Below are positions 1 through 64,000 of a DNA stretch of 64,000 nt, in pieces. Within the stretch, counting starts at the first letter, position 1, and every line of letters starts with the position of its first letter. Source of the stretch: Ramlibacter terrae (GTDB lineage Bacteria > Pseudomonadota > Gammaproteobacteria > Burkholderiales > Burkholderiaceae_C). Position numbers and translations under genes: made by a program. Below the pieces are notes generated by a model. The model saw nothing but the letters and a program-made list of their open reading frames with translations, was not told where the DNA came from and made no database searches. The stretch is taken from contig CP053418.1 of NCBI GenBank assembly GCA_013127575.1, positions 1,054,001-1,118,000 of the forward strand, read 5' to 3'.

Positions 1-660
1 GCCGGGAATCGGTTCCACCGAGATGGAGCCGAGGAACTGCCGGATCACTCCTTCGCGGCCGAGGACCTCGGGGCTGCGGGTGCTGGGATGCGTGAGCTTC
101 TGGTAGCCCGAAATGATGCGGTCGAGGTAATCGGGGTTGGAAGGCGCGTCGGCGGCACCGCCGGTGTCCTGTCCCCCGAGCTGGCGGGCGGGAGACAGGT
201 TGAGGGCGGCCTGCCCGTTCGAGGTGGAAGTGTCCAGCCGTAGCTCGTCGATCACGCGCTCGGCCAGCGACCGGCTCTTGAGGAGCTCCTGCTGCGTGCG
301 GATCGAGGCGGCGTCGTCGCCGCGGCGATTCTGGTCGGGGTCGTTCTGGAACTGCACCACGCGCGGCGTCACCTGTTCGATCTGCAGGATGACGCTGGAG
401 CGGTACACGGGCGTGCTGAGGAAGGTGCGGACCGCCGCCACCGTGGCGCCGAGCGCGATGACCGGGAGCAGCGTCCACTTGTGCTTGTAGACGATCCGGC
501 CGATGTCGGTCAGGGTCAGGGAATCGTCGCCGACCGGGTCCTCGTCGGGGCGCACCGCTCCGCCCAGCTGCAGTTGGTGCGGCTGGCGCAGGGCCAGTTC
601 GTTGGCGACGGTCGGGGCGAATCCCGATGCGTCGTCCCGCGAGAGTTCGGAGGCTGACAT
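1..660 (-). CDS. Wzz/Wzc-type polysaccharide chain-length determinant, N-terminal part (cut by window edge)
   Basis: The frame is open from an ATG at 660 to the window edge (220 residues). A soluble leader of about 55 residues is followed by IVYKHKW and a hydrophobic segment at about residues 61-80, the usual opening of Wzz proteins. LLKSRSLAERVIDEL (about residues 106-120) and SVEPIPG (about 214-220) match the periplasmic Wzz domain. The family controls polymer length in exopolysaccharide assembly at the inner membrane; many members continue into a cytoplasmic tyrosine autokinase, but that part would lie outside the window, so the kinase half is inferred only. It follows the export-protein gene by 48 bases on the same strand, so the two are probably one operon. 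Confidence 0.8.
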   Translation of the reverse strand, partial: MSASELSRDDASGFAPTVANELALRQPHQLQLGGAVRPDEDPVGDDSLTLTDIGRIVYKHKWTLLPVIALGATVAAVRTFLSTPVYRSSVILQIEQVTPRVVQFQNDPDQNRRGDDAASIRTQQELLKSRSLAERVIDELRLDTSTSNGQAALNLSPARQLGGQDTGGAADAPSNPDYLDRIISGYQKLTHPSTRSPEVLGREGVIRQFLGSISVEPIPG

Positions 661-708
661 GGCGTTTTTCTTGTGGGTGGTGCCGTCCGGGTGAACGCCC
701 GGCTGAGC

Positions 709-1520
709 TTAAGGCACGAGCGCCGAGAAGGGGTTGATCGAGTTGATGACGTCGCGGAACACGGAGTCCGTCAGCAGGACGCGGGTCGGGTCGCGCAGGA
801 TGACCACCAGGTCGTCGCCGCGCAGCTGGGGATCGTCGGCCTCGCCGGCGCGGATCCGCTCGACGTCGAACGTCGCGACCGGCGGGCGCCGTCCTGCCCT
901 TGCCGGTACACCTTCACTTCGGTGGCCTTCGCGATGCGGCCCGGGCCGCCGGCCATCGCCAGCGCCCGAAGGAGCGTCATCTCGCCGACGATGGGATAGA
1001 TCCCCGGCTTGCCCACGGCGCCGTCGAGGGTGATCTGCTGCGTGGTGAATTCCTTGATGAAGACCGAGACCTGCGGGTCTTGCAGGTACTTCTGCGCATA
1101 CATGCTGGCGATGTGCTCCTCGGCCTGGTGCTGGGTCAGGCCGGCGAGGGTGACCGAGCCGATCAGCGGGAGCGAGACGTAGCCGGCCGCATTCACGCGG
1201 ACGCTGCGCTTGCCGTTCTCGACGTTCAGAACCTCGATGTCGAGGAGGTTGTTGGCGCCGATGCGGTATTCCGCGCCAAGGCCGGTTCCCATCGCCGGCA
1301 CGGGCCCGGAGGGTTGGGCGCCCCCGCCCGCATCCGCCGGTGCGGCCTGTGCGCCGGCGGCGACGCCGCCCGCCTTGGGGACGGGCGGAAGGTTGCGGAA
1401 CTGTCCATCCGGCGCGGAGGGCGACAGGATGTAGTTTTCGATCGAGCGCTGCGCGAAGCTCCCGGTAGCCACCAGTGCCAATGCCCCCGCGAGCGCAAAC
1501 CGAACCAGAGTCGGAGACAT
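709..1520 (-). CDS. Polysaccharide export outer-membrane protein (Wza-like, Poly_export/SLBB)
   Basis: Exopolysaccharide export channel subunit in the outer membrane and periplasm. The ATG at 1520 opens a signal peptide (hydrophobic core LAGALALVATGSFA). No lipobox cysteine follows it, unlike classical Wza. YRIGANNLLDIEV at about residues 86-98 is the start of the Poly_export domain; GYVSLPLIGSVTLAGLT follows, and GKPGIYPI begins the SLBB repeat. One base is lost near 882; after it the protein continues ATFDVERIRAG and ends NSINPFSALVP with stop at 709. The usual length for the family is about 270 residues, as here. It is the first gene after a recognisable promoter and precedes the Wzz/Wzc-like gene. 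Confidence 0.85.
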
Positions 1521-1540
1521 ACAGAACCCCTAAAAATCGA

Positions 1541-1569
1541 AGTGTAAGGAAGTATCACCGTACTTCCAA
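1541..1569 (-). promoter_or_regulatory. Promoter of the exopolysaccharide operon with an operator-like dyad
   Basis: On the minus strand, TTGGAA (1569-1564) and TACACT (1546-1541) are separated by 17 bases, a plausible sigma-70 promoter, 21 bases upstream of the export-protein ATG. A perfect dyad GGAAGTA-N6-TACTTCC (1548-1567) occupies the spacer between the two hexamers, where a bound repressor would block polymerase. The gene-free gap is only 66 bases, so the promoter must be here unless transcription comes from the upstream gene. Confidence 0.5.
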
Positions 1570-1586
1570 CAAAGCCTCTACAGGGC

Positions 1587-2631
1587 TCAGTGCTTATCGG
1601 CCTCCGAAGTGAAGGAATCAGCGAAAAATTCCTCTGCCGGCAGCTTGCACCGTGCCGAATATTCGGCACGCGCCGAATCGACCACGATGGGCGCGCCGCA
1701 CGCATACACTGGTGCGCCGACAGGTCGGGAAAGTCCTCGATCACGGCACGGTGGACGAAGCCGGTGCGCCCCGTCCAGTTGTCCTCGGGCAGCGCGTTGG
1801 ACACCACGGGAACATAGTCCGGGTTCGGCATCTCCGCAAGCCGCTCCTTCACCCACGCGTCCATGTAAAGATCCGCCGGCCGGCGGCCGCCCCAGTAAAG
1901 CGTGGCCTTCCGAGAAATGCCCTTGAACTGCATCTGCTCGATCAGCGCCTTGATCGGCGCGAAGCCGGTCCCCGAGGCGAGCAGCACCATCGGCTTGTCC
2001 GAATCCTCGCGCAGGTAGAAGCTGCCGAACGGGCCTTCGACGCGCAGGATCTCCTTTTCCTTCATGCCCGCGAACACGTGCTCGGTGAACTTGCCGCCCG
2101 GCATGTGGCGGATGTGGAGTTCGACGCCCGGCCCGTTGTGCGGCGCGTTCGCCATCGAGTAGCTGCGGCGGGCGCCGTCGCGCAGGATGAACTCCACGTA
2201 CTGGCCCGCGTGGTAGCGCAGCGTGTCGTTGGCGGGCAGTTGCAGCTTGACGATCATCACGTCGTGCGAAACCTTCTCCAGGCTCATCACGCGCGATGGC
2301 ATCTTGCGGATGGGGAAGGCGCTTTCGTCCGTCACCTGGCGCGATTCGAGCACCAGGTCGGTCTGCGGCACCGCGCAGCAGGTGAGGATCAGGCCGGCGG
2401 CTTCCTCTTCCGCCGACAGGGCCTTGGCTGGTGCGTGCCGTGCACCACGGTCCCTTCGAGCTTGCGGCACTTGCAGGAGCCGCAGGCGCCGTCCTTGCAG
2501 CCGTAGGGCAGGCCGATGCCCTGCCGGATGGCGGCGGCCAGCACCGCTTCGCCCTCGGCGGCCGCAAAGGCACGCCCGCTCGGCTGCACCGTGATCTGGA
2601 AGGGGCCGGCGGGGGCCGTGGAGGCAGTCAT
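1587..2631 (-). CDS. CDP-6-deoxy-delta-3,4-glucoseen reductase-like ferredoxin/FAD/NAD reductase
   Basis: Soluble electron-transfer flavoprotein of about 348 residues, moving electrons from NAD(P)H through FAD to a plant-type 2Fe-2S centre. Residues 1-90 hold the ferredoxin domain: CKDGACGSCKC gives three cluster cysteines and LTCCAV the fourth. The FAD domain carries RSYSMANAP (RxYS) and the NAD domain ASGTGFAPIKA (GTGxAP) and YACGAPIVV. Frame breaks near 2428 and 1710 both restore to CCAGG (His-Gln-Ala and His-Gln-Val). AscD in deoxysugar synthesis has this layout, but beta-proteobacteria use the same label for general NAD(P)H oxidoreductases; no other deoxysugar gene is visible, so the substrate is unknown. 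Confidence 0.8.
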
Positions 2632-3608
2632 GCTTTCGGTATCCTCTGAACTCTTCGGTCTGTCGTCTCACCCGATTTTGCCCTCAAACCAGAGCCCCCT
2701 CGGCGCCTTGCCCGCGCGCTTTCGCCGCCCGCGCCTGCTCGTCGTCGGTTGCGGCGACGTCGGCCTGCGCGTGGCGCGCGCGCTCGGTCCGCGGGTGCGG
2801 GCGATCGCGCTCACCTCCAGCCCCGCGCGCCTGCCCGAATTGCGCGCGCGCGGCATCACGCCCGTGCGGGGCGACTGGACGCGCCCCGCTCGCTGGCGCG
2901 CTGGCGGGCATCGCCGACCGCGTGGTGCACCTCGCGCCACCGGGAGCGGAAGCAACGGGCGCCTGGTGGCGCGACCTGCGCACCCAGGCGCTGCTGCGCG
3001 CGCTGCGCCTGCGCGGCGCGCCGGCGGCGCTGGTGTACGCCTCCACCACCGGCGTCTATGGCGATTGCCGGGGCGAACGGGTGGCCGAGAGCCGGCCGGT
3101 GCGCCCGCAGACGCCGCGGGCGCAGCGGCGCGTCGACGCGGAGCGCCAGGTGCGCTTCTTCGGGCGCGGCACGGGCGCGCGCACGGCGATCCTGCGCATT
3201 CCCGGCATCTACGCGCCCGACCGCGCCGGCGGCACGCCGCGCGAGCGCCTGCACAAGGCCACGCCGGTGCTGCGCGCGGAAGACGACGTTTACACGAACC
3301 ATGTCCACGCGGATGACCTGGCGCGCATGCTGGTCGCCGCGCTCTGGAAGGGCCGGCCCCAGCGCGTTTACAACGCCAGCGACGACAGCGCCCTGAAGAT
3401 GGGCGACTACTTCGACCTGGCGGCCGACCTGTACGGCCTGCCCCGGCCCCCGCGCGTTCCGCGCAGCACCGCGCAGGAGCAGTTGCCCTTGATGCTGCTG
3501 AGCTTCATGGGCGAGTCGCGCCGGCTGGACAACAGCCGCGTGAAGAACGAGCTCGGCGTGCGGCTTCGCTATCCGACGCCGTCGGAAGGCCTGCGCTCCG
3601 GCAGCTGA
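2630..3608 (+). CDS. NAD-dependent epimerase/SDR-family protein (YeeZ-like)
   Basis: Rossmann-fold NAD(P)-binding protein of about 325 residues. RLLVVGCGDVGLRVAR is the dinucleotide-binding motif. VYASTTGVYGDCRG resembles the Ser/Tyr region of extended SDRs, but the Tyr-x3-Lys pair is degenerate. Two frame breaks (about 2876 and 2900) each restore CCTGG, giving GDLDAPRSLARLAGIADRV. The ATG at 2630 has GGAGG six bases upstream and overlaps the divergent reductase start by two bases; a TTG at 2708 would start closer to the conserved fold. Substrate unknown; YeeZ-type proteins are usually annotated only as sugar-nucleotide epimerase-like. Confidence 0.7.
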
Positions 3609-3612
3609 CCGC

Positions 3613-4639
3613 TCAGATCCCCGGTGCCCGCCGCATGGTGTCCATGCGGTCCACGCCCTTGAGCGTCACCTGCCGGATCTCGGTGCCCTTCAGCAGTGTG
3701 AGCTGCACCTCGTCGTCGGGATTGGCCCGCGACCAGAGCTTCTTGTAGAAGGCTTCCAGCGTCGTCACGGGCGCGCCGTCGATGGCCAGCACCACGTCGC
3801 CGGGCACGAGGCCCGCCTCCTGCGCCGGGCTCTCGGGCGTGACGCGCACCACGTGCACGCGGCCGCCCTGTTCGGCGGAACTCACCCCGAGCCGGGGCCG
3901 CCTGCTGCCGCGCGTGCTGCCGGTCTGCTGGAGTTCGGCCAGGATCGGCTTGAGCAGGTCCACGGGCACGAACATGTTGCCCGGCATGCGGCGGTTGTCG
4001 CCGAGCGCGTCGCCCACGAACAGGCTGCCGATGCCCAGCAGTTCGCCGCGCTGGTTGAACAGCGGCGCGCCACTGTGGTTGCGCAGCGGCGGACTCGTGA
4101 AGAGGGCGCTTTCGATGTGGTACTCCCAGTAGCCGGAGAACGGCCGCCGGCTCACCAGCTGCGTCATCGCGATGCTGCCGTCCTCGCCGCCCACGGCCGC
4201 CAGCAAGGCCTCGCCGGGCTCGAGCGGCGCGGCGGCTCCGAGCACGACCGGGCTGATGCCGCGCAAGGGCAGCAGCGGCCGGATCAGGCCGAAGCCGGTG
4301 GCGGGTCGTAGGCGACGGCGCGCGCCGGCAGCTTGCGGTTGTCGTGCGTGACGACTGGATCGCGTCCGCCTCCAGCATCAGGTAGCCGATGGTGAGGATC
4401 AGGCCGTCGGGGCCGATCACGACCCCCGAACCCGAGCGTTCGCGCCCCGGGGTTTGCGCCGACCGCGCGCCCTCGGCCGACCGCACCTCGATGCCCACCA
4501 CCGCTTCGTTGGCCTTGGTGAGCGCGTCGATCATGGATTGGTAGGCGGGCGCCGGCGTGGCCGCGAGCGCGCCGCATGCGGGTCCCAACGAGAGCAGCAG
4601 CGGCAAGGCGAGCCGGCGGATGGAACCGAGGAAGTCCAT
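3613..4639 (-). CDS. Trypsin-like/HtrA-related periplasmic PDZ protein lacking the catalytic histidine
   Basis: Exported protein of about 340 residues. The ATG at 4639 opens a signal peptide (LALPLLLSLGPACGALA). GSGVVIGPDGLILT is the first trypsin-fold strand, but the usual N-x-H-V that holds the catalytic His is replaced by IGYLMLEAD. The serine region reads NHSGAPLFN instead of GNSGGPL, so Ser is kept. The C-terminal third is a PDZ domain (RLGVSS, PAQEAGLVPGDVVLAIDG). Frame breaks lie near 4355 (restores CCAGG) and 4310. With His missing it is probably a non-proteolytic sensor or chaperone; that is inference. It starts about 150 bases from the divergent H-NS gene. Confidence 0.75.
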
Positions 4640-4717
4640 GGCAAATCCCGTTGGTGGAGTGGCACGAGAATGCGCCAAACGGGCGCGCCCCGCAACCGGC
4701 ATGCTGAATTTGCGGTG

Positions 4718-4756
4718 TGCAATTCGGCTATTTGCAATTCGGCCGAATTGCATAAT
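4718..4756 (+). promoter_or_regulatory. H-NS gene promoter with 20-base perfect palindrome and direct repeat
   Basis: An AT-rich island in GC-rich DNA. TGCAATTCGGC occurs at 4718-4728 and again at 4733-4743, 15 bases apart. The second copy is the left half of a perfect 20-base palindrome at 4733-4752 (TGCAATTCGG and its reverse complement). The palindrome runs into CATAAT (4751-4756), a good -10 element 31 bases upstream of the ATG; no strong -35 is visible. A protein bound here would cover the core promoter. Autoregulation by H-NS or a dedicated repressor are both possible. Confidence 0.55.
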
Positions 4757-4786
4757 GGCGGACCGAAAACGACCCGAGGAATTTCG

Positions 4787-5106
4787 ATGGCAACTTACGG
4801 AATTGAAGGAGCAGGCCGAAAAGCTGCTGGCGGAAGCTGAAAAGATGCGTGAAAAGGAGATCGCCGACACGATTTCCGATATCAAGGAAAAGATCCGGGC
4901 GTACGGATTGACCGCGGAAGACACGGGCTGGCGCGCGGCGCCCCCGTGCGCGGCGTTCGCGCCAAGAGCGCTCCTGCGGCCGCCGGTACCGCGGCCCCAA
5001 TGGTGAAACCCGGTCGGGCGGCCGCGGCCGCAAGCCGCAATGGGTAACCGAAGCCCTGAAGCAGGGCCGCAAGCTGGAAGAATTCGAGATTCGCGCCGGC
5101 CGGTAG
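4787..5106 (+). CDS. H-NS histone family DNA-binding protein
   Basis: Nucleoid-associated silencer of AT-rich DNA, about 106 residues. The ATG at 4787 follows GAGGAA. The N-terminus is a coiled-coil oligomerisation helix (ELKEQAEKLLAEAEKMREKE). The C-terminus has the beta-proteobacterial DNA-binding motif RYRGPNGE followed by GRGRKPQWVTEAL. A break near 4797 restores CCAGG (Met-Ala-Thr-Tyr-Gln-Glu-Leu). In the DNA-binding motif the expected Trp after NGET reads Arg, consistent with CCTGG miscalled as CCCGG. A further break lies near 4940. It stands alone and ends ten bases from the convergent glycosyl-transferase gene. Confidence 0.85.
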
Positions 5107-5115
5107 GCGCAGGCG

Positions 5116-6219
5116 TCAGGTGCGGGCGTCGGCGTTGGCGCCGCCCGCCAGCACCGGGGCGGAGGCCGAGGAGGCCACCCAGCGGTAGAGCAGATGATAG
5201 GCCAGCACGCAGCCCGCCATCGCCGGCAGCAGCAGTTCCGGCTGGCTGAAGAACAGCACCGCGGGCACCACCGGCACGAAAGCGCAGGTCCACATCACCA
5301 CCGACACCGCGGCATTGCGCAGGTTGGGCTGCAGCAGCGGCAGCCGCGGCTGCACCAACTGCGTGGCGACCAGGCTGTGGAGGTGGTGGCGGTCCGCCAT
5401 TCCGGGTGATTGCCGCACCTTGCGCCGGCGCATCACGCTGTAGGCGACTTCGAGGGTGGGGTAGCCGCACAGCAGCACGCTGGCCCGGGGCGACACGGGG
5501 GTTGCGGGCGAGCAATTCGACCGAAAGCCACGCCAGCGCGAAGCCCGAGAAATAAGCTCCGCCGTCGCCCGGGAACAGCTTGCCCGGGGAAAATTGACGA
5601 GCCAGAAGCCCGCCACCGCCGCCGCCAGCACCACGGCGGTGATCGCCGAGGACTTGTCGCCGACGGCATGGGCGATGGCAGCCAGCGCCAGGCTGGAGAT
5701 GATGACGGTGCCGCTCGCCAGGCCATGGAAGCCATCGATGATGTTGACGGCGTTGGCCACGCCGCCGACGGCGAATGCCGTGAACAGCACGGCCAGCGGC
5801 CACAGCGAGAGGAACATGTCGACGGCGGGAATGTCGACGCGGGTGAGGCCGACGCCGGTGATCAGCGCGGCGGCGGCGCCGCTGGCCATCGTCACCAGCA
5901 GGCGGGTGCGCACGGTCACCCGCTTGGTCACGTCTTCGAGGAGACCGATCGCCAGCGCGGGCATGCCGGCCAGCAGGACGGTGGCCAGCACCGTCCTCGC
6001 GGATTCGCCGGGCAGCAGCAGCCAGCCCGCCACCACGCCGATGTAGATCGCGATGCCGCCCACGCGCGGGGTCGGGTCGAAATGGAACTTCTGGATGCCC
6101 GTGGGCAGGTCCATGGTGAGGTGCCCATGCTTGTGCGCGCTCAGCACGAGCGCTTGCGCGAGCAGGAGCGACACGACGAGCGCGACCGCTACCGCGAGCA
6201 GGGAACCCGGGGACACCAC
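5116..6219 (-). CDS. WecA/TagO-type undecaprenyl-phosphate glycosyl-1-phosphate transferase
   Basis: Polytopic inner-membrane enzyme (family 4 glycosyltransferase, 367 residues) that attaches a sugar-1-phosphate to undecaprenyl phosphate to start a surface polysaccharide. Seen: a signal-anchor helix, the PTPRVGG motif, LLEDVTKR, the catalytic loop NAVNIIDGFHGLASG, and FPGDGGAYF. The middle segment (5595 to about 5500) is shifted and then restored by a compensating change, so the ORF looks continuous but about 50 residues are miscalled. The protein ends ANADART at 5116. It may start synthesis of the polymer handled by the Wza/Wzz genes at 1-1520, although it is 3.6 kb away and separated by other genes. 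Confidence 0.8.
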   Translation of the reverse strand: MVSPGSLLAVAVALVVSLLLAQALVLSAHKHGHLTMDLPTGIQKFHFDPTPRVGGIAIYIGVVAGWLLLPGESARTVLATVLLAGMPALAIGLLEDVTKRVTVRTRLLVTMASGAAAALITGVGLTRVDIPAVDMFLSLWPLAVLFTAFAVGGVANAVNIIDGFHGLASGTVIISSLALAAIAHAVGDKSSAITAVVLAAAVAGFWLVNFPRASCSRATAELISRASRWRGFRSNCSPATPVSPRASVLLCGYPTLEVAYSVMRRRKVRQSPGMADRHHLHSLVATQLVQPRLPLLQPNLRNAAVSVVMWTCAFVPVVPAVLFFSQPELLLPAMAGCVLAYHLLYRWVASSASAPVLAGGANADART

Positions 6220-6513
6220 GGGAAAGTTCTTTTTTCAGCTGGGCATTCTGTGGCTCAGCAGCACAATCGGTGACAGAGGACGCACTTTATTGCAGGGGCG
6301 CTGCTTACGCAACTGCCCTAAGGCAATGCGTCACGGCAGGCGGGCCCGGATACAACGCGACAGGAATCAGAGCGGTCGCCGGCGTACGCCTTCCTTGCGC
6401 ATCGCCGCGATCATTTTGGCGGCCGGACATGACGATCATGTTTCAGCCCGCCGCAATCGTAAGGAGCGGCAGGCGCCGCGCGTGGTCAAAACGGGGGAAG
6501 GGCCGCAGCCCGG
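6220..6513. other. Gene-free interval between wecA-like gene and tRNA-Leu
   Basis: 294 bases. No convincing ORF, repeat or RNA fold was recognised. It should contain the promoter of the minus-strand glycosyltransferase (T-rich just upstream of 6219) and the 3-prime flank of the tRNA. No integrase or direct repeat of the tRNA end was seen. Confidence 0.5.
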
Positions 6514-6597
6514 TGCCGGAGGCCGGAATCGAACCGGCACGATGTTGCCATCGGCAGATTTTGAGTCTGCTGCGTCTACCGATTTCGCCACTCCGGC
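6514..6597 (-). tRNA. tRNA-Leu (anticodon CAA)
   Basis: On the minus strand the acceptor arms GCCGGAG (6597-6591) and CTCCGGC (6521-6515) pair over 7 bases. The anticodon stem GCAGA/TCTGC encloses CTCAAAA, giving anticodon CAA, which reads UUG. The extended variable arm typical of leucine tRNAs and the T-arm GGTTCGATTCC are present; total 84 bases. The encoded tail after the discriminator reads CCG rather than CCA, so the last A is added post-transcriptionally. Confidence 0.93.
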
Positions 6598-6637
6598 AAC
6601 GGAAGAGGGAAGCCGGAAATTATGGCACAGTGCCACC

Positions 6638-7538
6638 ATGCATTACCCCACCATCGAGGACGCGATCGGGCGCACGCCGCTCGTGGCCTTGCAACGCATC
6701 GGCGCCGGCGACAACGCGCGGCGTGGCAACGTCATCCTCGCCAAGCTCGAAGGCAACAACCCCGCCGGCTCCGTCAAGGACCGGCCCGCGCTGTCGATGA
6801 TCCAGCGCGCCGAGGAGCGCGGCGAGATCAAGCCGGGCGACACGTTGGTCGAGGCCACCTCCGGCAACACCGGCATCGCGCTGGCCATGGCGGCCGCGAT
6901 CAAGGGCTACCGCATGGTGCTGATCATGCCGGAGGACCTGTCGATCGAACGCGCGCAGACCATGAAGGCTTTCGGCGCCGAACTGGTGCTCACGCCCAAG
7001 AGCGGGGGCATGGAGTACGCGCGCGACGGCCGAGAACATGCAGCGCGAAGGCAAGGGCCGCGTGCTGGACCAGTTCGCCAACCCCGACAACCCGCGCATC
7101 CACTACGAGACCACCGGCCCGGAACTGTGGGAGCAGACGTCCGGGCGCATGACGCACTTCGTGAGCGCGATGGGCACCACCGGCACCATCACCGGCGTGT
7201 CGCGCTTCCTCAAGGAAAAGAACCCGCAGGTGCGCATCGTGGGGGCCCAGCCGAGCGAAGGCTCGCGCATTCCCGGCATCCGCAAGTGGCCCGAGGAATA
7301 CCTGCCGAAGATCTACGACCCGTCCACCGTCGACGAACTGGTCTACGTTTCGCAGGACGACGCGGAGGAGATGTGCCGCCGGATGGCGCGCGAAGAAGGG
7401 ATCTTCGCGGGCATCTCCGCCGCCGGCGCATGCTGGGTCGCGCAGCAGGTGGCGCAGCAGGTCGAGAACGCCACCGTGGTCTTCGTGGTGTGCGACCGCG
7501 GCGACCGCTACCTGTCCACCGGCGTCTTTCCCGCGTGA
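6638..7538 (+). CDS. cysM: Cysteine synthase B (O-acetylserine/thiosulfate sulfhydrylase)
   Basis: PLP enzyme of about 300 residues making cysteine or S-sulfocysteine from O-acetylserine. The PLP lysine is in NPAGSVKDRPA (Lys47), the phosphate-binding loop is TSGNTGIALA, and the second glycine loop is SAMGTTGTITG. CysM rather than CysK is favoured by the NPAGSVKDR context and the charged RKWPEEYLPKI loop. A frame break near 7030 restores CCTGG (Arg-Asp-Leu-Ala-Glu-Asn). It overlaps the next gene by four bases, so the NUDIX protein is translationally coupled. Confidence 0.9.
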
Positions 7539-8057
7539 GCGAATTCCGTTTCTGCCCGCAGTGCGCCACGCCGCTGCAACTGGTGGCGCAGATGGAGGAC
7601 GGCGGCGAGAAGCAGCGCCTGCGCTGCACCGCCTGCGGCTGGACGCACTGGAACAATCCCACGCCGGTGCTGGCCGATCATCCAGTACGACGACCGGATC
7701 CTGCTCGCACGCAATGCGGCCTGGACGCACAAGATGTACGCGCTGATCACCGGCTTCATGGAGGCCGGCGAGACCCCGCAGGAAGGCATCACGCGCGAGA
7801 TCGCCGAAGAGACGAGCCTGTCCGTGCAGGAACTCAACTTGGTGGGCGTCTACGACTTCCAGCGCATGAACCAGGTGATCATCGCCTACCATGCGCGTTG
7901 CGAGGGACAGGTGAAGCTGTCGCCCGAACTGGTGGACTACAAGCTGTTCGCATACGACCGGGTGCGGTGCTGGCCGGCCGGTACCGGCTACGCGCTGGCC
8001 GACTGGCTGCGCGGCAGGGGCATCGAACCCCAGTTCACCGACTGGTCGCGGCGTTGA
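7535..8057 (+). CDS. NUDIX hydrolase with N-terminal zinc ribbon
   Basis: Nucleotide-diphosphate hydrolase of about 174 residues. GTG start at 7535 inside the cysM stop (GTGA overlap). CPQC and CTAC form a zinc ribbon as in NudC-type NADH pyrophosphatases. The Nudix box starts GFMEAGETPQEG and ends REIAEETSL, with Ser where Gly is usual. One frame break near 7680 joins the ribbon to the catalytic domain (IIQYDDRILLARN). NudC-type de-NADding or NADH hydrolysis is possible, but the protein is shorter than E. coli NudC, so the substrate is open. Confidence 0.8.
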
Positions 8058-8068
8058 GGAGACTCTGA

Positions 8069-8296
8069 ATGGAATTCGACAAGGAAATCGACACCCGCGG
8101 CCTGAACTGCCCGCTGCCCATCCTGAAGGCCAAGAAGGCGCTGACCGACATGCAGAGCGGCCAGCTGCTCAAGGTGGTGTCGACCGACGGCGGGTCGCTG
8201 CGCGACTTCCAGGCTTTCTCCAAGCAGACCGGCAACGAGCTGGTCGAGCAGCAGACCGTCGGCAGCGAGTACGTCCACGTGCTGCGCCGCCGCTGA
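8069..8296 (+). CDS. TusA-family sulfurtransferase
   Basis: Small (75 residues) sulfur-carrier protein. The TusA signature is in LNCPLPILKAKKAL, with the persulfide cysteine Cys14 in CPxP. TusA relays sulfur for tRNA thiolation or molybdopterin, and relatives serve other sulfur transfers. It lies 11 bases after the NUDIX gene and on the cysM strand, which gives a sulfur-metabolism theme. It ends four bases from the convergent galU. Confidence 0.9.
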   Translation: MEFDKEIDTRGLNCPLPILKAKKALTDMQSGQLLKVVSTDGGSLRDFQAFSKQTGNELVEQQTVGSEYVHVLRRR

Positions 8297-8299
8297 CCC

Positions 8300-9189
8300 T
8301 CAGCCCAGCGAGAGCCCGCCCGGTACTGGCGGAAGGCCGGCCCCACCTCGGGGTGCTTCAGCGCGAATTCCACCGTGGCTTCCCGGGAAGCCCTGCTTGC
8401 TGCCGCAGTCGTACCGCTTGCCGCGGTAGCTGTAGGCATGCACGCCTTCGGTCGCGATCAGCTGCGCGATGCCGTCGGTGAGCTGGATCTCGCCGCCGCT
8501 GCCCCGCGGCTGGTTGCGGATGCGCTCGAACACCGCCGGCGTGAGGATGTAGCGGCCGGACACGCCCAGGCGCGAGGGCGCCTGGTCGGGCGACGGCTTT
8601 TCCACCATCTTCTCGACCTTGACCAAGCGCTCCCCGGCCGGTTGGCCGGCCACGATGCCGTAGCGGCGAACGTGTTCCAGCGGAACCTCCTGCACGGCCA
8701 GCAGCGACGTGGGCGTTTCTGGAACACCTCCGCCATCTGCGCCAGCACGCCCTTCTCGCCTTCGGGACCGCACATCAGGTCGTCGGCCAGCAGCACGGCG
8801 AACGGCTCGTTGCCGACGATCGGCTGCGCGCAGAGCACCGCGTGGCCGAGGCCGAGCGTGCGGGGCTGGCGCACGAAGGAGCAGTCCATGTCGTCCGGCG
8901 CGAGCGAGCGCACGAGGTCCAGCAGCTCGGTCTTGCCGCCGCTCTCCAGCTCCGACTCCAGCTCGTAGGCGGTATCGAAGTGATCCTCGATGGCACGCTT
9001 GTTGCGACCGGTGACGAACACCATGTGGCGGATCCCCGCCTCGTAGGCTTCTTCCACGGCGTACTGGATCAGCGGCTTGTCCACGATGGGCAGCATTTCC
9101 TTGGGCTGCGCCTTGGTGGCGGGCAGGAAGCGGGTGCCGAGCCCGGCGACCGGGAAGACGGCCTTGTTGATGGTGGTTGACTTGGTCAT
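8300..9189 (-). CDS. galU: UTP-glucose-1-phosphate uridylyltransferase
   Basis: Makes UDP-glucose from glucose-1-phosphate and UTP for surface polysaccharides and trehalose. Nucleotide-binding motif [19 protein letters not shown] at residues 15-33, then [13 protein letters not shown] and LLADDLMCG. About 295 residues, normal for GalU. Breaks near 8715 (an A-run), 8385 (CCTGG read as CCCGGG) and 8325 (CCTGG) scramble the C-terminus; restored it reads [18 protein letters not shown] and ends GLSLG at 8300. Confidence 0.93.
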
Positions 9190-9285
9190 GGACGTTTGGA
9201 CAGGTTCTGGCTAAAGTCGCCGATTCTCAGCAGTAAGGCATTTTCCCCGGCGCGAACCGGGCCCTGCGTAAGACAAGGACGGCGT

Positions 9286-10296
9286 TTGGACATCCTACTT
9301 CTCGAGCGACTGCTGCCGGAAGCCGAGGCGTGGCTGGAAGCGCGGCACTCGATCGCCTACCGTCCGGAACTCGCGGTCGCCGAGCCCTCGACCCTGCGCA
9401 AGGCGATCTACAAGACGCAGGCGCTGGTGCTGCCGCGCAAGTTCGTCGTCACGCGCGAAGTGCTCGATTTTGCGCCACTGCTCAAGGCCGTCGCGCGCCT
9501 GCACGGCAACACCGACAACACCGACCTCGAGGCCTGCCGCGAAAGGCGGGTCCGGGTGATCCAGTCGACCACGGCCAACGTGCGCTCCAACGCCGAGTAC
9601 CTGCTGGCCGGCCTGCTGATGCTCTTCCGCCGGGGCATCGCCGCCCCTCTGGTGGGCGACCGCCATGCGCCGATCCGCATGGGCCGCGAACTGCACGGCA
9701 GCGTGGTCGGCCTGCTCGGCCTGGCGCCGACCGCGCATGCGCTGGCGATCATGCTGCAGTCGCTGGGCGCGAAGCTGATCGGCTACGACCCGGCCGTGCA
9801 CCACACCGCCCCGATCTGGGCCCGGCTGCGGGTGCAGCCGGTGAGTCTGGAGCAGCTCATGGCGCAGGCCGACGCGGTGTCCGTGCAGGTGCTCTACGCG
9901 TCGCGCTACCGGGGCTTCCTCAACGCCAAGGTGCTGGCGCACTGCAAGCCGGGCCAGAGCTGGGTCGGCATCACGCGCTCGGCGCTGTTCGATCCGCATG
10001 CGCTGGCGGCTGCACTGAACGACGGCCGCATCGAGGCGGCGCTGCTCGACGGCGCCGAGGCCGGCTTCGCCTCGCGCGGCAGCCCGCTGCATGCGCTCGA
10101 CAACCTGATGCTGACACCGCGGCTGAGCTCGCACACCCGCGAAGCGCGCCTGCGCGCCAGCTGGTACGTGGCGCACCGGCTGCACGAGACGCTGACCGCC
10201 AAGAGCCATACCGGCTTCGATGCTCTCAGCCAGCCGCTCGAGCTCGATTCGCTGAACTCGGACAACCCCGCGACGCTGCCCGGCCCCGGGCGCTGA
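9286..10296 (+). CDS. D-2-hydroxyacid dehydrogenase-like NAD-binding protein with altered active site
   Basis: About 336 residues. TTG at 9286 chosen because AAGGA lies at the right distance and MDILLLE is the natural first strand; an ATG at 9196 would add 30 unconserved residues. The Rossmann motif reads [15 protein letters not shown], replacing the normal GxGxxG (a degenerate nucleotide site). The Arg of the catalytic triad is kept in GITRSALFD, but the proton-donor His (LTPH in active enzymes) is Arg in LTPRLSSHT. This gene has no frame break, so the change is real or a substitution error. It lies between galU and valS; activity is doubtful. Confidence 0.7.
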
Positions 10297-10299
10297 GCG

Positions 10300-13115
10300 T
10301 CACGCCGCGCGCCAGCTGCGCCTGCAGCTTCTCGAGCGCCGCCGTGAAGTCGGTGATGCGCTTGCGTTCCTGCTCGATCACCGCCGGCTTGGCCTTGGAG
10401 ACGAACGCTTCGTTGGCCAGCTTGGCGTTCGCCTTCGCCAGTTCGCCCTGCAGCCGCGCGGCTTCCTTGCCAGGCGCGCCTTCTCGGCGGCGACGTCGAT
10501 TTCCATGTACAGGCACAGGCGCGTGTCGCCCACCACCGCCACCGGCGCCGATTGCGCCGCGGCAGCCCAGGCGGCTTCGTCGTCGAACACCTTGACTTCG
10601 CTGAGCTTGGCCAGCGCCTGCAGCACCGGCGCGGCTTCGCGCATGAAGCCGGCGTCGCCCAGCACGTAGGCGGGCAAACGCACGGCCGGCGAGACGTTCA
10701 TCTCGCCGCGCAGGTTGCGGCAGGCGTCGACCACGGTCTTCAGTTTCGCGACCCCAGGCTTCGGCCTCGGGCGAGACGTTCGCCGGGTTCGCTTCGGGAT
10801 AGGGCGCGACGCTGATCGAGTCGCCGCTCTTGCCGGCGACCGGGGCGACCTTCTGCCAGAGCGCCTCGGTGATGAACGGGATCACCGGGTGCGCCAGCCG
10901 AAGAATCGCTTCCAGCACGCGGATGAGCGTGCGGCGGGTGCCGCGCTGCTGCGCGGCGTCGCCGGTCTGGACCTGCACCTTGGCGATCTCGAGGTACCAG
11001 TCGCAGTATTCGTCCCAGACGAACTGGTAGAGCGCGTTGGCCACGTTGTCGAGGCGGTAATCGGCGAAGCCGCGCGCCACGTCGGCTTCGGCCTTCTGCA
11101 GCAGCGAGACGATCCAGCGGTCGGCCGGCGTGAGGGTGGCGTCCTGCTCGGAGAGGTCCTTGCCCTCGCAGTTCATCAGCACGAAGCGCGTGGCGTTCCA
11201 GAGCTTGTTGCAGAAGTTGCGGTAGCCCTCGCAGCGCTTGGCGTCGAAGTTGATCGAGCGGCCCAGCGTGGCGAGCGACGCGAACGTGAAGCGCAGCGCG
11301 TCGGCGCCGAAGGCCGGGATGCCTTCGGGGAATTCCTTCTCGGTGTTCTTGCGCACCGTGGGCGCGGTCTCGGGCTTGCGCAGGCCGGTGGTCCGCTTTT
11401 CCAGCAGCGGCGGCAGCGCGATGCCGTCGATCAGGTCGACGGGGTCGAGCACGTTGCCTTCCGACTTGCTCATCTTGCGGCCCTGCGCATCGCGCACCAG
11501 GCCGTGGATGTAGACGTGCCGGAAAGGCACCTGCCCGGTGAAGTGCGTCGTCATCATGATCATCCGGGCGACCCAGAAGAAGATGATGTCGTAGCCGGTC
11601 ACCAGCACCGTCGAAGGCAGGTACAGGTCGAGGTCCTTGGTCTTCTCCGGCCAGCCGAGGGTGGAGAAGGGCACCAGCGCCGAGGAGTACCGGTGTCGAG
11701 CACGTCGGCGTCGCGCGTGAGCTTGCGGCCCGGCGCCGGGCCTGCGCCTCGGCTTCGCTGGCGGCCACGTAGACCTTGCCGTCCTCGTCGTACCAGGCCG
11801 GGATCTGGTGGCCCCACCAGAGCTGGCGCGAGATGCACCAGTCCTGGATGTTGTTCATCCACTGGTTGTAGGTGTTGACCCAGTTCTCGGGCACGAAGCG
11901 CACCTCGCCGCTCTGCACCGCGTCGATGGCCTTCTGCGCGATCGACTTGCCCGTCGGATCCTTGTCGCTGACCTTGGTCATCGCGACGAACCACTGGTCC
12001 GTCAGCATCGGCTCCACCACCTGCCCGGTGCGGGCGCAGCGCGGCACCATCAGCTTGTGCTTCTTGGTCTCTTCGAGCAGCCCCTGCGCTTCGAGATCGG
12101 CGACGACCTTCTTGCGGGCGACGAAGCGATCGAGCCCGCGGTAGGCCGCCGGCGCGTTGTCGTTGATCGTGGCGTCGAGGTTCAGCACGCCGATGATCGG
12201 CAGCTGGTGGCGCTGGCCCACCGCGTAGTCGTTCGCGTCGTGCGCGGGCGTCACCTTGACGACGCCGGTGCCGAATTCGCGGTCGACGTAGTCGTCTGCG
12301 ATCACGGGGATGTCGCGGTCGCACAGCGGCAGCTTCACGCTCTTGCCCACCAGGTGGCGGTAGCGCTCGTCTTCCGGGTGCACCATCACGGCGACGTCGC
12401 CCAGCATCGTTTCCGGCCGCGTGGTGGCGACGGTCAGGTGGCCGCTGCCGTCGGCCAGCGGATAGCGGATGTGCCAGAGGAAGCCGTCCTCCTCCTCGCT
12501 CTCCACCTCGAGGTCACTGACGGCGGTCTTGAGCTCGGGGTCCCAGTTGACCAGCCGCTTGCCGCGGTAGATCAGGCCCTGCTCGTAGAGCTGGACGAAG
12601 GTCTGGGTGACGATGGTCGACAGCTTGTCGTCCATCGTGAAGTACTCGTGCGACCAGTCCACGCTGTCGCCCATGCGGCGCATCTGCGTGGTGATGGTGT
12701 TGCCGGACTTCTCCTTCCACTCCCAGACTTTCTTGACGAAGTTCGGGCGGCCCAGGTCGTGCCGGCTCTGGCCCTGCTCCTGCAGCTGGCGCTCCACCAC
12801 GATCTGCGTGGCGATGCCCGCGTGGTCGGTGCCCGGCACCCACAGCGTGTTGAACCCGCGCATGCGGTGGTAGCGCGCCAGGCTGTCCATGATCGTCTGG
12901 TTGAACGCATGCCCCATGTGCAGCGTGCCCGTGACGTTGGGCGGCGGCAGCTGGATGGCGAACGACGGCTCGCCGTCGCGCGGCGCGCCCGTGCCGCGGT
13001 AGCCGGCGGTCGCGTAGCCGCGCTGTTCCCACAGCGGCCCCCAGTGCGCCTCGATGGCGGCGGGTTCGAAGGATTTGGAGAGGCTGTCCAGCCCGGGTTG
13101 TTCGGAGGTGCTCAC
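10300..13115 (-). CDS. valS: Valine-tRNA ligase
   Basis: Class I aminoacyl-tRNA synthetase charging tRNA-Val, about 940 residues. The HIGH motif is in [12 protein letters not shown] (about residues 62-73), the editing domain carries [10 protein letters not shown], and KMSKS is in [12 protein letters not shown]-terminal coiled coil (about 60 residues, [11 protein letters not shown]) is typical of ValS. Frame breaks lie near 11755, 11695 (restores CCTGG: Asp-Thr-Trp-Tyr-Ser), 10740 and 10480. The exact end is uncertain: one frame stops at 10300 without overlap, another runs to 10226 into the convergent gene. Confidence 0.93.
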
Positions 13116-13142
13116 CCCGCGATTTTACGGGGCCGCACCGGA

Positions 13143-13331
13143 TCAGGCCGGAAGCTCCCGCGCGGCCTGCACGCAGTCCTTGAGCACCTTGGCGTCGCCG
13201 ACCTGGTTGGCCAGCAGCAGGATCAGCCGCGCGTTGAGCAGGTCGGACTGTTCCTTCGACAGTCCCCGGTGGGCATCGAGCAGCTGTTCGTAGAAGCCGT
13301 CGGCGTCGTGCAGGTTCAGGGTGGTCTTCAT
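13143..13331 (-). CDS. DUF2783 small protein
   Basis: 62 residues, predicted soluble and helical (LNARLILLLANQVGD). The DUF2783 pattern DADGFYEQLLDAHRGLS is present. The ATG at 13331 overlaps the stop of the FAD monooxygenase by four bases (ATGA), so the two are translationally coupled. The pairing of DUF2783 with aromatic-ring hydroxylases is common in beta-proteobacteria; its role (subunit or stability factor) is not established to my knowledge. Confidence 0.8.
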   Translation of the reverse strand: MKTTLNLHDADGFYEQLLDAHRGLSKEQSDLLNARLILLLANQVGDAKVLKDCVQAARELPA

Positions 13332-15045
13332 GCTTCCTCCTCCAGCCGGGCGCCCAGCGCCTGGCCGATCGCGTGCACCAGGCCGGCGTCCACGCTTTCG
13401 CCGGTGGCGGCCACGTAGCTGTCGGGCCGCACCAGCGCCAGGCATGGCCGAACACGTGGCAGGCGCCCTGCAGGTGGCCTTTCGGGTCGCGGACGAACTC
13501 GCGGGCGGCGGCGTGCTGGCCGGCGCCCACCACCTGCACGCAGCAAAGCGGCGCCGTTTCCGCCAGCGCCCGCACGCGTTGCAGGGCCGAAGCCGATGCG
13601 CCGCCGAACAGCAGCACCAGCAGCCGGCCGTCGGCCCAGCGCAGCAGGTCGTTGACCTCGCCGCGCGAGCCGTCCGCCCATTCGAAGGCGACGTTCTGCA
13701 CCGAGATGCCGCCGGTGCCGTCGCAGGCGCTGGAGCGGGTGTACGGGTTGGCCACGGCCATCCGGCCGGTGTTGACGAACTGGCGGGCGAAGAGGTGCTG
13801 GCGCGCCAGGCTCAGCGCTGCATCGCGGAACAGCTTTTCCACCGGGGTGCCGGGCCGCAGGAAGCGCGCGGTGCGGTTGGTGACCAGCACGTTCTGCTGC
13901 GCCGCCTCGTGGCGTTCATCGTGGTAGCTCTCCAGCAGTTGCGGGGCGGCGCGCTCGCGCAGCACGGCCGCGAGTTTCCACGCCGGGTTGTCGGCATCGG
14001 CGATGCCGGTGTTGCCGCCGCGGGCGCCGAACGGGCTGACCACCTTGGCGGAATCGCCCATGAAGAAGACACGGCCGTGGCGCATCCGGTCCACGCATTC
14101 GCTGCGGTAGGCATACGGCCCAACCCACACGATCTCGACACCGGCGTCGGCGCCGAACTGGCGCGCGAGCCTTTCGCGCACGACGTCCTCGCGGCTCACC
14201 TCGGCGGGGTCGGCGTCGGGCGCCATCTGGTAGTCGATGCGCCAGACGTTGTCGCCCATCAGGTGCTGCCAGACGGCGCGGTTCTCGTTGAACGGCGCTT
14301 CGATCCGGTGTGCCGTTCCACCGGCGGCGTCTTGGTGAAGCGCACGTCGGCGATGCACCAGCGGTCGTCGCCCTTCTTCGCCGTGACCGAGGCCCCCACC
14401 CACTTGCGGAACGGGCTGTGGCTGCCGGTGGCGTCGACCACGTAGTCGGCGCGCATGCGGTACTTGCCGGCCGGGGTCTCCACCGTCAGGGTGGCGCCGT
14501 CGCCGTCCTGCGCGAAGCCGGTCACGCGGTTCTGCCACCGCAGTTCCACCCGCCCGAGTTCGACGATGCGGTCGACGAGGTAGGCCTCGATGTAGAACTG
14601 CTGGATGTTGATGAAGGGCGGCTGGGCGGACAGGTTGTAGGCGCTCTGCTGGCGCAGGTCGAACGAGTACACCTCGTCGTCGCCGGCGAAAGTGCGTCCC
14701 ACGCTCCACTGGATGCCCTTGGCGGCGATGCGGCCGTACACGCCCCAGGCGCTGGAAGATCTCCAGCGACTTCTGCGTGTAGCAGATGCCGCGCGACGAC
14801 GCGCCCTTGACGCCGACGGTGTTGTCTTCGTCGAGCAGCACGGCCGGCACGCCGTACTGCGCGAGCGCGCAGGCCGGGGTCAGCCCGGTGATGCCGCCGC
14901 CGACGATGACGACCGGATGGTGGCTGGTCTCGCCCGACGCGATCTCCGGCGGCTCGATGAAGGGGTACTGCGGCAGCGCGTACCCGCTGCCCTGCGTGAA
15001 CTCGTAGCCGTTCGAATGCGCCGTGTCGGCATAGCGTTCCGCCAT
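13328..15045 (-). CDS. FAD-dependent aromatic hydroxylase/oxidoreductase (MhpA/PheA-type)
   Basis: Single-component flavin monooxygenase of about 570 residues, likely acting on a phenolic compound with NAD(P)H and O2. The FAD Rossmann motif is in VVIVGGGITGLTPACALA (about residues 45-62). The DG region is DYVVDATGSHSPFRKW and the second FAD motif is VFFMGDSAKVVSPFGARGGN. The C-terminal thioredoxin-like domain of the group is present (GRLLVLLFGG). Frame breaks lie near 14755, 14310 and 13440, all next to or within CCWGG. It is the first gene of a two-gene operon with DUF2783. The natural substrate cannot be read from sequence. Confidence 0.82.
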
Positions 15046-15065
15046 GGTGTCTCCTGTTCACCTAT

Positions 15066-15094
15066 CCGTAATGCGTTTACTGTACCGTAATGCG
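15066..15094 (-). promoter_or_regulatory. Direct-repeat operator candidate upstream of the FAD hydroxylase
   Basis: CCGTAATGCG occurs twice, at 15066-15075 and 15085-15094, spaced 19 bases start to start (about two helical turns). The pair sits 21-49 bases upstream of the hydroxylase ATG at 15045 and also within the divergent leader of the rubrerythrin gene. Same-face tandem sites suggest binding of a regulator; none is encoded next to it. Confidence 0.4.
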
Positions 15095-15184
15095 CGTGCG
15101 CCCCGTCCCCGGGAAAACTACTGGACGCCTGCCCGGCCGAAGACTACCCTTGCCGGGCTCCCCTCAACCACGAAGGAGAATTCC

Positions 15185-15607
15185 ATGGCAGCACTCAAGG
15201 GCTCCCGCACGGAAGAAAACCTGAAGGCCGCGTTCGCGGGCGAATCGCAGGCCAACCGGCGCTACCTGTACTTCGCGAACAAGGCCGACGTGGAGGGGCA
15301 GAACGACGTGGCGGCATTGTTCCGCTCCACCGCCGAGGGCGAGACGGGCCACGCACACGGCCACCTCGAATGGCTGGAGCAGTGCGGCGACCCCGCCACC
15401 GGCCTGCCGATCGGCAGCACGCGCGACAACCTCAAGGCCGCCGTGGCCGGCGAGACGCACGAGTACACCGACATGTACCCCGGCATGGCCCGGACGGCGC
15501 GCGAGGAGGGGCACGACGAGATCGCCGACTGGTTCGAGACGCTGGCGAAGGCCGAGCGTTCGCATGCCAACCGCTACACGCGGGCGCTGAACGAACTGAC
15601 CGACTGA
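15185..15607 (+). CDS. Rubrerythrin (diiron domain only)
   Basis: 140 residues; ATG at 15185 after AAGGAGA. Four-helix ferritin-like protein with diiron ligands in FAGESQANRRY, EGETGHAHGH, AGETHEY and KAERSHANRY (two ExxH pairs). It reduces peroxide with electrons from a partner. The C-terminal rubredoxin domain of classical rubrerythrin is missing, so it needs an external donor; the Fe-S protein encoded 22 bases downstream is an obvious candidate (inference). No frame break. Confidence 0.92.
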   Translation: MAALKGSRTEENLKAAFAGESQANRRYLYFANKADVEGQNDVAALFRSTAEGETGHAHGHLEWLEQCGDPATGLPIGSTRDNLKAAVAGETHEYTDMYPGMARTAREEGHDEIADWFETLAKAERSHANRYTRALNELTD

Positions 15608-15629
15608 CGCGCCCGGGCGGACCGCGCGC

Positions 15630-16981
15630 ATGGCCACCCGCGAAGGCAGCCTGGAGGCGCCGACCCGCCACCCGATCGCCACGGAAGTCGCCGGAGTTCT
15701 ACGAGGAGCCGGCGGCGTTCCGGGAACTCGAACGCATCTTCGACATCTGCCACGGCTGCCGCCGCTGCGTCAGCCTGTGCGGCGCCTTTCCGACGCTGTT
15801 CGACCTGGTGGACGAGAGCACGACGGGCGAGGTCGATGGCGTGGACAAGGCCGACTACTGGAAAGTGGTCGACCAGTGCTACCTGTGCGACCTCTGCTAC
15901 ATGACGAAGTGCCCGTACGTGCCGCCGCACGAATGGAACGTCGACTTCCCGCACACGATGCTGCGGGCCAAGGCCATCAAGTTCAAGCAGGGCGGCGTCG
16001 ACTTCGCATCGAAGTTCATGTCCTCGACCGACGTCCACGGCCAGCTCGCCGGTATTCCGGTGGTGGTGCAGGCCGCCAACGCCGTCAACCAGACCAAGCC
16101 GGCGCGCGCGCTGATGGAAAGCACGCTGCACGTCGACCGCAATGCCTGGCTGCCCTCGCTGGCCACGCGCCGCTTTCGCAGCGCCGCACCGAAGACGCGC
16201 GACTTCCCGGTGCGCGCCGGTGAACGCTCGCCCGGCAAGGTCGCGATCTTCGCCACCTGCTACGTCAACTACAACGAGCCCGGCATTGGGCTCGACCTGC
16301 TCAAGGTGCTGGCGCACAACGAGATTCCGTACGTGCTGGTGCACAAGGAGAAGTGCTGCGGCATGCCCAAGCTGGAGCTGGGCGATCTCGACTCCGTCGA
16401 TGCGAGCAAGCGCGCCAACATCCCGGTGCTCGTGCAGTACGCCCGCGACGGCTATGCGATCCTCTCGGCGGTGCCGAGCTGCACGCTGATGTTCAAGCAG
16501 GAACTGCCGCTGATGTACCCCGGCGACGAAGACGTGCAGGCCGTCAAGGAAGCGATGTGGGACCCCTTCGAGTACTGGGCGCACGCCGCCGCGACGGGCT
16601 GCTCAAGACCGGGTTTTCGATGCCGCTGGGCAAGGTGAGCTACCGGTGCCGTGCCACGGCCGCGTGCAGAACATCGGCCGCAAGACCGAGGAACTGCTCA
16701 AGCTGGTGCCCGGCACTTTCGTCCACACCAGCGAGCGCTGCTCGGGCCATGCCGGCACCTTCGGCGTGAAGAAGGCGTACCACGAAGTCGCGATGAAGAT
16801 CGGCAAGCCGCTGTTCAAGCGCATGGCGGAGCACCCGCAGGGCGGCGCCCCCGACTACATCAGCTCCGACTGCCCGCTGGGCGGCCACCACATAGCCCGG
16901 GGCTTCGAGCGCAACGCGCTGGGCGCGCCGCGGCTGGCGCATCCGCTGACGCTGGTGAGGATGGCGTATGGCCTCGAATGA
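15630..16981 (+). CDS. Heterodisulfide-reductase-related Fe-S protein (two 4Fe-4S plus CCG domains)
   Basis: About 450 residues. Two ferredoxin-type clusters: CHGCRRCVSLCGAFP and CYLCDLCYMTKCP. Two CCG-type cysteine-rich domains follow: CCGMPKLELGD and, after a gap, CSGHAGTFG with DCPLGG. This layout is that of GlpC/HdrD-type electron carriers. Frame breaks near 15690, 16597 and 16645. It is between rubrerythrin (22 bases upstream) and DUF3501 (14-base overlap), so the three genes form one unit. Likely the redox partner of rubrerythrin; the terminal electron source is not visible. Confidence 0.85.
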
Positions 16982-17573
16982 GATGCGGCTGACCGGGCGC
17001 ATCACCGCCGACAGCCTGATGACGCTGGAGGCCTATGCCCGCTGGCGCAAGGTGCACAAGCCGGAGGTGATCGCGCACCGCAAGCTGCGCAGCGTCGCGC
17101 TGGGAGAGCACATCACGGTGCAGTTCGAGAGCGAGCTGACCATGCGCTACCAGGTGCAGGAGATGCTGCGCATCGAGAAGATCTTCGAGGAGGAGGGCAT
17201 CCGGTCGGAGGTCGATGCGTATGCGCCCCCGGTGCCGGACGGCGCCAACTGGAAGGCGACCATGCTGATCGAGTACCCGGACGTCAACGAGCGCAGGCGC
17301 GAACTGGCGCGCCTGATCGGCGTGCAGGACCGGATGTTCGTCGAGGCGGAGGGCCACGCCCGCGTCTACGCGATCGCCGACGAGGACCTGCCCCGCGACA
17401 ACGAGGAGAAGACCTCGGCGGTGCACTTCCTGCGCTTCGAGTTCCCGCCGGCGGCGCGGGCGGCGATCAAGGCGGGGGCGGCGGTGAAGCTGGGGTGCGA
17501 CCACACGAACTACCCGGCGCACGTGGCGATCGGGCCGGAGACGCTGGCGTCGCTGGCCGGCGACCTGGCTTAG
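16968..17573 (+). CDS. DUF3501 family protein
   Basis: 201 residues, no frame break, predicted soluble. It matches the DUF3501 pattern: RITADSLMTLEAYARWR at the start, RYQVQEMLRIEKIFEEEGI in the middle, WKATMLIEYPD, and EKTSAVHFLRFEFPP near the end. Its start overlaps the end of the Fe-S gene by 14 bases. The family repeatedly occurs next to rubrerythrin and CCG-domain proteins; no biochemical role is known to me. It ends six bases before the convergent ugpQ. Confidence 0.85.
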   Translation: MASNEMRLTGRITADSLMTLEAYARWRKVHKPEVIAHRKLRSVALGEHITVQFESELTMRYQVQEMLRIEKIFEEEGIRSEVDAYAPPVPDGANWKATMLIEYPDVNERRRELARLIGVQDRMFVEAEGHARVYAIADEDLPRDNEEKTSAVHFLRFEFPPAARAAIKAGAAVKLGCDHTNYPAHVAIGPETLASLAGDLA

Positions 17574-17579
17574 CGCGCG

Positions 17580-18316
17580 TCAGCCGACCGGCGCGAACAG
17601 GTCGACCCGGTCCGTCACGATCCCGGCGGTGCCGAGCTCGATCAGGCGCTGCGCCGCCCACTCGTCGTTCACCGTGTAGCTCAGGCACTTCATGCCCATG
17701 CCGTGCACCTTGCGGACCAGTTCCGCGTCCCACAGCGCGTGGTTGCAGACGATGGCGGCGCACTCCAGCTGGCGCGCATGCTCGAAGCAGCCGTCCCACA
17801 GCGTGTCCAGCAGCAGGCCGCGCGGCAGTTCGGGGTGCGCCGCCTGCGCCGCCTGCAGCGATTCGGGACGGAACGAGGTCAGGAAGGGCGGCACTTCGGC
17901 GTTCGCCCAGAGCCGCGCGGCATGCCGCGCGACGATGTCGCCCGTTTCCGCTTCGCGCCCGGGCGTCGGCTTGATCTCGATGTCGAGGAAATGGCCGTTG
18001 GCCAGGCACCAGCGCGCCAGGTTCTCGAAAGCGGGGATCGGCTCGCCGGCGTAGGCGCGCGAATGCCAGCTGCCGGCGTCGAGCCAGGCGAGCTGGTCGA
18101 AGCTGTGGTCGCCGGCGACGCCGATGCCGTTGGTGGTGCGTTCCAGCCGCGCGTCGTGCAGCAGGAAGGGCACGTTCTCGTTGGACAGCTTCACGTCGCA
18201 TTCGAACATGCGGTAGCCGTGGGAAGCGCCCAGCCGGAATGCCGCCATCGTGTTCTCGGGCGCCAGCTTGCCCGCGCCGCGATGGGCGATCCAGCGCGGG
18301 TACGGCCAGTGCTTCA

Positions 18317-18320
<4 letters not shown>
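17580..18320 (-). CDS. ugpQ: Glycerophosphodiester phosphodiesterase
   Basis: Cytoplasmic hydrolase, 246 residues, cleaving glycerophosphodiesters to glycerol-3-phosphate and an alcohol. GDPD motifs: [17 protein letters not shown] with the catalytic HRG...[22 protein letters not shown] with the second catalytic His, and DIEIKP. No frame break. Last gene of the ugp operon; its ATG overlaps the ugpC stop by four bases. Confidence 0.95.
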
Positions 18321-19330
<1,010 letters not shown>

Positions 19331-19332
19331 TC

Positions 19333-20186
19333 TTATTTCTCTGTATCGACCAGGCCCTTGACGAACCACTTCTGCATCAGGATCACGACCACGGCCGGCG
19401 GCAGCATGGCAGGATGGCCGTGGCCATCACCACGTTCCACTCGATGTAGACCTCGCCGAAGATCAGCCGCTTGATGCCCATCACGATGGGGTACATCTTC
19501 TCGTCGGTGGTCACCAGCAGCGGCCACAGGTACTGGTTCCAGCCGTAGATGAACTGGATGACGAACAGCGCCGCCATCGAGGTCTTGGACAGCGGCAGCA
19601 GCACGTCCTTGAAGAAGCGCATCGGCCCGGCGCCGTCCATGCGCGCGGCTTCCACCAGTTCGTCCGGCACCGTCATGAAGAACTGCCGGAACAGGAAGGT
19701 GGCTGTGGCTGAAGCGATCAGCGGAACCGTCAGGCCGCTCATCGTGTTGAGCATCCCCGGGTTGGAGACCACCTCGTAGGTCGGCCCGATGCGCACTTCC
19801 ACCGGCAGCATCAGCGTGACGAACACCATCCAGAAGACGATGTTGCGGGCCGGGAAGCGGAAGTAGACGATGGCGAAGGCCGACAGGATCGAGATGGCGA
19901 TCTTGCCGATGGCGATGATCAGCGCGCTGGCCAGGCTGATGCCCATCATGGGCAGCGCCGGCGACACCGAAGCGCCGGCTTCGGTCTTGCCGCCGAACAG
20001 CGCGAAGCGGTAGCTCTCCACGATGTTGCTGCCGGGCAGCAGCGAGATCGGGTTGCTGGTCATGATCTGCTCCGCCGTCTGCGTGGAGCCGATGAAGGTC
20101 ACGTAGATCGGGAAGAACACGACCACCACGCCCAGAATCAGGATCAGGTGCGTGAAGAAATTGAGGATGGGGGTGCGCTGGATCAT
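19333..20186 (-). CDS. ugpE: Glycerol-3-phosphate ABC transporter, permease subunit
   Basis: Inner-membrane permease, about 284 residues with six predicted helices. The EAA loop that docks to UgpC is [18 protein letters not shown] break near 19410 (one G lost in CTGGCC) removes the last 25 residues from the main frame; restored it reads [19 protein letters not shown] and ends at 19333. Ten bases after ugpA. Confidence 0.93.
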
Positions 20187-20196
20187 GGTTTGCGTC

Positions 20197-21079
20197 CTAG
20201 TAGTGGACCTTCTTCTCCACGAACTTGAACTGGACGACGGTCAGCGCGATCACGATCACCATCAGCACCACCGACTGCGCGGCCGAACCGTTGATGTCCA
20301 TGGCCTTGAAGCCGTCGTAGTAGACCTTGTAGACCAGGATGGAGGTGTCCTTGCCGGGGCCGCCATTGGTGGCCGCGTCGACGATCGCGAAGGTTTCGAA
20401 GAACGCGTAGACGACGTTGATCACCAGCAGGAAGAACGTGGTGGGCGACAGCAGCGGCCACACGATCGTCCAGAAGCGCCGCCACGGGCTGGCGCCGTCG
20501 ATGGTCGCCGCTTCGATCAGCGACGTCGGGATCGACTGCAGGCCGGCCCGGGAAGAACAGGAAGTTGTACGAGATGTGCTTCCAGATGGCGGCCATGACG
20601 ATCAGCGCCATGGCGTGGTTGCCATTGAGCACGTGGTTCCACTCGAAGCCCATCTCGATCAGGGCGTAGCGGATCACGCCGTACGGCGAGGCGAACATCA
20701 TCAGCCACAGCACGCCGGCAACCACGGGCGCCACGGCGTAGGGCCAGATCAGCAGCGTCTTGTAAATGCCGGCCGCCTTCACCACGCGGTTGGCCATGAC
20801 GGCGAGCAGCAGCGACACGGCCAGCCCGCCGACGGCGACCGGGGCGGAGAAGATCGCCGTGATCTTGAACGAGTCCATGTAGGACGGATCGGCGAACAGG
20901 CGCTGGAAGTTGGCCAGTCCCACGAACTCCCTGCTCGACCCGAAAGCGTCCTCCTGCAGCACGCTCTGGTACAGCGCGGCCCGCGGGCCAGAAGAAAAAC
21001 ACACCAGGATGATCGCCATCTGCGGTGCGATCAGCACCCGTGGCAACCATGCCGACTTGAATAAGACCCTCTTCTCCAT
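20197..21079 (-). CDS. ugpA: Glycerol-3-phosphate ABC transporter, permease subunit
   Basis: Inner-membrane permease, about 293 residues. [19 protein letters not shown] and the later [15 protein letters not shown] are typical UgpA segments. Two shifts near 20995 cancel and hide the family motif LVFFFWPAG. Another at about 20545 (CCTGG read as CCCGGG) hides the EAA region, restored as [17 protein letters not shown]. Ends [10 protein letters not shown]...KKVHY at 20197. Separated from ugpB by a strong terminator hairpin. Confidence 0.92.
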
Positions 21080-21111
21080 GGCGCGTATTGTCGTTTAACT
21101 CTGCGGGCACG

Positions 21112-21139
21112 AAAAAAAAGCCCCGCAGGGCGGGGCTTT
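21112..21139 (-). terminator. Intrinsic terminator between ugpB and ugpA
   Basis: Stem GCCCCGC/GCGGGGC (21120-21126 with 21130-21136), three-base loop, followed on the minus strand by eight T (21119-21112). It lies after the ugpB stop and 33 bases before the ugpA start, leaving almost no room for a separate ugpA promoter. It probably acts as a partial terminator that makes UgpB more abundant than the membrane subunits. Confidence 0.85.
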
Positions 21140-21154
21140 CTCGCGGACCGGGTG

Positions 21155-22464
21155 TCAGCCCTTGTTCGCCTTCTCGAAGCGCTCCAGCTGTTCGTTGCCG
21201 CGCTTGACGGCGTTGTCCAGCGCTTCCTTGGCGCCCTTGCTGCCTTGCCACACGCCTTCGAGTTCCTCGTCGATGATGGTGCGGATCTGGACGAAGTTGC
21301 CCAGGCGCACGCCGCGCGACTTGTCGGTGGTCTTGCGGATCATCTGGTTGACCGACACGTCGGCGCCCGGGTTCTGCTTGTAGAAGCCGGACTTCTCGGT
21401 CAGGTCGAACGAGGCCTTGGTCACCGGCAGGTAGCCGGTGCGCTGGTGGCTCGCGGCCGCCACTTCAGGCTTGGACAGGTAGTTGAGGAACGCGGCCACG
21501 GCCTTGTATTCCTCGGGCTTCTTGCCGGCCATCACCCAGATGCTGGCGCCGCCGATCACGGTGTTCTGCGGTGCGCCCGGCACGTCCGGGTAGTAGGGCA
21601 GGGTGCCGGTGCCGTAGCCGAACTTGCCGTTGCGCTTGACGCTGCCGGCCAGGGCCGAGGAGCCCGTCGCCATCGCGCATTCGCCCGACACGAAGGTGGC
21701 GTCGGCCTTGTTCTCGCGGCCCTTGTAGACGAACAGGCCGTTCTTGGCCATGTTCGCCAAGTTCTCGATGTGGCGCACGTGCAGCGGGCTGTTGAACGCC
21801 AGGCGCGTGTCGAGGCCGCCGAAGCCGTTGTTCTTGGTCGAATACAGCACGTTGTGCCAGGCCGAGAACGACTCGAGCTGCGTCCAGCTGATCCAGCTGG
21901 TGGTGAACGGGCACTTGTGGCCGGAGGCCTTGAGCTTGGCGGCGACCAGCGCCACTTCGGGCCAGGTGGTCGGCGGCTTCTCGGGGTCGAGGCCGGCGGC
22001 CTTGAAGGCGTCCTTGTTGTAGTGGAACACCGGCGTCGAGCTGTTGAACGGGTAGCTCAGCATCTGGCCGTTGGGGGCCGTGTAGTAGCCCGACACCGCG
22101 GGCACGTAGATGCTCGGGTCGAACTTCAGGCCGGCCTGGTTCATCACCCGGGCCACCGGCACGATGGCGCCTTGGCGGCCATCATCGTCGCGGTGCCCAC
22201 TTCGAACACCTGGATCATGTGCGGGGCGTTGCCGGCGCGGTAGGCGGCGATGCCGGCCGTCATGGACTCGGCGTAGCTGCCCTTGAACGTCGGGGTGACC
22301 TTGTAGTCCTTCTGGCTGGCGTTGAAGTCCTTGGCGAGGTCGTTGACCCATTCGCCGAGGGCGCCGCCCATGGAATGCCACCACTGGACTTCCGTCTGCG
22401 CCTGGGCCGGTGCGGCGAATGCGAAGGCCGCCGTCAGGGCCGGGGCGGAAAGCTTTAGTTTCAT
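21155..22464 (-). CDS. ugpB: sn-Glycerol-3-phosphate-binding periplasmic protein
   Basis: Solute-binding protein of about 436 residues. ATG at 22464 with AGGAG upstream; signal peptide with cleavage after APAQA. EVQWWHSMGGALGEWVNDLA is the UgpB N-terminus, with FNSSTPVFHYNKDAF and SWISWTQLESFSAWHN in the ligand-binding region. A single break near 22170 (GGGCGCC lost one G). First gene of ugpBAECQ, directly behind a Pho-box promoter. Confidence 0.94.
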
Positions 22465-22499
22465 GAATACTCCTGTTGGATGCTTGTCGAAGCGCCGTG

Positions 22500-22533
22500 A
22501 CTCTACTGTCATTTTGTGACCGGGATTAGACAG
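22500..22533 (-). promoter_or_regulatory. Pho box and -10 element of the ugp operon
   Basis: On the minus strand CTGTCTA (22533-22527), four bases, then CGGTCAC (22522-22516) match the two 7-base repeats of a PhoB box (CTGTCAT-N4-CTGTCAC) at 11 of 14 positions. Ten bases further is TAGAGT (22505-22500), an acceptable -10 in the position expected when PhoB replaces the -35 contact. The start codon is 36 bases downstream. PhoB control of ugp is established in enteric bacteria. Confidence 0.65.
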
Positions 22534-22652
22534 TGCGCGTCGCGCCCGCCACAAGCGGGTTTCCCATGACCCGCCCCTCCCGGTTGCTGCACTGCGGTAA
22601 CATCCCTTCTCAGCCGGCTGTGCTTTCGTTTGGCTGACATCACCGCAACGAG

Positions 22653-25600
22653 ATGAACGCGCCGACAACACTCGAACAACTCATGGCTGCGGTCGACGGC
22701 GAAGCGCCGCGGCTGCGCGAGATTCCCTACAACTACACCTCGTTCTCGGACCGCGAGATCGTGATCCGTTCGCTGGGCACCCGTGCCGGGAACTGCTCAA
22801 CCGCCTGCGCGAGGAGCGCCGCACGGGCCGCTCCGCCCGCATGCTCTACGAGGTACTGGGCGACATCTGGGTGGTGCAGCGCAACCCGTACCTGCAGGAC
22901 GACCTGCTCGACAACCCGCGCCGCCGCAAGCTGCTGGTCGAGGCCCTGCACCACCGGCTGGCCGAGGTGCAGAAGCGCCGCACGCCCGAAGCCGACGGCG
23001 AGCGCGATGCGCTGGTCGGCGAGTTGCTGGTCGCCGCCAACGCGGCGGTCCGGTCGTTCGACGCCGCGTTCACCGAAACCGCCGAACTGCGCGCCCGCGC
23101 GCAGAAGGCTCTGCGCCGCTACACCGCCAAGGACAACATCAAGTTCGACGGCCTGTCGCGTGTCTCGCACGTGACCGACGCCACCGACTGGCGCGTCGAA
23201 TACCCGTTCGTGGTGCTGACGCCCGACACCGAGGCCGAGATGGCCGGCACGGTCAAGGGCTGCATCGAACTCGGCCTGACGATCATCCCGCGCGGCGGCG
23301 GCACCGGCTACACCGGCGGCGCGATCCCGCTGACGTGGCGCAGCGCCGTCATCAACACCGAGAAGCTCGAGTCCATGACCGAAGTCGAGCACGTCGCGAT
23401 CCCGGGGCATGCGGACCCCGTGGCGACGGTGTGGACCGAAGCCGGCGTGGTGACGCAGCGCGTCGCCGATGCGGCGGAGCGCGCGGGCTACGTGTTCGCG
23501 GTCGACCCGACCTCGGCCGAAGCGTCGTGCATCGGCGGCAACGTCGCCATGAACGCCGGCGGCAAGAAGGCCGTGCTGTGGGGCACCGCGCTCGACAACC
23601 TGGTGTCGTGGCGCATGGTCACGCCCGAGGCGCAGTGGCTGGAGGTGATCCGCCTCGACCACAACCTCGGCAAGATCCACGACGCGCCGACCGCCACCTT
23701 CGAGCTGCGCTATTTCGACGCCGCCGCCAAGGTCGACTGGACGCAGCCGACGCGCACCGAGCGGCTCGAGATCGCCGGCGCCAGCTTCCGCAAGGAAGGC
23801 CGGGCAAGGACGTCACCGACAAGTTCCTGTCGGGCCTGCCCGGCATCCAGAAGGAAGGCTGCGACGGCCTGATCACCAGCGCGCGCTGGGTGGTGCACCG
23901 CATGCCGGCGCACACGCGCACGGTCTGCATGGAGTTCTTCGGCAACGCGCGCGACGCGGTGCCGAGCATCGTCGAGATCAAGGACTTCATGTTCGCCGAG
24001 CAGAAGCGGACGGGCGTCGTGCTGGCGGGCCTGGAGCACCTCGACGACCGCTACCTGCGGGCGGTGGGCTATGCCACCAAGTCCAAGCGCGGCGGGTTGC
24101 CCAAGATGGTGCTGATCGGCGACATCGCGGGCGACGACCCCGACACGGTGGCGCGCGCCACCTCCGAGGTCGTGCGGCTGGCCAACTCGCGCAGCGGCGA
24201 AGGCTTCGTGGCGATCAGCCCGGAAGCGCGCAAGAAGTTCTGGCTCGATCGCAAGCGCACGGCGGCGATCAGCAAGCACACCAACGCCTTCAAGATCAAC
24301 GAGGACGTCGTGATCCCGCTGCCGCGGATGGCGGAGTACACCGACGGCATCGAGCGCATCAACATCGAGCTGTCGCTGCGCAACAAGATCGCGCTGGCCG
24401 ACGAACTCGAGGCCTTCTTCGACCGGGGCCGCCTGCCGCTGGGCAAGCAGGACGACGCCGGCGAGATCCCGTCGGCCGAGCTGCTGGAAGACCGCGTGGC
24501 GCAGGCGCTGTCGCTGGTGCGCGGCGTGCGCGAGCAGTGGCAGGGCTGGCTGCGCGACGTCGAACCGCTGTTCCCGCAGCTGCAGGACCACACGCTGCGC
24601 GCGAGCTGGAAGACGCAGATCCGGAGCCCGCTGCAGGCGATCTTCGCGGGCAACGCCTTCGCGCCGATCTGGCCGAGGTGACCCAGATCCACCAGCGCGT
24701 GCTCAAGGGCCGCGTGTGGGTGGCGCTGCACATGCATGCCGGCGACGGCAACGTGCACACCAACATCCCGGTGAACAGCGACGACTACGAGATGCTGCAG
24801 ACCGCGCACGAGGCCGTGAAGCGGATCATGAAGCTGGCGCGCTCGCTGAACGGCGTGATCTCCGGCGAGCACGGCATCGGCATCACCAAGCTGGAGTTCC
24901 TGACCGACGAGGAACTGCAGCCCTTCGCCGACTACAAGCAGCGCGTCGACCCCGAGGGCCGCTTCAACAAGGGGAAGCTGCTGCGGCATGCGCAGATGGA
25001 CGGCGCCACGTCGGTCTACTCGGACCTGACCAACGCCTACACGCCCTCGTTCGGCCTGATGGGGCACGAGTCGATCATCATGCAGCAGTCCGACATCGGC
25101 GCCATCGCCGATTCGATCAAGGACTGCCTGCGTTGCGGCAAGTGCAAGCCGGTGTGCGCCACCCACGTGCCGCGCGCCAACCTGCTGTACAGCCCGCGCA
25201 ACAAGATCCTGGCCACCTCGCTGCTGGTCGAGGCCTTCCTGTACGAGGAGCAGACGCGCCGCGGCGTGTCGATCAAGCACTGGGAAGAGTTCGAGGACGT
25301 GGCCGACCACTGCACGGTGTGCCACAAGTGCGTGAACCCGTGCCCGGTCAAGATCGACTTCGGCGACGTGTCCATGAACATGCGCAACCTGCTGCGCAAG
25401 ATGGGGCAGAAGAGCTTCCGGCCCGGCAATGCCGCGGCGATGCTGATGCTCAACACGACCAACCCGCAGACGATCAAGATGATCCGCGGCGCGATGGTCG
25501 ACGTCGGCTTCAAGGCCCAGCGCATGGCCAACAACCTGCTGCGCGGCTTCGCCCGCAAGCAGGTCACGCGCCCCCGGAAACGCACGGCGCCGCTCCCATC

Positions 25601-26534
25601 AAGGAGCAGGTGATCCACTTCATCAACAAGAAGCTGCCCGGCGGGCTGCCGAAGAAGACGGCGCGGGCGCTGCTGGACATCGAGGACAAGGACTACGTCC
25701 CGATCATCCGCGACCCGAGGGCGACCAGCGCCGAGACCGAGGCGGTCTTCTACTTCCCGGGCTGCGGCTCGGAGCGGCTGTTCTCGCAGGTGGGCCTGGC
25801 CACGCAGGCGATGCTCTGGCATGCCGGCGTGCAGACCGTGCTGCCGCCGGGATACCTGTGCTGCGGCTATCCGCAGCGCGGCTCCGGCCAGTTCGACAAG
25901 GCCGAGAAGATGATCACCGACAACCGGGTGCTGTTCCACCGGGTGGCCAACACGCTCAACTACACGGACATCAAGACGGTGGTGGTGTCCTGCGGCACCT
26001 GCTACGACCAGCTCGGGGCTACGAGTTCGACAAGATCTTCCCGGGCTGCCGGATCATCGACATCCACGAGTACCTGCTCGAGAAGGGCATCACGCTGCCC
26101 GGCGGCGGCGCGTACCTGTACCACGACCCCTGCCACACGCCCATGAAGCTGCAGGAGCCGATGAAGACGGTGAAGGCGCTGGTCGGCGACCGGTGCGCAA
26201 GTCGGAACGGTGCTGCGGCGAATCCGGGACCTTCGGCGTGACCCGGCCCGACATCTCGACGCAGGTCCGCTTCCGCAAGGAAGAGGAGTTGCGCAAGGAC
26301 GAAGCGGCGCTGCGCGCCTCCGGCGCCGTCGGGGCGCAGGAGGACATCAAGATCCTCACCAGCTGCCCGAGCTGCCTGCAGGGCCTGACGCGCTACAACC
26401 ACGACCTGCAGAACGGCCTGTTGGAAGCCGACTACATCGTCGTGGAGATGGCGAACAAGATCCCGGGCCCCGACTGGATGCAGGAATACGTGCGGTCCGC
26501 CAACAGCGGCGGCATCGAGCGCGTGCTGGTCTAA
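22653..26534 (+). CDS. DUF3683-type FAD/Fe-S oxidoreductase (GlcD-ferredoxin-CCG fusion)
   Basis: Very large protein of about 1,290 residues. Order: DUF3683 region ([16 protein letters not shown]); FAD_binding_4 domain ([35 protein letters not shown]); FAD-oxidase C domain ([19 protein letters not shown]); two 4Fe-4S motifs ([23 protein letters not shown]); then CCG domains ([38 protein letters not shown]). The layout combines the GlcD/D-lactate dehydrogenase fold with a GlpC-like electron module, so a 2-hydroxyacid or similar substrate feeding quinone is likely. Breaks near 22788, 23798 and 24671 restore CCTGG; others near 25575, 26020 and 26192. No transporter or regulator is adjacent to name the substrate. 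Confidence 0.88.
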
Positions 26535-26614
26535 AGCCGCGGCAGCGTGAAATCCGGCACGAGCGGCCGGCGGGGCGTCCACCGCTTGGGTACCGTGAAG
26601 GGACCGCGAGCGTG

Positions 26615-26620
26615 TATAAC
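26615..26620 (+). promoter_or_regulatory. Candidate -10 element for the FecR/TpsB genes
   Basis: TATAAC in a 135-base gap, 50 bases upstream of the FecR-protein ATG. No convincing -35 is seen. CCGGT-N6-ACCGG (about 26639-26654) forms a small hairpin before the strong ribosome site GGAGGT. Confidence 0.3.
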
Positions 26621-26669
26621 GCTGGGGTAAGAGGATTCCGGTTGCAACACCGGTTACCGGAGGTTTGGC

Positions 26670-28032
26670 ATGCGATCTCGCGTTTTCAGGTGGCTCGGCC
26701 CTTTGTTCGTCCAGTGTCTGCTGCTGGCGCCGCTGGCGCACGCGCAAATGGCCGGTGAGGTGGAATTCTCCCGCGGGGTCGGCTTTGCCCAGACGCCCGG
26801 CGAAAGCCCGCGCACGCTCGGCAAGGGGCTGGCGCTCAAGGAAGGCGACCGGCTGACCACGTCCGAGGGCGCCTCGGCCATCATCAAGCTGCAGGACGGC
26901 ACCCGGATGACGGTGCGCCCGAACTCCGAACTGGTGCTGCAGCAGTACCAGTTCCGCGAGAACGCGCCCGACAACAGCATGCTGATGCAGCTGGTGCGCG
27001 GCGGCTTCCGCGCCCTCACCGGGGTCATCTCCAAGAACTCGCCCAATGCGGCGCGCGTGCAGACCAGCACCGCCACCATCGGCATCCGCGGCACCGACTT
27101 CGATGCCCGCCTGTGCACCACCGATTGCGGCGCCGAATCGGCCCGCATCCCGGAAGGCGCCCGGCCGAACGCGGTGCAGGCCAGCGCGAAGATCGTCAAC
27201 GCCCGGGGCGAGATCTACGCCGTGGACGCGGCCGGCCAGCGCCGCCGCCTCGTTGACGGCGGCAGCGTGTACCCCGGCGACGTGGTGGAAACCGCCCGCG
27301 GCAGCCAGGCCGTCTGGCGTTCCGCGACGACACCCGCATCACCCTCGGCTCGCAGACGCGCTTTCGCGTAGACAACTTCGTGTACGACGCGCGCAATGCG
27401 GGCGAAGGCCGCTTCCTGGCTTCGATCCTGCGCGGCTCGGTGCGGGCGCTGACGGGCCTGATCGCCAAGGCGAACAACCAGAACGTGGGCTTCAGCACGG
27501 CCACCGCCACCATCGGCATCCGTGGCACCGGTTTCGACGTGACGTGCACCGGCGCCTGCGCCGGCGAGCCCGGTGGCGCCGATACGGGCATGACGCTGTT
27601 CACGTGGCTCGGCTCGATCGCCGTCGGCCAGCAGGGCCAGACCGCGCTGCAGGTGCTGCAGGCGGGCCAGGGGCCTGTTCATTCCCGCGACGGGCGCGAT
27701 GGTGCCGATCGGGAACCAGCCTTCGATGGAAACCGAGCGCCCCGACCGCGTCGTCGTGCCGCCGAAGTTGTTTTCCAGCGACAACGTTTCCGACAACGCC
27801 GAAGGCCTGTTCGTCTTCGTGCGCGACGGCCACATCGAGATCGTGAGCGCGAGCGAAGTGCTGCACGGGCAAGGGCGAGGCCGGCTTCGCGGGCGCCGCC
27901 GGCGACACCGTGCGGCCCAACCTGATCCCGAAGTTTATCGACTTCGACCAGATCCCGCTGCCGACTTCACGCAACCCCCTGCTCGCCAACATCCTGAGCG
28001 ACGCGGGCATTCGCGGCAATACCTGCAAGTAG
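26670..28032 (+). CDS. Exported protein with two FecR-like domains
   Basis: About 450 residues with signal peptide (LVQCLLLAPLAHA-like core, cleavage after AHAQ). It contains two copies of a FecR-type beta domain: RMTVRPNSELVLQQYQFREN with TIGIRGTDFDA (about residue 133), and RITLGSQTRFRVDNFVYDARN with TIGIRGTGFDV (about residue 278). This is an internal duplication. Breaks near 27315 and 27868 restore CCTGG; another near 27672. Unlike FecR of iron signalling it lacks a cytoplasmic anti-sigma part and no sigma factor is adjacent. It precedes a TpsB gene; proteins of this type are often found beside two-partner secretion genes, role unknown. Confidence 0.78.
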
Positions 28033-28106
28033 GCAGGCGGGCGGGTGACAAATTGTTGCCCGCGGTAGAGAATCACCGCACCACAAGAAGAGAGCGGCGA
28101 AGAAAC

Positions 28107-29752
28107 ATGAACCGAGGTTTTCAAGCGCCGCGGCTGCCGCGGCAGGCGCCCTTCGCCCTGATGGCGCTGCTGGCGGCCGTCGCCGGCCCGTCCGGCGCGC
28201 AGGCTCCCGCACCGGCCGCACCGGGGCCACGCCCCCATGGCCGCGCCGGCGGCATCGCCGGTGTTCGCCATCCGGGGCTTCGAGATCGAGGGCGACAACC
28301 CGCTCGGCCCCGACGAAAGCAACCGCGTGCTGGCGCCCTTCGTTCGCGCCGACGCCACGCTGCAGACGCTGCAGCAGGCCACGGCCGCCCTCGAGGCGGC
28401 CCTGCGCGCCCGCGGCTTCGGCCTGCACCGCGTGGCCCTGCCCCCGCAGGAAGTGGGCGCCACGGTCAAGCTGAACATCGTGCAGTTCACGATTGGGCGC
28501 GTCGACATCGAAGGCCGCTCGATCTACGACGAAGCGAACGTGCGCTACGCGCTGCCGGAACTGAAGGAGGGCACCAGTCCGAACTTCCAGCGGCTCGCGA
28601 TCCAGACCGCCATCGCCAACGAGAACCCGAACAAGCAGGTCCAGGTCGGCCTGCGCGAATCGGAGCAGCCGGACAAGAAGATCGACGCCACCATCACCGT
28701 GCGCGAGCAGCGGCCCTGGACCTTCGGCGCATCGCTGTCGAACGCCGGTTCGGACACCACCGGCGAAGACCGCTTCACGCTGACGGCGGGCCACACCAAC
28801 CTGTTCAACCTCGACCACCAGTTCATCGGCGCCTACACCACCTCGCTGGAAGAACCCAGCGACGTGCGGCAGCTCGGCCTGGCGTACAAGATCCCCCTGT
28901 ATTCGCTCGGCGGCGTGATCGGCGCGAGCTACACGCGCTCCGACGTGGTCGGCGACTTCGGCGCGTTCACCAGCACCGGCGCCGGCCACACTTTCGGCGT
29001 CAACTACACGATGTACCTGCCGCCCGAAGGCGGCCGCCGCAGCTACGTCACGGTCGGCATCGACGACAAGGTGTTCGACGCCGCGCGCATCAACGACATC
29101 GTGGTGCCCGGCGCGCAGCCGCCGCAGCCGCCCGATTACCATCGGCTACACGCAGCGCACCGAGAGCGACAACGCCTTCTGGGGCTACAACGCCGACTTC
29201 GCCTTCAACACCAGCACCGGCGACGGCAACAACCTCGGCGCCTACCGCAGCGAAGACTCGCGCATCGACACCACCAGGTGGAAGGCGGTGCGGGGCGGCG
29301 TCAATTACTCCAGCGCATTCGAGAAGACCGGCTGTGGACGGCGCGCGCGCAGGCCCAGTACAGCCCCGACGTGCTGATCTCCGGCGAGCAGTTCGGCCAC
29401 GGGCGGGCTCGGCAGCGTGCGCGGCACCGACATCGAGCGGCCGATCTCCGGCGACTCCGGCGTGGCCGGTACCTTCGAGGTGAACACGCCCGAGCTGGCG
29501 CCCAACCTGCGCCTGCTGGGTTTCGTCGACGCCGGCTGGCTCTGGAACAACGACCCCACCACGGCGCTGAAGCCTTCGTCCGACCGCATCGCCAGCCTCG
29601 GCGTCGGCCTGCGCTATGCCAACGGCCCGTTCGCCATCTCCGCCGACTACGGCCGGCTGGTGGTCGGCAGCCAGGTCTCGCGCGCGGCCAACCCGTCGGC
29701 GCCCCGGCGCGGCGACGATCGCTTCTACATCAACCTGTCCGTCAAGTTCTGA
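28107..29752 (+). CDS. TpsB-type outer-membrane transporter (ShlB/FhaC/HecB family)
   Basis: About 550 residues: signal peptide, POTRA domains (FAIRGFEIEGDNPLGPD and FTIGRVDIEGRSIYDEANV), then a 16-strand barrel ending in the outer-membrane signature DRFYINLSVKF. GGLGSVRGTDIERP corresponds to the conserved VRGY/F loop-6 motif, here VRGT. Breaks near 28225, 29135, 29330 and 29400. Family members export a large TpsA adhesin or haemolysin; no TpsA gene is in the following 34 kb, so the partner is elsewhere, or the FecR-domain protein is the client (inference). Confidence 0.85.
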
Positions 29753-29777
29753 TCCGCGCCACGCCCTACACTAGGGC

Positions 29778-30205
29778 ATGGCCGGACTCCGAACTGAAAC
29801 TCCCCTCCCGCAATCGCTCACGCTGCACGGGCAGTCGCGCGTGCTCGAAGTCGGCTTCGCCGACGGCTCCGTCTTCCGCCTGCCGTTCGAGCTGATGCGG
29901 GTCTGTTCGCCGTCGGCCGAGGTGCAGGGACACGGGCCGGGCCGGGGAAGTGCTGCAGACCGGCAAGCGCAACGTCACCGTCGAACAGCTCGAGCCGGTC
30001 GGCAACTACGGCGTCAAGCCCACGTTCTCCGACGGGCACGACAGCGGCATCTTCTCCTCGGGACTTCCTCTGGTACCTCGGCACGCGGCAGGAAGAGCTG
30101 TGGCAGGACTACCTCGGCCGGCTCGCCGCCGCCGGCGTCGACCGCGATGCGCCGATGCCGGCCAAGGGCGCGCCGGGCGGCGGCCATGCCTGCGGGAGCC
30201 ACTGA
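29778..30205 (+). CDS. DUF971 protein (gamma-butyrobetaine-hydroxylase N-domain-like)
   Basis: About 141 residues. Pattern: [37 protein letters not shown] and [18 protein letters not shown], then the WDFLWYLG motif after a break near 30060 (CCTGG). Another break is near 29935. The domain is a zinc-binding fold found in hydroxylases and in Fe-S assembly proteins. It is one base upstream of ubiE and usually accompanies it in this order. Ends GGHACGSH. Confidence 0.82.
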
Positions 30206-30206
30206 G

Positions 30207-30936
30207 ATGAGCGACACGCACTTCGGATTCGAGTCGGTGGACGAACGCGAGAAGGCGCGCAAGGTGCGCGGCGTGTTCGATTCCGTGGCGCCGCGCTACG
30301 ACGTGATGAACGACCTGATGTCGCTGGGCCTGCACCGCGCACGGAAGGCGTTCACCGTGCTCTGCGCCGACGTCCGGCCGGGCCACCGCGTGCTCGACAT
30401 CGCGGGCGGCACCGGCGACCTGGCGCAGGCTTTTGCGCGCAAGGTCGGGAGCACCGGCCGGTGGTGCACACGGACATCAACGCAGCCATGCTGCGCGTCG
30501 GACGCGACCGGCTGCTCGATGCAGGCGTCGTCCTGCCCACGGTGGTCTGCGACGCGGAGAAACTGCCCTTCGCGGACGCCAGCTTCGACCGCGTCAGCGT
30601 CGGCTTCGGCCTGCGCAACATGACGCACAAGGAGCAGGCGCTGGCCGAGATGCACCGGGTGTTGCGCCCGGGCGGCAAATTGCTGGTGCTGGAGTTTTCG
30701 GGGTGGCCAAGCCGCTCGAAAAGGCTTATGACTGGTACTCGTTCTCCGTGCTGCCCCGGCTGGGCCGGATGGTGGCGGGGGACGCATCCAGCTACCGCTA
30801 CCTGGCGGAATCGATCCGGATGCATCCGGGCCAGCAGGAGTTGAAGGCCATGATGAAGACGAGCGGCTTCGGCCACGTCGATTACCACAACCTCACCGGC
30901 GGCGTGGCGGCACTGCACGTTGCAATCAAGTGTTGA
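30207..30936 (+). CDS. ubiE: Ubiquinone/menaquinone methyltransferase
   Basis: SAM-dependent C-methyltransferase, 243 residues. [19 protein letters not shown] at residues 24-42, SAM motif [12 protein letters not shown], second motif [14 protein letters not shown] and [10 protein letters not shown]. Breaks near 30450 and 30705. Catalyses the DMQ-forming C-methylation of ubiquinone. Followed by a Tim44-like gene and by ubiJ/ubiB. Confidence 0.95.
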
Positions 30937-30964
30937 GCCCGCAGGTAGGGAGCAGGAGATAGAC

Positions 30965-31983
30965 ATGAAACTCTGGACAGTTCTTCTGGCGGGCGTGCTC
31001 GCTTTCGGCGCCCTCGGCGACGCGGACGCGGCGCGCCCCGGGCGGCGGCGGTTCGATGGGCCGCCAGTCGTCCAACGTGACGCAGCGGCAGGCAGCGCCC
31101 GACGCTCCGGCCGCGCCTTCCAACGTGCAGCGCCAGAACCAGGCGCAGCAACCGGGCGCGCCGGCGGCCGCGCAGCCTGCGCGCCGCCCGTGGGGCGCGA
31201 TGCTGGGCGGCGGCTGGCCGCGGGTCTCGGCCTCGCCTGGCTCGCCAACTCGCTCGGCCGGGCGGCGCCTTCGCCAACGTCCTGCTGTTCGGCCTGCTGG
31301 CCCCTGGTCATCATGGTCGTGATCGGCGCGATCATGCGCCGGCGTGCCGCAGGAGCGGCCCCGCAACAGCCCGGCCAGTCCGGCTACGCCTACCGGGGCG
31401 CCGGCGCCACGGCCGACGCCCCCGTGTCGCCGCGCCAGTACAACCCCGAGAAGGTCGGCAACGACGCCTCGGCGCGGCCGTGGGAGCGCAATACCACCGC
31501 CTTCGATGCGGGCCGTCCGGCCACCGGCGGCGTGCGCATCGGCTCCGGCCTGCAATCGGGTGGCTCCGGCCTCGAAGGCCCCCAGAGCTGGGGCGTCCCC
31601 GCGGGCTTCGATACCGAAGGGTTCTGGCCGCGGCGAAGCGCAACTTCGTGACGCTGCAGGACGCATGGGACCGCGCCGACGTGAAGTCGCTGCGCGGCAT
31701 GATGACCGACGAGATGATGCGCGAGATGGGCGGGCAGCTGGCCGAGCGCGAGCGCCAGCCGCAGGCGGGCGGGACGCAGAAGACCGAGGTGGTCCTGCTC
31801 GAGGCCCAATTGCTCGGCATCGAGGACAGCGGCGCCGACTACCCGGCCAGTGTCGAGTTCTCCGGGATGATCCGCGAGGAGCCGTCGGCCGGCCCCAGCC
31901 CGTTCCGCGAGGTGTGGAACATGAGCAAGCCGAAGGACGGCTCCGCGGGCTGGCTGGTCGCCGGCGTGCAGGCCTTGCAGTAG
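30965..31983 (+). CDS. Tim44-like domain membrane protein
   Basis: About 335 residues: signal/anchor ([16 protein letters not shown]), a Gly/Gln/Ala/Pro-rich low-complexity stretch, a membrane segment ([13 protein letters not shown]), then a C-terminal Tim44/TIM44-like fold ([20 protein letters not shown]...). Five breaks between 31037 and 31627 each restore CCTGG; for example, the C-terminal one joins [10 protein letters not shown]. Bacterial Tim44-domain proteins are common beside ubiE; role not established. Ends in a strong terminator. Confidence 0.78.
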
Positions 31984-32001
31984 GCCGCAGGAACGCCATC
32001 G

Positions 32002-32034
32002 AAAAGCCGGGACCTCCCGGCTTTTCTGCTTTTT
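32002..32034 (+). terminator. Intrinsic terminator after the Tim44-like gene
   Basis: Perfect 10-base arms AAAAGCCGGG (32002-32011) and CCCGGCTTTT (32016-32025), loop ACCT, followed by more T (32030-32034). It stands between the Tim44-like gene and ubiJ, so ubiJ-ubiB must have its own promoter or rely on read-through; CATAAT at 32051 is the only -10 candidate. Confidence 0.85.
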
Positions 32035-32063
32035 GCGGGTGCGGCGTCCGCATAATCGGGGGC

Positions 32064-32685
32064 ATGGCCACATCCCCCGCTTCCTTCCTGAACCAGATCT
32101 TCGATCGCGTGGGCCGAGCGTTGCAGCCCCGGCACGGGTGGTCGAGGAGACGCAGCGCCGGCTGGTGCTGATGTTCAACCACGTGCTGCAGCAGGAGCCG
32201 GAGGCGCAGGCGCGCCTGAAGCGGCAGTCGGGCCGGCTGGTCGAGGCGCACTGGCGCCAGTTCTCCATGCGCGTGCAGGCCACCCCCGCCGGCCTGCTCG
32301 ACCTCGCGCCGTCCGGGCTGCCGCCGGACCTGACGCTCACGCTGACGGAAGAGTCGCCGTGGTCGCTGGCGCAGGCCGCGCTGCGCGGCGAGAAGCCTCC
32401 GGTGCGCATCGCCGGCGACGTCCAGCTCGCCGCCGAAGTGCAGTGGCTGGTCGACCACGTCCGCTGGGACCTCGAGGAGGATCTCGCGCGCGTGTTCGGC
32501 GACGCGCCGGCGCATGCCATGGGGCAGGTGGGCCGCCGCATCGCCGAAGCCCTGCGCAGCTTCGCCGGCGCCGCTTCGCGCGTGGCGCCCGGGGCTTCCG
32601 CGCCGTCGCCGTCCCCGGCGCCCGGCGCCGGCGGGGCCGCCATGCCCCCGTGCCCCCGTCCACGCCCGGACAGGCGGGCGGATGA
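32064..32685 (+). CDS. ubiJ: Ubiquinone biosynthesis accessory factor (SCP2 domain)
   Basis: About 206 residues. SCP2-like lipid-binding domain ([48 protein letters not shown]) then a helical tail and a Pro-rich end. UbiJ scaffolds the ubiquinone hydroxylases. A break near 32140 separates the first 25 residues ([20 protein letters not shown]) from the rest. Overlaps ubiB by four bases (ATGA). Confidence 0.88.
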
Positions 32686-34235
32686 CGCGGTACCTGCGCG
32701 CCACCTTCATCCTCTGGGTGATCCTGCGCTACGGGCTGGACGAGCTGGTGCTCTCCGGCTTCCGGCTGCGCGGGCTCGCGCGCGTCGTCACCTTCGGGCG
32801 CCGGCTGGATGCGCCGCGCGGCCAGCGGCTGCGGCAGGCGCTCGAACACCGGGCCCGATCTTCGTGAAGTTCGGGCAGGTGCTGTCGACGCGGCGCGACC
32901 TGCTGCCCCAGGACATCGCCGACGAGCTCGCGCTGCTGCAGGACCGCGTGCCGCCTTTCCCTTCGGAGGTGGCGGTCGCGACGATCGAGCGCGCTTTCCG
33001 CCGGCCGCTGGCCGACGTGTTCGAAAGCTTCGAGCAGGTGCCCGTGGCCAGCGCCTCGATCGCCAGGTGCACTTCGCCACCGTGCGCCTGCGCAGCGGCG
33101 AGCTCAAGGAGGTCGCGGTGAAGGTCCTGCGGCCCGGCATGCTGCCGGTGATCGACAAGGACCTCGACCTGATGCGGATGATGGCCGGCTGGGTGGAGAG
33201 CGCCTCGGCCGATGCGCGCCGGCTGAAGCCGCGCGAAGTGGTGGCCGAGTTCGACAAGTACCTGCACGACGAACTCGACCTGGTGCGCGAAGCCGCCAAT
33301 GCCGCACAACTGCGCCGCAACATGGACGGGCTGCACACTGGTGCTGATCCCGGAGATGTACTGGGACTTCATCCATCCGGAAGTGATCGTGATGGAGCGC
33401 ATGACGGGCGTGCCGATCAGCCACGTCGAGAAGCTGGTGGCCGCCGGCGTCGACCTGCGCCAGCTCGCGCGCGACGGCGTGACGATCTTCTTCACGCAGG
33501 TCTTCCGCGACGGCTTCTTCCATGCCGACATGCACCCGGGCAACATCCAGGTCAGCCTGGAGAAGGGCACCTTCGGCCGGTACATCTCGCTGGATTTCGG
33601 CATCGTCGGCACGCTGACCGAGCACGACAAGGAATACCGGCGCAGAACTTCACGGCCTTCTTCCGGCGCGACTACAAGCGCGTGGCGGAACTGCACATCG
33701 AGTCGGGCTGGGTGCCGCCCGGCACGCGCGTCGACGAATTGGAGGGCGCCGTGCGCACGGTGTGCGAGCCGTACTTCGACCGGCCGCTGCGCGAGATCTC
33801 CCCGGGCATGGTGCTGATGCGGCTGTTCCAGATGTCGCGCCGCTTCAACGTCGACATCCAGCCGCAGCTGGTGCTGCTGCAGAAGACGCTGCTGAACATC
33901 GAAGGGCTGGGGCGACAGCTCGACCCGGACCTCGACCTCTGGAGCACGGCCAAGCCCTTCCTCGAGAAGTGGATGATCGACCAGATCGGCCCGCGAAAAC
34001 TGTGGGAGGAAGTCCGCGACCAGGCGGCGCCGCGCTACGCGAAGATCCTGCCGGAACTGCCGCGGCTGGTCCACGACTACCGGCCCGCGGCGGCTCGCAC
34101 GACGACCGCGACCTGCGCGAGCTGTTGCTGGAGCAAAAGCGCACCAACCGCCTGCTGCAGCGCCCGGGCTACATCGGCATCGGATTTGCTTTGTATTTCG
34201 CCGTGACGCTGCTGCGCTCACGGTTTTATTTCTAG
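32682..34235 (+). CDS. ubiB: Ubiquinone biosynthesis atypical kinase/ATPase
   Basis: About 518 residues. Atypical (ABC1/ADCK) kinase fold: [14 protein letters not shown] with the KxGQ motif, [23 protein letters not shown] and DFGIVGTL, ending in two membrane helices ([16 protein letters not shown]). Breaks near 32850 and 33640 restore CCTGG; others near 33065 (by CCAGG), 33340 and 34090. Works with UbiJ in the Ubi metabolon. Confidence 0.95.
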
Positions 34236-34288
34236 CCGCTCCGCTGTCATAATCCGCGCCGCCCAATGGATGGGTTGGGGGCCCTTCG

Positions 34289-35769
34289 ATGAACTACACG
34301 CTGATCTCGTTTGTCGTCCTGTACCTGCTGGGTACGCTGGCCATTGGCGTGTGGGCCGGCACCCGCATCCACAACACCGCCGATTTCGCGATCGCCGGCC
34401 GCCGGCTCCCGCTGGTCATGGTCGTGACGACCACGTTCGCCACCTGGTTCGGGGCGGAGACGGTGATGGGCATCCCGGCGCGATTCGTCCGGGGCGGCCT
34501 CAACGCCGTGGTCGAAGACCCCTTCGGCGCGGGCACCTGCCTGATCCTCGTCGGCCTGTTCTTCGCCGCGCGCCTGTACAAGCAGAACCTGCTGACCATC
34601 GGCGACTTCTACCGCCAGCGCTATGGCCGCGGCATCGAGGTGTTCTGTTCGCTCGCGATCATCCTGAGCTACCTCGGCTGGTCGCCGCGCAGATCACGGC
34701 GCTGGGCCTCGTGTTCTCCGTGTTGACCAACGGCGCCATGTCCGAGACCACCGGCATGATCGTCGGCACCCTCGCGGTGCTGGTCTACGTGGTGGTGGGC
34801 GGCTTCCTCGCCATCGCCTGGACCGACTTCATCCAGATGATCGTGCTGGTGGTCGGCCTCGCGGTCATCGCGGTCTTCGCCAGCGACCTGGCGGGCGGGG
34901 CGGGCGCCGTGCTTTCCTATGCCACCTCGCAGGACCTCGGCCGCTTCTTCCCGGAACCGAGCTTCACCGACATCGCCTTCTTCATCGCCGCCGGCCTGAC
35001 GATGATGCTGGGGAGCATCCCGCAGCAGGACGTGTTCCAGCGCGTGATGTCCGCCAAGGACGCGGGCACCGCGCAAAGGGGCGCCGTGATCGGCGGCGTC
35101 TCGTACATCCTGTTCGCCTTCGTCCCGATGTTCATCGTGATCAGCGCCGTGGTGGTGATGGGCGACAGCGCGATGGAACTGGCCAAGAACGACTACCAGC
35201 GCCTGCTGCCCACCTTCGTGCTGACCAAGATGCCCCCGGTCATGCAGATCCTGTTCTTCGGCGCGCTGCTCTCCGCGATCAAGAGCACGTCGTCCGCGAC
35301 CCTGCTGGCTCCCTCCACCAGCTTCGTCGAGAACATCCTGAAGAACCTGCGCCCCGGCATGAGCGACCGCCAGCAGCTCTTCGCCATGCGCTGCACCATC
35401 GTGGCCTTCACCGGCGTGGTGCTGGCCTATGCCATCGCCATGAAGGGCACGTCGATCTACGACTGGTCTCGGCGGCCTACCGGGTCACCCCTGGTCGGCG
35501 CCTTCGTCCCGCTGGTGATGGGCATCTACTGGAAGCGCGCCACCACGCAAGGCGCCATCTGCTCGGTGGCCGCCGGCATCGCGGTCTGGGTGCTGTTCTT
35601 CCCGCAGGTCGGCGGCGAAGAGCTCTCCAAGCTGTTCCCCGGCCAGCTGGCGGGGCTGATCGCCGCCCCGGCGGGCATGGTGATCGGCTCCCTGTCGCCG
35701 CAGAAGCTGCGCAACCGGCACGAGAAGACGCACCACCTCGCGGGCGCCGCGGAGGCCGCCCGCTCCTGA
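34289..35769 (+). CDS. Sodium:solute symporter (SSS family)
   Basis: About 494 residues, 12-13 predicted membrane helices. SSS hallmarks: FAIAGRRLPLVMVVTTTFA, AETVMGIPARFV, and FVVLYLLGTLAIGVWAG at the N-terminus. A break near 34682 and another near 35472. CATAAT at 34248-34253 is a possible -10 element. Substrate unknown; the protein is closer in layout to the PutP/PanF-like general group than to a named transporter. Alone on this strand between ubiB and fmdB. Confidence 0.85.
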
Positions 35770-35776
35770 CGCAGGC

Positions 35777-35802
35777 TTGAGTTCGGGGGCGCAGCCTATA
35801 AT
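35777..35802 (+). promoter_or_regulatory. Promoter of fmdB-DUF502-aspS
   Basis: A perfect -10 TATAAT at 35797-35802, 37 bases before the fmdB ATG. TTGAGT at 35777 is 14 bases upstream, short for sigma-70, so the -35 is uncertain (a 15-17 base spacing would use CTTGAG or GGCTTG). Confidence 0.55.
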
Positions 35803-35838
35803 TGAGGGCTTTGCAAACCCCGACCTCCTGACCTCGCC

Positions 35839-36171
35839 ATGCCCATCTACGCGTACAAATGCGGCTCCTGTGGCCATGCCAAGGACGTCCTGCAAAAGGT
35901 TTCCGACGCCCCGCTGACGGTGTGCCCGGCCTGCGGCGCCGAAAGCTTCAGCAAGCAGGTGACCGCCGCCGGCTTCCAGCTCAAGGGCTCCGGCTGGTAT
36001 GCCACCGACTTCAAGGGCGGCGCCAGCGCGCCCGCACCGGCCGCCGACAAGCCCGCCGAGAAGGCCGCCGACAGCGGCACGCCCAAGACGGATACGCCGT
36101 CCACCCCCGCCAAGAGCGATGCGCCCAGCGCGTCGGCCGGCGGCTGCGGCGCCTCCTGCGCCTGCCACTGA
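35839..36171 (+). CDS. FmdB-family zinc-ribbon protein
   Basis: 110 residues, no break. Zinc ribbon MPIYAYKCGSCGHAKDV and CPACGAES, followed by a disordered Ala/Pro/Lys-rich linker, ending in a cysteine cluster GGCGASCACH. Family often precedes DUF502 and aspS in beta-proteobacteria. Proposed transcriptional regulator or zinc-storage protein; not proven. Confidence 0.88.
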   Translation: MPIYAYKCGSCGHAKDVLQKVSDAPLTVCPACGAESFSKQVTAAGFQLKGSGWYATDFKGGASAPAPAADKPAEKAADSGTPKTDTPSTPAKSDAPSASAGGCGASCACH

Positions 36172-36179
36172 AAGCCCCC

Positions 36180-36794
36180 ATGCACGCCGTGCGGAAATGG
36201 CTGCTGGCCGGCCTCCTGGTCGTGGTCCCGGTCGCCATCACCGTATGGGTGCTGCAATGGATCATCGGCACGCTCGACCAGACGCTGCTGATCCTGCCCG
36301 AGGCCTGGCACCCGGACCGCGTGTTCGGCATCCACATCCCCGGCCTCGGCGTGCTGCTGGCGCTGGCCATCCTGCTGCTGGTCGGCGCCACGGCCAGCAA
36401 CTTCATCGGCAAGAAGCTGGTGCACCTGGGCGACAAGATCGTCTCGCGCATCCCGGTGGTGCGCTCGATCTATTCCAGCGTCAAGCAGGTCTCCGACACG
36501 CTGTTCTCGGAAAGCGGCAACGCCTTCCGCACCGCGGTGCTGGTGCAGTGGCCGCGCCCCGACGTCTGGACCATCGGCTTCGTCACCGGCACGCCCGGCG
36601 GCGACGTCGCCAACTACCTGCGCGGCGAGGAATACCTCAGCGTGTACGTGCCCACCACGCCCAACCCCACGGGCGGGTATTTCGTGATGCTGCGCAAGAG
36701 CGACTGCATCGAACTGAAGATGAGCGTGGACGACGCGCTCAAGTACGTGGTGTCCATGGGCGTCGTCGTCCCCGGCGCCGTCAAACCCTACTGA
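36180..36794 (+). CDS. DUF502 inner-membrane protein
   Basis: 204 residues, intact. Two membrane helices ([20 protein letters not shown] and [20 protein letters not shown]) then a soluble domain with [18 protein letters not shown] and [14 protein letters not shown], the DUF502 signatures. Nine bases after fmdB; 28 bases before aspS. Function unknown. Confidence 0.88.
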
Positions 36795-36822
36795 AGAAGG
36801 ACGCGGCACCGCAAGGTGGCGC

Positions 36823-38633
36823 GTGACCTCCGTGACTACCCAGAAAATGCGTACCACCTATTGCGGACTGGTGACCGAGGCCCTCATGGGGCAGACCGTG
36901 AGCCTGTGCGGCTGGGTCAACCGCCGGCGCGACCACGGCGGCGTGATCTTCGTCGACCTGCGCGACCGCGAAGGCTACGTGCAGGTGGTGTGCGACCCCG
37001 ACCGCGCCGACATGTTCAAGCAGGCCGAAGGCCTGCGCAACGAGTTCTGCATCCAGGTCAAGGGCGTCGTGCGCGCGCGGCCCGAAGGCACCGCCAACGA
37101 CAACTTGAAGAGCGGCAAGATCGAGGTGCTGTGCCACGAGCTCGTGGTGCTCAATCCGTCCGTCACGCCGCCGTTCCAGCTGGACGACGACAACCTGTCG
37201 GAGACCACGCGCCTGATGCACCGCGTGCTGGACCTGCGCCGCCCGTACATGCAGAACAACCTGATGCTGCGCTACAAGGTGACGATGGAGGTGCGCAAGT
37301 TCCTCGACGCCAACGGCTTCATCGACATCGAGACGCCGATGCTCACCAAGAGCACGCCCGAAGGCGCGCGCGACTACTGGTGCCTTCGCGCGTCCATGAC
37401 GGCATGTTCTTCGCGTTGCCGCAGTCGCCGCAGCTGTTCAAGCAGCTCTTGATGGTGGCGGGCTACGACCGCTACTACCAGATCACCAAGTGCTTTCGCG
37501 ACGAAGACCTGCGCGCCGACCGCCAGCCCGAGTTCACGCAGATCGACGTGGAGACCTCGTTCCTCGACGAGGAAGAGATCCGCACGATGTTCGAGGGCAT
37601 GATCCGCTCCACCTTCCAGAACGCCATCGGCACCGAGCTGCCGCCGTTCCCGGTGATGAAGCATGCCGACGCGATGCGCCTGTACGGCTCCGACAAGCCC
37701 GACCTGCGCGTGAAGCTCGAATTCACCGAGCTCACCGACGTCATGAAGGACGTCGACTTCAAGGTGTTCTCCGGCCCGGCCAATGCCGAAGACGGCCGCG
37801 TGGTCGGCCTGCGCGTTCCCGGCGGCGCCGAGATGAGCCGCGGCGAGATCGACGGCTACACCGAGTTCGTCAAGATCTACGGCGCCAAGGGCTGGCACGG
37901 GTCAAGGTCAACGATGTCGCCACCGGCCGCGAAGGCCTGCAGTCGCCCATCGTCAAGAACCTGCACGACGCCGCGATCGCCGAGATCCTGAAGCGCACCG
38001 GCGCGCAGAACGGCGACCTGGTCTTCTTCGGCGCCGACAAGGCCAAGGTCGTCAACGACGCGATCGGCGCGCTGCGCGTGAAGGTCGGCCACAGCGAGTT
38101 CGGCAAGAGCCACGGCCTGACCGAAGGCCAGTGGAAGCCGCTGTGGGTCGTCGACTTCCCGATGTTCGAGTTCGACGAGGATGGCCAGCGCTGGAACGCG
38201 GTGCACCACCCGTTCACCTCGCCGAAGGACGGCCACGAGGACTGGCTCGAAACCGATCCGGGCCGCTGCTGGCCAAGGCGTACGACGCGGTGCTGAACGG
38301 CATCGAGCTCGGGGGCGGATCCGTCCGGATCCACCGCGAGGAAGTGCAGAGCAAGGTGTTCCGCGCGCTGAAGATCGACGCCGAGGAAGCGAAGCTGAAG
38401 TTCGGCTTCCTGCTCGACGCGCTGCAGTACGGCGCCCCGCCGCACGGCGGCATCGCCATCGGCCGGACCGCTTCGTCATGCTGATGACGGGCGCCGAGTC
38501 GCTGCGCGACGTGATCGCCTTCCCGAAGACCCAGCGCGCGCAAGACCTGCTGACCCAGGCGCCGGGCCCGGTCGACGAGAAGCAATTGCGCGAGCTGCAC
38601 ATCCGCCTGCGGAATGTGACGCAGGCGGCCTGA
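36823..38633 (+). CDS. aspS: Aspartate-tRNA ligase
   Basis: Class II synthetase, about 600 residues. OB-fold ([20 protein letters not shown]), motif 1 ([20 protein letters not shown]), motif 2 ([19 protein letters not shown]) and motif 3 region ([15 protein letters not shown] after repair). GTG at 36823 has AAGGTGG upstream; ATG at 36847 (MRTTYCG) is where most AspS begin. Breaks near 37380, 37905 and 38465 restore CCTGG; another near 38270. Confidence 0.95.
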
Positions 38634-38664
38634 TCGGCTCGCAGGCCGTAGCGCCTGCCGCGGG

Positions 38665-38770
38665 CTGAACGCAGAAAACGCGGAAAAAACGCAGAAGTCG
38701 CAGAAGGAACCGGCCCACCAGCCGGAAGTCCTTCTGCGACTTTTCTTCTTTCTGCGCCTTCTGCGTTCAG
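38665..38770. repeat. Long imperfect hairpin repeat built of GCAGAA units (copy A)
   Basis: 106 bases. The outer arms CTGAACGCAGAA (38665-38676) and TTCTGCGTTCAG (38759-38770) and the inner arms at 38695-38708 and 38729-38742 (AAGTCGCAGAAGGA) are perfect, with a small CCGGC/GCCGG hairpin at the tip. Each arm is a run of degenerate GCAGAA units. It lies between the aspS stop and nudB. It resembles copy B at 44461-44621, so this is a dispersed family, not a gene-specific site. Confidence 0.8.
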
Positions 38771-38821
38771 CTCGCCGCAGGCGCCCGGCCGCAGAAATGC
38801 CGACGGCGGTATTCTGGAGCG

Positions 38822-39274
38822 GTGCCGCCCAAGCCCTTCAAGATCCCCGAATCCGTCCTGGTCGTGATCCACACGCCCGCCTTGGACGTGTTGCTCATCA
38901 ACCGGGCCGATGCGGAGAACTTCTGGCAGTCGGTCACCGGCGCCAAGGATCGCGAGGACGAGAGCTTCCTCGAAACCGCGGCCCGCGAGGTGGCGGAAGA
39001 GACCGGCATCGCCTGCGGCCCGGACTCCCTGCAGGACTGGGGACTGGAGAACGTCTACGCCATCTACCCGCAATGGCTGCACCGGTACGCGCCCGGCGTG
39101 GTGCGCAACACCGAGCACGTGTTCGGGCTGCAGGTGCCGGTCGGCACGCCGGTGCGGCTGAACCCGCGCGAGCACACCGCTTACCAATGGTTGCCATGGA
39201 GGGAGGCCGCGGACGCCTGCTTCTCCGCATCCAACGCCGAAGCGATCCTGATGCTGCCACAATTTGTCGCATGA
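38822..39274 (+). CDS. nudB: Dihydroneopterin triphosphate pyrophosphatase
   Basis: NUDIX enzyme, 150 residues, intact. GTG start at 38822. Nudix box begins GAKDREDES and ends REVAEETGI, with one extra residue before the conserved Glu. WQSVTGAK and QWLHRYAPGVVRNTEHVFGL are NudB-specific. It removes pyrophosphate in folate synthesis; folE (step one of the same pathway) is 5.4 kb downstream. Overlaps the next gene by four bases. Confidence 0.88.
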   Translation: MPPKPFKIPESVLVVIHTPALDVLLINRADAENFWQSVTGAKDREDESFLETAAREVAEETGIACGPDSLQDWGLENVYAIYPQWLHRYAPGVVRNTEHVFGLQVPVGTPVRLNPREHTAYQWLPWREAADACFSASNAEAILMLPQFVA

Positions 39275-40000
39275 GCGTTCTGCGGGTTGCGACCTACAAC
39301 ATCCACAAGGGCGTCCAGGGGGATGGGCCCCACGCGCCGGCTGGAAATCCACAACCTCGGGCATGCCGTGGAGCAGCTCGACGCCGACATCGTCTGCCTG
39401 CAGGAGGTGCGCAAGCTGCATCGCCGCGAGGAACAGTACTTCACCCGGTGGCCCGAGCTGCCGCAGGCGGAGTTCCTGTGCCCCGAGGGCTACTACCCGG
39501 TGTACCAGACGAACGCGCGCACCAAGCACGGCGAGCACGGCAACGCGCTGCTGTCACGCTGGCCGGTGATCTCGCACGGGCACGAGGACATGTCGGACCA
39601 CCGCTTCGAGCAGCGTGGCCTGCTGCACGTCGAACTGCAGGTGCGGCGCCGTTCGGTGCACGTGATCGTGCTGCACCTCGGACTCATCGCGGGCAGCCGG
39701 GTGCGCCAGCTGGAGAAGCTGGCCGACTTCATCGACCGCGAGATCCCGCGCACCGCGCCGCTGCTGGTGGCCGGCGACTTCAACGACTGGGGCGGCAAGC
39801 TCCGGCCGGTGATGAACTCGCACGGCTTCAAGGACTACCGGGGCGAGCGCGTCGCCACCTATCCCTCGCGCCTGCCGCTGACCCAGCTCGACTACGTCTA
39901 TGCCCGCGGGCTCAAGCCGACCAGCCTCGAAGTGCCCCGCGGCCGCATCTGGTGGCGCATGTCGGACCACCTGCCGCTGATCGCGGACTTCAAGCTCTGA
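39271..40000 (+). CDS. Endonuclease/exonuclease/phosphatase family protein
   Basis: About 242 residues. EEP fold: RVATYNIHKGVQG, DADIVCLQEVRKL, HGEHGNALLSRWPV, HLGLIAGSRVRQL, GDFNDWGG and MSDHLPLIADF carry the metal and catalytic residues (Asn, Glu, His, Asp-Asn, His). A break near 39322 separates the first 16 residues. Always next to clsB in this layout; likely phospholipid- or nucleic-acid-directed phosphoesterase. Confidence 0.85.
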
Positions 40001-40008
40001 GCGCGCCG

Positions 40009-41256
40009 ATGGAGCGCGACCCCTCCGAGCAGTGGGGCCTGCACCGCGGGGTGCCGACGCTGCGCCACGGCCACCACCTGCAGCTGCTCGAAGGCAGCCT
40101 GCACCTGTTCCCGGCGATGATCACGGCGATCGACGCCGCGCGCGCCGAGGTGCTGCTGGAGACCTACATCTTCGACTTCACCGGCAGCGCCGCCGACGTG
40201 GCGCATGCGCTGGAACGGGCGGCGCGCCGGGGCGTCGCCGTGCGCGTGGTGGTGGACGGCTTCGGCACGCCCGAGCTCCCGCCGCCCCGGCGCCTGCGGC
40301 TGGAAGCGGCCGGCGTGCAGTGGCTGGCGTATTCGCCGCCGGGCCGGCTCGGCATGCTGCTGCCGGGCCAGTGGCGGCGGCTGCACCGCAAGCTGTGCGT
40401 CGTCGACGGTGAAGTCGGGTTCTGCGGCGGCATCAACATCCTCGACGACTTCCACGACCCGAACCACGGCGCGCTGAATTCGCCGCGCCTCGACTTCGCG
40501 ATCCGCGTCGTCGGCCCGCTGGTGGGCGAGATGCGCACGACCATGGTCCGCCAGCTTGCGCGGATCGACGCGATGGGCCGCCTCAAGCGCGCGCACTGGA
40601 TGGGCGCGCTCGAACTCTGGCGCGCGGTGGACATGCCGCACACGCCCGCGCCGCATGTGCCGAGCCACGGCGAGCCCGACGCGATGGCCGCGCTCCTGCT
40701 GCGCGACAACCTGCGCTTTCGCGTCGGCATCGAGCGCGCCTACCTGCGCGCCATCGGGGGCGCGCGCGAAGAGATCATCATCGCCAACGCCTACTTCGTG
40801 CCGGGCGGCCGCCTGCGCCGCGCGCTGGTCCGCGCGGCCGAACGCGGCGTCAAGGTCAGCCTGCTGCTGCAGGGCCGCTACGAGTACTTCATGCAGTACT
40901 ACGCGGCGCGGCCGGTGTTCGGCGCCTTGCTGCAGGCGGGCTGCGAGATCCACGAATACGCGCCGAGCTTCCTGCACGCGAAGGTGGCGGTGATCGACGG
41001 CCACTGGGCCACCGTCGGCTCGAGCAACCTCGATCCGCTGAGCTTCCTGCTGGCGCGCGAGGCCAACGTGGTGGTGGACGACCGCCGCTTCGCCGGGCGC
41101 CTGCGCGAGCGGCTGCTGTTCGCGATGGAGCACCGGGGACAGCGCATGGACGCCGCCGGCTACGCGCGCCGTTCGCGCTGGCAGCGCATGAAGGAAGCGG
41201 TCGCGCGGCTGGCGATGCGGCTCGCGATCATCGTGCAGGGGAAGCGCTACAAGTGA
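40009..41256 (+). CDS. clsB: Cardiolipin synthase B
   Basis: 415 residues, intact. Phospholipase D superfamily with two HKD motifs: HRKLCVVDGEVGFCGG at about residue 126 and HAKVAVIDGHWATVGSSN at about residue 323. No N-terminal membrane helices, as in ClsB. Condenses phosphatidylglycerol (or PG with PE) to cardiolipin. The following gene starts within its stop. Confidence 0.93.
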   Translation: MERDPSEQWGLHRGVPTLRHGHHLQLLEGSLHLFPAMITAIDAARAEVLLETYIFDFTGSAADVAHALERAARRGVAVRVVVDGFGTPELPPPRRLRLEAAGVQWLAYSPPGRLGMLLPGQWRRLHRKLCVVDGEVGFCGGINILDDFHDPNHGALNSPRLDFAIRVVGPLVGEMRTTMVRQLARIDAMGRLKRAHWMGALELWRAVDMPHTPAPHVPSHGEPDAMAALLLRDNLRFRVGIERAYLRAIGGAREEIIIANAYFVPGGRLRRALVRAAERGVKVSLLLQGRYEYFMQYYAARPVFGALLQAGCEIHEYAPSFLHAKVAVIDGHWATVGSSNLDPLSFLLAREANVVVDDRRFAGRLRERLLFAMEHRGQRMDAAGYARRSRWQRMKEAVARLAMRLAIIVQGKRYK

Positions 41257-42277
41257 CCGACCTCGTGGTGCAACGGCCGGAAGGCCTCTACTGCCCGCAG
41301 GGCGACTTCTACATCGACCCGTGGCGGCCGGTGCCGCGGGCGGTGATCACGCACGCGCATTCCGACCACGCGCGCTACGGCAACGGCCACTACCTCGCGG
41401 CCGCTCCCGCCGAAGGCGTGCTGCGCGCGCGGCTCGGCGAGATCAACCTGCAGCCGGTGGCGTACCGTGAACGCCTGCAGCACCATGGCGTCACCTTGTC
41501 GCTGCACCCCGCGGGCCACGTTCTCGGCTCGGCGCAGGTGAGGTTGGAGCACGGCGGCGGGTGTGGGTGGCCAGCGGCGACTACAAGGTGGCGCCGGACC
41601 CGACCTGCGACCCGTTCGAGCCGGTGCGCTGCGACGTGTTCATCACCGAATCGACCTTCGGCCTGCCGATCTACCGCTGGTGTCCCGACGAGGAACTGTT
41701 CGCCGACATCAATGCACGGTGGGCGCGCAACGCGAGCCACGGGCGCGCGAGCGTGCTCACCTGCTACAGCTTCGGCAAGGCGCAGCGGGTGCTGGCGGGC
41801 GTCGATCCGTCGATCGGGCCGATCATCGTCCACGGTGCGGTGGCGCCTTTGAACCGCGCCTATGCAGCCGCCGGCGTGAGCCTGCCCGCCACGCGCATGG
41901 TGAGCGAGGTGACCGACAAGGCGGACCTCCGGCGCTGCACGGTCGTGTGCCCGCCGAGCGCGGCGGGCAGCCCGTGGATCCGCCGTTTCGGCGAAGCGCA
42001 GACGGCGTTCGCCAGCGGGTGGATGCAGGTGCGCGGCAACCGGCGGCGCGGCGGCTACGACCGCGGCTTCGTGCTCTCGGACCACGCCGACTGGCCGGGG
42101 TTGATGTCCGCCATCGAGGCGACGGGCGCGCAGCGCGTGATCGTCACGCACGGCAGCGTGCCGGTGCTGGTGCGCTACCTGCGCGAGCGCGGCCTCGAGG
42201 CCGAAGCGTTCGAGACCGAGTACGGCGACGACGTCGTCGAGGCGGACCTGCAGCCGCCGGAGGAGCCCGCCGCATGA
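41253..42277 (+). CDS. Ligase-associated MBL-fold DNA exonuclease
   Basis: About 340 residues. Metallo-beta-lactamase fold with THAHSDHARYG (HxHxDH), GHVLGSAQV and GFVLSDHADW, plus the beta-CASP region, as in the ligase-associated exonuclease family. A break lies near 41562. GTG start at 41253 overlaps clsB by four bases. Its natural partners are an ATP-dependent DNA ligase (42753) and the DEXH helicase (52753). Confidence 0.87.
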
Positions 42278-42751
42278 CCTACCTCGTCGTGCTGTGGCTC
42301 CACCGGTCGGCGCGGCGCTGTTGTTCGGCACCGGGCTGGGCATCGCCTTCTTCGCGTGGTTCGGCTACCGCCGGGGCCTGCGCGAAGGCAACATGGGCCT
42401 GATCCGCGGCGTGCTGCAACTGACAGTGGTTGCGGACACGGTGTTCACGGCGGTCGCGGCGGCCGTGCAGCCGGTCACCGGCTACGTGTTGTGGCGCATG
42501 ACCGGCGGCACTGGCCCGATCCGTGGTTGATGGCGGTGCTCGCGCTCTATGTCTTCGTCGGCGCCTGCTGGCTGCCCGTCGTCTGGCTGCAGATCCAGTT
42601 GCGCAACGCCGCCGTCCGGGCCGACAAGGTCGGCGAACTCGACGCGCGCTTCCATCGCCGCTTCGCCACCTGGTTCGTGCTCGGCTGGCCCGCTTTCCTC
42701 GGCGTGATGGGCCTGTTCGTGCTGATGATCACGCGGGGTTATTTCCGCTGA
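42274..42751 (+). CDS. DUF2269 inner-membrane protein
   Basis: About 158 residues with four predicted membrane helices (LLFGTGLGIAFFAWFGY, LTVVADTVFTAVAAAV, LMAVLALYVFVGACWLPVVW, FVLGWPAFLGVMGLFVLMI). Break near 42302 restores CCTGG; a second near 42525. Four-base overlap with the exonuclease and one base before the ligase, so it is inside the DNA-repair operon although its fold is not nucleic-acid related. Function unknown. Confidence 0.75.
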
Positions 42752-42752
42752 C

Positions 42753-44442
42753 ATGAAGCGCTTCTCCCGTCTGTTCAGCGAGCTGGATGCAACCACGTCC
42801 ACCAACGAGAAGGTCGAGGCCCTCACGCGCTACTTCGCCGAAGCGCCCGCGGCCGATGCAGCCTGGGCGGTGTACTTCCTCGCCGGCGGCAAGCCGCGCC
42901 GGTGGTGAAGACCGGCGCGCTCGTGGGCTGGCCTGCCAGCTCGCGGGCGTGCCTTACTGGCTGTTCGACGAGTGCTACCAGTCGGTCGGCGACTGGCGGA
43001 GACGATCGCACTGGTGCTGCCGCGCGCGAAAGCGAGCCGTCGGACGTCGGCCTGGCGGAATGGGTCGAGCATCGCCTGCTGCCGTTGCGCGGGCTGCCGG
43101 AAGAAGAAGTCGCGGCGCGCGTCGCCGGGTACTGGCGCGAGCTGGACGCGCAGGGCCGCTTCCTGCTGGTGAAGCTGGTCGGCGGCGGCTTCCGCGTGGG
43201 CGTCAGCAAGCTGCTGGTGCAACGCGCGCTGGCGGCGCACTCGGGCATCGACGCCAAGCGGGTGGCGCAGCGGATGATGGGCTACACCGACGGCAAGGTG
43301 CCGCCGTCGCCGGAGCGCTACCAGGCGCTGCTCGCCGCGGTGGACGACACCGCGGGCGAGCCGCGCGACGAGGGCCAGCCCTATCCGTTCTTCCTGGCGC
43401 ACCAGCTCGACCTGCCGCCGGAATTGTTCGCGTCGCGCCTCGGCCCGGTCACGGACTGGATGGTCGAGTGGAAGTACGACGGCATCCGGGGGGGGTCGTG
43501 CGGCGCAACGGCAAGGCCTGGATCTGGTCGCGCGGCGAGGAACTGGTGACCGACCGCTTCCCGGAGATCGAGGCGCTGGCGCGCGCGTTGCCGGACGGCA
43601 CCGTGATCGACGGCGAGATCCTCGTGTGGCGCGACGACCGGCCCGCGCCGTTCTCGCTGCTGCAGCAGCGCATCGGCCGCAAGAACGTGACGAAGAAGAT
43701 CTGGCGGATGCGCCGGTCACCTTCATGGCCTACGACCTGCTGGAGCAGGACGGGCAGGACGTGCGCGCGCTGCCGCAGCGGGAGCGGCGCGAGCGCCTGC
43801 AAGGCTTGCTGGCGGGAACGGACTTCCTGCTGTCGCCGGTGGAGAGCGACAGCTCTGGTCCGAATTCGCGCGCAAGCGGCAGCAGTCGCGCGAGCGTGGC
43901 GTCGAAGGCTTCATGCTCAAGCGGCTCGACGCCGCGTACGGCACGGGCCGCACCAAAGCCGAAGGCTTGTGGTGGAAGTGGAAGATCGACCCGATGACCA
44001 TCGACTGCGTGCTGGTCTACGCGCAGGCGGGCCACGGCCGCCGCGCTTCGGTCTACACCGACTACACCTTCGCGGTGTGGAACCGGCCGCCGGCGGACAA
44101 GGCAGAGGCCGATGCGGTGCTGGAGGCCATCGCGCGCAAGGAGCCGGCACAGCCCGGCGCGCTGCAGCTGGTCGCCTTCGCCAAGGCATACTCGGGCCTG
44201 ACCGACGAGGAGTTCCGGCAGGTCGACGCGATCATCCGCAAGACCACGCTGGAGAAGTTCGGGCCGGTGCGCAGCGTGAAGCCGAGCCTGGTGTTCGAGC
44301 TGGGCTTCGAAGGCATCAACCGCAGCCCCCGCCACAAGAGCGGCATCGCCGTGCGCTTCCCCCGCATGCTGCGCATCCGGCACGACAAGCCGTTGCACGA
44401 GGCGAACTCGCTGGCGGACTGGAGGTTTTGCTGAAGCTGTAA
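42753..44442 (+). CDS. ATP-dependent DNA ligase (single-domain bacterial type)
   Basis: About 560 residues. Adenylation lysine in VEWKYDGIRG; motifs DGEILVWRDD, MAYDLLEQDGQD, GFMLKRLDAAYG and WWKWKIDP (motif V). N-terminal DNA-binding domain begins MKRFSRLFSELDATTST. The C-terminus (KPSLVFELGFEGINRSPRHKSG) is the OB fold. Breaks near 43703 (restores CCTGG), 42890-42935, 43010, 43490, 43855 and 44420. Paired with the MBL exonuclease as in the Lhr-Core/ligase repair clusters. Confidence 0.9.
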
Positions 44443-44460
44443 AGGCGGGAGCGGATTTCC

Positions 44461-44621
44461 TTTGAACGCAGAGGGCGCAGAGGGTTCGCAGAAAACGCAG
44501 AAGGACAGCCTCGAATCGAAAGAATCGCTTTGCACGGATGGGGAGCGGCATCGATGGGCCACGAAGACCTTCGGGTTTCCTTCTGCGTCCTCTGCGCATC
44601 CTTTGCGCCCTCTGCGTTCAA
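44461..44621. repeat. Long hairpin repeat built of GCAGAG/GCAGAA units (copy B)
   Basis: 161 bases. Outer arms of 18 perfect bases (44462-44479 and 44604-44621; TTGAACGCAGAGGGCGCA and its complement) and inner arms CGCAGAAGGA/TCCTTCTGCG (44496-44505 and 44578-44587), with a loop of about 72 bases. Same unit as copy A at 38665. It lies between the DNA ligase and folE. Confidence 0.8.
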
Positions 44622-44678
44622 GATGCCTTTTTGGGCGGCCTGCTGACGCACCCGCCCCCAGTGGTAAAGTCCCCCGAA

Positions 44679-45403
44679 ATGCTCATGAAAGCCGATCCGT
44701 CCAGCCAACTTTCGCCCGGCCAGCCCGATGAAGGCACGCCCGTGTCGGTGAAGATCCGCGAGCGCATCGTCGCGGCGCGCAAGCGCTTCCATTCCAACGA
44801 CAACATCGCGGAATTCATCCAGCCCGGCGAGCTCGAGGCGCTGCTCGACGAGGTCGAGCAGAAGATGCAGGGCGTGCTCGACAGCATGGTGATCGACACC
44901 AAGAGCGACCACAACACCGCCGACACCGCGCGCCGTGTCGCCAAGATGTACATCAACGAGGTGTTCCGGGGCCGCTATGTCAAGGCGCCGCGGATCACCG
45001 AGTTCCCGAACGCCGAGCACCTCAACGAGCTGATGATCGTCGGCCCGATCACCGTGCGCTCGGCCTGCAGCCACCATTTCTGCCCGGTCATCGGCAAGCT
45101 GTGGATCGGCGTGATGCCGAACGAGCACACCAACGTCATCGGCCTGTCGAAGTACGCGCGCCTCGCCGAATGGGTGATGGGGCGCCCGCAGATCCGGGAA
45201 GAGGCCGTGGTGCAGCTGGCCGACCTGATCATGGAAAAGACGCAGCCCGACGGCCTCGCGATCGTGATGGAGGCCAGCCACTACTGCATGGCTGGCGCGG
45301 CGTGAAGGACCTGGACAGCAAGATGATCAACTCGGTGATGCGCGGCGTGTTCCTGAAGGACCCCGCGCTGCGCCGCGAATTCCTCGCGCTGATCCCGCGC
45401 TGA
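44679..45403 (+). CDS. folE: GTP cyclohydrolase I
   Basis: About 240 residues; homodecameric zinc enzyme that makes dihydroneopterin triphosphate from GTP. Zinc/catalytic motifs VRSACSHHFCPVIGKLWIG and EASHYCMAWRGV (the latter after a break near 45292 that restores CCTGG). FPNAEHLNELMIVGP and LAEWVMGRPQIREEAVVQL also match. ATG at 44679 or 44685. An N-terminal 25-residue extension precedes the fold. Confidence 0.95.
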
Positions 45404-45422
45404 ACGAGAAAGCCCGAAGACC

Positions 45423-45844
45423 ATGCTGGTTCGCCTGTTGTATTGCAGCCGCGCGGTGGACACCAGCGCCCAGGCCGTCGAGGCCATCCTGGCGCAGGCG
45501 CGCCAGCACAACCCGGTCAGCGGCATCACGGGCATCCTCTGCTACGGCGACGGCATCTTCCTGCAATGCATCGAAGGCGGGCGCATGCAGGTGAGCGAGC
45601 TGTACGGCACCATCCGGCCGACCAGCGCCACCGCGACGTCGCCCTGCTGCACTTCGAAGAGATCGCCGAGCGGCGCTTCGGCGGCTGGTCGATGGGGCAG
45701 GTGAACCTGTCCAAGCTGAACCAGAGCATCATCCTCAAGTACTCCGAGACGCCGGCGCTCGACCCGTACGCCGTCTCCGGCCGCATGTCGCTGGCGCTGC
45801 TCGAAGACCTCGCGGCCACCGCCGCGATCTGCGGCCGCGGCTAG
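45423..45844 (+). CDS. BLUF-domain blue-light photoreceptor
   Basis: About 140 residues. FAD-binding BLUF fold: RLLYCSRAV (conserved Tyr), NPVSGITGILCYGDGIFLQCIEGG (Asn and Gln hydrogen-bonded to flavin), FGGWSMGQV (Trp/Met). A break near 45628. No output domain: BLUF alone, so it must act through a partner protein. Between folE and DUF429, with 19-base gaps, no regulator adjacent. Confidence 0.88.
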
Positions 45845-45856
45845 CGCGTCCCGCGC

Positions 45857-46668
45857 ATGTCCCAGCTGGTCGGCTGCGACTTCTCCAGCACGCCCACCCG
45901 CCGCAAGCCGATCGTCCTCGCCTTCGGCACCGCCGCCGGCGGCCGCGTGCAGCTTGCCCGGCTCGAGAAGCTGGAGTCGCTCGACGCGTTCGCGCAGTGG
46001 CTGCGCCAGCCGCAGGCTGGGTGGGTGGTTTCGACTTTCCGTTCGGGTTGCCGCGCGAACTGGTGGAGCACCTCGGCTGGCCCACGGAGTGGCGGGCATG
46101 CATGCAGCACTACGCCGCGCTCACCCGGCCCCAGATCCGCGAGACCTTCGCCGCCTACTGCGATGCGCGGCCCGCGGGCGCGAAGTTCGCGCACCGCCGC
46201 TTCGACAAGCTCGCCGGCTCCAGCCCCTCGATGAAGTGGGTGAACCCGCCGGTGGCCTACATGCTGCATGCCGCCTTGCCGCTGCTGCTGGAGGCGGGCG
46301 TGCACATCCCGGGGCTGCATGAGGGCGACACGCAGCGCGTCGCGCTCGAAGCGTATCCGGGCCTGCTCGCGCGCGAGCTGGTCGGACGGCGCAGCTACAA
46401 GAGCGACGAGAAGAGCAAGCAGACGCCCGACCGGCTGATCGCGCGCAAGGACCTCGTGACCGCGCTCGAACAGGGGCGCACGCGCCTCGGCCTGCGCCTG
46501 AAGCTGAGCCACGCGCAGCACGACGCGCTGGTGCAGGATGCGAGCGGCGACAGCCTCGATGCGGTCCTGTGCATGGTGCAGGCGGCATGGGCCGTGCAGC
46601 AGGGCGCGCCGCTGTACGGCCTGCCCGCCGATCTCGATCCGCTCGAAGGCTGGATCGTCAGCGCCTGA
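45857..46668 (+). CDS. DUF429 protein
   Basis: About 270 residues. Opens GCDFSSTPTRRKPIV, then a break near 46018, GGFDFPFG, KWVNPPVAYMLHAALPL, EAYPGLLARELVG and YKSDEKSKQTPD; these are DUF429 signatures. RNase-H-like fold expected. Ends eight bases before the next gene. Function unknown. Confidence 0.82.
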
Positions 46669-46675
46669 AGCCGCC

Positions 46676-47049
46676 ATGGCCTACCGCGTGCTCGCCGATG
46701 CGGTGGTGGTGTTCCACCTGCTGTTCGTCGCCTTCGCCGTCGGCGGCGGACTGCTCGCCTTCCGCCGGCGCTGGATGCCGCTGCTGCACCTGCCCGCCAT
46801 GGCCTGGGCCGGCTGGGTGGAGTTCACAGGCCGCATCTGCCCGCTGACGCCGCTCGAGAACCACCTGCGCGCCGCCGGTGGCGCGGCGGGCTACGAAGGC
46901 GGGTTCGTCGAGCACTACCTGCTGCCTGTGCTTTATCCAGCGGACCTCACGCGCGAACTGCAGTGGACGCTGGGCGCCGGACTGCTGGCCTTCAACCTCG
47001 CGGTGTATGCGGCGCTGGCGTGGCGCGCCTTGCGCAAACGCTCCCCTGA
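46676..47049 (+). CDS. DUF2784 inner-membrane protein
   Basis: About 124 residues with three to four helices: VLADAVVVFHLLFVAFAVGG, LLHLPAMAWAGWVEF, TLGAGLLAFNLAVYAALAW; GRICPLTPLENHLR and FVEHYLLPVLYPADLTRE are DUF2784 signatures. The apparent frame runs on to 47233 into non-homologous sequence; a one-base slip near 47045 gives a natural end at 47049. Function unknown. Confidence 0.72.
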
Positions 47050-47097
47050 CCGCGCCGGATGCGGCTACGCTGGCGCGATTGCTGAAGGAGCCCCCGC

Positions 47098-48153
47098 ATG
47101 CCGGGCGATCCCTTGCCCCCGGTCCATGGAACGACGTCCGCAAGGGCCGGGCGCCCGCGCCGCATCCCCGCGACGTGTTTCGCGAGCGCTTTCTCGCGCA
47201 GTTCGTCGACCCCGCCTTCCGCGCCGAGGGTGAAGCGCTGGGACGGCTGGAGGCGATCGCCGGGGCGCCTTCCGGGAAGGCCGCAAGGCGCCGATCACCC
47301 GCAAGGCGGGGCCGGAATTCCAGGACCCGGACTACGACCTTTCCGAGGACTGGTACCAGGCGCGTGAACGCATCCGGCTGGCGCAGGCGCGCTGGCAGGA
47401 TCCGGCGACGCGTTCGCGCGTGCTGGTGATCGTCGGCGCACCGCGCAACGACGGCACCTGCCCGGGTGAAGTGTCCAAGACCGGCGGCTGGCAAAGCTGG
47501 GGCAGGAAGCTTGCGAGCAGGCGGGCCACGGAGGTCGACCTGCTGGACCTGAGCCTGCTCACCTCCGATTACCGCCGCCACATCCATCCGTGCAAGGCCT
47601 GCGTCTCCACGGCCATGCCGCTGTGCCATTGGCCGTGCAGCTGCTATCCGAACCACGGGCAGGGCCGGGTGAACGACTGGATGAACGAGATCTACGAGCG
47701 CTGGACCGCCGCGCACGGCGTGCTGCTGCTCACGCCCGTGCACTGGTACCAGGCGACGAGCCCGGTCAAGCTGATGATGGACCGCACGGTCTGCGCCGAT
47801 GGCGGCAATCCCGATCCCACCAGCACCGGCGGCAAGGACCCGGCAGGGCGAAGAAGCTGGAGCTGGAGGGCTGGCCCTATCCGAAGCATCTCGCCGGCCG
47901 CGCCTATGGCGTCGTGGTGCACGGCGACGTCGCGGGCATCGAGGGCACGCGCCGCGCGTTGTGCGACTGGCTCGACTGGATCGGCCTGATCGACGCCGGC
48001 AACAAGGCGCGGCTCGAGCGCTTCATCGGCTACTACGAGCCGTACGCCACCAGCCATGAAACCCCGGACGCGGACCACCATGTGCAGGAAGAGGTGCGCA
48101 ACGTGGCGCGCGCGCTGGTCGAAGCCGTCGGCGAACTGCGCGGGGGCGGCTGA
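47098..48153 (+). CDS. NAD(P)H-dependent oxidoreductase, flavodoxin-like (NADPH:FMN family)
   Basis: About 350 residues. RVLVIVGAPRNDGTCPGEVSK is the FMN-phosphate loop (residue about 105), followed by a cysteine motif HPCKACVSTAMPLCHWP that is unusual for flavodoxins, then HGVLLLTPVHWYQATSPVKL. The N-terminal ~100 residues are a separate helical segment. Start approximate (ATG 47098); breaks near 47130, 47275 and 47850. Substrate unknown. Confidence 0.72.
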
Positions 48154-48197
48154 GCGCGCCCGGAAGCCGGCTGGAAGAACCGCGCCCGAAGTAGCGC

Positions 48198-49849
48198 TCA
48201 GGCGCTGAGGCGGCCGAAGGCCAGCAGCGCCTCGACGTCGGTGCGGTACATCTTCAGCAGCGGGCCGGGCGACAGCGCGCCCGCGCTTTCGAGCACGCGC
48301 TCCACCGGCAGCTTGATGCCGCTGATGTGCAGCGTGATGCCGCGCTCGGCCAGCAGTTTGCGCAGTTGCGCGAACACCTCGACGCCCGTCGCGTCGACAC
48401 GGTTGATCGGCTGCGCGAACAGGCAGACGTGCCGCACGTCCGGGTGCGCCGCAATGTGTTCCACCACCGCGCGCTCGAAGGCGCTGGCCGACGCGAAATC
48501 CAGCTCCGCGTCCATGCGCAGCGCATAGAGCTGCGACGCCAGCGGCGGCAGCTTCCACAGGTGGCGGTCGCGCAGGCTGCCGTCGGCATGCAGGCCCACC
48601 TCGATGATGCGCGGGTGCAGCCGCAGGTAGAGGAAGTGCGCCAGTCCCAGCACCACGCCGGTGAGCACGCCCCAGTAGATGCGCGGCGCCGACAGCAGCG
48701 TGACGGCGAAGGTCACGGCCGCGGTCGTGGCCTCGACGCGGTCCACCCGCCACAGCTCGCGCAGGATGCGCGGCCTGAACAGCCCGGACACGGCGGCGAT
48801 GACGACCGCCGCCAGCACGGCGCTCGGCACGTGCGACAGCGCGGGGGTGAGGAACAGCAGAACGAGCAGCACGAAGCCGGTGGCGATCACCGTCGCCCAG
48901 CCGGTGCGCGCGCCGGCGTAGAGCGTGATCGCCGAGCGCGAGAAGGAAGTGCTGGTGGCGAAGCTGCCCGACAGCGCCGAGGCGATCTTGCCCATGCCCG
49001 GCCCACCAGGTCCTGGCCGGCGTCCCAGCGCTTGCCGTCGCGCTGGCTCTCGATCTTGGCGCTGGAAGCCATCTCGAGCGAGCTGACGAGCGCGAGCACG
49101 AGGGCCGGCGCCAGCAGCGCGCTGAAGCGTTCCCAGCCGGGCCAGTCGGGCCAATAGGGCGCGGGCAGGCCCTGCGGCAGGGCGCCGACGACCGCGCCGT
49201 GCGCCGAGTAGCCGGTGGCGGCACTGAGCGCGCCGGCGGCGGCCAGCACGATCAGCATGATCGGCAGCCCGGGCGCATGGCGCTTGGCCAGCACGAACAG
49301 CAGCAGGCTCACCAGTCCGTACGCCAGCGCCTGCGGATCGAAGCGCGGCGCTTCGAGCAAGGTGGCCAGCGTTCCCTGCAACCCGAGCAGCGCCGGAAGT
49401 TGCGAGGCCATGATCAACAGCGAGGCGGCGAGCGTGAAGCCGGCCAGCACCGGCGAGCTCACGAGGTTGAGCACCCGGGCGGCGCGCAGGCTGCCGACGA
49501 CGAACTGCACACCGCCGGAGAGCAGCGCGAGCCACACCGCGAGCGCCACCCGGGCGGCGCCACCGGGTTCGGCCAGGCCCGCGAGCGACGCGCCGACCAG
49601 CACGCTGCTCAGGGCCGATGGACCCACTGAGAGACGGGTCGACGCGCTGAACAGCACCGCCACCAGCGCCGGCAGGAAGGTCGCGTAGAGGCCGGTCACC
49701 AGCGGCATGCCCGCGAGGCCCGCGTACGCGACCGACTGCGGGATCATGACGACGGCGACGGTGAGGGCGGCGACCGTTTCGCCGCGCCAGAGATCGCCCG
49801 TGAGGCGGGGCCAGCCGAGGAAGGGGAACCAGCGTGACAGCTTCGACAT
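48198..49849 (-). CDS. SulP-family inorganic anion transporter with STAS domain
   Basis: About 550 residues. Membrane part: GETVAALTVAVVMIPQSVAYAGLAG (first motif), LVGQGMGKIASALSGSFATSTSFSRSA (after a break near 49005 that restores CCAGG). STAS domain at the C-terminus (NRVDATGVEVFAQLRKLL). Predicted sulfate/bicarbonate or dicarboxylate uptake. Convergent with the oxidoreductase and 12 bases after the sulfatase, whose product sulfate it might take up (inference). Confidence 0.87.
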
Positions 49850-49860
49850 TGCGCCCGAGC

Positions 49861-51185
49861 TTAACGCTGCGGCATGTCCCTCACGCCGTAACCGAGGCTG
49901 ACCGTCGCATCCGCGGGAATCGGGGGCATCGTGGCGTTCCAGCTTTCCCGGGCATCGCGCAGGTCGGCCAGCCGCGCCGGCTCGCGGCCCGCGAGGTTGG
50001 CGCGCTCGCGCTCGTCGGTGGCGATGTCGAACAGGTAGTCGTGGCCGTCCACGCGCAGGTACTTCCAGTCGCCGTCGCGCAGCGCGCGCTGGCCGCGGTG
50101 GTTCATGCGCCAGTGCATGGGGCGGGCGAAGGTGCGGGACGGCTCGCGCAGCACGGTCAGCAGCGAGACGCCGTCGAGCGGATAGGCGGGGTCGGGCTGC
50201 GCGCCGGCGGCGTCCAGCACGGTGGTGGACCAGTCCATCGTCATGCAGTGCTGGGCGCTCACCCGGCCGGCGCCGATCACCGCCGGCCAGTGGGCGATCC
50301 ACGGTACGCGGATGCCGCCTTCGGTCAGGTCCATCTTGCCGCCCACCAGCGGCCAGTTGTCGGAGAAGCGTTCGCCGCCGTTGTCGCTGGTGAAGACCAC
50401 CGGGGTGTCGTCGGCCGGCCCTGCCGGCGCAGGGCTTCCATGATCGAGCCGATGCCTTCGTCCATGTGGTGGATCATGCGGCGGTAGGTGTGGATGTCGC
50501 CGCCGTGCAGGTGGAACAGGTTGGCCTTCACGTCCGGCGCCACGCCCGCGTCGTCGCGCGTCTCCCGGGGCCAGTGCGGCGCGGTGTAGTGCAGGCTCAG
50601 GAAGAAGGGCGCGTCCTGCGCGGCCATGCGGTCGACGTAGTCGACGGCGCGCCGCGAGAGCAGGTCGGTCAGGTAGCCCTCCTCGACGCGCTGCTCCTCA
50701 CCGGACCACAGGTCGTGGTCGCCGTTGAAGCCGCAGTGGGTGAAGTAGTCGACGCCGCCGGACATCGGCCCGAAGAACTCCTCGTACCCGGACCGCAGCG
50801 GGCCGAAGGAAGGCGGGTAGCCCGGGTGCCACTTGCCGAACAGCGCCGTGCGGTAGCCGGCCTGCTTCAGCAGCGAAGCGACGGTGGGGTGTTCCGGCGG
50901 CAGGCCCAGCGTGGTGCTGCCGCGGCTGCGGCTGTTGATCGGTTCTTCCGCCGCGCCGCGCAGGCGGTACTGGTAGCGCGCGGTGGCGAGCGCGAAGCGC
51001 GTGGGCGAGCACACGGGCGAGTTCGCATAGCCTTGGGTGAAGCGGATGCCGTTCGCGGCGAGCCCGTCGAGCACGGGCGACACGGCGCCGAATTCCGCAT
51101 CGCGGCCGCCGTAGCAGCCGAGGTCGGCGTAGCCGAGGTCGTCGGCGACGATGAAGATGACGTTGGGACGCTTCTCCATCGGCAT
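49861..51185 (-). CDS. Arylsulfatase-type sulfatase
   Basis: About 440 residues. N-terminal metal site [20 protein letters not shown], the formylglycine signature CSPTR (Cys59) in [13 protein letters not shown], and [28 protein letters not shown] contains the second metal Asp-Asn. No signal peptide is obvious, so it is likely cytoplasmic. One break near 50415. Its stop is 11 bases before the transporter start. No formylglycine-generating enzyme is in the window. Confidence 0.87.
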
Positions 51186-52141
51186 CAGTCCAGCACCACG
51201 CCGGTCGCCTTGATCGGCTTCTCCCAGCGCGCGAGGTCGGCGCGCTGCACTGGCCGAGTTCGGCCGACGTGGAGCCCACCGGCTCGTAGCCCAGCTTCTC
51301 CAGCCGCTCGTGCAAGGCCGGCTTCCGGATGGCCGCGGCCACCGACTTCTCCAGCCGTTGCAGCGCCTCGCGCGGCAGGTTGGCCGGGCCGTACATGGCG
51401 AACCACGCCGTGGCTTCCATGTTCACGCCCAGTTCCTTGAGCGTCGGCACTTCCGGCACCTGCGGGTCGCGCTGGGTGCCCGTCACCGCCAGGATGCGCA
51501 CCTTGCCGCCCTTGTGGTGTTCCGCCGTTTCCGACACCACGTCGAACTTGTACGCGACGTGCCCGCCGAGCAGCGCGGTATTGGCCGGGGCGCTGCCCCG
51601 GAAGGGGATGTGCGTGAACGTCACGCCCGTGCTCTGCTCGAGCAGCACGCCCATGAAGTGGGGCAGCGTGCCCGGGCCGGCGGTGCCCGTAGGTGGCGTG
51701 CTTCGGGTCCGCCCTGCCCTTGGCCAGCATCTCCGGCAGCGTCTTCACGCCGCTGGCCGGGCCGGCCACCACGCCGAACTGGAAGCGCGCCAGCAGCGAC
51801 ACCGGCGTGAAGTCCTTCAGCACGTCGAACTCCAGCTTGCGGTACACGTGCGGGAACATCACCATCGGCCCGCTCGGCAGGATGATGACGGTCTGCCCAT
51901 CGGGCTTCGCGTTCTTCACCGCGTTGATCGCGATGCGGCCGCCGGCGCCGGGCCGGTTCTCCACGACGACCTGCGAGAAGTCGTCGCGGATCGCGTCGGC
52001 CACCAGCCGCGCGATGACGTCGGCCGAGCCGCCGGGCGGGAAGCCCACCGGGATCTTCAGGGGCGGTTTCTCCTGCGCGGCAAGCGGAAGGGCGTGGAAG
52101 CCGAGGGCGGCGGCCGCGAGGGCGAGCAAAGTTCTGCGCAT
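51185..52141 (-). CDS. Bug-family tripartite-tricarboxylate-type solute-binding protein
   Basis: About 318 residues with signal peptide (LLALAAAALGFHALPLAAQ). Bug signatures: IPVGFPPGGSADVIARL, NRPGAGGRIA, FTHIPFRGSAPANTALLGG, RILAVTGTQRDPQVPEVPT. Breaks near 51690 and 51255. One-base overlap with the sulfatase. The tctAB membrane subunits are absent, as is common for orphan Bug receptors. The sulfatase neighbour suggests a sulfate ester or its carbon skeleton as ligand. Confidence 0.88.
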   Translation of the reverse strand: MRRTLLALAAAALGFHALPLAAQEKPPLKIPVGFPPGGSADVIARLVADAIRDDFSQVVVENRPGAGGRIAINAVKNAKPDGQTVIILPSGPMVMFPHVYRKLEFDVLKDFTPVSLLARFQFGVVAGPASGVKTLPEMLAKGRADPKHATYGHRRPGHAAPLHGRAARAEHGRDVHAHPLPGQRPGQYRAARRARRVQVRRGVGNGGTPQGRQGAHPGGDGHPARPAGAGSADAQGTGREHGSHGVVRHVRPGQPAARGAATAGEVGGRGHPEAGLARAAGEAGLRAGGLHVGRTRPVQRADLARWEKPIKATGVVLD

Positions 52142-52192
52142 GGGGGTCTCCGGCGGCCCGCGGGCCGCATGCCCCACTGTAGATGTCCCACA

Positions 52193-52211
52193 ATTGATTG
52201 TTCTAATCAAT
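52193..52211. promoter_or_regulatory. MarR operator candidate
   Basis: ATTGATT (52193-52199), five bases, AATCAAT (52205-52211): a perfect AT-rich dyad in the 89-base divergent gap between the Bug gene (start 52141) and the MarR gene (start 52231). MarR-family sites have this size and form, so mutual control of both genes is likely. Confidence 0.6.
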
Positions 52212-52230
52212 CAACGTCCGCGCAAACCCT

Positions 52231-52752
52231 ATGTCCCCGCCGCGCCTGGTGCAGCCGGCCTGCATCGACGACCTGCTGCTCTACCGCCTCAACCGCCTGG
52301 TGTCGGTGGCGGGCAGCATGGTCATCCGCCTCTGCGAAGGGCGGTTCGGCATCACGCGGCGTGAGTGGCGGCTGCTCGCCGTGCTGGCTGCCGAGGACGA
52401 ACTGCTGTCTTCGCAACTCGCGGAACGTGCCCAGCTCGACCGCGCCAGGACGTCGCGCGCGATCACCTCGCTGGTGGCGAAGCAGCTGGTGCGGCGGCAG
52501 GCCGGGCCCGCCGATCGGCGCCAGGCGCGCGTGGCGCTCACGTCCGCGGGGCACGCCTTGTACGGCGAGATGTTCCCGCTGGTGTGCGCCATCAACCAGG
52601 CACTGCTGCGGCCGGTGCCGCCCGCGGACGTGGCCACGCTCGACGCCTGGCTCGACGGCATCCAGCAGCAGGCCGACCGGCTGGTGAACGAAGCGGAGCT
52701 GCCCAAGGCGGACCGCCGCCGGGGCGGTCGCGTGCGCGCGGCGGCGAACTGA
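52231..52752 (+). CDS. MarR-family transcriptional regulator
   Basis: 173 residues, intact. Winged helix: FGITRREWRLLAVLAAEDEL, SQLAERAQLDRARTSRAITSL (recognition helix), RQAGPADRRQARVALT (wing). Divergent from the Bug/sulfatase/SulP genes and next to a perfect dyad, so it probably controls them. Stop is immediately followed by the helicase ATG. Confidence 0.9.
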   Translation: MSPPRLVQPACIDDLLLYRLNRLVSVAGSMVIRLCEGRFGITRREWRLLAVLAAEDELLSSQLAERAQLDRARTSRAITSLVAKQLVRRQAGPADRRQARVALTSAGHALYGEMFPLVCAINQALLRPVPPADVATLDAWLDGIQQQADRLVNEAELPKADRRRGGRVRAAAN

Positions 52753-55204
52753 ATGGCGAAACGCAAGGGACCGTCGCGCGCATGGATGGCCGACCGCGGC
52801 TGGAAGGCCTTCGCGTTCCAGCAGGAGGTGTGGCAGGCGGTGGCCGACGGGCGCAGCGGCATGCTGCATGCCACCACGGGTTCGGGCAAGACGTACGCGG
52901 TGTGGCTCGGCATGCTCGACGCGCTGCTGGCGCGGCATCCGCGCGGCCGCGGCGCGGAGCCCTTGCGCGCCATCTGGCTCACGCCCATGCGCGCGCTCGC
53001 GTCGGACACCGCGAAGGCGCTGGCGCAGCCGCTGAACGCGCTGGCGCCTACACGGACCCTCGGCCTGCGCACCGGCGACACGGCGAGCGCGGAGCGCGCG
53101 CGCCGGGACCGGCGCATGCCCACCGTGCTGGTGACGACGCCGGAATCGCTCACGCTGATGCTCACCCGCGAGGCGTCGCGCGAGGAACTCGCCGGCGTGG
53201 AGTTCGTCGTGGTGGACGAGTGGCACGAGCTGATCGGCAGCAAGCGCGGCGTCCGGTGCAGCTGGCCCTGGCCCGCTTGCGCCGGCTCCATCCCGGCCTG
53301 GTGACTGGGGCCTGAGCGCCACGCTCGGCAACCTGGAAGAGGCGATGGCGGTGCTGTGCGGTCCCGACCCCGAGCCGCCGCCCTTGCTGGTGCGCGGCAA
53401 GATCGACAAGACGCTGGTGATCGACACGCTGATCCCGCCCGACCCGGGCAAGTACTCGTGGGCGGGGCATCTCGGCGCGCGCATGCAGGTGCCGGTGGTG
53501 GAGGAGATCGAGCGGTCCGGCACCACGCTCGTGTTCACCAACGTGCGTTCGCAGGCCGAGGTCTGGTACCAGCTGCTGCTGGAGGCGCGGCCCGAATGGG
53601 CGGGCCACATCGCGCTGCACCACGGCTCGCTCGACAAGGGCACGCGCGAGTGGGTGGAGCAGGGCCTGAAGGAAGGCACGTTGCGCGCGGTGGTCGCCAC
53701 TTCGTCGCTCGATCTCGGTGTCGACTTCCTGCCGGTGGAGCGCGTGCTGCAGATCGGGTCGGCCAAGGGCGTCGCCCGCATGATGCAGCGCGCCGGCCGC
53801 AGCGGCCATGCGCCCGGACGCGCGAGCCGCGTCACGCTCGTTCCCACGAACACGCTGGAGATCATCGAAGCCGCGGCGGCGCGGCGCGCCGCGCAGGCGG
53901 GCCGCGTCGAGAAGCGCACGCCGCCCGACAAGCCGCTGGACGTGCTGGTGCAGCACATCGTCACCGTGGCGCTCGGCGGCGGCTTCGAGGCCGATGCGCT
54001 GCACGCGGAAGTGGCGTCGGCGTGGTCGTACCGCAACCTCACGCGCGCCGAGTTCGACTGGGCGGTCGCCTTCTGCGAGCGCGGCGGCGAAAGCCTCGGC
54101 GCCTATCCCGAGTACCACCGCATCGTGCGCGGCGAGGATGGCGTCTACCGGGTCAAGGACGGCGGCGTCGCCAAGCGGCACCGCGCCGGGCATCGGCACG
54201 ATCGTCAGCGACGCGTCCATGCAGGTCAAGTACATGAGCGGCGCCAGCTGGGCACGATGGAAGAAGGGTTCATCGCCCGCCTGCGCAAGGGCGACTGCTT
54301 CTTCTTCGCCGGCCGGCTGCTGGAGTTCATCCGCGTGCAGGACATGGCGGCCTACGTGAAGAAGGCGACGCGGCACAAGGGCACGGTGCCGACCGGATGG
54401 GCGCCAAGATGGCGCTCTCCGCCGAACTGAGCGACGCCGTGCTGGAGATGATGCAGGAGGGCGCGCAGGGCACGTACACCGAGCCCGAACTGGAAGCGGC
54501 GCGGCCGATGCTGCTGACGCAGCAGCGCCTGTCGAAGATCCCCACGCCGCGCACGCTGCTGGTGGAAAGCTTCCGGTCGCGCGAAGGGCAGCACCTGTAC
54601 GTCTACCCGTTCGCGGGCCGCAACGTGCACCTCGGGCTCGCCAGCCTGCTGGCGTGGCGCCTCGCGCGCGACGCGCCCAACACCTTCAGCATCTCGATCA
54701 ACGACTACGGGCTCGAACTGGTGAGCGCGGCGCCCTTCGACGTCGGGCCGGTGACCAGCGGCATGCTGTTCAGCGCCGACGACCTGCTGCACGACGTGCT
54801 CGCCTCGCTCAACTCCACCGAGCTGGCGCAGCGGCGCTTCCGCGAGATCGCGCGGGTGGCGGGACTCATCTCCACCGGCTATCCGGGCCAGCCGAAAAGC
54901 ACGCGGCAGCTGCAGGCATCGAGCGCGCTGTTCTTCGAGGTGTTCCGCAAGTACGACGCCGGCAACCTGCTGTTGAACCAGGCCGAGCGCGAGGTCCTGA
55001 GCCGGGGAGCTGGAGATCTCGCGCCTGGGCGAAACGCTGCGGCGGATGCGCGAGAAGACGCTCGATTTCGTGGAGCTGCGGCACCCCAGCCCCATGAGCG
55101 TCCCGCTGATGGTGGAGCGCTTCCGCGAGAAGCTGTCCACCGAGCAGCTGTCGCAGCGCCTCGATCGCATCCTGCGCGACATGGAGGGCGACGCCGCCTC
55201 CTAG
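52753..55204 (+). CDS. Ligase-associated DEXH-box helicase (Lhr-Core type)
   Basis: About 820 residues. Walker A TTGSGKT at residues 41-47, motif Ia [25 protein letters not shown] box [10 protein letters not shown], motif III LSATLGN, motif V-VI region [11 protein letters not shown] and [11 protein letters not shown], followed by the Lhr winged-helix and core domains. Breaks at about 53252 (CCAGG), 53309 and 54395 (CCTGG), others near 54185, 54250 and 55005. The Lhr-Core/ligase/MBL exonuclease set acts in DNA repair; here the ligase and exonuclease lie 8 kb upstream on the same strand. Confidence 0.9.
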
Positions 55205-55325
55205 CCGCGGCTCTGCATTTTTCCTACACCAGCTTCCTCCCTGTCCCACCCGCGCCCCAAGGCCGGGCTTCTACATTGGACTTGTCGGGGCAGAGCACCC
55301 CGGCATCATCAGTCTGGGAGTAGTC

Positions 55326-55762
55326 ATGCAAGCAATCCTGAAGAAGGGCGCCACAGCCGCCGCCTCGCTGGCGGTCCTGCTGGCGCTGGGCGCCTGTGGC
55401 GACCGCATCGAGAACACCGAAATGCCGCAGCCGGAACAGGCCAACGTCGAGATCAACCGGCAGGGCATGGAAGGCGCGAAGGACGAGGCCACGGCGCAAG
55501 GCGTGGCCAACGACACCGCCACGATGGGCGCCGCGCCGGCCACGGCAGCGGAAGATCCGGACGTGCAGATCGCCAACGAGGTCAAGACGACGCTGGCGAC
55601 GCACCCAGATTTCGGCGCCGTGAAGATCGACGTCCACAGCGACGACGGCAAGGTGACGCTGCGCGGCCGGGCGCCCGACCCGTCGGCCAAGAAAAGGCCG
55701 CCGAGATCGCCGGCGCCGTGCGCAACGTGAAGTCGGTGGAGAACCTGCTGACGCTCGGCTGA
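55326..55762 (+). CDS. BON-domain lipoprotein
   Basis: About 145 residues. Signal peptide with lipobox LALGAC, then an acidic linker and one BON domain (IANEVKTTLATHPDFGAVKIDV). Break near 55690. BON proteins bind phospholipid or stabilise the envelope under osmotic stress (OsmY family). Convergent with a second BON gene; a shared terminator lies between. Confidence 0.85.
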
Positions 55763-55779
55763 ACGCCGTTCCCCAAAGC

Positions 55780-55806
55780 AAAAGGGCCGCGTCGAGCGGC
55801 CTTTTG
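55780..55806. terminator. Bidirectional terminator between the two BON genes
   Basis: GGCCGC (55785-55790) pairs with GCGGCC (55796-55801), loop GTCGA, flanked by an A-run on the left and TTTT on the right, so it can end transcription from both sides. Confidence 0.75.
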
Positions 55807-55840
55807 GCTTGCGGCACCGGAGTGCCGCAGAGCGATCGCC

Positions 55841-56155
55841 TTACGGACGGACGACCAGGTTGTTGCGGACTTCGCGCACGCCGCGGGTGGAGCGGGCGAT
55901 GTTCTCGGCCTGCTGCTTTTCGGCGGACGACTTGGCGAAGCCGGACAGGGCCACGGCGCCATTCAGCGTGTCGACGTTGATCGACAGGCCGCCGGTGGTC
56001 TTGTCTTCGATCAGCTTGGCCTTCACGGCGGCGGTGATCGTGCGGTCGTCGACGTAGGTGCCGGCATCGGTCTGGCCGCGCATCACGGCGCAACCGGTGG
56101 ACACGAGGGTGAGGCCGGTCAGGACGGCGAAAGCGAGAGCGCGAGCGTGTTTCAT
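55841..56155 (-). CDS. BON-domain lipoprotein (OsmY-like)
   Basis: 104 residues, intact. Signal peptide and lipobox LVSTGC. One BON domain: TITAAVKAKLIEDKTTGGLS, GAVALSGFAKSSAEKQQAE, VREVRNNLVVRP. Convergent with the first BON gene. Likely an envelope-stress protein. Confidence 0.88.
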   Translation of the reverse strand: MKHARALAFAVLTGLTLVSTGCAVMRGQTDAGTYVDDRTITAAVKAKLIEDKTTGGLSINVDTLNGAVALSGFAKSSAEKQQAENIARSTRGVREVRNNLVVRP

Positions 56156-56252
56156 AGGGGACTCCTTCCCATTGGGTGGTTATCGTAGCGGTGCGTTTTC
56201 TTGCCAAGAGCTTGCCGGGTGGCCGCACCACACCTCCCGGTTTGCGTATTCG

Positions 56253-56712
56253 TCAGGGGCGGTCGTTGTCCTTGCGGTAATCCGAGGCCGACATCGCCGC
56301 CATCAGCAGTCCGGGCAGGTGCGAGGACTTGAGCAGGGCGATCAGCAGCGTGGTCACCGAAATCAGTTTCGGGGCCGCGCCAACGTCAGCGCCGCGCCCA
56401 GTCCGACCGAGATCGCGAGCAGCTGCACCGGCTTGCGCCGGGCGTAGCCGCGCATCAGCGGCGATGCGAGTTCGACCGCCATGTGGGCCGGGTGGTGGCG
56501 CCACCGGTGCCCATCGCATACCGCAGGTGCCCGAACCAGCCCTCGCCGGGCGGGGGCGGCGGCTCTTCGTAGTTGTCGTAGTCCGCAGCGTCGAAGGCGC
56601 TGCCGGCCGGCCGCGCCGACGACTCGTGCGGGTCGTGGCGGCGTTCGCGCCGGGCGATGTGCGCCACGATGGCCTGCCGGCTGCGCGCCAGCTTGTCCGA
56701 GGCATCAGACAT
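56253..56712 (-). CDS. Hypothetical inner-membrane protein (third member of YqjDE-type operon)
   Basis: About 150 residues. N-terminal charged helix MSDASDKLARSRQAIVAHI, then a Pro-rich acidic stretch and two hydrophobic segments at the C-terminus (LLAISVGLGAALTLA and TTLLIALLKSSHLPGLLM). Breaks near 56500 and 56375. Eighteen bases after the YqjE-like gene, same strand. No recognised domain. Confidence 0.6.
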
Positions 56713-56730
56713 TCGTCGTTCTCGTGAGGT

Positions 56731-57102
56731 TCATGAGCGCGCGCCGATGGCGCGCAGCGCCCGGGCGTCGGCGTCGATCTGCGCCTTCAGCTCGGTGAAC
56801 GTCTCCGCCGGCATCCGCTTGCGCGCCGCCATGAAGCCGCCCACGGCCATCGCCAGCGCGATGCCGGGCACGACGACCAGCGTCCAGTGGAAACCGTGCA
56901 GCGCGCCCAGCATGGCCGCGACGCCCGCCAGCACCGGGAACAGCAGGGCGCCCACCGTGGTGACGCCCCAGGCGATCGCGCGCTTGGCGACTTCGAGCCC
57001 CGCGGTGGAGGCCTCCTCGCGCACCAGTGCCGCGTAGCCGGAGACGTGCTCCATCACGAGCTCCGGCTTGGAGATCAGCACCGAGAAGATCGGGTGGATC
57101 AT
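56731..57102 (-). CDS. YqjE/phage-holin-3_6-like membrane protein
   Basis: 123 residues. ATG at 57102 (MIHPIFSVLISKPELVMEH). Two membrane helices (WGVTTVGALLFPVLAGVAAM and LVVVPGIALAMAVGGFMAA) and a basic/acidic tail. Such proteins accompany YqjD homologues at the inner membrane. The observed frame continues upstream into YqjD, but a slip near 57120 gives separate genes. Confidence 0.7.
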   Translation of the reverse strand: MIHPIFSVLISKPELVMEHVSGYAALVREEASTAGLEVAKRAIAWGVTTVGALLFPVLAGVAAMLGALHGFHWTLVVVPGIALAMAVGGFMAARKRMPAETFTELKAQIDADARALRAIGARS

Positions 57103-57115
57103 GGGCCGGGCGTCT

Positions 57116-57419
57116 TCAGAAGTACTTGTCTGGTCGCGGCGATGGCGCATGGCCAGCACCAGCCCCGCGACGGCGGCGCCGACGGCGGCGGCGATCAGCG
57201 CGGACTTCAGCGGATGCTCGTAGACGTAGCTCTTGCTGAGCGTGGCGTATTCGCCCATGTAGCGCTGCGCGGCGGCGGCGCGGTCCGACATGGCTTGCGC
57301 CGAGCGGCTGGCGGCGTCGTGCACGCCGGTTCGCAGGCTGTTGACCGTGTTGCTGGCCCGTTCCATGGCATCGTGGGCCATCCTGCGGGTGTTCTCGAGC
57401 GCCGGCGATCGCTGTTCAT
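57116..57419 (-). CDS. DUF883/YqjD-like membrane-anchored ribosome-binding-type protein
   Basis: About 100 residues. MNSDRRRSRT start, amphipathic helix region (SNTVNSLRTGVHDAASRSA, AMSDRAAAAQRYMGEYATLS), then YVYEHPLKSALIAAAVGAAVAGLVL, the single C-terminal membrane helix typical of DUF883. Breaks near 57395 and 57130; restored end RDKYF. E. coli YqjD anchors ribosomes in stationary phase; same fold, function inferred. Confidence 0.72.
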
Positions 57420-57568
57420 GTCGGAGTCCTCTCTTGTTGGGGATACGTTGGAGCCCGTTTCCGGGCAGGCACGAACGCAGTCCGTGGCCTGCGGCTAGCT
57501 TAGGCATATCCGCCGACGCAAGGCTCAGTACCCGGCGTGAACGGGTGTCGGCGGCGAGGGGCGGTGCC

Positions 57569-57586
57569 TGTAGGAGGGCGACTACA
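57569..57586. promoter_or_regulatory. 7-4-7 palindrome upstream of the YqjDE-type operon
   Basis: TGTAGGA, four bases, GACTACA. With 60194-60211 and 62837-62854 it fits the form TGTAGGA-N4-TCCTACA. It lies 150 bases upstream of the YqjD-like start (57419) and just beyond the kinase stop. Confidence 0.4.
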
Positions 57587-57595
57587 GGCGAAAAG

Positions 57596-58966
57596 TCAGG
57601 CCGTGGCCGCGACCGGCACGGCAGCCTTGGGGAGCACGGCGGCGATGCGCGTGCCAGCTCCCGGGCGGGAGGCCACCGTGAAGCGGCCGCCGGCGGCTTC
57701 GACCCGGTGGCGCATGCCGGCGAGCCCGTGCGTCGAGGGGCGCGCGGCTTGCGCGTCGAAGCCCTTGCCGTCGTCCTTGATCTCGACTTCGACGTGGTTG
57801 CTGTAGCTGCGCACGCTGATGTCGACCTGGCGCGCATCGGCGTACTTGCCCACGTTGGTGAGCGACTCCTGCACCAGCCGGTAGATCGTGAGCTGGCCCG
57901 ACTCGTCGAGTTCCACCTCCTCGACGCTGGTGGCGATCTCGATGCCGGAGCGTTCGGAAAATTCGCGCGCCAGGATTTCCAGCGCGGCGGTCAGGCCGAG
58001 GTTGGCGAGCGAGGAGGGCCGCAGGTCTTCGATGATGCGGCGCTTCAAGGCGATGCCGCTGTTGAGCGTCTCCGTCAGGTGCTGCAGCCGCTCGCCGATC
58101 TCCGGCGGCTGGCCCCCGAGTTTCGACTTGAGGCGTGCCACGTCGAGCTTGGCCGCCGTCAGCAGCGCGCCGAGTTCGTCGTGCAGTCGCGCGCGCAGGT
58201 GGCCGCGTTCTTCCTCGCGCACCTGCTGCAGGTGGGTGGCCAGCTGCGCCAGCGACGCCGTTCGGTCGCGCACCTGGCTTTCCAGCAGGTCGCGCTCCTG
58301 CTGCAGGGCGCGTTGCTGCTGTTCGCCGGCCAGCTTCAGCCGGGTGCTCTGGCGCAGGTAAAGGTAGAAGGCGGTGAGGGCTGCCGGGGCCACCACCGCG
58401 ATGCCGACGCGGGAGAGCCGCAGCGTCTGTTCCACCACGGTCTGGGCGGCCACCATGCCGGCGGTGGCGCTCTGGATGAGCTTGCCCGCCTGGTCGCGGA
58501 TGGCATCCATGTGCTCCTTGCCCACGTCCGTCATCAGCACGAACTTCCGGGCGTCCTCGTTGCCCTGCTTGCGCATCCGGACCGACAGGTCCATTTCGGC
58601 CAGCTTGCGCTGGACGTTCCGGGTGAGCTGGGCGAGGGTGGCCGAGTCGCCGGTGCCGGCCGGGTAGTTAGTCCGCAGGCCTTCCAGGTTCTGGCTGATC
58701 TCGGCCACGGCCGCGTTGTACGGCTCCGGGTAACGCGGATCGCCGGTCAGGAGGTAGCCGCGCGAACCGGTTTCCGCGTCCAGGACGTGCTGGAGCAGCC
58801 GGTTCACCGCATTGCGCGTGCGGGTGTACTCATCGATGCGATCGAGAGCACGGGTCGACTGGTTGTAGCCCGTCTCGTTGATTCCTATCAGCACGAGGGC
58901 GGCCATTGCCGCCAGGATGAGGCTGATCGCGATGCGGGGCAAAGCGAAAGAAGCCGGCAATTTCAC
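57596..58966 (-). CDS. CHASE3-domain sensor histidine kinase (NarX-like transmitter)
   Basis: 456 residues, intact. N-terminal helix (ISLILAAMAALVLIGI), CHASE3 domain (about residues 30-175, including DAETGSRGYLLTGDPRYPEP), second helix (GIAVVAPAALTAFYLYL), HisKA_3 with phospho-acceptor His262 in ARLHDELGALL, HATPase domain (NVGKYADARQV, IKDDGKGFDAQ, HGLAGMRHRVEAAGG). CHASE3 is an extracytoplasmic sensor of unknown ligand. Divergent from a NarL-type regulator, the natural partner. Confidence 0.9.
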   Translation of the reverse strand: MKLPASFALPRIAISLILAAMAALVLIGINETGYNQSTRALDRIDEYTRTRNAVNRLLQHVLDAETGSRGYLLTGDPRYPEPYNAAVAEISQNLEGLRTNYPAGTGDSATLAQLTRNVQRKLAEMDLSVRMRKQGNEDARKFVLMTDVGKEHMDAIRDQAGKLIQSATAGMVAAQTVVEQTLRLSRVGIAVVAPAALTAFYLYLRQSTRLKLAGEQQQRALQQERDLLESQVRDRTASLAQLATHLQQVREEERGHLRARLHDELGALLTAAKLDVARLKSKLGGQPPEIGERLQHLTETLNSGIALKRRIIEDLRPSSLANLGLTAALEILAREFSERSGIEIATSVEEVELDESGQLTIYRLVQESLTNVGKYADARQVDISVRSYSNHVEVEIKDDGKGFDAQAARPSTHGLAGMRHRVEAAGGRFTVASRPGAGTRIAAVLPKAAVPVAATA

Positions 58967-59021
58967 CCTAAAGCCTCACTGTTGTGAATAAAATCCGCTG
59001 GCGCCATGACTCAAGGGTAGG

Positions 59022-59041
59022 CCATTTCCATCCGGAAGTGG
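59022..59041. promoter_or_regulatory. 8-4-8 dyad between the divergent kinase and regulator genes
   Basis: CCATTTCC, four bases, GGAAGTGG (one mismatch). It sits 38 bases upstream of the regulator ATG and 56 bases upstream of the kinase start. A candidate autoregulation site for the pair. Confidence 0.4.
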
Positions 59042-59078
59042 GGCACAATGAAGCAAGCTTGGCGTTAGAAGGTGAAGC

Positions 59079-59709
59079 ATGATCAAAGTCGGCATTGTGG
59101 ATGACCACGCGATCGTTCGGTCGGGACTCAAGCAGTTCTTCTCCGAGCAGGTCGACCTGCGTGTCGTGGGCGAGGCATCCAGCGGCCGCGAGGCCATCGA
59201 CCTCGTCCGCACCACGGAAATGGACGTCCTGGTGATGGACCTGTCCATGCCCGGGCAAAGCGGTATCGACGCGCTGGGCATGATCCGCGCCAAGGCGCCG
59301 GACGTCGGCATCCTGATCCTCTCCGGCTACCCGGAAGAGCATTACGCGATGAACCTGATCCGCCAGGGCGCCAGCGGCTACCTGAACAAGGAATGCGAGC
59401 CGATGGAGATCGTCAACGCGATCCGCACGATCGCGCTGGGCCGCCGCTACATCTCCCCGGCCGTGGCCGAACTGCTGGCGCAGCAGCTCAACCGCAAGGA
59501 AGGCGGCGCGCCGCACGAGCAGCTGTCCGAGCGTGAGTTCGGTGTTCCTGAAGCTGGCCAAGGGCGAAACCGCCGGCGACATCGCCAAGGCGCTGTCGCT
59601 GTCGGTCAAGACGGTCAGCACGTACCGCACCCGCCTGATGGAGAAGATGAACCTCTCCTCCAACAGCGACCTGACGTACTACGCGCTCAAGAACAAGCTG
59701 ATCGACTGA
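59079..59709 (+). CDS. NarL/FixJ-family response regulator
   Basis: 210 residues. Receiver domain with acidic pocket VDDH, phospho-acceptor Asp54 in VLVMDLSMPG, and Lys in GYLNKECEP. LuxR-type HTH at the C-terminus (LSEREFQVFLKLAKGETAGD, then KTVSTYRTRLMEKMNL). A break near 59540 restores CCAGG and the consensus EFQVF. Divergent from the CHASE3 kinase. Confidence 0.92.
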
Positions 59710-59723
59710 TCAGCGCGCCGCGC

Positions 59724-60111
59724 TCACGTGGAGGCCGCCGGCCTCTCGCGCAGCGCCGGCAGTAGTCCACCAGCGCGTCGATCTCGTTCGACTTGTCGAA
59801 CACCGCATCGGCGCCGAGCTGGCTGCACCGTTTTCGCATGTCCGCCGTGGCGTAGTTGCTCAAGACGACCACGCGCTGGTTGCGTGCGCGCTCTGGCAGG
59901 CTTCGAGCACCCCGAGGCCGCTGCCCTGCTTCAGGAAAAGGTCGATGATGGCGAGGTCCCAGTCACCGCGGTGGCCGGCGAACCACGCCCGCGCCTCGTT
60001 CTCGGATTCGGCCCAGCCTGTGGATTCGACCGACGCCAGTTCCTCGAGCGTCCCGATCAGGTTGTCTCGAATCGTTGCGTTGTCTTCGACGATGTAGGTG
60101 CGCAGTTCCAC
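59724..60111 (-). CDS. Receiver-domain response regulator (no output domain)
   Basis: About 130 residues. RTYIVEDNATIRDNLIG, DLAIIDLFLKQGSGLGVLEA (phospho-acceptor Asp) and ATADMRKRCSQLGADAVFDKS (Thr/Ser and Lys) form a complete receiver. GTG at 60111 or 60132. A break near 59895 restores CCAGG. C-terminus short, ending at 59724. It may be a phosphate sink for the nearby kinase. Confidence 0.8.
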
Positions 60112-60193
60112 TCTTGTCCGCACGCGCCACACACGCGTGTCTTCCCGCTTCCCTCAGGCTCGCGGCATTCTGCCACCCCGGTCTGGCGCCCCC

Positions 60194-60211
60194 GGTAGGA
60201 ACTGTCCTACC
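60194..60211. promoter_or_regulatory. Perfect 7-4-7 palindrome between the receiver gene and a small gene
   Basis: GGTAGGA, ACTG, TCCTACC: the most complete of the TGTAGGA-N4-TCCTACA family. 83 bases upstream of the receiver start (60111) and 102 bases upstream of the small protein at 60313. A weaker half-like copy follows at 60221. Confidence 0.5.
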
Positions 60212-60312
60212 CTGCCGGTTTGTAGGTGGGTGCTGACATCCAGCCCGGCCGCAGGACGACGGACAACTGGTTTCGATTTTGCGACATTGGATGCCAGACC
60301 CAAGGCAACACC

Positions 60313-60464
60313 ATGAAGCTGCTCCTGCAAACCTCGATGATCTTCTTCGGCACGCTGCTCGCCGCCGCGCTGGTCGCCTGGGCGAGCCGGGGTCGGCCGA
60401 AGTGCAGATGGTCGGGGCGGCCAGCTCCGACACCGTGCTCGTCAGCCTGCTCGGCCTCGACTGA
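60313..60464 (+). CDS. Small membrane-anchored protein (about 50 residues)
   Basis: ATG at 60313 (AAGG seven bases upstream), MKLLLQTSMIFFGTLLAAAL forming one helix, then SAEVQMVGAASSDTVLVSL and stop at 60464 after a break near 60395. It overlaps the 3-prime end of the convergent moeB-like gene by 23 bases. Hypothetical; membrane-anchored or secreted. Confidence 0.5.
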
Positions 60465-61218
60465 GTTCGCCGCGCCCGGCGCACACCGGGCAGGCCGCGT
60501 CGCGCCGCACGCGCATTTCCGTCCACTCCATCGTCTTCGCATCCAGCATCTGCAGCCGCCCGGCCAGCGAGGTGCCCACGCCCAGCAGCAAGCGCAGGGC
60601 CTCCGCCGCCTGCATCGTCCCGATGATCCCCACGAGCGGCGCGAAAACGCCCATCGTCGCGCACTGCACCTCCTCGAAATCCTGCTGCGGCGGGAACACG
60701 CATGCATAGCACGGGCTCGCGGCATCGCGCGGGTCGTACACGCTCAGCTGGCCGTCGAAGCGGATGGCCGCGCCCGCCACCAGCGGCTTGCCGTGCCCGA
60801 CGCAGGCACGGTTGATCGCGTGCCGCGTCTGGAAGTTGTCGGTGCAATCCAGCACCACGTCGGCGGCGGCCACCAGTTCGCCGAGCGCCTGCGCGTCGGC
60901 GCGCACGACCACCGGACGCACCAGCACATCGGGGTTGACCGCCGCCACCGCCTGCTGCGCCGAAAGCGCCTTCGGCTGGCCGAGGCGTTCCGTGGTGTGC
61001 GCGATCTGCCGCTGCAGGTTGGTGAGGTCGACCGCGTCGTCGTCGACCAGCGTGATGCGGCCGACGCCCGCGCTGGCGAGATAGAGAACCGCCGGCGAGC
61101 CGAGGCCGCCCGCCCCGATCACGAGCACGTTCGCATCGAGCAGCCGCTGCTGGCCTTCGATCCCGACCTCGTCCAGCAGGATGTGGCGCGAGTAGCGAAG
61201 CAGCTGGTCGTCGGTCAT
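60442..61218 (-). CDS. moeB: HesA/MoeB/ThiF-family adenylyltransferase
   Basis: 258 residues, intact. ATP loop VIGAGGLGSPAVLYLASAGVG, R-x-x-x-R/NLQRQIAH, DCTDNFQTRHAINRAC and the zinc cysteines PCYACVFPP and CPVCAG. It adenylates the C-terminus of a ubiquitin-like sulfur carrier (MoaD or ThiS). Follows ctp on the same strand as is usual in this family. MoeB versus ThiF not decided by sequence. Confidence 0.88.
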   Translation of the reverse strand: MTDDQLLRYSRHILLDEVGIEGQQRLLDANVLVIGAGGLGSPAVLYLASAGVGRITLVDDDAVDLTNLQRQIAHTTERLGQPKALSAQQAVAAVNPDVLVRPVVVRADAQALGELVAAADVVLDCTDNFQTRHAINRACVGHGKPLVAGAAIRFDGQLSVYDPRDAASPCYACVFPPQQDFEEVQCATMGVFAPLVGIIGTMQAAEALRLLLGVGTSLAGRLQMLDAKTMEWTEMRVRRDAACPVCAGRGELSRGRAG

Positions 61219-61241
61219 TCCGCGATTGTGCCGCGCCCATG

Positions 61242-61263
61242 AAAAACGGCCCCGCGGGGCCGT
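61242..61263 (-). terminator. Intrinsic terminator after ctp
   Basis: Perfect palindrome ACGGCCCCGC/GGGGCCGT (61246-61263) followed on the minus strand by five T (61246-61242). Lies 19 bases after the ctp stop and before moeB. Confidence 0.75.
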
Positions 61264-61281
61264 CGTTCGGGGCGAAGGAGA

Positions 61282-62721
61282 TCAATTCTCCTTCTTCTCT
61301 TCCTTGTTCTCCACGACCTGCGTCTTGGAGATCAGCACCGGACGGCCCTTGAGCTGGTTCAGCGCCTGTACGAGCTGGAAGTCCTTGTCGCTGCCAAACT
61401 CCGGCGGCGTCTTGCGGTCGGCCGGGCTCTTCTTGGCCTCGTCTTCGGCGCGCTTGCGCGCTTCCTCGCGGGCCTTCTCGCGGTTGGCGTCCTTCACCTC
61501 GGCGCCCGGCCGCTGTTCAGGTGCTTGTCGAGGTCGGCTTCGCGGGTGCGCAGCACCGAGAACACGTTGCCTTCCTCGGTTTCGTCCACCATCACGTCGG
61601 GCACGATGCCCTTGGCTGGATCGACTTGCCGCTCGGCGTGTAGTAGCGCGCCGTGGTCAGCTTCAGGCCGGTGTCGGGGCCCAGCGGGCGCACCGTCTGC
61701 ACCGAGCCCTTCCCGAAGGTCTGGCTGCCCGGGATGGTGGCGCGCTTGTGGTCCTGCAGCGCGCCGGCGACGATCTCGCTGGCGGAGGCGGAGCCTTCGT
61801 TCACGAGCACCACCAGCGGCACCGTCTTGAGCTGGGCCGGCAGGCGGCGCAGCGGGTCGGGACCGGCACGGCGCTGGTAGAACTCGGGCGACGCCTTGTA
61901 CGCGAACTTGCTTTCGGGCAGCTGGCCGTTGGTGGAGACCACGGTCACGTTGTCCGGCAGGAAAGCCGCGGAGATGGCGACGGCCGCGTCGAGCAGGCCA
62001 CCCGGGTCGTTGCGCAGGTCGAGCACCAGGCCCTTCAGGTTGGGATCGGCCTTGTACAGCTCTTCCATCTTGCGCACGAAGTCGTCGACGGTGCGTTCTC
62101 GAACTGCGACAGGCGGATCCAGCCGTAGCCCGGCTCGACGACCTTGCCCTTGACGGACACGGTCTTGATCTCTTCGCGGGTGATCGTCACCGGGAAGCTG
62201 CGGTTCTCGTCCTTGCGGTAGATCGTCAGCATCACCTTGGTGTTCGGCTCGCCGCGCATGCGCTTGACCGCTTCCGACAGGCTCAGGCCCTTGACGGCGG
62301 TCTCGTCGATCTTGGTGATCAGGTCGTTGGTCTTGAGGCCGGCACGGAAGGCGGGCGAGCCTTCGATCGGCGACACCACCTTGACCAGGCCGTCTTCCTG
62401 CGAGATCTCGATGCCGACGCCGACGAAACGGCCGGACGTGCCTTCGCGGAATTCCTTGAAGGACTTCTTGTCGAAATACTGGGAGTGCGGGTCGAGGCTG
62501 GCGACCATGCCGGCGATGGCATCGGAGATCAGCTTCTTCTCGTCGACGGGCTCCACATAGTCGGTCTTGACCATGCTGAAGACGGCGGCCAGTTGCTGGA
62601 GTTCTTCCAGCGGCAGCGGGGCAAGGGAGCCACGCGCGACGGTCTGCAGCGAAACCGTGGTCAGCGCTCCGGCGAGGGCGCCAACGGAAATCCAGCCGGC
62701 AATCTTGAGTTTGTGGCTCAT
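61282..62721 (-). CDS. Carboxyl-terminal processing protease (S41)
   Basis: About 479 residues. Signal peptide/anchor, PDZ domain (GVGIEISQEDGLVKVVSPIE, GSPAFRAGLKTNDLITKID), catalytic Ser in NEGSASASEIVAGAL and Lys in GSQTFGKGSVQTV. Breaks near 62100 and 61616 (restore CCAGG; the latter gives SIQAKGIVPD) and near 61517. A Lys/Glu-rich C-terminus follows. Periplasmic processing of peptidoglycan-linked proteins is typical. Same strand as gpmA and moeB. Confidence 0.93.
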
Positions 62722-62836
62722 GGGTTCAGCAAGTCCTCTCGACTTTCAATATACACCTGAGAAAGTTCTCTGATGCAGCGCGGAAACCGTGGTTCCATCC
62801 GGCCGCCCCCGCCTATGTGAAATAAACGCGGATTTA

Positions 62837-62854
62837 CGCAGGAGAAGTCCTACA
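62837..62854. promoter_or_regulatory. 7-4-7 palindrome upstream of ctp
   Basis: CGCAGGA, GAAG, TCCTACA: right half perfect, left half 5 of 7. 116 bases upstream of the ctp start, in the gap after gpmA. Confidence 0.3.
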
Positions 62855-62878
62855 CGGCCTGTCATCCGCCGCGCCGTC

Positions 62879-63618
62879 TCAGCCTTTGCCCTGGTTCGCC
62901 ACCGCGGCCGCCGCCTTCGCCGCCGCCGCGGCGTCGCCGAGGTAGTAGTGGCGCAGCGGCTTCAGGCCGGCGTCGAGCTCGTACACCAGCGGAATGCCGT
63001 TCGGGATGTTCAGGCCGACGATGTCCCGGTCGGAAATCCCGTCCGGTACTTCACCAGCGCCCGGATCGAGTTGCCGTGCGCCGCGACCAGCACACGCTTG
63101 CCTGCTCTGATCGCCGGCGCCATCGATTCGTTCCAGAAGGGCAGCACGCGGTCGACGGTGTCCTTGAGGCATTCGGTCAGCGGCACTGGCCGGGCGCCAG
63201 CTTCGCGTAGCGGATGTCGCCGCGCTCGCTGCGCGGATCGCCCGGCTCCAGCGCCGGCGGCGGCGTGTCGTAGCTGCGGCGCCAGACCATCACCTGCTCG
63301 TCGCCGAACTTGCGCGCCGTCTCGGCCTTGTTCAGCCCCTGCAGCGCGCCGTAGTGGCGCTCGTTCAGGCGCCAGGAGTGCACCACCGGCAGCCAGGTGC
63401 GGTCCATCTCGTCGAGGCAATGCCACAGCGTGCGGGTCGCGCGCTTGAGCACGCTGGTGTGGCATACGTCGAAATCCCACCCTTCCGCCTTGAGCAGGCG
63501 GCCGGCGGCCTTGGCCTGTTCGATGCCGGTATCGGTCAGGTCGACGTCGGTCCAGCCGGTGAAGCGGTTCTCCGGGTTCGGTGGATTCGCCGTGGCGGAT
63601 CAGGACGAGCTTGTGCAT
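62879..63618 (-). CDS. gpmA: 2,3-bisphosphoglycerate-dependent phosphoglycerate mutase
   Basis: About 247 residues. [12 protein letters not shown] (catalytic His in RHGE; the break near 63580 restores CCTGG), [19 protein letters not shown], and the second His in [15 protein letters not shown]. Breaks at about 63185 (CCAGG) and 63045 (CCTGG) also restore. Glycolytic interconversion of 3- and 2-phosphoglycerate. Upstream of ctp on the same strand. Confidence 0.93.
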
Positions 63619-63704
63619 GGGAAGGAAAGATGGGCGGGGGAACCCGGCATTCTAGAATCGGGGGCTGCACCGGATGGTCCGGGAGCCAGAAAAAACCGAA
63701 CCGA

Positions 63705-64000
63705 ATGAAGTTTCTGCTGGACAACTGGCACCTGATCCTCGTGGCCTGCGTTTCCGCCGGCATGCTGATGTGGCCGACGCTGGGCCGCGGCATCCGCGCC
63801 GGCGGCGTCTCCGCCAACGCGGCGGTGCTGCTGATCAACCGCGAGAAGGGCGTGGTCGTGGACGTGAGCGAGACCGACGAGTTCGCGGCCGGGCACATCG
63901 CCGGGGCGCGCAACGTGCCGGTCAACCAGCTCGAGAAGCGGCTGCCCGAGGTGGTCAAGAACAAGACCGTGCCGGTCATCCCGGTGGACGCCACCGGGGC
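63705..64000 (+). CDS. Membrane-anchored rhodanese-domain protein, N-terminal part (cut by window edge)
   Basis: 98 residues visible. N-terminal helix (WHLILVACVSAGMLMWPTLG), then the rhodanese fold (VVVDVSETDEFAAGHIAGA, NVPVNQLEKRL). Around the catalytic loop the sequence reads VIPVDATGA, with Asp where the active Cys usually stands; the region is too close to the edge, and too near base-call noise, to conclude loss. Divergent from gpmA. Confidence 0.75.
   Translation, partial: MKFLLDNWHLILVACVSAGMLMWPTLGRGIRAGGVSANAAVLLINREKGVVVDVSETDEFAAGHIAGARNVPVNQLEKRLPEVVKNKTVPVIPVDATG

What the first reader, a model, noticed from the sequence alone, without database searches (positions are those of the whole stretch)
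1..64000. Frame breaks mark a damaged CCWGG motif across the window: evidence for CCWGG (Dcm-type) DNA methylation
Restoring the conserved codon at the frame breaks gives CCTGG or CCAGG at more than 30 sites. Examples: GpmA (about 63045, 63185, 63580), the NarL-type regulator (59540), the DEXH helicase (53252, 53309, 54395), SulP (49005), FolE (45292), AspS (37380, 37905, 38465), UbiB (32850, 33640), ValS (11695), CysM (7030), Ctp (61616). The lesions are CCWGG to CCGG, CTGG, CCAG, CGG or CCCGGG. Genes without breaks (ugpQ, ugpC, clsB, kinase, moeB) show the assembly is otherwise clean. Long-read basecallers are known to fail at 5mC CCWGG sites. The organism probably carries a CCWGG methyltransferase, and most frameshifted genes are functional.
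Basis: partly seen in the sequence, partly recalled or inferred. Interest (0 to 1): 0.75.

Follow-up and report, generated by a model that had tools for sequence, protein, structure and literature searches.

The report
Sequencing scars reveal CCWGG DNA methylation
The many broken genes in this soil bacterium's genome are mostly nanopore sequencing errors at one probably methylated DNA word (CCWGG), and the genome carries an enzyme gene of the kind that methylates that word, so the genes are very likely intact in the living cell.

Summary
The finding holds. The window lies in a one-contig genome of 5,277,406 bp, exactly the published length of Ramlibacter terrae H242, sequenced by Oxford Nanopore and assembled with Unicycler. 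CCWGG has a frame-breaking indel in 228 of 1531 aligned cells, CCSGG in 12 of 1037; relative-versus-relative controls give 5 of 6439 at CCWGG. CCWGG is the worst of the 5-mers counted at least 60 times. Its density is 1.9-2.1 per kb against 5.7-6.0 in five relatives. Sister strain B156, same paper and platform, has no match to the methyltransferase and does not show it (11 of 1381). The one C5-cytosine methyltransferase match of the genome is Dcm-like, beside Vsr and an MvaI/BcnI-family restriction enzyme. Nanopore failure at Dcm sites is published (PMC6591954, passages). 'Otherwise clean' is only partly right: a background of other indels exists. Methylation is inferred, not measured.

The parts
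   Evidence: 5 of 5 relatives each; CCWGG in 4, 0 and 5 relatives
61505..62100 (.).
   Evidence: 5 of 5 relatives each; CCWGG in 5 relatives at 61615; Pfam
59535..59545 (.).
   Evidence: 5 of 5 relatives, CCWGG in 5
53245..54400 (.).
   Evidence: 5 of 5 relatives each; CCWGG in 0, 3 and 5
48995..49010 (.).
   Evidence: 5 of 5 relatives, CCWGG in 4
45285..45298 (.).
   Evidence: 5 of 5 relatives, CCWGG in 5
37370..38470 (.).
   Evidence: 5 of 5 relatives each; CCWGG in 5, 4 and 5
32840..33645 (.).
   Evidence: 5 of 5 relatives each; CCWGG in 3 and 5
11685..11700 (.).
   Evidence: 5 of 5 relatives, CCWGG in 3
7020..7035 (.).
   Evidence: 5 of 5 relatives, CCWGG in 2
17580..19369 (-). ugpQ-like (GDPD) and ugpC-like (ABC ATPase) genes without breaks: internal control
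   Evidence: no break supported by at least 3 relatives; Pfam GDPD and ABC_tran/TOBE_2
38797..41256 (+).
1..64000 (.). Whole window: 117 frame breaks supported by at least 3 relatives, 83 at a relative's CCWGG. The proposed cause lies outside the window, at G000:C1:5312-6646 (+, MvaI/BcnI-family REase), 6667-7086 (-, Vsr), 7091-8188 (-, Dcm-type methyltransferase)

Best explanation
The frame breaks are consensus errors of a nanopore assembly. The strain's Dcm-type methyltransferase puts 5-methylcytosine into CCWGG; the basecaller had not learned that signal and misread the site; the long-read consensus kept the misreading. Set against the retention seen in controls, I estimate that about 60-65% of CCWGG sites are altered: in the window region a quarter to a third of all sites by a frame-breaking indel (nearer a fifth in a second region), the rest by substitution. 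Shown: motif-specific damage in two aligned regions and depletion in all stretches sampled; nanopore data; the methyltransferase gene; no match to it, and no CCWGG damage, in a sister strain from the same paper. Inferred: that the base is 5mC, that this gene makes it, and that the genes are intact in the cell. The methyltransferase, Vsr and the MvaI/BcnI-family nuclease probably form a CCWGG restriction-modification system, with Vsr repairing deaminated 5mC.
For: CCWGG indels 228/1531 against CCSGG 12/1037; controls 0-2 per 1163-1335 CCWGG cells in each of five relatives; CCWGG first of the 5-mers counted at least 60 times. Non-overlapping sites shared by at least two relatives: H242 58 of 361 broken and 79 intact, B156 2 of 329 and 193, G030 0 of 323 and 207; CCSGG in H242 1 of 178 broken; Fisher P 6e-10 (CCWGG against CCSGG) and 2e-15 (H242 against B156). 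Second region at 3.79-3.84 Mb: 90/912 cells, 24 of 224 sites against CCSGG 1 of 106. Depletion in the window and all 20 further stretches, 1.35-3.00 per kb. Genome length equal to H242, nanopore method. Methyltransferase: Pfam DNA_methylase 280.7 bits, TIGR00675 319.3 bits over its cut-off, best solved relatives 3lx6 and 3me5. Vsr TIGR00632 145.9 bits and MvaI_BcnI 129.4 bits, both over cut-off. Dcm-type gene beside the nuclease in 4 of 6 other genomes with that nuclease. Published precedent: about 70% of consensus errors in Dcm motifs, about 0.4% error (PMC6591954, passages); here about 3.8 fewer sites per kb than relatives, also about 0.4% if the true density equals theirs.
Against: No raw signal, reads or short-read data could be examined. 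38 of 128 breaks have no CCWGG in five relatives, so other indels contribute; B156 shows such a background (47 breaks in 54 kb, 10 at CCWGG), and even its CCWGG rate, 0.8%, is above that of the relatives (0.08%). The methyltransferase scores below the cut-off of the enterobacterial Dcm model (418.9 of 710 bits), so homology alone does not settle its specificity. In the second region the indel rate at CCWGG is lower (9.9%) and controls are noisier (19/3567). Vsr was found near the nuclease in only 2 of the 6 other genomes.
Confidence: 0.95

Rival explanations
1. Real mutations: the strain has a decaying or hypermutating genome, with indels at CCWGG caused by the Vsr/Dcm machinery or by cleavage and faulty repair at CCWGG.
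For: A Vsr nicking enzyme and a nuclease gene of an MvaI/BcnI type are present; 5mC is a known mutational hotspot (general knowledge).
Against: Deamination would give C to T changes; CTWGG is not among the 16 commonest outcomes, whereas CCGGG, CTGG and CCGG are. One error type depends on the strand that the assembler printed in both regions: CCAGG to CCAG at 0 of 360 places on + and 25 of 453 on - (P 4e-7), and 2 of 316 against 9 of 175 at 3.8 Mb (P 0.002); CCAGG to CCGGG does so only in the window region (33 of 360 against 12 of 453, P 8e-5; at 3.8 Mb 22 of 316 against 9 of 175, P 0.56). G007, with two Dcm-like genes, Vsr and an MvaI/BcnI-family gene, is not depleted in CCWGG (6.00/kb, O/E 0.98).
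Confidence: 0.02
2. Ordinary nanopore noise without a role for methylation: a poor run with random or homopolymer indels.
For: A background exists: B156 has 47 breaks in 54 kb, and non-CCWGG breaks exist in H242.
Against: CCWGG has about 13 times the indel rate of CCSGG and is first among 5-mers counted at least 60 times; B156 from the same paper has 0.8% at CCWGG and keeps 193 of 329 shared CCWGG sites intact against 79 of 361 in H242.
Confidence: 0.01
3. The modified base at CCWGG is something else (for example N4-methylcytosine) or is made by another enzyme.
For: MvaI's own methyltransferase is, as I recall, an N4-cytosine enzyme, and the nuclease here is of the MvaI/BcnI family. Modification chemistry cannot be read from misreads. 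Only three methyltransferase families were searched in this genome.
Against: No N6_N4_Mtase (PF01555) match at E up to 0.001 in the genome; one N6_Mtase (PF02384) match; one C5 methyltransferase, Dcm-like.
Confidence: 0.04
4. CCWGG is rare here because of restriction avoidance, and the frame breaks are a separate matter.
For: CCWGG O/E is about 0.5 and a candidate nuclease exists.
Against: Avoidance cannot give frame-breaking indels at the site; G007 with a similar gene set shows no avoidance.
Confidence: 0.02

Closest known systems
Dcm-motif consensus errors of nanopore assemblies (Wick et al. 2019, PMC6591954; passages seen)
   Same: Errors concentrate in CCAGG/CCTGG of native DNA because the basecaller model was not trained on Dcm methylation; about 70% of consensus errors and about 0.4% error. 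Here I estimate 70% or more of the breaks and about 0.4% lost sites.
   Different: There Klebsiella with an Illumina-based reference; here a Ramlibacter type strain, diagnosed from the finished sequence and relatives alone, with the errors mostly scored as frame breaks.
Modification-mediated nanopore errors (Chiou et al. 2023, PMC10687267; outline and first part of Results seen)
   Same: Strain-specific modification leaves motif-specific errors in nanopore-only genomes.
   Different: There mismatches at GCAGC and GCTGG in Listeria; here many indels at CCWGG.
Dcm / EcoRII-type C5-cytosine methyltransferases with Vsr
   Same: Best solved relatives 3lx6 and 3me5 (that these are Dcm is recalled), TIGR00675 dcm superfamily over its cut-off, Vsr gene next door; the misread motif is CCWGG.
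   Different: Below the cut-off of the enterobacterial Dcm model NF007772; paired here with a putative restriction enzyme, whereas E. coli Dcm is solitary (recalled).
MvaI/BcnI-family restriction endonucleases
   Same: PF15515 match over its cut-off; a PD-x4-E-x-K-like stretch is visible in the sequence; MvaI is named a neoschizomer of EcoRII, a CCWGG enzyme, in PMC4081073 (passages).
   Different: 444 aa; the Pfam match covers residues 73-313 of the 324-aa piece scanned, so the N-terminal part is extra. No match in the PDB at E up to 1 for that piece, and a two-sequence profile reaches R.MvaI only at E = 0.51.

Membership tests
Nanopore Dcm-motif consensus artefact | Assembly made from native nanopore reads | tested here: met
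   Genome length 5,277,406 equals H242; MinION plus Unicycler 0.4.7 in the passages seen, no short reads named there
Nanopore Dcm-motif consensus artefact | Errors concentrate at CCWGG and spare CCSGG | tested here: met
   228/1531 against 12/1037; 58/361 against 1/178
Nanopore Dcm-motif consensus artefact | Absent from a strain without the methyltransferase sequenced the same way | tested here: met
   B156 (G014): no match to the methyltransferase, CCWGG indels 11/1381, density 6.17/kb
Nanopore Dcm-motif consensus artefact | Short reads or raw signal show intact, methylated sites | not testable with these tools
   No reads available
Dcm-type CCWGG C5-cytosine methyltransferase | C5-methylase domain with an open frame and catalytic motifs | tested here: met
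   PF00145 280.7 bits, 365 aa without a stop; FPCQPFS, ENV, QHRER visible (motif names recalled)
Dcm-type CCWGG C5-cytosine methyltransferase | Enterobacterial Dcm model NF007772 over its cut-off | tested here: not met
   418.9 bits, cut-off 710: a relative, not shown to be an enterobacterial Dcm orthologue
Dcm-type CCWGG C5-cytosine methyltransferase | Specificity CCWGG, not CCNGG | tested here: inconclusive
   Supported indirectly: CCWGG damaged, CCSGG not; enzyme not assayed
Dcm-type CCWGG C5-cytosine methyltransferase | Product is 5-methylcytosine | not testable with these tools
   Needs bisulfite, EM-seq or mass spectrometry
Vsr mismatch endonuclease | TIGR00632 over its cut-off, next to a Dcm-type gene | tested here: met
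   145.9 bits, cut-off 97.85; adjacent
Type II restriction-modification system (CCWGG) | Restriction endonuclease gene beside the methyltransferase | tested here: met
   PF15515 129.4 bits, adjacent locus; Dcm-type gene beside the nuclease in 4 of 6 other genomes, about 8 kb away in one, not found in one
Type II restriction-modification system (CCWGG) | The nuclease cleaves unmethylated CCWGG | not testable with these tools
   MvaI cuts CCWGG and BcnI CCSGG (recalled); family membership does not decide which

The most novel reading that the evidence does not exclude
Misread scars in a finished nanopore assembly, read against relatives, are enough to point a methyltransferase to its target without any raw signal; applied to public assemblies this could annotate specificities in bulk. 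For this strain it points to a CCWGG system of Dcm-type methyltransferase, Vsr and an MvaI/BcnI-family nuclease on a low-GC island behind gyrB.
Probability: 0.55. Interest if true: 0.42.

Novelty: new member of a known kind. Interest (0 to 1): 0.27.

Why it matters
The H242 genome, of a species type strain, was reported with 2,807 protein-coding genes of 5,653 (PMC9705899, passages). Anyone who reads its gene losses, pseudogenes or scarcity of CCWGG as biology would be misled. The case also shows that assembly errors can carry information about a strain's DNA methylation.

Tried and rejected
Real pseudogenes or hypermutation: rejected because of several breaks in genes of an essential kind, the strand-dependent CCAG lesion and the B156 control. 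CCNGG specificity: rejected because CCSGG is not damaged. A second damaged motif: after masking CCWGG of the compared relative, no 5-mer comes near CCWGG in rate and counts (best CTCAG 7/106, control 10/422); 6-mers had no control and small counts (for example ACTTGG 6/46 masked, AATACC 7/41 unmasked). GGWCC and GGSCC look raised in cell counts (16/620 and 35/1110; GGWCC 18/325 in the second region); on non-overlapping sites they are 2/138 and 7/220 in the window region, 4/59 and 0/124 in the second, so this stays weakly unexplained. N4-cytosine methyltransferase: no PF01555 match. Strand signature: the CCAG lesion repeats in both regions, the CCGGG one is significant only in the window region, and CCACG leans the other way at 3.8 Mb (12 of 316 against 1 of 175, P 0.04; in the window 9 of 360 against 19 of 453, P 0.25); my pooled test hid this and should not be used alone. 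Replichore test by GC skew: the 20 stretches give no clear sign change, so I do not claim on which replichore the second region lies. Solved-structure search for the nuclease: nothing at E up to 1 from a 324-aa piece; a two-sequence profile reached R.MvaI at E = 0.51, not significant. PADLOC gave no model for the nuclease. The stretch of B156 at 4.38-4.46 Mb, fetched as a possible continuation, gave no base covered by at least three relatives; its alignments were pooled, and it made the script stop with an error after its first three data sets; one search ran the controls that were missing. A query from L097 gave no long stretch common to the relatives and was dropped in favour of L096. Rows dropped before counts: alignments shorter than 200 columns, and sites whose 10-base flanks had gaps or under 60% identity (283 CCWGG cells skipped beside 1531 counted). 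Cells are not independent (five relatives share sites); the non-overlapping site counts are the safer ones.
Full report
WHAT THE WINDOW IS. The window is bases 1,054,001-1,118,000 of a one-contig genome of 5,277,406 bases whose tabulated completeness is only 63.72%. A protein of the window finds Ramlibacter records as its best matches. [quoted passage not shown] no short reads are mentioned in the passages seen. That the window is H242 is an inference from the equal length and the genus; I consider it safe. The same paper describes R. montanisoli B156, sequenced in the same way; its larger contig (4,459,501 bp) has the length of contig 1 of handle G014 and of the B156 record.

CHECK OF THE OBSERVATION. 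I fetched the syntenic 75-80 kb of five relatives (handles G028, G030, G047, G052, G023) and aligned them with the window and its two 20-kb flanks. Each of the 17 coordinates in the finding is a frame break against five of five relatives, within 17 bases; 15 of 17 have CCWGG in at least two relatives, two have it in none. In the 104 kb, 128 breaks are supported by at least three relatives (117 in the window); 90 of 128 (83 of 117) coincide with CCWGG in at least one relative, against 22.6% for random positions; CCSGG coincides at 26 of 128, against 16.6%. Of one relative's CCWGG sites, 67-76% recur in at least one of four others, and 89% of the surviving CCWGG sites of H242 recur in at least one of five; with these yardsticks the share of breaks caused at CCWGG comes out at about 70% or more (0.72 with the second). 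Breaks could not be scored in the first 6 kb of the window.

RATES AND CONTROLS. Where a relative has CCWGG, H242 has a frame-breaking length change in 228 of 1531 cells; at CCSGG in 12 of 1037; at GCWGC in 12 of 2211. Each relative compared with the other four gives 0-2 per 1163-1335 CCWGG cells, 5 of 6439 together. A count over 5-mers seen at least 60 times puts CCWGG first, 0.149; the next ranks are overlapping words or words with few counts. Counting each place once, and only places where at least two relatives have the motif: H242 58 broken and 79 intact of 361; B156 2 and 193 of 329; G030 0 and 207 of 323; CCSGG in H242 1 and 65 of 178, in B156 3 and 61 of 172. Against the intact share of B156 and G030, about 60-65% of CCWGG sites are altered in H242. 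Much of it is substitution: CCAGG reads CCGGG in 11.9% of cells, against 0.8% in control G028. A second region at 3.79-3.84 Mb agrees: 90 of 912 CCWGG cells broken, with a noisier control of 19 of 3567; 24 broken and 47 intact of 224 sites, CCSGG 1 broken of 106.

DEPLETION ACROSS THE GENOME. CCWGG density is 2.14 per kb in the window, 2.07 in its flanks and 1.92 in 18 further stretches (360 kb), single stretches ranging from 1.35 to 3.00, against 5.65-6.03 in the five relatives; CCSGG is not reduced, 5.63-6.00 against 3.80-4.95. If the true density equals that of the relatives, about 3.8 lost sites per kb is about 0.4% of the genome, the size of the Dcm error that Wick et al. report for default nanopore models (about 0.4%, about 70% of consensus errors; PMC6591954, passages).

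THE SISTER STRAIN. B156 has no match to the H242 methyltransferase at E up to 0.001, a normal CCWGG density (6.17/kb) and CCWGG indels in 11 of 1381 cells, although it shows a general background: 0.0087 per 5-mer against 0.0040 among relatives and 0.0164 in H242. Like for like, with four comparison genomes, breaks per 10 kb are 18.0-20.4 in H242, 7.5-7.7 in B156 and 1.2-2.4 in the relatives. This separates the two causes: background noise comes with the platform, CCWGG damage goes with the methyltransferase. It is one pair of strains. G007, which has two Dcm-like genes, Vsr and an MvaI/BcnI-family nuclease, keeps a normal density (6.00/kb, O/E 0.98), so having the enzyme genes alone does not remove CCWGG; how G007 was sequenced I do not know. 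G016, with Dcm-like and Vsr genes, is lower (3.34/kb, O/E 0.81).

A STRAND SIGNATURE. One error type depends on the printed strand in both regions. Normalised to CCAGG, loss to CCAG is seen at 0 of 360 places when CCAGG is on the + strand and 25 of 453 when on the - strand (P 4e-7); at 3.8 Mb at 2 of 316 and 9 of 175 (P 0.002). The change to CCGGG is asymmetric in the window region (33 of 360 against 12 of 453, P 8e-5) but not clearly at 3.8 Mb (22 of 316 against 9 of 175, P 0.56), and CCACG leans the other way there (places are binned and only roughly independent). Real mutations could not know which strand an assembler prints; a consensus that leans on reads of one orientation could. This last step is inference.

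THE ENZYME. PF00145 has one match in the whole genome, G000:C1:7172-8152; its ORF is 365 aa without a stop. It scores over the cut-off of TIGR00675 (dcm) but below that of the enterobacterial model NF007772; its best solved relatives are 3lx6 and 3me5, which I recall as Shigella Dcm. The stretch 229-287, which I take as part of the target-recognition region, is well conserved with 3lx6 and with Ramlibacter relatives. Next to it are Vsr (139 aa) and a 444-aa MvaI/BcnI-family nuclease, on a stretch of 55-60% GC between stretches of 65-71%. MvaI/BcnI-family genes are rare: 2 of 59 Ramlibacter genomes and 6 of 399 in the family, H242 included in each. In the six other genomes, a Dcm-type gene lies beside the nuclease in four, about 8 kb away in one (G007), and was not found in one (G270, near a contig end); Vsr was found in two of the six. 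PF01555 has no match and PF02384 one; other methyltransferase families were not searched. The simplest reading is a CCWGG restriction-modification system with its repair enzyme; cleavage and methylation are untested.

CONCLUSION. The phenomenon is known. A report of this instance was not seen in the library: the search 'Ramlibacter terrae' gave three papers, of which I read passages of the describing one and saw the other two as listings; 'Ramlibacter' with 'nanopore' held 16 papers, 15 listed, seen as listings apart from that one. As biology the finding is an artefact with a useful by-product: a supported, still untested, assignment of CCWGG to a Dcm-type enzyme in Ramlibacter.

Noticed in passing
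G000:C1:3073-8188 (L082) and L103:1-2484 (G016): In two Ramlibacter genomes a Vsr/Dcm-type locus sits behind what reads as the end of gyrB, with an HNH ORF in both: a possible insertion hotspot for restriction-modification islands. The gyrB identity is by eye from the translations.
   Followed up: partly
L082:3721-5214: An HNH-nuclease ORF beside the restriction enzyme, with weak similarity to Type IV methyl-directed restriction enzymes in PADLOC.
   Followed up: partly
L082:547-3073: gyrB itself appears split over two reading frames in the assembly (two overlapping ORFs seem to carry its parts, by eye), as expected if the frame breaks are errors.
   Followed up: no
window 1-64000: Misread products are strand-asymmetric with respect to the printed strand; the CCAG lesion in two distant regions, the CCGGG one clearly only in the window region.
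   Followed up: yes
G000: Completeness is 63.72% in the tool's table but 95.6% in the describing paper.
   Followed up: no
G000:C1:4318045-4319055 (L154): One N6_Mtase match; its target and any misreads there were not examined.
   Followed up: no
L138-L141 (G016): A genome with Dcm-like and Vsr genes has a lower CCWGG density (3.34/kb, O/E 0.81) than the other genomes sampled, apart from H242.
   Followed up: no
window:20183-21079: An ORF of the transporter cluster (no Pfam match of its own) spans three frame changes although it has a long open frame; in this GC-rich DNA long open frames hide breaks.
   Followed up: partly
window and 3.79-3.84 Mb region: GGWCC and GGSCC show a weakly raised indel rate that I could not explain.
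   Followed up: partly
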